A stretch of 32,168 nucleotides of DNA from Bacteroidia bacterium (GTDB lineage Bacteria; Bacteroidota; Bacteroidia; UKL13-3). Position 1 is the first letter of the stretch, and the number at the start of each line of letters is the position of its first letter. The stretch spans positions 1-32,168 of the forward strand of contig JACMQU010000071.1 of assembly GCA_014376805.1 (NCBI GenBank). Reading direction: 5' to 3'. Under the pieces are notes generated by a model. It was given only the letters and a program-made list of their open reading frames with translations, did not search any database and was not told the origin of the DNA. The position numbers and the translations under genes were made by a program. This document shows, in pieces, positions 1-32,168 of the stretch.

Positions 1-117
1 AATATGTTTAGAGCTACCAAAGGTTCCTCTCGTATTGTACATATGTTTGAAAACAGTGTCGAGGAAGTCCTCGTTCAGAATATAGTCGGTACGTTGCATT
101 TATTTAATAGCCACTAA
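1..117 (+). CDS. 3' end of a cassette-borne hypothetical gene (partial)
   Basis: An open frame runs from the window edge to a TAA at 115-117 and encodes the last 38 residues of a protein. The C-terminus ends GTLHLFNSH. I do not recognise the family. The stop codon lies inside the left arm of the first attC-like inverted repeat (CACTAAC at 112-118). The next gene ends in the same way (TAA inside GCCTAAC), and genes in integron cassettes usually end like this. That shared position is the main reason for calling it coding. An in-frame ATG at 4 exists, but the gene very likely starts upstream of the window. Confidence 0.45.
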   Translation, partial: NMFRATKGSSRIVHMFENSVEEVLVQNIVGTLHLFNSH

Positions 118-243
118 CGAGCCAAATATTTGCGTTGGTGGGGATAGAAACCCCGTCAGCTTCATAAACCACTAAACTAACTAAAATGGAAGAAACTTCA
201 ATAACCCACATCGCCCACACTAATGCAAATATGGTGTTAGGCA
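111..243 (+). repeat. attC-like recombination site 1 (imperfect inverted repeat)
   Basis: The left arm (112-143) starts CACTAACGAGCC and continues AATATTTGCGTTGGTG. The right arm (212-243) ends GCAAATATGGTGTTAGGC. Folded together, CTAAC, CC, ATATTTGC, TT and GTG pair, with unpaired bases at fixed points: GAG against A, two extra bases in the left arm, and single mismatches. The loop is about 70 nt. This matches the integron attC plan: R''/L'' and L'/R' boxes, extrahelical bases and a variable terminal loop. GTTAGGC at 235-241 fits the R' consensus GTTRRRY. The attC identity is inferred from structure; the pairing itself is visible. Confidence 0.6.
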
Positions 244-572
244 ACGTTTATTTTAGTCGAGAATTATTTGTCGAAATGATAAATGAAATAGAAAAGCAAT
301 ATGAGTATGACCGTAAATGTTCGGATGCTTTTAAAGTCATTTTGCCGAATGATTATGTAAGCAATTATGATAATCACTGGCTACAAAATCAATTATTAAA
401 AGTCCTTCAAATTGCTATGAACGATAATGACAAAAATAGCTGGATTGAATATTATTTATGGGAATTGGATTTTGGTAAAAAATACAAAGTCGGATGTGCT
501 TCAAATAAAGACGGAAGTCCGATTGATTTATCGGATGCTGGTCGGTTGTGGGATTATTTAAATGTTGCCTAA
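231..572 (+). CDS. Cassette-borne hypothetical protein, phage-type family
   Basis: This frame encodes a small acidic, probably cytoplasmic protein of about 113 residues. It has a motif WIEYYLWELDFGKKYKVG near the C-terminus, which recalls small phage and mobile-element proteins of Firmicutes with a WISYWIYELxxGKK signature (family memory, not searched). The frame is open back to an ATG at 186, but those first codons lie in the loop and right arm of attC-like site 1. I therefore prefer the ATG at 231, which keeps the stretch FSRELFVEMINEIEKQ that resembles the family N-terminus; ATG 276 is an alternative. The stop is inside GCCTAAC, the left box of attC-like site 2. That box is the exact reverse complement of GTTAGGC at 235-241, as expected for a single cassette. 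Confidence 0.65.
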   Translation: MVLGNVYFSRELFVEMINEIEKQYEYDRKCSDAFKVILPNDYVSNYDNHWLQNQLLKVLQIAMNDNDKNSWIEYYLWELDFGKKYKVGCASNKDGSPIDLSDAGRLWDYLNVA

Positions 573-700
573 CGAGCCGGGTGTTGAAGCAGGTGCGGAA
601 AGTCGCACGAAACTAAATTAAATAGCAGTAAAATGAATATAGCACAAAACGAACTAGAAACCACATCGCCCGCACTTGTTGCAACACGGTGTTAGCGGTT
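567..700 (+). repeat. attC-like recombination site 2 (imperfect inverted repeat)
   Basis: The left arm (567-598) starts GCCTAACGAGCCGG and continues GTGTTGAAGCAGGTGCGG. The right arm (670-697) reads CCGCACTTGTTGCAACACGG then TGTTAGCG. Paired blocks are CTAAC, CC, GTGTTG, CA and GTGCGG. The interruptions fall in the same places as in site 1: GAG against A, a two-base bulge after CC, then single mismatches. The arms differ from site 1 in sequence but share structure, which is typical of attC sites. The loop is about 70 nt and holds a short ATG-initiated frame (633-695, 20 residues) that stops within GTGTTAG. Confidence 0.62.
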
Positions 701-753
701 CGGGCTTCTTGTCAAACGAATAATTTAATTATAAACAACTAAATAAATACAAA

Positions 754-933
754 ATGGGAAAAGTAGAACAATTAAACCAAGCACTAGAATTAGTAAAATC
801 TAAATTAAAATTAGCTGAAAATGCTCTAAACGATATTGTAAAATGGGATGATGAACTAGAGGACGAATGGGGAGACCCCGGCAATCGTGCTAATTCGGCT
901 TTGGAAAAGATTATGATTATTGACGGGTTTTAG
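754..933 (+). CDS. Cassette-borne hypothetical protein, 59 residues
   Basis: This small acidic protein has a heptad-like N-terminal half (VEQLNQALELVKSKLKLAEN), probably one amphipathic helix or coiled coil, followed by a DDELEDEWGDPG segment. I do not recognise a named family. It starts at ATG 754 after an A-rich leader and ends at TAG 931-933. The stop sits at the start of the 16-mer TAGCCTGACCGCTAAC, which recurs at the end of the gene at 3415-3681. The right box of the preceding attC-like site (GTTAGCG, 691-697) is the exact reverse complement of CGCTAAC at 940-946, so 691-946 behaves as one cassette. Confidence 0.6.
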   Translation: MGKVEQLNQALELVKSKLKLAENALNDIVKWDDELEDEWGDPGNRANSALEKIMIIDGF

Positions 934-946
934 CCTGACCGCTAAC
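931..946 (+). repeat. Truncated attC-like left box, shared 16-mer copy 1
   Basis: TAGCCTGACCGCTAAC contains CGCTAAC, the complement of the right box at 691-697. The matching right half of an attC-like site is not visible downstream; phage-type genes begin at 978. The same 16 bases recur at 3674-3689. It looks like the broken end of a cassette array. Confidence 0.5.
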
Positions 947-977
947 AAGTAGCTATACGCATATTAATCAAACAATA

Positions 978-1205
978 ATGAGCAATATATCAGTTAATTA
1001 CTCTTTGAAATGGCAGTTTAAAAACCACCCCTATATTCAGCTTAAGGATAGTAGGCACATATTTAATATGCGCACAGGCAGACGAATTAAACTAACCACC
1101 AATGGCGGTAGCGTAGGTATTTGGCTGGGCAGGGTATTTATAATAAAAGCAGAATTAAACAGCCATATACAGCCCATACCAAAAAGAGAAGTATTGCCAT
1201 TTTAA
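978..1205 (+). CDS. Small conserved phage-type protein
   Basis: This 75-residue basic protein contains NMRTGRRIKLTTNGGSVGIW and ends in IPKREVLPF. Similar small proteins with an NTKTGR...NGGS.GYW...IPKKE pattern occur, from memory, in Bacteroidetes prophages and conjugative elements; their function is unknown to me. The glycine- and arginine-rich core suggests a small beta-fold nucleic-acid-associated protein, which is inference. It is the first gene after the cassette array and lies 11 nt before the next gene, so the two probably share a transcript. Confidence 0.6.
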   Translation: MSNISVNYSLKWQFKNHPYIQLKDSRHIFNMRTGRRIKLTTNGGSVGIWLGRVFIIKAELNSHIQPIPKREVLPF

Positions 1206-1216
1206 AAAACAGCCTC

Positions 1217-1954
1217 ATGAACTATCGCAAAGAAATAGAAGACGCAATCATCTACCACATCATTTATAATAATGGTTTTGGCTATGTGGTGCACTTTCTT
1301 AATAAAGACAGTTTTAAAATGGGGCTATCAGGCGAAGTGGATGGCGAACAAGCAGCAGGTAAAGTATTTAATTGCGCCGCAAATCTTTACCCACATACGC
1401 AAATCAACATATTTACCCTAAGTGATGTATGGGATAAGCTATATGCCGATGAAGCTGGGTGTTTCCCCTGGTCCGTATATGAAAATAAATATTTCAATAT
1501 TAATCTGGAGTTTCTCTGTTTGTCAATAATTGATATGAACTTAAAACTAATAATTAATGATTTGCTGTGCAAGGCTCATATTAATAATACCTGGGCTTAC
1601 AACGATTATGAATTAGGCGTAATTAAAGAGCTTTCTACTTATTTTATGCATAGCGGTATAGATACTTTCGAATTTATAGACTATGCTATTCCGTACTTAA
1701 AGAAAATGGAACTGCCCAATGAGGCCGAAGAATTAGAAAATATTTACGAGCAGGTTAATTTAAAAGTAAAGCAATTAAAAAAACTTTCGCCATTGGTTAA
1801 TATTATAGATAATTTTAAAATTCCTGCAGCACTTGTTCCCGATGATATCAGTAAACTATGTTATAAAATGCTGGCCGACATTAAAGATATGCTCAGCACC
1901 AAACAAATAAATTCCAACTATAAAAATATTTATAACTCCCTAAACGCCCAATGA
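1217..1954 (+). CDS. Hypothetical phage early protein
   Basis: This 245-residue protein starts at ATG 1217 (MNYRKEIEDAIIYHIIYNNG). The frame is open to 1121, but that start would overlap the previous gene by 85 nt, so it is rejected. No catalytic motif is recognised. The C-terminal third is lysine-rich and helical (YEQVNLKVKQLKKLSPLVN). Its stop overlaps the start of the DUF3987-type ATPase by 4 nt (ATGA at 1951-1954). This suggests translational coupling and a shared role, perhaps a primase or ATPase accessory factor. That role rests on position alone. Confidence 0.6.
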   Translation: MNYRKEIEDAIIYHIIYNNGFGYVVHFLNKDSFKMGLSGEVDGEQAAGKVFNCAANLYPHTQINIFTLSDVWDKLYADEAGCFPWSVYENKYFNINLEFLCLSIIDMNLKLIINDLLCKAHINNTWAYNDYELGVIKELSTYFMHSGIDTFEFIDYAIPYLKKMELPNEAEELENIYEQVNLKVKQLKKLSPLVNIIDNFKIPAALVPDDISKLCYKMLADIKDMLSTKQINSNYKNIYNSLNAQ

Positions 1955-3363
1955 GTACATTCCAAAAATTTATAGACGATTCCCGAAGCTCCGTTAGTAC
2001 GGCCAGTACCGCAGATATGCGAGCAGAATTAAACAAACGCGAAAGCCACTTAAATGTATTCCCCTTAGAAATTTTTCACCCTAACATTAAACCATTTATT
2101 CAAGAATTGCACACCAAGTATGATATACCACGAAGCTATATTGGCTTAAGCTTATTGTTAGCTTACAGTACAGCAATTGGCACAGCCTACGCCGTATCGC
2201 GTAACGGTACCGATAGAATGTGTTTATCCATTTGGGCCGCTATGGTAGGTAATAGCTCATCGGGTAAAAGTTACTGTTTAGATCAAATCCTAAATCCTTT
2301 AAATGCAATACAAGCTGGGTTTGATAGAGATTGGGAAAGTACAACAGTAAACCTCACTGATGAGAAACGCCAGCGTATAGAAATGAAATCATTAATATGT
2401 AGAGATGTTTTCATACCTACTTTAATACGTGTGGTTATGCCCTCGAACCCTAAGGGGATTTTAAAAGAGCACGATGAAATAATGGAGTTTATTAATGGAC
2501 TAAACGGTTTATCAAAAAAAGAAAGTACCGACGAACAATTTTGGCTCAGTGGCTGGAATGGCCGTAAATACTCAGCCATCCGATCGGGAAATGTTAAGGT
2601 AGCTATAGAGCGAGTTTTTGCCAACATTATTGGCGGTATACAACCAGAGCTTTTATGGAAATTGTTTAAAAACGATAGAGGCGTATCTGGTTTTATTTTC
2701 AGAATGTTGTTTGCCTGTCCGGAGGTATATAAAGTTTGCGAGCCAGTACACGGTTACGATATTCCACAAGAATTTAAACAAATACATGCCGATGTGCTTA
2801 ACAAACTATACTTTGAGTTACCTGTAGAAACCGGGCACCAGGAAGCAAAGGTTTGTCAAGTTACGCAGGAAGCAACCTTATTAATATCTGCCTGGGAGAA
2901 AGTGAAAATTAAAAAGATAAACGCTATTGCCGATATCAAAGAAATGAACATACACGCAGGTATTATGGGTAAAATTAAAGAATATGCTTATAGGTTTGCT
3001 GGCATTTTAGCAATTTCTGATAAAGCTTTTGATTTAACCAGTACAAGCGATAACCCTTTTAGTGCAAATAGTTATTTCCCCAATAACCTACCCATTACCA
3101 AAGATATTATGGAGCGGGCCTTAAAGGCCGCCGATTATTTTTATAAAACAGCAGTTGATATATACGAAGCTGTTGACAGTTCCATAACGGCACCATCAGA
3201 AATTTTATATATGGCCAACCTATTTAAAGCTAATAAATGTTTGATGCAAATGAATGATCTGATTTACCAAGGCAAAAAATCTAAAAGCACTATGAGTAGG
3301 ATATTAAAGAAAGCTATTAAGGAGTATCCCAAAGCGTTTGGAGCTGTGCAACGAGAGTTGTAA
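1951..3363 (+). CDS. DUF3987-type replication ATPase
   Basis: The protein has 470 residues. It carries a Walker A loop GNSSSGKS (residues 100-107) after the hydrophobic strand CLSIWAAMV. A Walker B-like HDEIMEF (D175, E176), a sensor-like stretch FANIIGGIQPELLWKLF (223-239) and SGFIFRMLF with R251 as a possible arginine finger follow. This order matches the DUF3987 family, found in phages and mobile elements next to or fused with primases and thought to act in replication initiation as an AAA-like ATPase. No primase domain is visible, so the primase may lie elsewhere. It is the last gene of the 978-3363 cluster and lies upstream of the iteron-like repeats, which fits a replication role. Confidence 0.75.
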   Translation: MSTFQKFIDDSRSSVSTASTADMRAELNKRESHLNVFPLEIFHPNIKPFIQELHTKYDIPRSYIGLSLLLAYSTAIGTAYAVSRNGTDRMCLSIWAAMVGNSSSGKSYCLDQILNPLNAIQAGFDRDWESTTVNLTDEKRQRIEMKSLICRDVFIPTLIRVVMPSNPKGILKEHDEIMEFINGLNGLSKKESTDEQFWLSGWNGRKYSAIRSGNVKVAIERVFANIIGGIQPELLWKLFKNDRGVSGFIFRMLFACPEVYKVCEPVHGYDIPQEFKQIHADVLNKLYFELPVETGHQEAKVCQVTQEATLLISAWEKVKIKKINAIADIKEMNIHAGIMGKIKEYAYRFAGILAISDKAFDLTSTSDNPFSANSYFPNNLPITKDIMERALKAADYFYKTAVDIYEAVDSSITAPSEILYMANLFKANKCLMQMNDLIYQGKKSKSTMSRILKKAIKEYPKAFGAVQREL

Positions 3364-3387
3364 AAACCAAAGCTAAACGCAGCCGTT

Positions 3388-3689
3388 GTTAAACGAAATA
3401 ATTAAATTTGAAGAATGAAGAAATATCACAAAATCAGAATTTTGTTAGCCATTAAAATTGAATGGTTGCGTCCATATTTGCTAACTGACACAGAAAAAGA
3501 AAAACTTTCTCTCTTAGAATTAAGAAATTGCTTTAAATTCTTTGGATTTGATACATCAGATATTACTGATGATCAAATAAAACAAGGCTGCGATGAATTT
3601 TCAAAATGTCTTGCAAAAACTCGTTCCACGGCACAAGAATTAATTGAGGTATCAAATAGTTTTGCACTTCTCTTAGCCTGACCGCTAAC
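3388..3689 (+). mobile_element. Solitary cassette-like unit in the phage early region
   Basis: The gene at 3415-3681 is bounded on the left by GTTAAAC (3388-3394), which fits the R' consensus GTTRRRY, and on the right by TAGCCTGACCGCTAAC (3674-3689). The right boundary is identical to the end of the cassette at 691-946. The two boundary boxes are not complementary to each other, and no full attC fold is present, so the unit is either eroded or was inserted by another route. The cassette reading is inference. Confidence 0.35.
3415..3681 (+). CDS. Cassette-like hypothetical protein, 88 residues
   Basis: The family is not recognised. The protein begins with a basic hydrophobic segment (KIRILLAIKIEWLRPYLL) followed by a charged helical region with a DTSDITDDQIKQGCDEF stretch. 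The start is ATG 3415 after an AT-rich leader; TGA 3679-3681 lies inside the 16-mer shared with the cassette at 691-946. It lies 51 nt after the ATPase gene and 30 nt before a strong terminator, and its ends resemble those of the small cassettes at the left edge more than those of a phage gene. It may be a passenger gene. Confidence 0.55.
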   Translation: MKKYHKIRILLAIKIEWLRPYLLTDTEKEKLSLLELRNCFKFFGFDTSDITDDQIKQGCDEFSKCLAKTRSTAQELIEVSNSFALLLA

Positions 3690-3711
3690 CCATCCCTAAA
3701 CTACACTAAGT

Positions 3712-3746
3712 AAAAACCCCAGACATTACAATGTCTGGGGTTTTTT
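3712..3746 (+). terminator. Strong intrinsic terminator closing the early cluster
   Basis: Perfect arms AACCCCAGACATT and AATGTCTGGGGTT are followed by a T-run (3741-3746). The run of A before the stem makes it potentially bidirectional. It ends the cluster 978-3681. Confidence 0.85.
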
Positions 3747-3813
3747 ATTGCCTAATGGCGATAAAAAATTAAGCAGCCAAATAGGCTAATTTCCCCGTTT
3801 TTTCCGCAAAACA

Positions 3814-4102
3814 GTGGCACACCTAATTTTTGTAAAATAGTGTATAACGTATTGATATAAAGCTATTTAAGCACTGTTTTAGGTGTGCCACACCGTGCCA
3901 CAATATGCCCTCACGTATGTTTAAATGGCGTTAGGTGTGCCACCCATTTGGCACACTAGTGTGCCAAAAAGTGGCACACCACCCCTACTGATTATCAATT
4001 ACTTATAACATTTTTGGCACGGTGTGGCACACCATTTGAACCACTTAAATAACTGATATACAGTTATTTAATTGGCAAAAACACTTTTTTTAGGTGTGCC
4101 AC
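3814..4102. repeat. Cluster of six GGTGTGCCAC repeats (iteron- or operator-like)
   Basis: GGTGTGCCAC occurs on the plus strand at 3882-3891, 3934-3943 and 4093-4102. It occurs inverted (GTGGCACACC) at 3814-3823, 3971-3980 and 4024-4033. Two copies are extended into a perfect 19-bp inverted pair (3882-3900 and 4015-4033, containing ACACCGTGCCA). Between them is a 22-bp palindrome. The block follows the replication ATPase and a terminator, and the flanks are AT-rich. A phage replication origin or multi-site operator is the best guess. Confidence 0.6.
3947..3968. promoter_or_regulatory. 22-bp perfect palindrome inside the repeat cluster
   Basis: TTTGGCACACTAGTGTGCCA followed by AA is a perfect palindrome centred on CTAG. 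Each half carries the GGCACAC core of the surrounding repeats, so it looks like two half-sites for the same dimeric protein. Confidence 0.55.
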
Positions 4103-4247
4103 ATTTTTATACTTTTTGGGGGCTATTTTTACCTATGTTTAAAATGTTGCTTTTTAGGATAGTAAATTTGCTTTTAGCTAGCATTTTTAAACTATTTTTG
4201 AATTGTAATTCTTCTTGTATAAATACACTAAGTAAATTTTACCATAT

Positions 4248-4790
4248 ATGTTAGTAGGCTTAGCCATTAAAAAGGATTTGTACCGCGATTATTTGCAACA
4301 CGTTTTTAAATTGGTAAACAATGTTTATCATGTTTCACGCTCTACAGATTTTGGCAGAATGGTTTGCGCCCGGATCTCTTATAGAGATAAACCATTGGCA
4401 CCCGAGAGCGCAGAAAATATATGTACCTTACTTTTACCAGCTAGTGATAGCAATCGTACGGCAGCAAACAAATTTTTATACATCAAAAAAGAAGATCAGT
4501 TGAAATTGGCTGATGAAATAGAAGCTATTTTTAACATTGATTTTGATAGGTATTATTTGCAGGGCAGAAAATTAGGAATGGAGCAAAAGGAAATTATTCA
4601 GGCTTTTATAGTTTCCAGAGGTCTTACAAAACTGATTGGTAACATTGATATGCTTAAAAAAAGAGAGTACCGCGAAGCAGTAAATTTGCTCGCAAAGCAC
4701 AATGAAGCACTTTTAAACAAAGCCCGTTACCGTAATGAACGTATAGAAAACAGCTTGCAAGAACATAAACAACTGTATTGCAACGCTTAA
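4248..4790 (+). CDS. Hypothetical phage protein, possibly a regulator
   Basis: This 180-residue, mostly helical protein starts at ATG 4248. It contains FNIDFDRYYLQGRKLGMEQKE and QAFIVSRGL (about residues 95-125), and the C-terminal half is lysine/arginine-rich. The GMEQKEIIQAFIVSRGL stretch could be part of a helix-turn-helix, but I see no convincing full motif. It is the first gene after the repeat cluster and the last before the structural genes, a place where phage late regulators often sit. No function is claimed. Confidence 0.55.
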   Translation: MLVGLAIKKDLYRDYLQHVFKLVNNVYHVSRSTDFGRMVCARISYRDKPLAPESAENICTLLLPASDSNRTAANKFLYIKKEDQLKLADEIEAIFNIDFDRYYLQGRKLGMEQKEIIQAFIVSRGLTKLIGNIDMLKKREYREAVNLLAKHNEALLNKARYRNERIENSLQEHKQLYCNA

Positions 4791-4842
4791 TAAATTAAAT
4801 AATTTATTTTTTGGTGTTTTTACCAAAATCAATAGTAAAATA

Positions 4843-5226
4843 ATGGATGTTAAAATAGTTTGTTTTTTAGCGTTTTTAAGCATTAAAGATGTTACTAGTT
4901 TTACAACAACAGATAATACGGTAACTATAACAGGTGCGCCTTGGCAAGCTTTGCCCTTGGTACCCTCGCCATTAAACTTATTGAGCTACAGCAATAAAAA
5001 AACTGCAAATGGTGCCGAGCATAATAATAGCTTAGATGCACTACTAAAAACAAGCCCAACTATTAGCGAAGGTGTTCTACTTAAAGTACGTTTAGATACT
5101 GGTGAAAATATTATTATCGGCGATTTAGATTTACCAGTACGTTTTAATTTCGCTACATCACTTAACAATTGCAAAATTACAGTCGACCATAAAAGCTGGC
5201 GGCCCTACCTCTACCTAACATCCTAA
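4843..5226 (+). CDS. Hypothetical phage protein upstream of the head protease
   Basis: This 127-residue protein has a short hydrophobic start (VKIVCFLAFLSI) followed by a serine/threonine- and asparagine-rich, probably beta-rich body, and ends SWRPYLYLTS. The family is not recognised. It starts at ATG 4843. In the gap before it there is a small AT-rich stem (TTTTGGT 4809-4815 with ACCAAAA 4822-4828). A hairpin with a T-run and a late-type promoter follow, so it is probably transcribed apart from the head genes. Confidence 0.5.
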   Translation: MDVKIVCFLAFLSIKDVTSFTTTDNTVTITGAPWQALPLVPSPLNLLSYSNKKTANGAEHNNSLDALLKTSPTISEGVLLKVRLDTGENIIIGDLDLPVRFNFATSLNNCKITVDHKSWRPYLYLTS

Positions 5227-5228
5227 TT

Positions 5229-5260
5229 AGACGGCTTATAGCCGTTTAACCGTCCTTTTT
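5229..5260 (+). terminator. Hairpin with T-run before the head module
   Basis: ACGGC (5231-5235) pairs with GCCGT (5241-5245); alternatively GACGG (5230-5234) pairs with CCGTC (5250-5254), followed by TTTTT (5256-5260). The T-run overlaps the upstream element of the late-type promoter starting at 5251. Confidence 0.45.
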
Positions 5261-5289
5261 AACCATTAATTACGCTATATACTTGTTAT
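5251..5289 (+). promoter_or_regulatory. Late-type phage promoter, copy 1 (head module)
   Basis: CGTCCTTTTT (5251-5260; two mismatches to TGTCCTTTCT) is followed after 17 bp by TATACTTG (5278-5285), 4 nt before ATG 5290. This is the weakest of the five copies, but the spacing matches the others. Confidence 0.55.
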
Positions 5290-6213
5290 ATGCGTAATTG
5301 GAAATTTTTATTAAGCTCTCAACTCGTTCGTGGCAACTGGTTTCTGCACGATGCCTACGCCATCGGCGGACTGGTTGATGCTGCTCAGTTACTATCTCCA
5401 ACTCAAAACCTCGAAGCTTTAACCCAGGATTTATCTCAACGTCCATCTTATGAAGTAAAACACTTTAGTGAGGGCACACCAATTTTTACGGCACAGGTTA
5501 CAGATGGCCAAAGCTTTTACGATGCCTTACCGCAAGGCTCTAGGGCTATTTTTAGTTTATCGGGTACTTTATTAAAATATGGCACTTTATGCACCTATGG
5601 CACCGAAGAGATAGGCGCTTTTATTCAGGAAGCTGCCAACCATCCCAATATTTCTGGTGCATTGTTTTTAATTGATAGCGGAGGCGGTGCAGTTAATGCA
5701 GTTGCTCCCTTAACACAAGCGGTGCAACAATTTAAGGCATTAAACAAACCAACGCTGGCCCTGTGCGATGCTGCTTATTCTGCAGCGTACTGGGTTGCTG
5801 CCGAGTGCGATTATATAATGGCTGCCAATACCATATCATCAGGCTTTGGAAGTATAGGCGTAATGACAAGCTGGCTAGACTATAGCGAATACCTTAAAAA
5901 GCTAGGCGTTACGGAGCATATCATTTACGCTCCGGAATCTACCGAGAAAAATTTATCGTACGAGCTGGCCAAAGCTGGCAAATACGAAGAAATCAAAACC
6001 GAAGACTTATCGCCATTAGCAAAAAACTTTATTAAAAACGTGCAAAGCCGTAGGCCACAATTGGTAGATGACGGTAAAGTACTAAAAGGTAAAACCTACC
6101 TAGCAGAAAAGGCACTATCAATAAAACTTATTGATGGTATTGGTAATCTGCAAAAAGCGCAAGAACATTTAAGCAACCTTATTACTATTCAAAACTTTTT
6201 AAACTCTAAATAA
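5290..6213 (+). CDS. S49-family (SppA-like) phage head maturation protease
   Basis: The protein has 307 residues. The conserved S49 core is visible: LIDSGGG (127-133), DAAYSAAYWVAAECDYI (160-176) with S164 as the likely nucleophile, and SGFGSIGVMTSW (184-195). K220 lies about the right distance downstream to be the catalytic lysine, but I cannot align it. In phages this family cleaves scaffold and capsid precursors in the prohead and is encoded next to the major capsid gene, as here (8 nt gap). No signal peptide is evident, consistent with a cytoplasmic prohead protease. It is the first gene after late-type promoter copy 1. Confidence 0.85.
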   Translation: MRNWKFLLSSQLVRGNWFLHDAYAIGGLVDAAQLLSPTQNLEALTQDLSQRPSYEVKHFSEGTPIFTAQVTDGQSFYDALPQGSRAIFSLSGTLLKYGTLCTYGTEEIGAFIQEAANHPNISGALFLIDSGGGAVNAVAPLTQAVQQFKALNKPTLALCDAAYSAAYWVAAECDYIMAANTISSGFGSIGVMTSWLDYSEYLKKLGVTEHIIYAPESTEKNLSYELAKAGKYEEIKTEDLSPLAKNFIKNVQSRRPQLVDDGKVLKGKTYLAEKALSIKLIDGIGNLQKAQEHLSNLITIQNFLNSK

Positions 6214-6221
6214 TCTAAACT

Positions 6222-7793
6222 ATGAAATTCAACATGATTTCTTCCGTAGTGTTAAAGACACTAGGACTGTCAAAATTCATTAAAAACGAGCTGGGCACGT
6301 ATGACCTGTCTGCCGATCATAAAAAACAACTTGCGGGTGTTTTTGGTGAAGACTTTGCCGCTAAATTTTGTGAAGCATTAGCAAAAGAGAAAGATGTAGA
6401 CGCATCTGCGGATACTGATACTACAGCTGATACGTCAGTTGAGTTGATGAACTCTTTGAGAAATCACCACGCTAGCACTGTTGCAAGCGAGTTGAAAACT
6501 GTTACCGACCAGTTAAATGCAGCTAATGCTGATAAAAAAGCATTGCAAGATGTAGTTGCAAAACTTTCTGATAGCGCAGAAACTGACCCTAAAGCAGAAA
6601 TGCCAACTGGTATCACTGGTAAAGAAGGTGTAAAATCTGTAATGAAAGTGGATTACAGAAATCCGGTTTATGCACAGGCTAAAGATTTCTTACAAACTGG
6701 CATTATGCCAATTAATGCAGCTACCATTGAAGTAGGGACATTAAAAACCGAGTTTGGTACTTTCTTGAGCCAAAACCAAAACAACTTAGAAATTGTAAAG
6801 CAGTTATTTAACGGATTTACATCGTCTGATTTTTTTACTTCTCAGCCCGCTACAACCGAATACAGAGCCATCCGTGCTTTAGTAACGAGTGTAGTTCAGC
6901 AGTTTTCTGCAAAATGGAATCCAGGCGGTAAAGCGAAGTTTACACCTATCACCATCAAAAATAAGCGTCATAAAATTAACGTAGCTATCGTCCCTGCGGA
7001 TGTATTAGATAGTTACATGTTTAAATTATATGATGAAGGTTTGGCACCTGACCAGATGCCAATTACTACCTACATTATTAATGAGCTGATTATGCCTGCA
7101 ATTTTGCAAGACGTAGAAATGCGCATGATCTGGAAAGGTAAGTTTGTAGACCATTCAGGCACAAATGTAGATGGTGCAGTTGCTACACCTCCGGAGGATT
7201 CTATGGATGGTATCGAAACCATTTTAGTGGGTGCAAAAACCACTGGTAATAAAGGGGTACACTTTTTTAACAAGTTCCCCACCTTTAATTACAAAACTGC
7301 AACTGCACAACAGATGCTAGATTTTGTAAATGGCTTTGTGGATTGGTTATCGCCTTTCTACAAATCTCAAAAAATGAACCTTTTTTGCTCCGATGATTTT
7401 AAACGTAAGTACAAACGTTCTTACAAAGCAGTTTGGGGCGTGAATGGTGGCGTAAGTGGCGACTTTGGTGATGATAGAGTAGATTACTCAAACCAAATGT
7501 TGGTTTCTCCAGACGGGATGTACAATTCTCCAATTATCTTCTCAACACCTAAAGTTAACATGCTAAAGTTGCGTCATAAAAATGAGGTTCCTATGATCAT
7601 CAACGATGTGCAGAAAGTAAACTACGAAGTTCGCCTATTTGGTGAGTTTTGGATGGGAGTTGGTTTTGCCATTGGAGAAGCTGTGTTTGCCTTTGTACCT
7701 ACAGGTTACGACCCTAAAGCACAGATTGATGCTACCATTGGTGATCATGCTGATTACCAAGACTACAAAACCGACGATTCAGCACCAATCTAA
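6222..7793 (+). CDS. Putative major capsid protein with N-terminal scaffold-like region
   Basis: The protein has 523 residues. The first ~135 residues are acidic and helical, with an Asp/Thr-rich linker (ASADTDTTADTS) and a coiled-coil-like stretch. The mixed alpha/beta body follows and ends GFAIGEAVFAFVPTGYDPK plus a short acidic tail. Position directly after the prohead protease, size, and a terminator immediately downstream fit an HK97-like major capsid protein of Bacteroidetes prophages. The N-terminal region may be a delta-type scaffold removed by the protease; the cleavage site is not determined. No Pfam family is claimed. Confidence 0.7.
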   Translation: MKFNMISSVVLKTLGLSKFIKNELGTYDLSADHKKQLAGVFGEDFAAKFCEALAKEKDVDASADTDTTADTSVELMNSLRNHHASTVASELKTVTDQLNAANADKKALQDVVAKLSDSAETDPKAEMPTGITGKEGVKSVMKVDYRNPVYAQAKDFLQTGIMPINAATIEVGTLKTEFGTFLSQNQNNLEIVKQLFNGFTSSDFFTSQPATTEYRAIRALVTSVVQQFSAKWNPGGKAKFTPITIKNKRHKINVAIVPADVLDSYMFKLYDEGLAPDQMPITTYIINELIMPAILQDVEMRMIWKGKFVDHSGTNVDGAVATPPEDSMDGIETILVGAKTTGNKGVHFFNKFPTFNYKTATAQQMLDFVNGFVDWLSPFYKSQKMNLFCSDDFKRKYKRSYKAVWGVNGGVSGDFGDDRVDYSNQMLVSPDGMYNSPIIFSTPKVNMLKLRHKNEVPMIINDVQKVNYEVRLFGEFWMGVGFAIGEAVFAFVPTGYDPKAQIDATIGDHADYQDYKTDDSAPI

Positions 7794-7811
7794 TCTTTTT
7801 AAAATTTAATC

Positions 7812-7844
7812 AATTAGGCGGCTATTAATAGTCGCCTGATTTTC
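7812..7844 (+). terminator. Intrinsic terminator after the major capsid gene
   Basis: AATTAGGCGGCTATT pairs with AATAGTCGCCTGATT over 15 bp with two G-T wobbles, then TTTT. Read-through here would set the ratio of capsid to downstream products. Confidence 0.75.
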
Positions 7845-7884
7845 ACAAAAATATTTATCGGCGTTAAGCCACAAAATTTAAAAC

Positions 7885-8445
7885 ATGCCATACGTAAAAG
7901 TTTCAATTCCAAAAAAACCATCTGGCGGTTCGCCAGTGCCTAAAGGTGCAAACATCATATTGATCGATGTTGCCGATTTGGCTAAAGATGCATCTGGACA
8001 AGTTACAGGCTTCCCGGCCCGTGATGATAAAGGTGTAAAAATGACCGGTCCGTTCACTTTAGCGGCTTTAGCCAAAGCGCTATTTATACAGGCTACGCCA
8101 AGTACCATTAAAAGAATGGATACCAGTGAAGGTGGCGATGATGCTATGGGCTTTATACAAAATGTAGAGTTTGAGAAACCTGGTGATGAGCTAGAGTTTA
8201 ACGAATTTGTAGCCAACAACATTAATACCGAGTGGATAATTGTTACTACCGAGTGTAGCGATAGCACTGGTACGCGTGTACACGGCACACCTTGTAACCC
8301 AATGAAGTTGAAGTTTGAATCGAAAGATGATAACGAGGCTAAAAAAGCAACACTTAAATTTACTACTCCACAACGTAGTAAGTTTAAAATGGGGCACTAC
8401 ACAGGTGCGTTGCCAGCTGTTGCTGATGTTACAGCGGTAGTTTAA
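7885..8445 (+). CDS. Putative virion protein (tail tube or capsid decoration)
   Basis: This 186-residue, probably beta-rich protein starts KVSIPKKPSGGSPVPKG and contains FEKPGDELEFNEFVANNINT (about 92-111) and ATLKFTTPQRSKFKMG near the C-terminus. Such proteins sit beside the major capsid gene in Bacteroidetes prophages (from memory). The composition fits a major tail tube or decoration protein, but I cannot decide between them. It is flanked by terminators at 7812-7844 and 8479-8507, as if made at its own level, which suits an abundant virion component. Confidence 0.55.
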   Translation: MPYVKVSIPKKPSGGSPVPKGANIILIDVADLAKDASGQVTGFPARDDKGVKMTGPFTLAALAKALFIQATPSTIKRMDTSEGGDDAMGFIQNVEFEKPGDELEFNEFVANNINTEWIIVTTECSDSTGTRVHGTPCNPMKLKFESKDDNEAKKATLKFTTPQRSKFKMGHYTGALPAVADVTAVV

Positions 8446-8478
8446 TTAAACCTATAAAAGCAATTTTCTAAAATTTAT

Positions 8479-8507
8479 ATGTAGCCTGGCAACGGGCTAC
8501 ATTTTTA
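8479..8507 (+). terminator. Intrinsic terminator
   Basis: ATGTAGCC (8479-8486) pairs perfectly with GGCTACAT (8495-8502) around an 8-nt loop, followed by TTTTAT. It separates the two genes at 7885-8445 and 8531-9424. Confidence 0.75.
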
Positions 8508-8530
8508 TATAACCTAAATTATTTAATATC

Positions 8531-9424
8531 ATGAGCACAAAAAAAAAGAATGCTACAGCTAAGGTCGAGGTTAAGGCTGATGTTACACCAGTTGTTGAGG
8601 TTAAGGTTGAGGCACCAGTTGTGCCTGCTACTAATCCAGGGATTGAGGAGCCAGTAACTACAGTTGAAAATAATTACAATGTAGTTGTAATTCCTTTTAG
8701 GGATAATGCAGAACATGCCCAAGCAGAAATTGCCTATGCCTTAAAATCGTTTTTACAAAACCTAGACGATGTTAAACTGGTAGTTGTTGGGGATTTGCCT
8801 ACTACTACAGAAGTGAAGTTTGAGCACATTCCGCATGTTGCCGAAATCGAAAGTTTTGAACTCGATCTGGTACACCAACTATTAGCGGTTATAGCTAGCG
8901 ATTTAGTACCCGAAATTTTTATTTTATCGGCGCAAAACATGAGCGTAATTAACCCAATTACGGCAGCTGATATTTTTGTTTTCAAAGCAAATGGTATGTT
9001 GGGCGATGTTAAAACATTTGCTCCTGATGCTGAAGCTTTGGCCAATACCATTAAAGTATTGCAGGATGCTTTTTTACCAACTTTTGATTACGAAACCAAC
9101 ACTCCGGTTATCTTACACAAAGATCATTTAGCTAAGGTAATAGATAGCTATAATGCAGCTGAAAAACCTTATTTGATAATTTCATTATACATGAATTTAA
9201 TGTGTAAGAAATTTGTGCCTATTATTTTGGATAACGTGGTGACGGATCCTATCTCTGCTGGTATATCGCATTCATCGCCAGATGTTGCCATCATGAAAAG
9301 GGTTATCAATAACCGCAAATTCTTATACCATAAGCCAGCAGGTTTTGCAGGTGCTTTACCGCACTTAAAAAAATTGTTTGATGCTGAGGAGCAGGCTGAG
9401 GTTGAAGCAGGAACGGAGGCGTAA
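8531..9424 (+). CDS. Glycosyltransferase-like protein (GT-A/Stealth-like, probably degenerate)
   Basis: This 297-residue protein starts with a low-complexity Lys/Val/Glu/Pro/Ala tail (1-45). A Rossmann-like region follows: VVVIPFRDNAEHAQAEIAYA (51-70), FLQNLDDVKLVVVGDLP (74-90), FDYETNTPVILHKDHLAKVI (185-204) and, near the end, NNRKFLYHKPAG and LPHLKKLF. From memory, this order matches phage and Stealth-type glycosyltransferases (PFRDNG...LRS...VGDLP...DYEtHtP). Where those carry the metal-binding DD, this protein has SAQN (133-136), so transferase activity is doubtful. It may be a binding or structural derivative. It lies among head genes and 3 nt before the endolysin gene. Confidence 0.5.
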   Translation: MSTKKKNATAKVEVKADVTPVVEVKVEAPVVPATNPGIEEPVTTVENNYNVVVIPFRDNAEHAQAEIAYALKSFLQNLDDVKLVVVGDLPTTTEVKFEHIPHVAEIESFELDLVHQLLAVIASDLVPEIFILSAQNMSVINPITAADIFVFKANGMLGDVKTFAPDAEALANTIKVLQDAFLPTFDYETNTPVILHKDHLAKVIDSYNAAEKPYLIISLYMNLMCKKFVPIILDNVVTDPISAGISHSSPDVAIMKRVINNRKFLYHKPAGFAGALPHLKKLFDAEEQAEVEAGTEA

Positions 9425-9427
9425 ACA

Positions 9428-9895
9428 ATGGAGTTTATATCTGATCATATAACTTTAGCAGAAGCCACTTATAGTCCCAAAGCAATTGCTTTGGGCTATA
9501 AAAATACGCCAGGTGCGGAGGAACTTAAAAATATGAAGCTTTTGGCTACTAATGTTTACGAGCCTTTAAGGGCAGGTTTAGGCAATCATCCATTAAAAAT
9601 AAATTCTTTTTTCAGGTCCGAGCTTTTAAACCAAGCCATTGGTGGGGCAAATGGTAGTCAGCATGTACAAGGGCAGGCAATAGATTTAGATGGCCTTAGT
9701 TGTACCAATGCTAATATCTTCCATTATATTAAAGAGAATTTAGTTTTTGATAAATTGATTTGGGAGTTTGGCACAAACAAAAATCCTGATTGGGTTCATG
9801 TTAGCTATAATAGTAATGGCAACCGTAAGCAAATTTTAGTAGGCACAAAGGTAAAAGGTAAAACAATTTACAAAACTTACAGCAATGCAAAATGA
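9428..9895 (+). CDS. Peptidase M15-like endolysin
   Basis: The 155-residue single-domain protein carries the zinc-peptidase signature SQHVQGQAID (77-86; ligands H79 and D86) and DWVHVSY (121-127; ligand H124, with D121 at the -3 position usually held by the catalytic acidic residue). This is the M15 D-Ala-D-Ala carboxypeptidase/endopeptidase type, which cuts peptidoglycan stem peptides. No signal peptide is present, so release would depend on the holin-like protein encoded immediately downstream. The stop TGA overlaps that gene's start (ATGA, 9892-9895). Length is normal for phage M15 lysins without a cell-wall-binding domain. Confidence 0.85.
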   Translation: MEFISDHITLAEATYSPKAIALGYKNTPGAEELKNMKLLATNVYEPLRAGLGNHPLKINSFFRSELLNQAIGGANGSQHVQGQAIDLDGLSCTNANIFHYIKENLVFDKLIWEFGTNKNPDWVHVSYNSNGNRKQILVGTKVKGKTIYKTYSNAK

Positions 9896-10236
9896 TGGAA
9901 CAGCATCAGCAATTAATAAACCTTTTACCGCAATTGCAACGTTATGCTGTATTATTTGTTTGTACACTTTTTGGGATAGCGGCAAGAGAGAGTTTCGATT
10001 GTCTGAAGCAAGAAGATTACCGTTTCAAAAAAGCTATACCAAAAGCTATCTTAGGCTTTTTTATCTGTATTGTAAGTTTGCCATTTTTAGAAACCATTGC
10101 TTTGGTAAAAAAAACTTTCCCAATTCCAGCGCTCTTAATCAGTTTCTTATATATGTCGGTAGCAAATTTTATAAACAAAGATTTGCTGCCGTTTTTAATT
10201 CAAATGTATACTAGAAAAAACGATACAAATGTTTAG
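9892..10236 (+). CDS. Putative holin
   Basis: This 114-residue membrane protein has three predicted transmembrane segments (about 18-32, 51-71 and 77-94) and a charged C-terminal tail (YTRKNDTNV). Size, topology and 4-nt overlap with the endolysin gene suggest a class I-type holin. No named holin family is recognised. It overlaps the next membrane-protein gene by 8 nt. Confidence 0.65.
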   Translation: MMEQHQQLINLLPQLQRYAVLFVCTLFGIAARESFDCLKQEDYRFKKAIPKAILGFFICIVSLPFLETIALVKKTFPIPALLISFLYMSVANFINKDLLPFLIQMYTRKNDTNV

Positions 10237-10636
10237 TCTCATCTTATTAATTATTAAACTCTTATTGCATTTAACCGGTTTGGTTTTCTGGTGCCTATTA
10301 TGTCTATTATTAATGCAAGTAGTATTATGTAAAAGTTGGCGGTGCGACCTTACCAAATTTTTTGCTGTGAGCAGGAAAAGGCGTTTAAAAATATTTAAAC
10401 GCAATTTGAAAAATGATTTTTACAGAAGTAGCTTGATACTTTTTGTGATATCTATTGTAGCAGGTTTAAAAATGGTATTTGATTTATACAGCAATACGTT
10501 TACTGATACCGGTTTAATATGGTTACTGTTTCACCCAGTTTTAGCATTTGCCATTTTTCAATTGTATAAAAGTTACGGTTATCGTATAGAACTGTTTTTA
10601 AAGTTTAGAGAGTTTTTAAATGGCGAGCACGAGTAA
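10229..10636 (+). CDS. Membrane protein in the lysis cluster
   Basis: This 135-residue protein has a long hydrophobic N-terminus (3-34, one or two segments), a strongly basic cytoplasmic loop (SRKRRLKIFKRNLK, 48-61), and two further segments (about 68-84 and 95-113). The family is not recognised. It could be a second holin, an antiholin or another membrane-active accessory. It overlaps the holin-like gene by 8 nt and the next gene by one base, so the group is translationally coupled. Confidence 0.55.
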   Translation: MFSLILLIIKLLLHLTGLVFWCLLCLLLMQVVLCKSWRCDLTKFFAVSRKRRLKIFKRNLKNDFYRSSLILFVISIVAGLKMVFDLYSNTFTDTGLIWLLFHPVLAFAIFQLYKSYGYRIELFLKFREFLNGEHE

Positions 10637-11313
10637 TGAAGCAAAAAGTAATTAATTATTTTTCACAGAAGCCAGATTATAGCATTGCCTTTAATCTGTT
10701 TTTGCTTATAAAAGGAAATGATCATCCATTAGCCAGATTTCAGCATAAGCCTGTAAAAGGAGCTTTGCAAGCTTTGCATATAGAATTGGCAAGATATGCA
10801 GGGGTTATGCCTACAAAAACTGCGCAAAAATCAGTTATAAAAGGTAGAAGTTTAAGGGAAGATTATCCTTTTTTGAGCGATGCTGATTGCCCGCCTGAAT
10901 TAAAGATTTTGGCAGCCAATAAAATTACTGCTTACCACAACTATACCAATGGCCACAGCCAATTATTTGCCTGTAACAATAACAAACAACAGTTTGAAGC
11001 TGCAAAATATGTTGTTGAAAATTATATTGAAAACAGATCTATATTTAACGAATTTGAGTACTATAAAAAACACAAATCGGTATTAGGCTTGCATCCCATA
11101 TTTAAGGCTTACCAGGACATAATCGCTTTGCGAAAAATGGGAGTTTTAGAATTGGTAAAGTTGCAAGGCAATACGGTAAAAAACATTGGCCGTATTAAAT
11201 CTCTTATCAATAAAAATACACAGCCACATTTGCGTGTAGAGCGTGAAGCCAGTTTGCAAGAAAAGCAAAACCATTTAGCAGAGATAGAACGGATTTTAAA
11301 AACTTACGCTTAG
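10636..11313 (+). CDS. Hypothetical phage protein
   Basis: This 225-residue soluble, basic protein has no recognised family. It contains LARFQHKPVKGALQALHIELARYAG (reported here in part: HKPVKGALQALHIELARY, about 37-54) and a C-terminal helical, lysine-rich region. The start ATG shares its first base with the stop of the preceding gene (TAATG), and the next gene begins 4 nt downstream, so it is embedded in a coupled operon running from the lysis genes to the terminase. Confidence 0.5.
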   Translation: MKQKVINYFSQKPDYSIAFNLFLLIKGNDHPLARFQHKPVKGALQALHIELARYAGVMPTKTAQKSVIKGRSLREDYPFLSDADCPPELKILAANKITAYHNYTNGHSQLFACNNNKQQFEAAKYVVENYIENRSIFNEFEYYKKHKSVLGLHPIFKAYQDIIALRKMGVLELVKLQGNTVKNIGRIKSLINKNTQPHLRVEREASLQEKQNHLAEIERILKTYA

Positions 11314-11317
11314 TGTA

Positions 11318-11911
11318 ATGGGAAATCCGCTATTTTCTTTAAGCGAAGTAGTGCAAAAGGCAAAGCAAAACCAGCCCAATACGCAAGATAAAGCCGAAAT
11401 ACATCGCTTTAAATTCCTGAATAAACACCTCACAAAAGTAGAATCATTAAAAGCCCTTAACGGAAGATTGCCCACAGCGGGTGAGATATTCTTTTTATGG
11501 ACCTTGAACAGCTTTAACGCCTTTACATTTATTGTTTATGTGATTAAACATTGCGGAGTTATTGAGGAACTTAATTTATCAACCTATTCCATCAACGACC
11601 GGATATTGACATCATTAATTAAATGGTACGATAAAGGCGAAATTTTAAAGATTAATATTTCCATTGCCGACAGCATTAAACACCGTATGCCCCGGATATA
11701 CGATCAGTTATCAGCGCAAGCCAAAAACCGAAACATCAATGTTTCTTTTAACTGGAATCATTCTAAAATTACAGCTATGCGTACTGCAGAAGATTATTTT
11801 GTGGTAGAAGGTTCTGGTAATTTCTCTGAGAATGCCCAGCATGAACAATACATCTTCCTGAACGATAAAAACGTTTACGATTTCCGCACAGCCTGTATTT
11901 GTCCTTCCTAA
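11318..11911 (+). CDS. Phospholipase D-like protein with a single HKD-like half-site
   Basis: The protein has 197 residues. The C-terminal part contains HSKITAMRTAEDYFVVEGSG (148-167) followed by NFSENAQHEQYIF. HxK at H148/K150 and the downstream GSGNFS match one half of a PLD/phosphatidylserine synthase-type active site; the usual D of HxK(x)4D is not in the canonical place. PLD enzymes need two halves, so a dimer is expected, as in Nuc-type nucleases. The role in the phage is unknown; DNA processing near packaging is a guess from its place just before the terminase genes. The 3' end overlaps late-type promoter copy 2. Confidence 0.6.
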   Translation: MGNPLFSLSEVVQKAKQNQPNTQDKAEIHRFKFLNKHLTKVESLKALNGRLPTAGEIFFLWTLNSFNAFTFIVYVIKHCGVIEELNLSTYSINDRILTSLIKWYDKGEILKINISIADSIKHRMPRIYDQLSAQAKNRNINVSFNWNHSKITAMRTAEDYFVVEGSGNFSENAQHEQYIFLNDKNVYDFRTACICPS

Positions 11912-11939
11912 AAAAAAACTATAGAATTATTTTAGTACT
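11900..11939 (+). promoter_or_regulatory. Late-type phage promoter, copy 2 (packaging genes)
   Basis: TGTCCTTCCT (11900-11909; one mismatch) is followed after 18 bp by TATTTTAG (11928-11935), 4 nt before ATG 11940. The upstream element lies within the last codons and stop of the PLD-like gene. Confidence 0.65.
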
Positions 11940-12884
11940 ATGAGCCAAATTACTCTTAGTCAGCATATACAACTATCGGCCGAGCAGATAGACGAGCTTG
12001 AGCGATTGTCTGCCCTGGGTTATACCTATGCAGATATGGCTTTGTATTTCAATTTTGATGAAAAGATATTTATTGCTAATGCAGAGTTTAAAGAAAGCAC
12101 TATAAACAGGCACATCCGCCGCGGTGCTATGATGTCTATTGCCCGGGAGCAACAAGCAATTTTAACAGCTGCAGAAGGTGGTAACATCACAGCATCGCAA
12201 GAGCTGGGTAAAATTAGAAGGGATAGAGGTTTTGAGATTAGCAAGCTAGATGTTTTTGGAGGCTTCCAGAAAGTAAGGGATTTTGAGAAACTGCAAAATT
12301 ATATTGATGGTGGTTGTAAAGATGATTTAAGTAATGAGGAAAGTATTTGGATTGAAGCTTTAAGCTTAATGAATAGTATGGACCGCAAGCACGGCCGCCG
12401 TACTACCATTGCCTTTTTTACCAAAGCCCCATTTAATCTCACTTACAGCAGAGCGAGCGATATGTATGACGAAAGTCAGAACCTTTTTTACATTGATAGA
12501 AATGTAGAAAAAAAAGCACTCCGCAATAAAAAAGCCGAGCAGATAGAAGAGGCCGCTGCCGTTGTGTTACAAACTGCCAAAAATTCTAAAGATTTTGAAG
12601 TTTACGGAAACTTACAGATGCAAGCTGCAAAGCTACGGGAGTTGGATAAAGTAGATCCGGAACCGATAAACACAGAATTGTATTTGAAGCCAGTTAGGAT
12701 GTTTTCTTTAGATCCTACGCAAGTTGGCATTCCATCCATAAACAGATCGGAATTAAACGCACAGATTGAAGCTTTAGAAATCCCCGAAAAGGATAAGACA
12801 CGGTTGCGACAGGATGCAATGATTGAGCAAATTATTTTAGAAGATAAATTGAATGAGCTACAGGAAGAAAGTAAAAGCAGATAG
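11940..12884 (+). CDS. Putative terminase small subunit
   Basis: The protein has 314 residues. Residues about 15-65 (SAEQIDELERLSALGYTYAD then a NRHIRRG helix) look like a helix-turn-helix DNA-binding region. AILTAAEGGNITASQELGKI (73-92) recalls small-terminase linkers. The C-terminal half is helical and charged. The gene directly precedes and overlaps the large terminase by 32 nt, which supports the assignment more than sequence alone. It is longer than typical small terminases (130-200 residues), so it may carry an extra domain. The role would be recognition of phage DNA for packaging. Confidence 0.65.
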   Translation: MSQITLSQHIQLSAEQIDELERLSALGYTYADMALYFNFDEKIFIANAEFKESTINRHIRRGAMMSIAREQQAILTAAEGGNITASQELGKIRRDRGFEISKLDVFGGFQKVRDFEKLQNYIDGGCKDDLSNEESIWIEALSLMNSMDRKHGRRTTIAFFTKAPFNLTYSRASDMYDESQNLFYIDRNVEKKALRNKKAEQIEEAAAVVLQTAKNSKDFEVYGNLQMQAAKLRELDKVDPEPINTELYLKPVRMFSLDPTQVGIPSINRSELNAQIEALEIPEKDKTRLRQDAMIEQIILEDKLNELQEESKSR

Positions 12885-14601
12885 TGCTGAGGTACAAAAA
12901 AACTTTTCGAACTGGCTAGCGCAGGTTTGTGCTATGATAATGCCCCGTTTCTTTTATATGATAGCGGGTAGAGGTTCGGCAAAGACTACAGAATTTCAGG
13001 CAGAGCGATTAATAGAATTGATGTACGATATGCCCGGTGCGCCTGTGGTTTGGGTAAGTGACACCTATACCAATTTGCAAAAAAATATTTTACCTACCCT
13101 GCAAGAAGCCTTAGAAATGAAAGGTTACCGCGAGGGCACACACTACGTTATTGGTAAGCAACCGCCAGTATTTACCCAAACAGAAAAACTAAGCTTAGAG
13201 GCAAGCTTACGGGCTCATTTTTGGCAGCCACATAACAAGGTTATCAGCTACAAAAACACAATGATTTTCTTTACTGGGCTGAACATAACTTTTGGATCTT
13301 TGGATAGGCCCGCATCTTTAGCGGGGCGTAGTTATGTACACATGTTTGGCGATGAAGCCAAATACTTTAAAGAAAGCAAGATTGGTAACTTAATGAAAGC
13401 CGTTAGGGGATATCGGGTTAAGTATGGTAACTCGGTTTTTTATCGTGGCCACACACTAACTACAGATATGCCCAATAAAGCCAATATTGGCGAGTACGAC
13501 TGGATGCTGAATTACAGAAACAAAGTAGATACCAATGGCATAATGTTAGCCTTAAAAACTGCTTTTGTAGTTAACCAGGCATTGCAGGAATTGTTGGCAG
13601 CAAAACAAGCAGGCGATGTGATAGAGATTGCTAAAAAGAAACGGACTTACGAACGTTGGAAAGAACGTTGGCTTGCGGTACGTAGCCATAAAAGTGCGCA
13701 AACTTTCTTCTATATAGCCAGCTCTTATGTTAACGTTGATATTTTAACTCCTGAGTATTTTGAAGATGCCAGTACTGATGAACTGGGAGATTTTAAAACA
13801 GCTATTTTAAGTATGACAGCTGCTTTAGAAAGTGGCGAAAGGTTTTACGCTAATTTAGCAGAAAGGCATTTGTATTATGATGGCACAGATACATCTGTTA
13901 CAGAAAATTTAGGCTTACTAGATATTGAAGATTGCCGTGTTTTGCGTTACCATAACCCATTAAGGGCTTTAGATATTGGGATGGATTTTGGTAATATGAT
14001 GAGCATGACCATTGCCCAACCAGATACTAAGAATTACCGTTGTATTAAATTTTTATACACTTTATCGCCTCAATATATTCCGGATTTAGCCGCAAACTTT
14101 AAAGCTTACTTTAAGCATCAGAAAGAGAAAACCATAAACATGTATTATGATAGGGCTGGTAATAACTATAAAAAGGCTGGACAAGATTTAGCTACTCAGC
14201 TAAAAAAAGCCATTGAATTTGATACGGTGAACGGACAAGAAACACGCAGCGGTTGGCGAGTTATTTTAATGAGCGAAGGGCAAGGCAACATTGGAATAAA
14301 TGAAGAATGGAATTTTATGAACGATTTGCTAAGCAATAATAATAAGAATTTACCCAAACTGCTAATTGATGCCTACCACTGCAAACCTTTAAAATGTAGC
14401 TTAGAAGGTACCCGGGCAAAAAAGAATGCCAAAGGCGAAATGATAAAGGATAAAAGCACCGAGAAACTGGCTATACACCGTTTACCGCTAGAAAGTTCTA
14501 ACGCATCAGATAGTTTTAAATATTTAATGATGCGTAAAATTTGGCGCAATTTGGTAAGAGGAAAAAGGGAATTAGATTTAGGTGATGCGGTGGTTAGATA
14601 G
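12853..14601 (+). CDS. terL: Terminase large subunit
   Basis: The protein has 582 residues. The ATPase motor carries Walker A GRGSAKTT (39-46) and Walker B-like MFGDEA (164-169; D167, E168 as catalytic pair). The nuclease domain carries LDIGMDFG (373-380; D374 and D378 as metal ligand candidates), YYDRAGNNY (431-439) and a C-terminal LGDAVVR with D578. The order ATPase then RNase H-like nuclease is that of phage large terminases, which translocate and cut concatemeric DNA. The start ATG 12853 lies 32 nt inside the small terminase gene. A small hairpin follows the stop (TTGCCA 14602-14607 with TGGCAA 14613-14618). Confidence 0.85.
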   Translation: MSYRKKVKADSAEVQKNFSNWLAQVCAMIMPRFFYMIAGRGSAKTTEFQAERLIELMYDMPGAPVVWVSDTYTNLQKNILPTLQEALEMKGYREGTHYVIGKQPPVFTQTEKLSLEASLRAHFWQPHNKVISYKNTMIFFTGLNITFGSLDRPASLAGRSYVHMFGDEAKYFKESKIGNLMKAVRGYRVKYGNSVFYRGHTLTTDMPNKANIGEYDWMLNYRNKVDTNGIMLALKTAFVVNQALQELLAAKQAGDVIEIAKKKRTYERWKERWLAVRSHKSAQTFFYIASSYVNVDILTPEYFEDASTDELGDFKTAILSMTAALESGERFYANLAERHLYYDGTDTSVTENLGLLDIEDCRVLRYHNPLRALDIGMDFGNMMSMTIAQPDTKNYRCIKFLYTLSPQYIPDLAANFKAYFKHQKEKTINMYYDRAGNNYKKAGQDLATQLKKAIEFDTVNGQETRSGWRVILMSEGQGNIGINEEWNFMNDLLSNNNKNLPKLLIDAYHCKPLKCSLEGTRAKKNAKGEMIKDKSTEKLAIHRLPLESSNASDSFKYLMMRKIWRNLVRGKRELDLGDAVVR

Positions 14602-14647
14602 TTGCCATTTTTTGGCAAGTTTGGGTTGGGGTTTTATTTTAAGGTTT

Positions 14648-14770
14648 TTAAAAGTAGGCTATCACCCATTCATATCCTGCATATACCAACATTAAAGCGA
14701 CTGCCATAAGCACAACGTAAAGGCAAAACTTATTAAGCTTATAATAGCTATTGTCAGGCTCGTAAATCAT
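14648..14770 (-). CDS. Short membrane protein, 40 residues (minus strand)
   Basis: An ATG at 14770 opens a frame ending at 14648 that encodes a hydrophilic N-terminus (MIYEPDNSYYKLNK) followed by one clean transmembrane segment (about 15-34) and EWVIAYF. It fills the otherwise empty gap between the terminase and portal clusters but runs antisense to them. The topology is typical of small phage membrane peptides such as superinfection or lysis modulators. It is unproven and could be chance. Confidence 0.4.
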   Translation of the reverse strand: MIYEPDNSYYKLNKFCLYVVLMAVALMLVYAGYEWVIAYF

Positions 14771-14849
14771 ACTGCATCTAAAATACAATAAAAAAAAATA
14801 AATCCAACACCTGTACAAGCGTTGGCTGGGCTATTAGCATAAATCCCCC

Positions 14850-14889
14850 TGTCCTTTCTTTAAAAAACCAAAATATATACTTTGGTAAT
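14850..14889 (+). promoter_or_regulatory. Late-type phage promoter, copy 3 (portal cluster)
   Basis: TGTCCTTTCT (14850-14859, exact) is followed after 18 bp by TACTTTG (14878-14884), 5 nt before ATG 14890. Between the two boxes it shares TAAAAAACCAAAAT-like sequence with copy 5. Confidence 0.7.
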
Positions 14890-15159
14890 ATGACAGTTTA
14901 TGAGGCGCTTACCGAAATGCGAGAATTATCTGCTAAAGATATTCCGTTTTCATTTTCATTTATGAGTTATAGTCGTGAGCGCCAAACAAGCGGCGGAGTT
15001 GTGGAAGTACGCCAAGGTAAATTGCGAAAGCGTGCAACCGTTGAGCAAAACGCACAAGCCGAAGTTTTGGAGCAATACACAGATTTAGATACACTTACCC
15101 AAAAGAGATTTTATCAGCCTACGCTAATGACTTTTAACGGCATAACATTAAATTTTTAA
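14890..15159 (+). CDS. Small conserved phage protein upstream of portal
   Basis: This 89-residue protein contains FSFSFMSYSRERQTSGGVVE (20-39) and ends FYQPTLMTFNGITLNF. Similar short proteins precede structural genes in Bacteroidetes prophages (from memory). The function is unknown. It lies one base before the portal gene and is the first gene behind late-type promoter copy 3. Confidence 0.6.
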   Translation: MTVYEALTEMRELSAKDIPFSFSFMSYSRERQTSGGVVEVRQGKLRKRATVEQNAQAEVLEQYTDLDTLTQKRFYQPTLMTFNGITLNF

Positions 15160-15160
15160 A

Positions 15161-16519
15161 ATGGATACGGTAAACAAAATCAATAAAAACACTAGGGTTA
15201 TACATACCGATGCTACGGTTTACGCGGTTACGCTGGCCAGTAGCCATCCTGATTTAATGGATACTTTTTACTCAGACAATAAAACAAATTGGGAGTTCTA
15301 CCCCAATGTGGTTGCAGGTAAAAAGATTGTGGCTTATGGTGTAAACAATAATTTGCCACAAATTATTCGCAATATAATGGATGCCAATAATCTTGCGCCT
15401 GGCATTTTAGAGCGTGAAGTAGGATTATTGTACGGCAACGGCCCGCATTTATACGCCAATAAGTTTGATGGTGGCGAAATATTAAGAGAGTACACTTATG
15501 ATGATGCTATTTGGAATTGGCTACTAAGCTGGGATTACCGAAAATTTATACATACCGCCATGGTAGAGTATAAATATTTAAAGGGCTTCTTTTGTAAGCG
15601 ATATTTAAACAGAGCTACAAGATTAGGTCAACCTGCAAAAATTGTAAAACTGAAAGTTATTCCCAATACCGATGCTCGTTTTGCTTGGCCAGAAAGTGGC
15701 AATAGCCTAGAAGATGTTAAAGAAATTTTAGTTGGAGATTTTGAGCATTCGTGTTTAAAAACTGGTGTAACCGCTTATCCGGTTTATCAAAAATACAATC
15801 CTGCTAAATTTCCGGTGAGTATGAGTTACCACAACTCATACAGCTTTGGTAGAAACTTTTACAGTGTGCCCGCTTATTATGGTGCATTATCTTGGTTAGA
15901 TAGGAGCAATGACATTGCTGATATTTTAAAATATTTGACTGAGCAGGGTTTAGCTTCTGCCTTTCATATTCATTCGCCTGCAGGTTACTGGGAACAAAAA
16001 AGGCGAAAATTAGAAGAGGTGCACCAAAGCGAAACCAGTTTAGAAATAGCTAACCGTCTAAATACTTTAAAAGACCTCACATTCGAAAATATTACCAAAG
16101 TTTTAACAGGCAAAAAGAATACCGGTAAGATGTTGGAGACCGTAGATTTCTACGATGACAACAATAATTTATGCGCCTGGAAAATAGAGCCTATCCAAAA
16201 CAGTAATAAAGATTTTATTGAATCTCAAATTAAAATTTCTGATAAAGCAGATAGCGCAACCACCAGCGGAATGCAATTGCACCCATCCCTAAGCAACGTG
16301 ATCATCAACGGTGCGCTAAGCTCTGGCAGTACAATGTTATATGCCCATAAGCTTTATTTATTGAGCGATGTTGCCATACCTGAAGAGGTAATATTTGAGC
16401 CTATAAACGAGGCAATTAAAGTAAACTTTCCGGGCAGTAATTTAAAACTAGGCTTTTACCGTCCTGCTCCGGTTCCCGAGGCGCAAGTACCGCCTAAAGA
16501 CAGAGTTAAAAACAATTAA
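15161..16519 (+). CDS. Putative portal protein
   Basis: This 452-residue protein contains GVNNNLPQIIRNIMDANN (59-76) and ILEREVGLLYGNGPHLYANK (81-100), a pattern I associate with Bacteroidetes phage portals. It also has a central helical region and a proline-rich C-terminal tail (RPAPVPEAQVPPK). Position one gene after the terminase and before connector genes supports the portal role: a dodecameric ring at the capsid vertex through which DNA enters. No biochemical signature residues exist to confirm it. Confidence 0.65.
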   Translation: MDTVNKINKNTRVIHTDATVYAVTLASSHPDLMDTFYSDNKTNWEFYPNVVAGKKIVAYGVNNNLPQIIRNIMDANNLAPGILEREVGLLYGNGPHLYANKFDGGEILREYTYDDAIWNWLLSWDYRKFIHTAMVEYKYLKGFFCKRYLNRATRLGQPAKIVKLKVIPNTDARFAWPESGNSLEDVKEILVGDFEHSCLKTGVTAYPVYQKYNPAKFPVSMSYHNSYSFGRNFYSVPAYYGALSWLDRSNDIADILKYLTEQGLASAFHIHSPAGYWEQKRRKLEEVHQSETSLEIANRLNTLKDLTFENITKVLTGKKNTGKMLETVDFYDDNNNLCAWKIEPIQNSNKDFIESQIKISDKADSATTSGMQLHPSLSNVIINGALSSGSTMLYAHKLYLLSDVAIPEEVIFEPINEAIKVNFPGSNLKLGFYRPAPVPEAQVPPKDRVKNN

Positions 16520-16524
16520 GCTAT

Positions 16525-16638
16525 ATGGACGCCTCAACCTCAATTCCTATTTTAATCATCATTGTACTGCTATTTATTATTGCTGTGGCGATGGAAAAAC
16601 CCGATAACAATAACGACGATTATGAAAATTTTATTTAA
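16525..16638 (+). CDS. Short membrane protein, 37 residues
   Basis: ATG 16525 opens a frame that encodes MDASTS, one strongly hydrophobic segment (IPILIIIVLLFIIAVAM, 7-23) and an acidic Asn/Asp-rich tail (EKPDNNNDDYENFI). It lies 5 nt after the portal gene and its last 17 nt overlap the next gene, a coupled arrangement expected of a translated gene. Tight packing and a clean single-span topology support it; the function is unknown. Confidence 0.55.
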   Translation: MDASTSIPILIIIVLLFIIAVAMEKPDNNNDDYENFI

Positions 16639-17614
16639 TAAAGCCAACAACGGAGCTACAGAGTTAAAGCTGTTAACCGGTAGTTATTATCAGAATAGTA
16701 ATTTTGATAATATAGCTATGGATATTAAGCTAGAAACCGAAGCTTTAATAAAGTTGATAGGTGCCGCCGTTTATTCCCTTGCCGAAAATTATTATCATGA
16801 TGCTACGGGTAGCTATGCAAGTTTGGTTGAGCATATACAACTCGTAGTAGCTTATAAAGCCACTTACAATTTTTATCAAAGCAATATTGTTTCTCATGAG
16901 GACATGGGGCGTAAGATTAAAATTGATAATGCCAACGAAAAAATGGCCTGGGAGTGGATGTACGACAGGGATGATCATGCCAATTTACAAAAGGCTTATC
17001 AGGTTACGGATAGGCTTTTGGCGTTCTTGGATAAATCTGATCTGGAAGCTTGGAAAAATAGCGAGCTGCAAAAAGAAGCCCGTAACTTATTGGTAAACAA
17101 TACCGGAATTTTCAACAGCTTTTACCCAATTGATAATAGCGGACGGTTTTATTATACCGTTCAGCCTTTCATCTCTCAAGTGCAACAAAAGGTAATATTA
17201 CCTGCATTAGGCAAAACCAAGTTTGATGCTTTATTGGCAAATTTTAAGACACTACCTGCTACCACGGCACTAACTTTAGAGCAACAAAACGCACAAGATG
17301 CATACTTACAGTTGTTAGGTTTAGTGCAGGAAGCAATTGTATTGCTTACCATGGTGAAAGCTGTCAGCAGATTATCGCTAAAAGTATTGCCTGACGGTGT
17401 AGTGCAACAATTTAAGAGCATGATTGCCAGCAGAAACGCCTCGCAACCTGCATTAGATGCTACACTGAAAATATTCTTGGAAAGGTTAAGCCGCGAGGCT
17501 GATATAGCCATAAATGAGGTTAAAAAACATATTGCTATTCCGCCAGTTGTAGTAAATGATATTGTAGATTTATTGCCCACTAACTTATTAACTACCAAAA
17601 TTTTCAGAACCTGA
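16622..17614 (+). CDS. Putative head-tail connector or adaptor protein
   Basis: This 330-residue protein starts MKILFNKANNGATELKLLTG at ATG 16622. The open frame extends to 16562, but that would overlap the short membrane gene in another frame, so it is rejected. The central region is helical, with Asn/Gln-rich segments, and the C-terminus contains EVKKHIAIPPVVVNDIVDLL. The family is not recognised with certainty (it resembles DUF6712-type phage proteins from memory). It lies between portal and tail-completion genes and overlaps the next gene by one base (TGATG), so a connector role is inferred from order. Confidence 0.5.
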   Translation: MKILFNKANNGATELKLLTGSYYQNSNFDNIAMDIKLETEALIKLIGAAVYSLAENYYHDATGSYASLVEHIQLVVAYKATYNFYQSNIVSHEDMGRKIKIDNANEKMAWEWMYDRDDHANLQKAYQVTDRLLAFLDKSDLEAWKNSELQKEARNLLVNNTGIFNSFYPIDNSGRFYYTVQPFISQVQQKVILPALGKTKFDALLANFKTLPATTALTLEQQNAQDAYLQLLGLVQEAIVLLTMVKAVSRLSLKVLPDGVVQQFKSMIASRNASQPALDATLKIFLERLSREADIAINEVKKHIAIPPVVVNDIVDLLPTNLLTTKIFRT

Positions 17615-18552
17615 TGCATACGCTAGAAATTGTAGAAAAAGGCATAATGGTGCAATTGCCAGAAAGTTGGGACGAAATGAGCCATAAGCAGGCGCATTAC
17701 TGTTTAAAACAGGCAAATTTGCTTTTAGAGCGTGAAATTAGCGAAACCACGTTTTTAATTAGGTGTTTTTACCATTTGGCAAACATCAAAAGAGATTTTA
17801 TCAGTGTTATTTGGGAACGGATTATACCTGAAGATAAGGTTTTAACTAAAAATGCGAATGCTTTTTTACTGGCAGAAAAGCTATTGGCTTTTATGTTTAA
17901 AGAAACCTTGGACGAAAGCGGCCAAATTTTGTCTAGGGAGTTTTGTTATGAAACGGTAATTAACCAGTTTAGCACTTTTAAAGTAGGCGGTAAAGTATTT
18001 ACCGGACCACAAGATTTATTGGCCGATATATCTTTTGCGGAATTTAGAACAGCTTTGGAAGAGTTAACCAAGTTTTTAGAAACAAGAGACCAGGCGCAAC
18101 TGCGCAGGTTGCTTGCCGTATTATATCGGCCACAGCTAAAAAATTTAAAGCACCTAAAAAAACGTACCGACTATAATGGCAAAACAAAAGTTTTGTTTAA
18201 CGCCAATAGGGTAGAAGCAGACAGTAAATTGTTAGCTTGGTTGCCTGTTTGGCAACTGAATGGTATGTTGTTGCATTTTACGTATTGCGTTCATTACATC
18301 AAAGAAAATGATATAGAGCTTGAAGGTAGGGTGCTTAATTTTTCGCCTTTGTTTCCGAAACCTAAAGCTACCGATGTAAACGCAAAACCCAAACCTAGCA
18401 CGGGTTGGGCAGGTGTATTATTTGGCATAGCCGAAAAGGGTGTATTTGGCAATGCAGAGCACACAGACCAAACCAATTTGTTTGATATATTAATTTTCCT
18501 GTTCGAAAATTATTTACAAAATAAGGAAATAGAAAAAAGACAAGCATCATGA
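17614..18552 (+). CDS. Hypothetical virion-associated protein
   Basis: This 312-residue, largely helical protein starts MHTLEIVEKGIMVQLPESWD, with an SWDEMSHKQAHYC motif near the N-terminus and TNLFDILIFLFENYLQNKEI at the C-terminus. I have seen comparable PxSWDELT-type starts in Bacteroidetes phage connector regions, without a known function. A tail assembly or adaptor role is possible. It is coupled by overlap to both neighbours (one base upstream, 4 nt downstream). Confidence 0.5.
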   Translation: MHTLEIVEKGIMVQLPESWDEMSHKQAHYCLKQANLLLEREISETTFLIRCFYHLANIKRDFISVIWERIIPEDKVLTKNANAFLLAEKLLAFMFKETLDESGQILSREFCYETVINQFSTFKVGGKVFTGPQDLLADISFAEFRTALEELTKFLETRDQAQLRRLLAVLYRPQLKNLKHLKKRTDYNGKTKVLFNANRVEADSKLLAWLPVWQLNGMLLHFTYCVHYIKENDIELEGRVLNFSPLFPKPKATDVNAKPKPSTGWAGVLFGIAEKGVFGNAEHTDQTNLFDILIFLFENYLQNKEIEKRQAS

Positions 18553-18974
18553 TAAGTGTAACTAACTTTAAACTTGCCGTTGAAATTATAAAAGCAGATA
18601 TTCCGCTTATTGGAAGCGCGGTTATTGTTGCCCACGAGCAGCATTTGGTTAATAAGCTACGCGATAAAGCTGGTGTAGTTTTGGGTGCAATGTACCCAAA
18701 CTTAGAGCGTACCGGACAGGCAGATGCTACAATAGATACCAATGTTACTTGGTTTTTTATACTGGAAAAGATGATCACCGGTGCAACCGATGCACAGGAA
18801 GAGGCGCAATACCAGAAACTGCAAACTATTGCTTTAGCCGTTTTAAGTATTGTTAATGAAGAATCCGGAGCATGCTCTATATTCTTTAAAAGACAAGAGC
18901 CAACTTGTAGTATGGTGCCAGAATTTAACGAGTTTGGAGGCTTTAACGGCTGGAGTTTTAGTATATCGTTTTAA
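18549..18974 (+). CDS. Putative tail completion or tail terminator protein
   Basis: The 141-residue protein ends FNEFGGFNGWSFSISF, a hydrophobic beta-type ending seen in phage tail-terminator-like proteins (from memory). The N-terminal half is helical (FKLAVEIIKADIPLIG). It overlaps the previous gene by 4 nt and is the last plus-strand gene before a mixed-orientation island. In related gene orders the tape-measure cluster would come next. Confidence 0.5.
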   Translation: MISVTNFKLAVEIIKADIPLIGSAVIVAHEQHLVNKLRDKAGVVLGAMYPNLERTGQADATIDTNVTWFFILEKMITGATDAQEEAQYQKLQTIALAVLSIVNEESGACSIFFKRQEPTCSMVPEFNEFGGFNGWSFSISF

Positions 18975-19052
18975 TTATTGAGATTTTAGTTTATTTGTGC
19001 TTGGCGGTGGTGTAGAAACTGGCACAGTTGGCCTCTCTATAGGATCTACCAT
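18975..19052 (-). CDS. Short proline-rich peptide, 25 residues (minus strand)
   Basis: ATG at 19052 lies one base after the stop of the 71-residue minus-strand gene (TAAGATG on the minus strand), so translation could be coupled. The peptide MVDPIERPTVPVSTPPPSTN then KLKSQ is proline/threonine-rich. It could be real or a fragment; it is convergent with the tail completion gene and ends right at its stop. Confidence 0.3.
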   Translation of the reverse strand: MVDPIERPTVPVSTPPPSTNKLKSQ

Positions 19053-19053
19053 C

Positions 19054-19269
19054 TTAATTTAATGGTGGCGTTAAATTATCTTGCCAAGCTTCTAAAACTT
19101 CTGGAACGGTACTATCTGTATAGTTTACTACAGAACCCTTTTCGTTGTAGGCCAATACGGTTATGGCAGCTTTGCCATTACTTTCAAAAACACTGCAGAT
19201 ATGCGCTTTGTTGATATATATCTCTCTTCCGTTATATTTTACGGCAATGAAATTTACTAATGAACTCAT
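19054..19269 (-). CDS. Small beta-rich protein, FlbD-like pattern
   Basis: This 71-residue protein reads VNFIAVKYNGREIYINKAHI, then a variable strand and SVVNYTDSTVPEVLEAWQ. The pattern (NG-x-x-IYIN-x-x-x-I, strands, then a TVPEV helix) recalls small FlbD-like domains that are common as uncharacterised proteins in bacteria and mobile elements. A TAAATTTG box (19274-19281, minus strand) lies 4 nt before the ATG, and a TTTACA palindrome lies further upstream. It opens the accessory island and is transcribed against the phage genes. Confidence 0.6.
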   Translation of the reverse strand: MSSLVNFIAVKYNGREIYINKAHICSVFESNGKAAITVLAYNEKGSVVNYTDSTVPEVLEAWQDNLTPPLN

Positions 19270-19302
19270 ATACCAAATTTATCTGCTATTTCGCAAACCT
19301 CT

Positions 19303-19318
19303 ATTTACAATTGTAAAT
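19303..19318. promoter_or_regulatory. 16-bp palindromic operator-like site, copy 1
   Basis: ATTTACAATTGTAAAT is a perfect palindrome 33 nt upstream of the minus-strand start at 19269. Its TTTACA..TGTAAA core recurs at 19929-19942, suggesting one regulator for both ends of the island. Confidence 0.45.
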
Positions 19319-19328
19319 ATCTGATTTA

Positions 19329-19368
19329 CAAAAAAAATGCCACTTACTACTAAGTAGCAAGCGGCATT
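19329..19368 (-). terminator. Minus-strand intrinsic terminator
   Basis: On the minus strand AATGCC pairs with GGCATT (19336-19341 and 19363-19368) with inner CTT/AAG and CTACT/AGTAG pairs, then a run of T. It follows the stop of the minus-strand gene ending at 19411. Confidence 0.7.
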
Positions 19369-19410
19369 ACAATTAACGACCCGTTGTAAAAGTACGTTTT
19401 TTGTTTAGAA

Positions 19411-19752
19411 TTACATAGAATGATGTTCTGATGTTTCCCTCAACCTGATTACCTCGGCAAGGTTGCAATCGTTCAGGAAATCGGGGATGTGGCTCAGTTG
19501 AGCCTTTTCCTCGTCAGTTAAAAAGTCATAGCTTTCTCCGTAATACCAAAAGTAAATTTTCAGGAAAATGGATAACATAACCTCGGAGTTGGTCATGTTC
19601 TTAAAGTTGCAGAAAGCCTTTAGGGTTTCTTCTGTTACGGTACTGTGCTGGCTGCTCACTACGGTGTAGTGGTTTTGTTGGTACTCGTCTGTTTGTTGAA
19701 AGTAAACGCCAGGCTCTAGCGGTTCTTTTTCGTTTTTGTTGATTGATCCCAT
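19411..19752 (-). CDS. Hypothetical protein (minus strand)
   Basis: This 113-residue acidic protein starts MGSINKNEKEPLEPGVYFQQ, is Gln/Tyr-rich in the N-terminal third and helical later (EVMLSIFLKIYFWYYG), with a histidine-containing end (TSEHHSM). The family is not recognised. The frame is open to 19791, but the extra residues fall within a long inverted repeat that looks like leader RNA, so I take ATG 19752. It has its own terminator at 19329-19368 and possibly a structured 5' leader. Confidence 0.55.
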   Translation of the reverse strand: MGSINKNEKEPLEPGVYFQQTDEYQQNHYTVVSSQHSTVTEETLKAFCNFKNMTNSEVMLSIFLKIYFWYYGESYDFLTDEEKAQLSHIPDFLNDCNLAEVIRLRETSEHHSM

Positions 19753-19762
19753 AATGTTATAT

Positions 19763-19884
19763 ATACAAACACGCCTAGGCGCTGCGAACAACCATCGGAA
19801 TACGAAGTAGTGCAGGGCATCATCCTGCTCACCTAGACGTGTTTGTATTTTTTAAGAAATTTAACATTGGATTTTCATCCAATG
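19763..19884 (-). ncRNA. Candidate structured leader RNA
   Basis: Two elements lie just upstream of the minus-strand gene starting at 19752. CATTGGAT and ATCCAATG (19865-19884) form an 8-bp hairpin which, read on the minus strand, closes a GAAA tetraloop. A 19-bp stem (19763-19781 with 19830-19848) encloses a 48-nt loop that contains GCAGG..CCTGC. On the minus strand the two imperfect positions of the long stem become G-U pairs, favouring minus-strand RNA. The distance to the start codon is about 10 nt. It could be a cis-regulatory leader or a separate RNA; only the pairing is seen. Confidence 0.4.
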
Positions 19885-19928
19885 ATTGTTCGCATTACAA
19901 ATGTGGGATATAAGTTGTAAATATTTTG

Positions 19929-19942
19929 TTTACAAGTGTAAA
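19929..19942. promoter_or_regulatory. Palindromic operator-like site, copy 2
   Basis: TTTACAAGTGTAAA differs by one central base from the core of the site at 19303-19318. It lies between the divergent minus-strand gene (start 19752) and the exonuclease gene, so it could control both. Confidence 0.4.
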
Positions 19943-20031
19943 AATCGCCTTTCGTTTTATTTTTGGCAATACTATTATTCTAGTATTATATTATGTTTGG
20001 GCTGAAAAGGAATTACTTAAAAGGAAAAAAT

Positions 20032-20964
20032 ATGGGTGATGATTTCGACTCTGATAAATATAAATTTGATTTTATTGCCATTGATTTTGAAACTGCAAAT
20101 GGATCTAGGCTTTCTGCCTGTGCAATCGGTTTGGTGTTTATTAAAAAGGATAAAATAGTAGATAGTAAAAAGTTTTTAATAAAACCACCGATTAATGAAG
20201 CGTTCGATTATTTTGCCATTTCACTTCATGGTGTTCGTAATTCACATGTTCAAAATAGTTTAAATTTTAAAGAACTCTGGGATTCAGAATTATCTAAGTA
20301 TTTCAATACCAATTTAATTGTTTACCATAATGCAAGTATGGATTTAAGTGTATTGAAAAATGCAGTTAAATATTATGAGATAACAAATTTCAACATCAGA
20401 CATATTGATACTGCTATTCTTGCCAAGAATTGTATTCAAATAAAAAAGTTAAGTGATATAACAACAAATTTAGGTATCAAATTTAAAAATAATCACAATC
20501 CAGTCGAAGATGCGGAAGTTTGCGCAATGGTTTATCTGGAGTTAGTTAATAAGTACCCAAACAATAAAGTTCTACCAGAAAATTTAACTAGTAATGATAT
20601 AATTAATCCACCGCCAAAGAAACCTTCCATATTTAAGCCAACAAAGGAAGAATTAATTAACTGCGAAGCCATTATAGCTAAATACCTAATTGACAAATCA
20701 GACATTGAATTGTTAGTTATAGAAAATAATAATTTTTTAGTTACTGGTGTTTTAGAAACAGATAGAAATTTGATTGAAGAATTTATTCAATCGAATGGAG
20801 GTAAATTATTAGGTGTAAGTCCTAATCTAAATTATGTATTCGTAGGGGAAGATTACGGTCATAAAAAGATAGAAAAAATCGAAAAATTAAACATCGATAG
20901 AAGTTGTAATATCAAGTTTTTAAAAGATAAAGAATATTACTATTTAGCAACTTGGTATAGTTGA
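20032..20964 (+). CDS. DnaQ-like DEDDh 3'-5' exonuclease with C-terminal BRCT domain
   Basis: The 310-residue protein has the exonuclease core AIDFET (D18, E20), YHNASMDLSVL (D104) and NHNPVEDAEV (H155, D160), the DEDDh active-site set. A proline-rich linker (PPPKKPSIFKP, about 200-210) leads to a BRCT-like domain (about 235-310: FLVTGVL, IEEFIQSNGGKLLG, YVFVGEDYGHKKIEK). Such fusions resemble bacterial DNA polymerase III epsilon-like proteins used in repair or defence rather than replication. ATG 20032 follows AAAAGGAAAAAAT; ATG 19993 is an in-frame alternative. It sits in the accessory island with divergent regulation, so it looks like cargo rather than a virion gene. Confidence 0.75.
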   Translation: MGDDFDSDKYKFDFIAIDFETANGSRLSACAIGLVFIKKDKIVDSKKFLIKPPINEAFDYFAISLHGVRNSHVQNSLNFKELWDSELSKYFNTNLIVYHNASMDLSVLKNAVKYYEITNFNIRHIDTAILAKNCIQIKKLSDITTNLGIKFKNNHNPVEDAEVCAMVYLELVNKYPNNKVLPENLTSNDIINPPPKKPSIFKPTKEELINCEAIIAKYLIDKSDIELLVIENNNFLVTGVLETDRNLIEEFIQSNGGKLLGVSPNLNYVFVGEDYGHKKIEKIEKLNIDRSCNIKFLKDKEYYYLATWYS

Positions 20965-20979
20965 TAATATATTTACAAA

Positions 20980-21507
20980 ATGAAAAAACTTATTATTTTA
21001 ATTGGATTATTTGTAGCCAGTACACAATCATTTGCGCAATGTAAATTTGCATTAGATTCTGTAGATACTTTTACCGGTAAAAAGAACGACAAAGCAATGT
21101 TAGTATATTTAACTGGCGGTGTATTATCTGGAGGCGAGATGCTTACAATTACCAAAACCGATAGTGTAAATTATTTAGGCTATGTGAGCTTAGCTTTTGT
21201 TTCTTCATGGTCTTCGAAACCATTTGATTACTCACAATCTAGCATTATGCTAAAGTTTTTAGATAATAGCATTTTAAATTTACCTAATATACAAGCCAAT
21301 GATGTCTCTACCCAAACGGGAGATAGGGGAATGTCAATGATGGGCGTAAATTGTAAACTTAGTAATGAGCAATTATTGTTTTTAAGTAAAAACCCTATTA
21401 TTAAAGCAAGAGTTGTATATAATCAAAAAACGCTATTAGGCTTAGATTTAAAAATTACTGAAAAGGCCAAGCGGAAAATACAAGAAGCAGCAAATTGTTT
21501 ACTGTAA
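20980..21507 (+). CDS. Secreted hypothetical protein
   Basis: The 175-residue protein has a typical signal peptide (MKKLIILIGLFVASTQSFAQ) with a likely cleavage after SFA. The lipobox is imperfect (FAQC), so signal peptidase I is more likely than a lipoprotein. The mature part contains two or three cysteines and a KITEKAKRKIQEAANCLL tail. The family is not recognised. It starts 15 nt after the exonuclease gene and is probably cotranscribed with it. A periplasmic or surface protein expressed from a phage island suggests lysogenic conversion, which is inference. Confidence 0.6.
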   Translation: MKKLIILIGLFVASTQSFAQCKFALDSVDTFTGKKNDKAMLVYLTGGVLSGGEMLTITKTDSVNYLGYVSLAFVSSWSSKPFDYSQSSIMLKFLDNSILNLPNIQANDVSTQTGDRGMSMMGVNCKLSNEQLLFLSKNPIIKARVVYNQKTLLGLDLKITEKAKRKIQEAANCLL

Positions 21508-21784
21508 AGAGTTCTCTATCTGCAATGTTTTATTTCAAAACATTTAGCAGCATTAAATAAACCCGATAGAAATAAAAACAAGGGTAAGCACTAAATTAAA
21601 AAAGTGGTTATTGTGTTTTTATTGGCATTCCGCTTAAGCACGCCCAGCAAGGTTTAAAACCTTGCTGGCAAATTATTTTAAATTTCGTTTTAAAATTAAA
21701 CGCTGTTTTCTTTCAGATTAAAGGCTATTTCTCAAAGAAAAGAGGTAAGAAAACTAAGCCTTGCGCATCAAAACAATTATTAAA
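21508..21784. other. Intergenic region between convergent genes
   Basis: This 277-bp gap separates the secreted-protein gene from the convergent coiled-coil gene. Apart from the hairpin at 21644-21668 I see no gene or clear signal in it. Confidence 0.6.
21644..21668. terminator. Hairpin between convergent genes
   Basis: CCAGCAAGGTTT and AAACCTTGCTGG pair perfectly over 12 bp around one base. It lies between the ends of the plus-strand secreted-protein gene and the minus-strand coiled-coil gene and may terminate both; T-runs are weak on either side. Confidence 0.5.
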
Positions 21785-22213
21785 TTAAGCTTCTATTAAC
21801 GTTTTGTAAACCTGTAAACGGTCTGCAATTTTTAGCATTATAAAACTAATAACATCTTTAATAATTACGGGATTGGTAATTTTTGCAATGCTGTCATCCT
21901 TGTAATTACTTTGTTTTTTATAAATCTCAATGTGGTATTCCTGGCTACTAAAATTATTTTCGTCATTCTCTTTTTTCAAATCTTCCGCCAGTTCCTCAAT
22001 TTGTTTTTGATAGGCTTCCAGCTTCGCATGGCGGTTAATTAAACTTTGTTTTTGAGAGTAAAACAAAGTTTTTTCTTCAAAGCTTTTAGGCAAGGTCTCT
22101 AATTTGGATTTTAAACTTTCTACCTCTTTCAAAAGTTCTAAAGTGGTTTTTTCCTGTGTTTCTGCGCTCGGCACTTTTACCATTGTGGCAGGCGTTTTTG
22201 TTTGTGTATTCAT
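21785..22213 (-). CDS. Coiled-coil hypothetical protein (minus strand)
   Basis: This 142-residue, highly charged protein has a Thr-rich N-terminus (MNTQTKTPATMVKVPSAETQ), then a long heptad-rich region (about 25-85: LLKEVESLKSKLETL ... KQIEELAEDLKKEN) and a hydrophobic C-terminal helix region (VIIKDVISFIMLKIADRLQ). No named family is recognised. It stands alone and convergent to the secreted-protein gene, in the right half of the accessory island. A DNA-binding or scaffold role cannot be told from the sequence. Confidence 0.55.
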   Translation of the reverse strand: MNTQTKTPATMVKVPSAETQEKTTLELLKEVESLKSKLETLPKSFEEKTLFYSQKQSLINRHAKLEAYQKQIEELAEDLKKENDENNFSSQEYHIEIYKKQSNYKDDSIAKITNPVIIKDVISFIMLKIADRLQVYKTLIEA

Positions 22214-22691
22214 ATTTGGGTCGTTTAAAAAAACAAGTACATTCTTGCTTTTTGCTTATCTAAATATAAGTAAAAAAACTTATTTATTAAAATATAAAAT
22301 ACTGTATATAAGGCACTTATAATATACTATTGTCTATAAATCCTTTTTAAAGATAAACAGCCGTTTGTTGTTCCATTAACTAATTTATTTAGTCAATTCA
22401 ATCAAAAATTATGTTTTATGGCTTCTAAAAAGCCTAAAACAAGCCACTTATTTAGAATAATAATAAATTAAGTGCTTAATAATCAGGATTTCAAGCCTTT
22501 GCAATTTTGTAAAAATTGCAAAGGCACACAACTAACCCCGAACCGCCCTGAGCTGTATTTGCACCCGCAAGCCCCCAAAAACTCGGATATATGACCCTCC
22601 CGACCCCTAAAAAATACCACCTGTTTACCCGTGCTTGCTCAGCCAAATTGTTTCCTTCATCATATTTAATATCAATACTACATACTATTAA
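22214..22691. other. Gene-free region at the right end of the accessory island
   Basis: About 480 bp hold no convincing gene. They contain a perfect 14-bp inverted repeat (22495-22525), then a stretch unusually rich in C (about 22530-22640), and end shortly before late-type promoter copy 4. Nothing else is recognised. Confidence 0.6.
22495..22525. repeat. Perfect 14-bp inverted repeat
   Basis: GCCTTTGCAATTTT and AAAATTGCAAAGGC are separated by three bases. No T-run follows on either side, so a simple terminator is unlikely; it may be a protein-binding site or the edge of an inserted element. Confidence 0.45.
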
Positions 22692-22696
22692 GTGTG

Positions 22697-22736
22697 TGTC
22701 CTTTCTGCATACACGTATCTAAATATCTTAGTTAAC
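22697..22736 (+). promoter_or_regulatory. Late-type phage promoter, copy 4 (tape-measure cluster)
   Basis: TGTCCTTTCT (22697-22706, exact) is followed after 17 bp by TATCTTAG (22724-22731), 5 nt before ATG 22737. This spacing decides the start of the following gene in favour of 22737 over 22692. Confidence 0.7.
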
Positions 22737-23123
22737 ATGTCCTACATCAAGCAAGAGTTTGTAAAACGAATACTTATAGAAGAAGGCGAGCGACTAAAGA
22801 AGTACCAGGGCTTGGCTCTACAAAGCAGGTTGCAGTTTCACACCTACCGGGTGTTTAACAATAGAACTATGGATGTTACCGGTGGTGATGTGTTGGATGG
22901 CAAACTATCCTTTACCCACACAGCAGAACAACGCTTCTTAGATATCAAGAGAAAGATGCGCAGTAAGACTACCAATCGCAGTTATACCAGAGTCTATAAA
23001 ATACACAACCGTTTCGTGTACGGACAGTACCAGCGCATTGCAACCAGATTGATGTTTGACTTCACCGATGAAGTTGCCGAACAAATTAAACTAGACTTTA
23101 ATAACAATAAACAAAATGGCTAA
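22737..23123 (+). CDS. Conserved phage tail-region protein before the tape measure
   Basis: This 128-residue basic protein starts MSYIKQEFVKRILIEEGERL and contains LSFTHTAEQRFLDIKRKMR (about 61-79) and YKIHNRFVYGQYQRIATRLM. Proteins with a matching HNRFVFGxYGxIAxxLM pattern lie just before the tape-measure gene in Bacteroidetes prophages (from memory); their role in tail assembly is not known to me. It overlaps the tape-measure gene by 8 nt. An upstream in-frame ATG at 22692 is rejected because it precedes the promoter. Confidence 0.65.
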   Translation: MSYIKQEFVKRILIEEGERLKKYQGLALQSRLQFHTYRVFNNRTMDVTGGDVLDGKLSFTHTAEQRFLDIKRKMRSKTTNRSYTRVYKIHNRFVYGQYQRIATRLMFDFTDEVAEQIKLDFNNNKQNG

Positions 23124-26100
23124 GAAACTACGGGATGAAGACTTAGTGCTTAACATCATAGTGAATGGTGACCAGGGCAAGAAGGAAATGGGTCAGCTTG
23201 AAAAGGCTATTAAAGATACCAATCAGGAAATACGCCTGCTACAGAAAGAGCAGAAAGCATTGGCAGAGGCTGGGAAAAAAGAAACCGAAGCTTACCGTGC
23301 ATTAACTGCAGCTATTAAAGAAAAGAACAACGCTATAACTATTTCAGAAGCTAGGCTGGCGACATTACGTAAAGGCATGAAGCTTACGGAAATGAGCATG
23401 AGTGATTTAGCCCGAGAGCAAAAGCGATTAACTATGCTGATGCGTACAGCCGTACCGGATAGTGAAAACTATAAGGCTTACCAATTACAGCTTAAGGCGG
23501 TTACGGACAGAGTGGCCGAGCTTGGCGGCAAGGGTAAAGAGACCGGGGCAAGCCTGCAAAGCATGGCTACAAAGTTTAATCATTATATCGGTATAATGAG
23601 TGCTGGTATTCTAACTATTACTGGAATAGTGCAAGGCTTAAAAGCTATTACTCAGGCATACGTAGATTTTGAAGATAAAATGGTAGATGTTCAAAAAACT
23701 ACAGGACTAACCCAGATTGAAGTAAAAGAGCTGAACGAACAATTAAAAAAAGTAGATAGTAGATCAGCACAGGAAGATTTATTAGGCTTAGCCAGAGTAG
23801 CGGGTAAATTAGGTATTTCTGGTAAAGAAGATATTTTAGGATTTGTAACTGCAGCCGATAAAATAAAAGTTGCTTTAAGCGAGGATTTAGGTGGCGATGT
23901 GGAAGAATCTATTAACCAGATTGGCAAACTGGTTGATTTGTTTAAAGTTAAAGATGAGTTTGGCATAGAGCAATCTATGCTAAAGGTAGGTTCTGCCGTA
24001 AATGCTTTAGGTGCTGCCAGTACTGCAAGTGAAGGTTATTTGGTTGAGTTTACCAAACGAGTAGGCGGTGTGGCACCAGCTGCTGGCGTATCTATACAAA
24101 ATACTTTAGGCTTGGCGGCTACATTAGACCAGCTGGGGCAAACTGCCGAGGTTTCTGCTACAACATTTAGCCAATTAATACCCGATATGTTTAAAAATAC
24201 TGCCCAATATGCAAAAGTTGCGGGTATGGGTGTAGATGGTTTTGCTAAACTTTTAAAGACCGATGCTAACGCTGCCATGATTAAGTTTTTAGAAGGCTTA
24301 AAAGGCAATAATGCTGGCATGGGCGAAATGGTACAACATTTTGGCAAATTGGGTATTGATGGTAGCCGTTCAGTTTCTGTACTATCTGTTTTAGCAAACA
24401 ATGTAGGGGTTTTAAAAGAACAACAGGTATTATCTAACCAAGAATTTAAAAAAGGGACTTCTCTACAAAATGAGTTTACTCTCAAAAATGAAAATGCTGC
24501 CGCTGGATTAGAAAAAGCCAAAAAAGCTTTGTTTAACATGACTGTAGAACTTGGCGAAAAGCTTTATCCTGTGCTTACAGTTTCTACAAGTGGGTTTACT
24601 TATTTGGTTAAAATTTTAAGCGTATTAACTGATTTTCTGATTGATAATAGAAAGCTAATTATAACCGGTACCGCAGCTTGGTTAGCTTATAACACGGCAG
24701 TGCAAGTAAGTAATTTATTGAGTGGAGAAAGTATAGTGTTAAAGAAACTAGAAACCGTATGGGCTAAAACTAAAATATTTTGGGATAACGCCCAAACTGC
24801 AGCTTTACATTTACTAAGTGCGGCAACATTAATTTTAAGAGGCGAAACCGCCGCAGCTAAAGCTGAAATGGTTGCTTTTAATTTGGTCACTAAAATGAAC
24901 CCTCTTGGTTTGTTATTAGCGGTATTGGCTGTTGCCGTTGTAGCCTGGCAATTATATGCTGATAAACTTAGCGTAGCTCAAAAAACCCAATTAGCCATGA
25001 ATGATGTAGAAGCTGAGGCACAAAAAAGTATTGTTGAGCAAAAGCGAGTACTTAAAGATTTATTAGCAATTGCACAAAATAAAAATATTGCAGATTCAAT
25101 CCGGATTAAGGCAATTAAAGAGATTAATGCATTATCGCCAGAATTTCTCAATGGCTTAACCTTAGAAAATATAAATACAGTTAAAGCCACAACAGCTATA
25201 AAAGCTTATAATGCCGAACTTTTAAATACTGCCCGCATAAAAATTGCAAAACAAAATTTAGATGAGCTTGATAAAAAAGAAGTTGATCTTGAAATTAAAG
25301 GCCCAGAAACTGGTATAATGGATAAGGCGGTAGGCCAGTTTAAAAGTTTAATGTCTGGTAATTTTAAGAATTACGCAGAACAGGGTACTAAAGATGCGAT
25401 TAAGGAGAATTACAAAAATGCGAAAGAAGAGATTAAAACACAGCGTGAATCTATCAACGCATACATACAAAAATATAGCGTTACACCTATAAAAATCAAT
25501 CCAGATACTAATAACGAAAATCAAATTTCTATAAAAAAAATAGGGCAAATGACTATCGGCGAACTCAAAGAAAAACAAAAAGAGTTAAATGCCGAGTTAG
25601 ATAATACCGTAAAAGGCAGTGCCAAATATGTAGAGATTGCCCGCCAATTAAAGCAAATAGAAAATATACTTTCTCCCAAAAAGTCTAAAGAAACAAAAGA
25701 TCATGATGCTGAGCTAAAAGCCCAAATAGCTTACCAACATCAATTAATTTTAGGTAACAAAACTACCATTGAGCAGGAAGAAATTTCTTACCAAGAACGT
25801 TTAAAAAAAGCTGGGCTATTTAACGTTTCCAAAGATGCACTGGATAAACAATTACTTTCCGCTCAAAAAAGTAATAATGTAAATCTAATAAGAGCAACGC
25901 AATTAAAAATAGATGCTTTAAGTGTTTTGGAAACCCAGCATTTAGCTAATATTCAAAAGAAAAACGAGGATCAACTTAAACAAGATCTGGATGCTCAAAC
26001 CAGTGCAAATGATTTAAAAGTAGCAAAGACAAAAGAGCTGTTTCTTGCCAAAGAATTAGCTTCGGAAGAATCTACGGCCTCTTTAGCGGATAAAGAAATT

Positions 26101-27198
26101 GCTGCAGCAGCTTTATCAACCGAGTTAGAGGTTGAACTTTTTAATCAGGAACAAACCCGTTTAATGGAGCGGGCAATTCTTTTGAATACTTACCTACAGC
26201 AAGATAACGAAAGGGATCTTTTATCACTTGATGCAAAAAAAGCTTATGCAGCAGAACTTGATGCAATTCAGCAAAAGTCTATCAATAACGAAGTAAATCA
26301 AAAGCTGAAATCTGCCGACTTAACACGGAAAGTAGCAGGTGATAAACGCAAGGCAGAAATAGATTTACAAAACGCTATTGTTGATGCACATCAAAAAGCG
26401 TTTGGATTAATCGCTGGTTTATTTGCTCAAAACTCTACAGCTTATAAAGCATTTTTCCTTTTAGAAAAAGTTGCTTCAGCTGCAAAAGTTATTATGAGTT
26501 TGCAGTTGGAGTTGGCAGCAATCAGATTAAGTACTGCTTTAGGCGTAGCGCAAGCAATGGCTATTCCCATTGCTGGACCAGGTATTGCAGCTGGTGTTAA
26601 AGCAGCTGGAGTTGTACAAGCAGTTACTGCCAAAATTAGTGCTGGCGTATCACTCGCCACCATTGCCGCCACCGCCATAGGTGGCGTTACCGGTAGAGAA
26701 GATGGCGGTTATACTTTAGATACCAAACGCCAACAAGATGGTAAAATGTTTAGCGCAAATTATGCGCCTTACCAACGCGGTTATATTGGCAAACCTACTT
26801 TATTGGTAGGCGAGGCGGATCCTGAATTTGTGGCCAATGGCTCGGCAGTTAAAAACCCAACCATTAAACCATTCTTAGATATTATAGATATTGCCCAACG
26901 TAATGGCACCATTAATACGCTTAACCTACAAAAATACATAGAACGCCCATCAATGGTAATGGTTTCGGGCAGAGAGCAGGGCGGTTATAGCAATGCAGAT
27001 ACGGCGTACTCTGCAAAGCAAGAAAGTAATAACGATAGCAAAGCATCGGCGCAAGCCATAGAAATGTTGGAAATGCTAACCAAACTTAACAACCTTTTAA
27101 GCAAACCCATCACCGCTGAGGTTGCACTTCTTGGCCGTAACGGCTTTGTAGAAAAACAAAAAGAATTAACAGCACTAGAAAATCAAAATAATTTATAG
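23116..27198 (+). CDS. Phage tail tape measure protein
   Basis: The 1360-residue protein has an N-terminal coiled coil (about 20-140), a hydrophobic segment (157-175) and a TP901-type core (FEDKMVDVQKTTGLT, 185-199, and following helices). More hydrophobic helices follow (about 500-530 and 593-615: LGLLLAVLAVAVVAWQLYA), then a long charged coiled-coil region and a glycine/alanine-rich hydrophobic stretch (about 1130-1195). This is the plan of tape measure proteins, which set tail length and act in DNA injection. At about 0.15 nm per residue the tail would be near 200 nm; no sheath gene is visible, so a siphovirus is likely. The gene is the longest in the window and shares the promoter at 22697. 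Confidence 0.9.
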   Translation: MAKKLRDEDLVLNIIVNGDQGKKEMGQLEKAIKDTNQEIRLLQKEQKALAEAGKKETEAYRALTAAIKEKNNAITISEARLATLRKGMKLTEMSMSDLAREQKRLTMLMRTAVPDSENYKAYQLQLKAVTDRVAELGGKGKETGASLQSMATKFNHYIGIMSAGILTITGIVQGLKAITQAYVDFEDKMVDVQKTTGLTQIEVKELNEQLKKVDSRSAQEDLLGLARVAGKLGISGKEDILGFVTAADKIKVALSEDLGGDVEESINQIGKLVDLFKVKDEFGIEQSMLKVGSAVNALGAASTASEGYLVEFTKRVGGVAPAAGVSIQNTLGLAATLDQLGQTAEVSATTFSQLIPDMFKNTAQYAKVAGMGVDGFAKLLKTDANAAMIKFLEGLKGNNAGMGEMVQHFGKLGIDGSRSVSVLSVLANNVGVLKEQQVLSNQEFKKGTSLQNEFTLKNENAAAGLEKAKKALFNMTVELGEKLYPVLTVSTSGFTYLVKILSVLTDFLIDNRKLIITGTAAWLAYNTAVQVSNLLSGESIVLKKLETVWAKTKIFWDNAQTAALHLLSAATLILRGETAAAKAEMVAFNLVTKMNPLGLLLAVLAVAVVAWQLYADKLSVAQKTQLAMNDVEAEAQKSIVEQKRVLKDLLAIAQNKNIADSIRIKAIKEINALSPEFLNGLTLENINTVKATTAIKAYNAELLNTARIKIAKQNLDELDKKEVDLEIKGPETGIMDKAVGQFKSLMSGNFKNYAEQGTKDAIKENYKNAKEEIKTQRESINAYIQKYSVTPIKINPDTNNENQISIKKIGQMTIGELKEKQKELNAELDNTVKGSAKYVEIARQLKQIENILSPKKSKETKDHDAELKAQIAYQHQLILGNKTTIEQEEISYQERLKKAGLFNVSKDALDKQLLSAQKSNNVNLIRATQLKIDALSVLETQHLANIQKKNEDQLKQDLDAQTSANDLKVAKTKELFLAKELASEESTASLADKEIAAAALSTELEVELFNQEQTRLMERAILLNTYLQQDNERDLLSLDAKKAYAAELDAIQQKSINNEVNQKLKSADLTRKVAGDKRKAEIDLQNAIVDAHQKAFGLIAGLFAQNSTAYKAFFLLEKVASAAKVIMSLQLELAAIRLSTALGVAQAMAIPIAGPGIAAGVKAAGVVQAVTAKISAGVSLATIAATAIGGVTGREDGGYTLDTKRQQDGKMFSANYAPYQRGYIGKPTLLVGEADPEFVANGSAVKNPTIKPFLDIIDIAQRNGTINTLNLQKYIERPSMVMVSGREQGGYSNADTAYSAKQESNNDSKASAQAIEMLEMLTKLNNLLSKPITAEVALLGRNGFVEKQKELTALENQNNL

Positions 27199-29649
27199 AT
27201 GTTACAATTTATAGTAGATGGCCAACAGGTAGATTTACCTCCCGATTTTAAGTTATCCTTAATAATAGAAAACCCACTGTTTTTAACAGATAAAATACCT
27301 GTGCCCTACAGTACCAATTTTGATTTACCGCCTACTCCCAAAAACCTCAAGACTTTTAATTATCCAAACCGCATCAACACCCGTATAAATTTTATTCAAG
27401 CTTACCCTGTAAATATAATATTTGATTGTATACAGGTATTAAATGGTTTTTTATTGTTAAAAGAAGTATCCCAAAAACTAAATTTTTCTTTCCGTGGTGT
27501 AGAAATAACCGATAATATTACAAAGCAAACCAACAATATTTTTTTAGGCAATTACCAATTTGGCCAAGGTTCTCGTCTTACGGTTGATTTCGAAGATCCG
27601 TCAAACTTTGCATATAAATATAAAAACCTTGTACAGTCAACTATTAGCGGCGAAAACGCAATGGTTGCAGCACCCATTATGCTAAAAGATGATGAGGGTA
27701 AAGATGCTATACCAGAATCTTTAGTAGTACTAGTTGGCAGGTATGCACACCCAAACCGCTATTTAAGTTTTTATAACGCAATAGAAAAGCGGTTTATATT
27801 TGACGCCAAAGTAATATTTACTACAACAGTACCTTTTCATTCGCCCACTTTTTTAATGCCGTTTTTATATCACATCATAAATGTGGTTTTTGGCGATAGC
27901 TTAATAAGTAACCCTTTTGCAGATGGCGAATTACGAAAATTGGTAATACCAACCACCTATCATAAAAACTACAACAATAACTTATTTTCTGATTTAAGAG
28001 GGATATTAATAGATGGAAGCTATAAAAATTTGAATGTTATAATTGATAATCCATTTCCAATTCCAAATAGCGTTAATTTAGAAAGTTTCACTCCGCAAAT
28101 ACCTGTTATAGATTTAATAAAAGAAGTTTTTAAACTCTTTTGCTTAAGCTTATTCACCGTAAATAATAAATTTAAAATTGTTTACAATAAAGACATCATC
28201 AACAATAAGCAGGTAGAAAACTGGACAACCAAATTAATGGGTAAAGAAACTATAACTCAAGAAGCTGCAAAAACATATAATTATGGTTATGCAGATTATA
28301 TGTCTGAACAAGATTTAGTTATAGAAAATATTAACCAACTACCTAAGCTTGCTTCTTTAGTACCTAAACCAATAAATGATGATAAAGATGTTTATTACAG
28401 AATTCAAAATACCGATCAGGTTTTTTGCGTAAAAACAAAAACACAAACAAAAGAAACGGTAACTAAACTTTCGCAATACCAGGTTAAAAAAACAGGATTC
28501 GAAACCACAAATAAAAAAGGTGATGCTTTTGATGCAACTGTTAAAATTTCGCCAATGCCCACTACAATTGATGATTATCATTGGCTGATAGACCAAGCAA
28601 CGGTAATCAATCCAGATACACAACAATCAGAAATAAAACCGGTAAGTACAGCTATACGCCGTTGGGCTGTACCGCAATGGGATGGCAAGCGTTTAGAAAT
28701 GCCAGAAAAATTTAACATCATGATCTATCATGGCTTAAGTGAAGCTTTTGAACCTATAGACGAATATCCATTATTGAGCGGTTTTGATACGGACCATCAC
28801 GGCCGTAAACTTTCAGACCTTACCCTTAAATGGGATGGCGAAAATGGTTTACTTAACCGCAATCATAAAGAATATAAGGCATTTGTAGAGAAAGAGAAAA
28901 TTGCAATAAAAGGCACTTTTTTATTAACGGCATTAGATATTAAAAATTTGGATTTAACCGTCCGTAAAAACATCAAAAACCGCAACTTCTTCATCAAAAA
29001 AATTAATGTAACCATAAGCACAGACAAAGTAGAGCCCGCCGATGTTGATTTGATAGAAGATATAGATCCTTTAACGCCTAACTACGTTGCCGTACGCAGT
29101 CAGCGATTTGCAAAAGCCAACTGCAATACCGGGCTACAAGGTAGTAACGTGCCTTACACAAAAGTTTACACCAGTAGCCTATCTCAAATTGCAGCAAATA
29201 ATTTAGCTGATGCAGATGTTAACTATATGGCAGAAGGACAAGCTTATGCAAACCAAAATGGCTTTTGTGTTAATAATGGTTTGGTTTACTTATCCTTTAC
29301 AACTTTCAAACAAAATATTAGAAGAGTTTATACATACAGCCAAAATTATTATGTTAATTGGGATGTAGTTATGGAAATACGTTTAACTACACCCGTATCG
29401 CAAGATTTATTGGTAAACATTCGCTTAGATTATCCGCAAGTTGAGAAGCCCGGAGGGGGCAAATTTAGTGGTCAGTATATTGCAGCAAGTGTAGTTTATC
29501 TTACTGCAATTATAAAAGCAGGGCAATTTTTTGTACATAAGGTGGCTTATATAGCTAGCACTAAATTCGATCCTCAATACAGAACGCCAATACCATCATT
29601 AACATCAACAACTCCCAATACTATTGGTTCTATAAAAATTCATTTATAA
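27199..29649 (+). CDS. Distal tail or baseplate protein with DUF5977-like C-terminal region
   Basis: The 816-residue protein starts directly after the tape-measure stop. The N-terminal part (LQFIVDGQQVDLPPDFKLSL, 2-21, then KIPVPYSTNFDLPPTP) resembles distal-tail proteins of Bacteroidetes phages. Residues about 625-695 contain RFAKANCNTGLQG and GQAYANQNGFC, the pattern of DUF5977, a repeat-like domain of Bacteroidetes surface and phage proteins. A glycine-rich segment (EKPGGGKFSGQ) and beta-rich C-terminus follow. The likely role is in the tail tip, linking tape measure, tube and receptor-binding parts; the exact role is inferred from order. Confidence 0.65.
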   Translation: MLQFIVDGQQVDLPPDFKLSLIIENPLFLTDKIPVPYSTNFDLPPTPKNLKTFNYPNRINTRINFIQAYPVNIIFDCIQVLNGFLLLKEVSQKLNFSFRGVEITDNITKQTNNIFLGNYQFGQGSRLTVDFEDPSNFAYKYKNLVQSTISGENAMVAAPIMLKDDEGKDAIPESLVVLVGRYAHPNRYLSFYNAIEKRFIFDAKVIFTTTVPFHSPTFLMPFLYHIINVVFGDSLISNPFADGELRKLVIPTTYHKNYNNNLFSDLRGILIDGSYKNLNVIIDNPFPIPNSVNLESFTPQIPVIDLIKEVFKLFCLSLFTVNNKFKIVYNKDIINNKQVENWTTKLMGKETITQEAAKTYNYGYADYMSEQDLVIENINQLPKLASLVPKPINDDKDVYYRIQNTDQVFCVKTKTQTKETVTKLSQYQVKKTGFETTNKKGDAFDATVKISPMPTTIDDYHWLIDQATVINPDTQQSEIKPVSTAIRRWAVPQWDGKRLEMPEKFNIMIYHGLSEAFEPIDEYPLLSGFDTDHHGRKLSDLTLKWDGENGLLNRNHKEYKAFVEKEKIAIKGTFLLTALDIKNLDLTVRKNIKNRNFFIKKINVTISTDKVEPADVDLIEDIDPLTPNYVAVRSQRFAKANCNTGLQGSNVPYTKVYTSSLSQIAANNLADADVNYMAEGQAYANQNGFCVNNGLVYLSFTTFKQNIRRVYTYSQNYYVNWDVVMEIRLTTPVSQDLLVNIRLDYPQVEKPGGGKFSGQYIAASVVYLTAIIKAGQFFVHKVAYIASTKFDPQYRTPIPSLTSTTPNTIGSIKIHL

Positions 29650-29660
29650 ACATAATTGCC

Positions 29661-29699
29661 TGTCCTTTCTAAAAAAACCAAAATGGGTAATTTGGTTTT
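29661..29699 (+). promoter_or_regulatory. Late-type phage promoter, copy 5 (distal tail cluster)
   Basis: TGTCCTTTCT (29661-29670, exact) is followed after 17 bp by TAATTTG (29688-29694), 5 nt before ATG 29700. The stretch AAAAAACCAAAAT between the boxes is shared with copy 3. Confidence 0.7.
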
Positions 29700-30365
29700 A
29701 TGAAAAAGTACATACCTACCATTTTAATTATTGCCTTGGCAATAGCATGTTTATTTTCTATCCGCGGTTGCATCCAAAAAAACTTAGACTTAGAACAAGC
29801 TAAAACAACCAACCAGCAATTATTGCAAAACCTTAAACCTGTGCCTTTAGTGCCTTTGCAGGTTAAGCCAGATAAGCAGGGAGTAAAGCATTATGTTTTT
29901 AACACTCCTATGATATCGCATAAAGCGGATATTTTGCAAAGTGGTTATATACCTAAGGCTAAAGCTGATAGTATACGGAAAGTTATAATGGCAAAAGACA
30001 ATGAAATATCAGACCTCACACAATTTAAAGTAAGTATCCAAGCTAAACTCCGGGCAAACTTAAAATCTGATTCCGCAGGGCGTAAAATTGCACAAAGTGT
30101 AGATTCTATATTTAATATCAAATACTTAGCAGATAGTAATTTATTCAACGTAAAGGCAAGTATTAAGCTTACGCAGATAGATTATGTTCATAAACCATTC
30201 CTCGGCAAAACTCAACACCGCACAGAAATATTCGCTAATGATCCGCGGATAACTATAAGCGAAGTTTACAAAGTGCAACAATCAGAAAAGCCGCCGAATA
30301 AGGGTTTCCTGAAATTCGGAACATTCTTAGTCATTGCAGCCACCACCTATTTCATACTAAAATAA
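29700..30365 (+). CDS. Membrane-anchored hypothetical protein
   Basis: This 221-residue protein has an N-terminal transmembrane segment (about 4-22: YIPTILIIALAIACLFSI), then a charged helical stretch (KNLDLEQAKTTNQQLLQNLK), a central soluble region and a C-terminal hydrophobic segment (about 205-221: FGTFLVIAATTYFILK). Two terminal anchors around a coiled-coil-like body recall spanin-like or injection-associated proteins, but no family is recognised. It opens the last gene cluster and lies 3 nt before the next gene. Confidence 0.55.
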   Translation: MKKYIPTILIIALAIACLFSIRGCIQKNLDLEQAKTTNQQLLQNLKPVPLVPLQVKPDKQGVKHYVFNTPMISHKADILQSGYIPKAKADSIRKVIMAKDNEISDLTQFKVSIQAKLRANLKSDSAGRKIAQSVDSIFNIKYLADSNLFNVKASIKLTQIDYVHKPFLGKTQHRTEIFANDPRITISEVYKVQQSEKPPNKGFLKFGTFLVIAATTYFILK

Positions 30366-30368
30366 TCA

Positions 30369-31427
30369 ATGCCATTTACCATTACACAACAGCCAGCAAC
30401 CTTAAACCTTAGCGGTAATTTGCCCGATGTTTTAATAACATCTGCAGATAAAATTACCACCGAGCTTTTAATAAATGGGGCCACAGTTTTGGTAGAAGAA
30501 TACTATCCGGATAGCGATGGTAAAATCATCATAGAACTTAAAGATTTAATAAACTCTTTACTGTACGCCACCTTGCCGCCCCCTACACTATCTATTTTTA
30601 CACAACAAAAAGCAAATGCCAATTGCGTTTTAAAAATCAACAATACAGAAGCCTCTATATCTTTTAGGGTGGTAAAAGGCGGTTTAGATAGCCAGTTATT
30701 TAATACCGTACAATGGTTGCAAACTAATTTCTTAACCTGGCAACCTCAGGTTAAAATGGTAAAATATTACGACCCAGAGTGGCTTACTTATTACGCTGTT
30801 GAAGGTGGTTTAAAAGTAATGGTAAAAGGTTACTTTGCTAATAATACTTCGCAAATAATAGAGCTAGTGGCTTTAACCTTTCAACAAACGCAAAGTATTA
30901 CCACTAACCCGGGCACCATACAATCTAAGTTTGCCCAAACTATTATAGGTTATGATATTTGGGTAGCATCAGCAACGGTAAAATACTCCTTTACCCAACG
31001 TTATTTAATTGTAGATAACTATCAAGAGCATGATCATTTGTTTGTGTTCGAAAATAACCTGGCAGGTATAGATACCATCCGCTTTACCGGAGATTTAACC
31101 GCTAAGCCAGATATTAAAACTGACAGCGCATATTTTTTAGACGAAAATTTAGAGTACGGTTTCACTGTAAAATCTGCATTCACTAAAAACACCGGATACT
31201 TTAAAAGCGATAGAGAAAAAGTTTTCGCTCTCGAGTTTTTTAAAAGCATCAATAAATACATCACGGCAAATGGCGAGTTTAAACGAATAAGCGTACAGAA
31301 AGCAACGCTAAACAGTCAACTTGCCGACTTAAACGCCTTCACTTTCGATTTTATTTATTCCAAGGAAACGCAATACCTCAACATACCGCGGCCTAATATT
31401 TTACCGCAAAATTTAAGCTTTAGTTAA
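30369..31427 (+). CDS. Putative tail or adsorption protein
   Basis: This 352-residue, beta-rich protein starts MPFTITQQPATLNLSGNLPD, a segment like bacterial Ig-type or tail-associated beta domains. The middle includes KMVKYYDPEWLTYYAVEGG and the C-terminus ends IPRPNILPQNLSFS. The family is not recognised. It lies between the distal tail protein and the tail fibre; its stop abuts the fibre start (TAAATG at 31425-31430). A structural role near the tail tip is inferred from place. Confidence 0.5.
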   Translation: MPFTITQQPATLNLSGNLPDVLITSADKITTELLINGATVLVEEYYPDSDGKIIIELKDLINSLLYATLPPPTLSIFTQQKANANCVLKINNTEASISFRVVKGGLDSQLFNTVQWLQTNFLTWQPQVKMVKYYDPEWLTYYAVEGGLKVMVKGYFANNTSQIIELVALTFQQTQSITTNPGTIQSKFAQTIIGYDIWVASATVKYSFTQRYLIVDNYQEHDHLFVFENNLAGIDTIRFTGDLTAKPDIKTDSAYFLDENLEYGFTVKSAFTKNTGYFKSDREKVFALEFFKSINKYITANGEFKRISVQKATLNSQLADLNAFTFDFIYSKETQYLNIPRPNILPQNLSFS

Positions 31428-32168
31428 ATGGAAGAACTTAAACCAAATTTAAACGAATACGATTTTGCACCTAACCAAGAGGTATTGGTTCCTGTACAAT
31501 CTCCATTTAGCGGGCAATGGTATAAATTGGCTTATAACCCTGCATCATCAGGAGGTGGCGGCGGTAATGGCGAAGCTTCATTTTCAAACCTAGACGGCAA
31601 CGCATACGATAATGCATCCCTGGCACTTGCCTTATCTAATAAACAAGATAAATTAAACCAACTTTTAACAGGATTTGAGCTTACAACCGGGCTAACTGGC
31701 ACATTAACACCGGGCACCTACTTTCTTGACGGACAAGTAGTAGAAAAACAAACCTATACCACCTTTTATGGCTTAGTATTAAGTGATGCTGGCAAGTTTC
31801 GCACAATAGCATTTTATGGCCTTGCAAACGGTGTTATTGAAAAAGTAGAAAGTGCACAATCAGTAACCGTAATACCACCTTCAACTAACATACCCAATAA
31901 AGCTCTATTGCGGTATATGATAGTTTCCGATGCTACCCATACAAACCAGACTATTATTTATCAACAAACTGGCGGCGCATCATCCTTCGCAGACCTCGAC
32001 GGCCATGCATATGATAATCCATCCTTAGCAAGCGCATTGGCGGGCAAACAAGATAAGTTGAATCAACTTATTGCGGGATGTGAGATTACGCCGGGTGCAA
32101 ATACCAGCATTGCCCCCGGTAACTGGAGGATTAACGGAACAACCCACGTAATAAACACAGCAACCTCC
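31428..32168 (+). CDS. Tail fibre protein with repeated KQDK modules (3' end outside the window)
   Basis: The 247 visible residues start MEELKPNLNEYDFAPNQEVL. A Gly-rich hinge (SGGGGGNGE, about 41-49) leads to a module FSNLDGNAYDNASLALALSN with KQDKLNQLL (52-80), which recurs as FADLDGHAYDNPSLASALAG with KQDKLNQLI (187-215). Repeats of the NPSLASAL..KQDK type are common in phage fibres and form trimeric stalk segments. The regions between may be beta-helical or knob domains. The gene runs off the right edge, so the receptor-binding tip and any chaperone are not seen. Confidence 0.75.
   Translation, partial: MEELKPNLNEYDFAPNQEVLVPVQSPFSGQWYKLAYNPASSGGGGGNGEASFSNLDGNAYDNASLALALSNKQDKLNQLLTGFELTTGLTGTLTPGTYFLDGQVVEKQTYTTFYGLVLSDAGKFRTIAFYGLANGVIEKVESAQSVTVIPPSTNIPNKALLRYMIVSDATHTNQTIIYQQTGGASSFADLDGHAYDNPSLASALAGKQDKLNQLIAGCEITPGANTSIAPGNWRINGTTHVINTATS
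31581..32072 (+). repeat. Two copies of a 29-codon tail-fibre repeat
   Basis: Copies at 31581-31667 and 31986-32072 are 405 nt apart and encode 29-residue units sharing DG-AYDN-SLA-AL--KQDKLNQL. More copies may lie beyond the window. Confidence 0.8.

Follow-up and report, generated by a model that had tools for sequence, protein, structure and literature searches.

The window analysed here, a 32,168-nucleotide stretch of DNA from a Bacteroidia bacterium, contains a phage in which one short motif recurs ahead of five widely separated genes, and it raises the question of how such a phage switches on its structural genes. The five sites are real and are members of a wider family in Bacteroidota phages; judging by their sequence and placement, they probably switch on the structural genes of the window phage (Table 1). 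We found no late-promoter class or late activator described for such phages in the open-licence literature, most subscription journals being outside the scope of that search. If the reading developed below is true, it would allow the lytic switch of Bacteroidota prophages from the sea, gut and mouth to be located and interpreted, suggest a function for a protein family (REG) without one, supply a phage-controlled promoter for Bacteroidota genetics, and provide a natural setting in which to test leaderless translation, the phylum having no Shine-Dalgarno sites. With the element and a neighbouring candidate gene present in many related viruses, this putative late-gene switch is open to laboratory testing.

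Table 1. Predicted promoters and associated genes in the window
Feature	Positions	Strand	Sequence and basis
Likely REG promoter	4167-4200	+	Perfect -7 box TATTTTTG at 4193-4200; TTTG at 4167-4170; predicted 43-nt leader
REG, 180 aa, candidate late-transcription activator (putative role), unannotated family	4248-4790	+	Homologs in the same place in related phages
Small gene between REG and P1, 127 aa	4843-5226	+	Weak homologs in L013, L014, L024
P1, putative late promoter (head module)	5251-5285	+	CGTCCTTTTT; offset 27; -7 box TATACTTG at 5278-5285; predicted start on ATG 5290
Head maturation protease, first gene after P1	5290-6213	+	PHROG 53, E 6e-41; homologs in 6H, laban, Ingeline, BT-TP2
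P2, putative late promoter (packaging module)	11900-11935	+	TGTCCTTCCT; offset 28; -7 box TATTTTAG at 11928-11935; predicted start on ATG 11940
Packaging module after P2	11940-14601	+	11940-12884, then large terminase 12853-14601; homology
P3, putative late promoter (pre-portal/portal module)	14850-14885	+	TGTCCTTTCT; offset 28; -7 box TACTTTGG at 14878-14885; predicted start on ATG 14890
Pre-portal 89-aa gene and portal (15161-16519) after P3	14890-16519	+	Homology
P4, putative late promoter (tape-measure module)	22697-22731	+	TGTCCTTTCT; offset 27; -7 box TATCTTAG at 22724-22731; predicted start 22736, ATG 22737 (1-nt leader)
Gene 22737-23123, then tape measure 23116-27198, after P4	22737-27198	+	Tape measure PHROG 25337, E 4e-120
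P5, putative late promoter (fifth, distal module)	29661-29695	+	TGTCCTTTCT; offset 27; -7 box TAATTTGG at 29688-29695; predicted start on ATG 29700

Five sites in the window

The 10-mer TGTCCTTTCT is perfect at 14850, 22697 and 29661, is one base off at 11900 and two bases off at 5251, and is followed after 17 bp (5251, 22697, 29661) or 18 bp (11900, 14850) by a box with five of the six fixed bases of TAnnTTTG at every site and all six at none. ATG starts at 5290, 11940, 14890, 22737 and 29700 lie 39, 40, 40, 40 and 39 nt downstream of the first base of the respective 10-mer. A direct recount thus bears out what the preliminary description had said of the copies, their mismatches and the 17-18 bp gap to a TAnnTTTG-like box. 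That description also took each site to open a functional module, which homology supports for the head, packaging, portal and tape-measure modules. The label "distal tail" for the fifth is a matter of position and likeness, as gene 29700 is without a homolog in the phages compared and the gene after it, 30369, resembles genes behind late sites in G148 and a Porphyromonas prophage.

Across the whole 3.88 Mb assembly the exact 10-mer has three copies, all of them within the window and on the coding strand, as against 23 for a backwards-read control, and the gapped pattern TGTCCTT-N20/21-TAnnTT has eight matches genome-wide (backwards control, 19), four of which fall in the window, or 0.8% of the sequence. 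Taken by itself at two mismatches, the 10-mer is not enriched (39 matches versus 31.4 expected, with 15 of 100 shuffles reaching 39), so that the 5251 site rests on its box, its ATG and its position before the protease gene. A matrix built from relatives, with the window left out of training, ranks the five sites first to fifth (scores 19.0 to 14.3), the next-best score in the window being 8.5 and antisense; in 6 of 20 Markov shuffles, chance produced one or more sites that equal or exceed the score of the weakest of the five. As the training sites were picked because they have GTCCTT and an ATG ORF along with a good box, the matrix confirms the sites rather than discovering them. We reject a chance origin in view of the spacing, the ATG context and the recurrence of the sites across phages.

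A motif family with fixed spacing

The layout at each of the five sites is (N)GTCCTT(T), 19-20 bp, and an imperfect Bacteroidota -7 box. When offsets were left unrestricted in 17 phage genomes or loci (window included), 30 of the 97 copies of TGTCCTT had a -7 box at 28 nt and 7 at 27 nt, with 0-3 at other offsets. In these genomes, taking the genome's own element for 6H, laban and G154, 57 of 65 sites that have both element and box lie 36-90 nt ahead of an ATG ORF, compared with 25 of 119 copies lacking a box. IMG/VR stretches were drawn by pattern alone (at least 120 with the promoter pattern and at least 120 controls, those listed being compared), and among those listed 81 of 127 evaluable offset-28 matches lie 36-100 nt ahead of an ATG ORF, while a control with four extra spacing bases gave 9 of 119. 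The element-to-ATG distance in relatives runs from 39 to 84 nt and is once 126 nt, so the 39/40-nt distance reported at the outset holds for the window phage and fails as a family rule. An element tied to the ATG is ruled out by this variation together with the peak in the unrestricted count; the conserved quantity in the family is the 27/28-nt element-to-box offset, not the ATG distance.

GTC is common to all lineages seen and GTCCTT(T) is present in most. At the first promoter the element's first T is often replaced by C or A, many relatives having C/AGTCC as at P1, and 6H and laban carry their own elements, TGTCTTAA and TGTCACAA, at homologous genes. A site precedes the homolog of the gene behind P3 in 6H, laban, G147, G149, L018 and Sphingobacterium L028, and the homolog of the gene behind P4 in Ingeline, G147, G149 and G148. 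All six fixed bases of the box are matched at 92 of 166 family sites, a set preselected for at least five and partly by exact pattern. The Chryseobacterium prophage L030 has homologous portal and terminase genes, but no box-bearing GTCCTT was found in the 21.6 kb examined.

Among named phages, 6H and laban (Duneviridae) have portal, terminase and protease genes homologous to those of the window and in the same order, with homologs also in Ingeline, although identity in portal and terminase is about 32-41%, and 6H and laban carry versions of the element peculiar to each. Prophage laban6-1 leaves its host, Flavobacterium sp. LMO6, with no stress applied (PMC7077304), and BT-TP2 is a prophage of Bacteroides thetaiotaomicron. 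Leef_1 (Helgolandviridae) is more distant, with 25% identity over half the terminase. The same promoter plan and a REG homolog are present in all four (6H, laban6-1, Ingeline and Leef_1).

REG, a candidate activator

The REG family is present in 11 of the 11 larger phage genomes checked. In 18 of 24 copies the first late-type site (box of at least 5/6) falls between -11 and +1177 nt relative to the REG stop, and in L027 and L068 it is 4.6 and 2.8 kb away; no late-type site was found downstream in four of the 24 (L041, near a contig end; L042; L044; L111). L111 has late-type sites upstream of REG, and in L018 and L019 one such site is also found inside REG. Among the stretches listed, REG occurs in 6 of 120 drawn by promoter pattern and in 0 of 120 controls, and a search going outward from REG found the element shortly downstream, on the same strand, in three of five other matches. 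In a Muribaculaceae assembly, the REG match and the L029 phage genes are on different contigs. The TTTG upstream of REG is at the same time the end of another perfect box, TAAATTTG (4163-4170); among the 10 perfect plus-strand boxes listed, REG's is the only one with TTTG 21-27 nt upstream, and three minus-strand boxes have it too.

REG has no significant match in Pfam, NCBIfam or the PDB. The structure model has a pLDDT of 89.3, and two models of the fold gave no PDB match at E <= 0.001. In a viral-library fold search with the first REG model, the top match was a Leef_1 protein of gp39's length (E 1.4e-3, probability 1.00); gp39 lies two genes before the Leef_1 protease. PHROG members of the family have no function assigned in their annotation, and the BT-TP2 record labels gp8, a REG homolog, a transcriptional regulator on grounds not given there; in laban the REG homolog is gp42. 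With no recognised DNA-binding domain and no solved relative, the role that we propose for REG, activation of the late promoters, rests on position and co-occurrence.

Simple searches for REG relatives were negative. Nothing was found in viral contigs with REG alone or with the portal, nor by tblastn of REG in the named phages at E <= 1; the first REG profile, run against whole records, missed laban, BT-TP2, Ingeline and G154, and in direct hhalign scored the 6H/laban pair at 63% probability, Ingeline at 4% and BT-TP2 at 0.2%. The window REG was not recovered by profiles built out from Ingeline alone or from 6H/laban. Kinship to the proteins of 6H, laban, Ingeline, BT-TP2, Porphyromonas and Leef_1 is thus mainly the result of iterated profiles. 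No REG was found in L030, whose whole genome was searched with the less sensitive first profile, so its absence there is not firm.

Proposed switch and alternatives

As a whole, we consider it fairly likely that the five sites are late promoters at which the host sigma factor uses the -7 box, a phage activator, most likely REG, uses the element, and transcripts start without a leader. An ordinary host-type promoter, placed where the early region ends, would drive REG. The primary sigma factor of the host RNA polymerase would recognise the imperfect -7 box (about -12 to -5), while the activator would bind the element at about -40 to -33, which overlies the host -33 position in that its third T falls at about -33, and would recruit or re-aim the polymerase. 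The head, packaging, portal, tape-measure and distal modules would then be turned on together, with transcription beginning on the A of the ATG (1 nt earlier at P4) and giving a leaderless first late mRNA for each module. Retention of the host -7 consensus favours an activator over a sigma factor. The preliminary description had the element standing in place of the -33 TTTG and implying a phage factor, and the comparative data support this and add REG as a candidate for that factor. We offer more tentatively, with some doubt, the broader proposal of an undescribed switch in many Bacteroidota phages, in which a new-fold REG binds (N)GTCCTTT over the -33 position of the primary sigma factor, about a quarter of the promoters examined have their start right on the AUG, and structural genes are accordingly translated without a leader in hosts that seldom have leaders under 10 nt.

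The promoters could be the same and the element read by another phage factor, a sigma factor or early regulator, with REG serving as an anti-repressor, polymerase cofactor or similar. The lack of a match between REG and any known DNA-binding family fits this, as does the failure of element variants to follow the REG tree: over 21 rows (without L288, where the element is unassigned, and without the L289 copy) the variants do not cluster, the four variant rows needing four changes and 500 of 500 shuffles being as low, in a tree whose branches are long and whose four variants are not all one sequence. Within one supported clade (97/97), 6H, laban and Ingeline carry three different elements. Some relatives also have a LuxR-like early protein, but it was found only in 6H, laban, Ingeline, Leef_1 and weakly in G154, against 11 of 11 for REG, and it was not found in the promoter-bearing BT-TP2, Porphyromonas, G147, G149, G148 and G153 (G148, G153 and G154 being covered in part), so that we reject it as a universal activator. 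Given in addition that a search starting from REG led to the element, we regard another factor as unlikely.

It is also conceivable that TGTCCTTT is an unusual, strong upstream contact for host polymerase and that no phage factor is involved, timing coming from replication or read-through. The TTT over the -33 position and the retained host -7 box would suit such promoters, but the host assembly has the exact 10-mer only within the window, the corresponding place is taken by different elements in phages of two Flavobacterium hosts, and the imperfect window boxes would be expected to be weak without help; we judge this improbable. That the element is a repressor operator or an RNA-level signal instead is scarcely credible, since, although operators are also short repeats upstream of several genes, a fixed 27/28-nt offset to the -7 box with a variable ATG distance is promoter geometry, and an element lying ahead of the predicted start would be left out of the transcript.

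Comparison with known promoters

Judged by sequence, the sites have what marks phage late-promoter classes in general, a shared phage-specific sequence before late structural genes. Bacteroidota primary-sigma promoters have TTTG and TAnnTTTG, according to PMC6847099 and PMC7366714. The -7 box here is of the same kind, with 5/6 bases in the window, and the box-to-start distance is taken from those promoters, whereas upstream the window has (N)GTCCTT(T) at fixed spacing instead of TTTG. At about -33 TTTG is absent from all five sites, with TTTC, TTTT or TTCC there instead, after NGTCC.

In T4 middle promoters, the MotA box has its centre at -30, is separated by 12 +/- 1 bp from the -10 element, and acts by sigma appropriation (PMC2988021). 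The likeness, here one of sequence geometry, is that a host -10-type element is kept, a phage box replaces the upstream sigma contact, and spacing is tight; the window element, in contrast, lies at about -40 to -33 with 19-20 bp between it and the -7 box, and T4 applies the arrangement to middle rather than late genes. No MotA homolog or domain was found in REG by Pfam, NCBIfam or PDB sequence matches or by fold searches. The C and Mor proteins of phage Mu are small phage proteins, made before the late genes, that activate several late promoters near -35. A small pre-late protein acting on several late promoters is what we propose for REG, although Mu differs from the window phage in host phylum and sigma factor, and Pfam scans of REG and 13 homologs gave no Mor/C domain match at E <= 1.

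Leader lengths

Placement of the box at -12 to -5, and hence of the predicted start, is borrowed from the Bacteroidota promoter literature (PMC6847099). Predicted starts fall on the ATG at four window sites and 1 nt before it at P4, and the 39/40-nt ATG distance, read through box position, would imply leaderless late mRNAs in the window phage. A zero leader is predicted at 39 of 157 family late sites and at 56 of 3,847 background boxes, which are mostly chance boxes. Limiting the comparison to perfect boxes and ORFs of at least 100 aa leaves zero leaders at 5 of 68 late boxes and at 8 of 151 others, so most of the spike is owed to 5-of-6 boxes and to short first genes. Perfect boxes of the host assembly are not found more often at 4 nt from a following ATG than at 7 nt (79 versus 76; backwards controls 63 and 59). 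The 89-aa pre-portal protein has an N-terminus like that of its counterparts in other phages with a zero-leader site.

Probable late promoters in the window and in related phages

The preliminary description had proposed five late promoters, here P1-P5 (5251, 11900, 14850, 22697 and 29661), each with an upstream 10-mer element, a TAnnTTTG-like -7 box at fixed spacing and an ATG 39-40 nt from the element start, and each opening a functional module. Re-examination of element, spacing, box and ATG in the sequence bears this out for all five. The exact form of this 10-mer, which holds the (N)GTCCTT(T) element, has three copies in the 3.88-Mb assembly, all in the window, on the coding strand and 39-40 nt before an ATG (the 10-mer read backwards, as a control, has 23). 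With two mismatches allowed, the 10-mer shows no enrichment. The case therefore depends on element, spacing, -7 box and ATG taken together.

As had been anticipated, the same plan recurs in related phages. It is found upstream of module-first genes in Bacteroides phage BT-TP2 and Cellulophaga phage Ingeline (element TGTCCTTTT) and in Flavobacterium phages 6H (TGTCTTAA) and laban (TGTCACAA). TGTCCTT occurs 97 times on both strands of 17 phage genomes or loci, the window included, and is followed by a TAnnTTTG-like box (five of six fixed bases) at 28 nt in 30 cases and at 27 nt in seven, while any other offset between 12 and 45 nt gives zero to three. Counted site by site, with the element set per genome for 6H, laban and the IMG/VR contig G154, an ATG ORF begins 36-90 nt downstream of 57 of 65 element-plus-box sites versus 25 of 119 box-less copies. 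(G154 uses TGTCCTA elements.) Corresponding genes carry the sites, namely the protease, pre-portal, 22737 or tape measure and distal genes; the homolog of the 10636 gene is preceded by a site in relatives, but not in the window. Chryseobacterium prophage L030 has no element-plus-box site in the 21.6 kb examined.

Pattern-only scans of IMG/VR covered 120 stretches each, among the matches listed. Of the 127 evaluable matches with natural spacing, 81 have an ATG ORF beginning 36-100 nt further on, as do 9 of 119 when the spacer is four bases longer; nine stretches versus none have more than one match. A matrix built from 147 sites of relatives, excluding the window, ranks the five window sites 1-5 with both strands scanned (19.0, 18.3, 17.2, 15.6 and 14.3; next best 8.5, antisense), and a best site of at least 14.3 is reached in 6 of 20 Markov shuffles.

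GTC is common to all lineages seen, and the majority have GTCCTT(T). Of the matrix training sites 86% begin with T, although the first late site after the gene for REG, the proposed activator, often starts with C or A instead (window, L013, L014, L015, L018, L019, L025, L067, L095, BT-TP2 and Porphyromonas). In F. johnsoniae the -7 box is reported to lie between -12 and -5 (PMC6847099), and the element would therefore fall at about -40 to -33. The spacers of P3 and P5 contain ACCAAA, complementary to a TTTGGT that shares bases with the -7 box; this ACCAAA-N8-TTTGGT arrangement (14867-14886 in P3, 29677-29696 in P5) precedes the predicted start.

A candidate activator

Searching with REG by tblastn matched seven loci (L013, L014, L015, L016, L022, L024 and L025), and REG is also present in L018 and L019. 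An iterated profile adds 6H gp40, laban gp42, Ingeline 32734, BT-TP2 gp8 (labeled a transcriptional regulator in its database record, no grounds stated), Porphyromonas 10115 and gp39 of the Helgolandviridae phage Leef_1. With Leef_1 gp39 as its only seed, a profile recovers the window REG (E 6e-7); profiles seeded by Ingeline alone or by 6H/laban do not. REG occurs in 11 of 11 larger genomes checked, with two copies in G154 (L027 2762-3259 and L044 2374-2853).

For 18 of 24 listed copies, the first late-type site (box at least five of six) lies at -11 to +1177 nt of the REG stop. It is farther downstream in L027 and L068, and no downstream site was found for the copies in L041 (near the contig end), L042, L044 and L111. 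Late-type sites lie upstream of REG in L111, which suggests positive feedback in that phage; L018 and L019 have one additional site within REG. The L111 site TGTCCTTTTG, with a 6-of-6 box, precedes the REG stop by about 611 nt. Among the matches listed, 6 of 120 promoter-drawn stretches contain REG, versus 0 of 120 control stretches. Starting from REG instead, a search of 395 genomes of the window's phylum gave five other matches (L286-L290), and NGTCCT followed at 28 nt by a 5-of-6 box lies downstream on the same strand in L286 (~455 nt), L287 (~550 nt) and L289 (~70 nt), with no such element downstream in L288 (short stretch) or L290 (weak match, longer frame). A loose filter of GTC plus box gives eight hits across these five loci, thus such hits are not rare; CCT, an ATG ORF and the correct strand set L286, L287 and L289 apart from them. 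Upstream of REG itself, TTTG stands 26 nt ahead of a perfect -7 box, an arrangement that would fit an early gene.

No family in Pfam or NCBIfam applies to REG, and the PHROG families of its relatives have no known function. The second structural model (mean pLDDT 89.3, pTM 0.74) has a small alpha/beta N-terminal part followed by helices 81-108, 113-123 and 134-179; we infer that the basic C-terminal helix binds DNA. Solved structures gave no match at E <= 0.001. In the viral library, the first model best matches a Leef_1 protein of 157 aa (E 1.4e-3, probability 1.00, TM 0.54/0.61). Two Leef_1 genes have this length; gp39, two genes ahead of the protease, is the one that lacks a name and that REG profiles recover.

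Probable mechanism

The -7 box is probably read by host polymerase via the primary sigma, with REG bound to (N)GTCCTT(T) probably providing the upstream contact, and the late modules would probably be switched on together. This arrangement would resemble T4 middle promoters, where a MotA box stands in place of the -35 element and the -10 is retained (PMC2988021): a phage box replaces the upstream contact and the host downstream box is kept. The element-box spacing differs from that of the MotA system as described there, and no MotA relative was detected, so the late switch is not part of the T4 MotA family. Alternatively, the element could be read by another phage factor, since element variants fail to track the REG tree: 6H, laban and Ingeline group in one supported REG clade, but each has its own element.

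Predicted leaders

With the box at -12 to -5, as in F. johnsoniae, the predicted leaders of P1-P5 are 0, 0, 0, 1 and 0 nt. Across late sites of the family the predicted leader is exactly 0 in 39 of 157 and 1-8 nt in 15, with a second hump at 12-23 nt; boxes without an element give 0 in 56 of 3,847, a background of mostly chance boxes. Most of the zero-leader spike is owed to 5-of-6 boxes and short first genes; when only perfect boxes and ORFs of at least 100 aa are counted, zero leaders number 5 of 68 late versus 8 of 151 other boxes. Judged by its first residues, alike in phages sharing the arrangement, the pre-portal start codon is credible. Leaderless late mRNAs would be unusual, since 87% of predicted leaders are reported to be >10 nt in F. 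johnsoniae (PMC6847099) and about 3.7% of 5' UTRs to be <10 nt in B. thetaiotaomicron (PMC7366714). In the host assembly, perfect boxes show no excess at 4 nt ahead of an ATG (79, vs 76 at 7 nt). Two perfect boxes at that distance but without a late element lie in the window, and the genes behind them are possibly leaderless outside the late class.

The phage contig

The window covers contig C3 from end to end (32,168 bases). The draft assembly, of 183 contigs and 88.5% complete, is assigned to Bacteroidota on the basis of the hosts in which related phages occur. Every protein in the window whose type is known is a phage protein; tRNA genes, Rfam matches at gathering threshold and exact terminal repeats of 16-200 bases are absent, and the contig may be either an integrated prophage or a separate phage. 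Relatives of portal and terminase are found in Flavobacterium 6H and laban6-1, Cellulophaga Ingeline, Bacteroides BT-TP2 and Porphyromonas phages, and IMG/VR contigs carry terminase relatives of up to 63% identity.

Features of the phage contig (single positions are those naming the gene)
Feature	Position	Strand	Remark
DUF3987/helicase	1951
Perfect -7 box	3403-3417	+	4 nt before ATG
Terminator-like hairpin	3712-3745
GTGTGCCA array	3815-4101	both	eight units
REG	4248-4790	+	180 aa; between replication genes and P1, one small gene before P1
Head protease	5290
Endolysin	9428
Terminase	12853
Portal	15161
Putative cargo region	18975-22696		between neck genes and tape-measure module
Perfect -7 box	19281-19267	-	4 nt before ATG
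Exonuclease-like gene	19993-20964		PHROG 192
Tape measure	23116

The region holding the exonuclease-like gene also has minus-strand ORFs and looks like cargo; the 19993 and 20980 genes had no tblastn match among the loci compared. The GTGTGCCA units (0.57 expected in the entire window) are flanked by the hairpin and the likely REG promoter, and resemble replication-origin iterons or operators.
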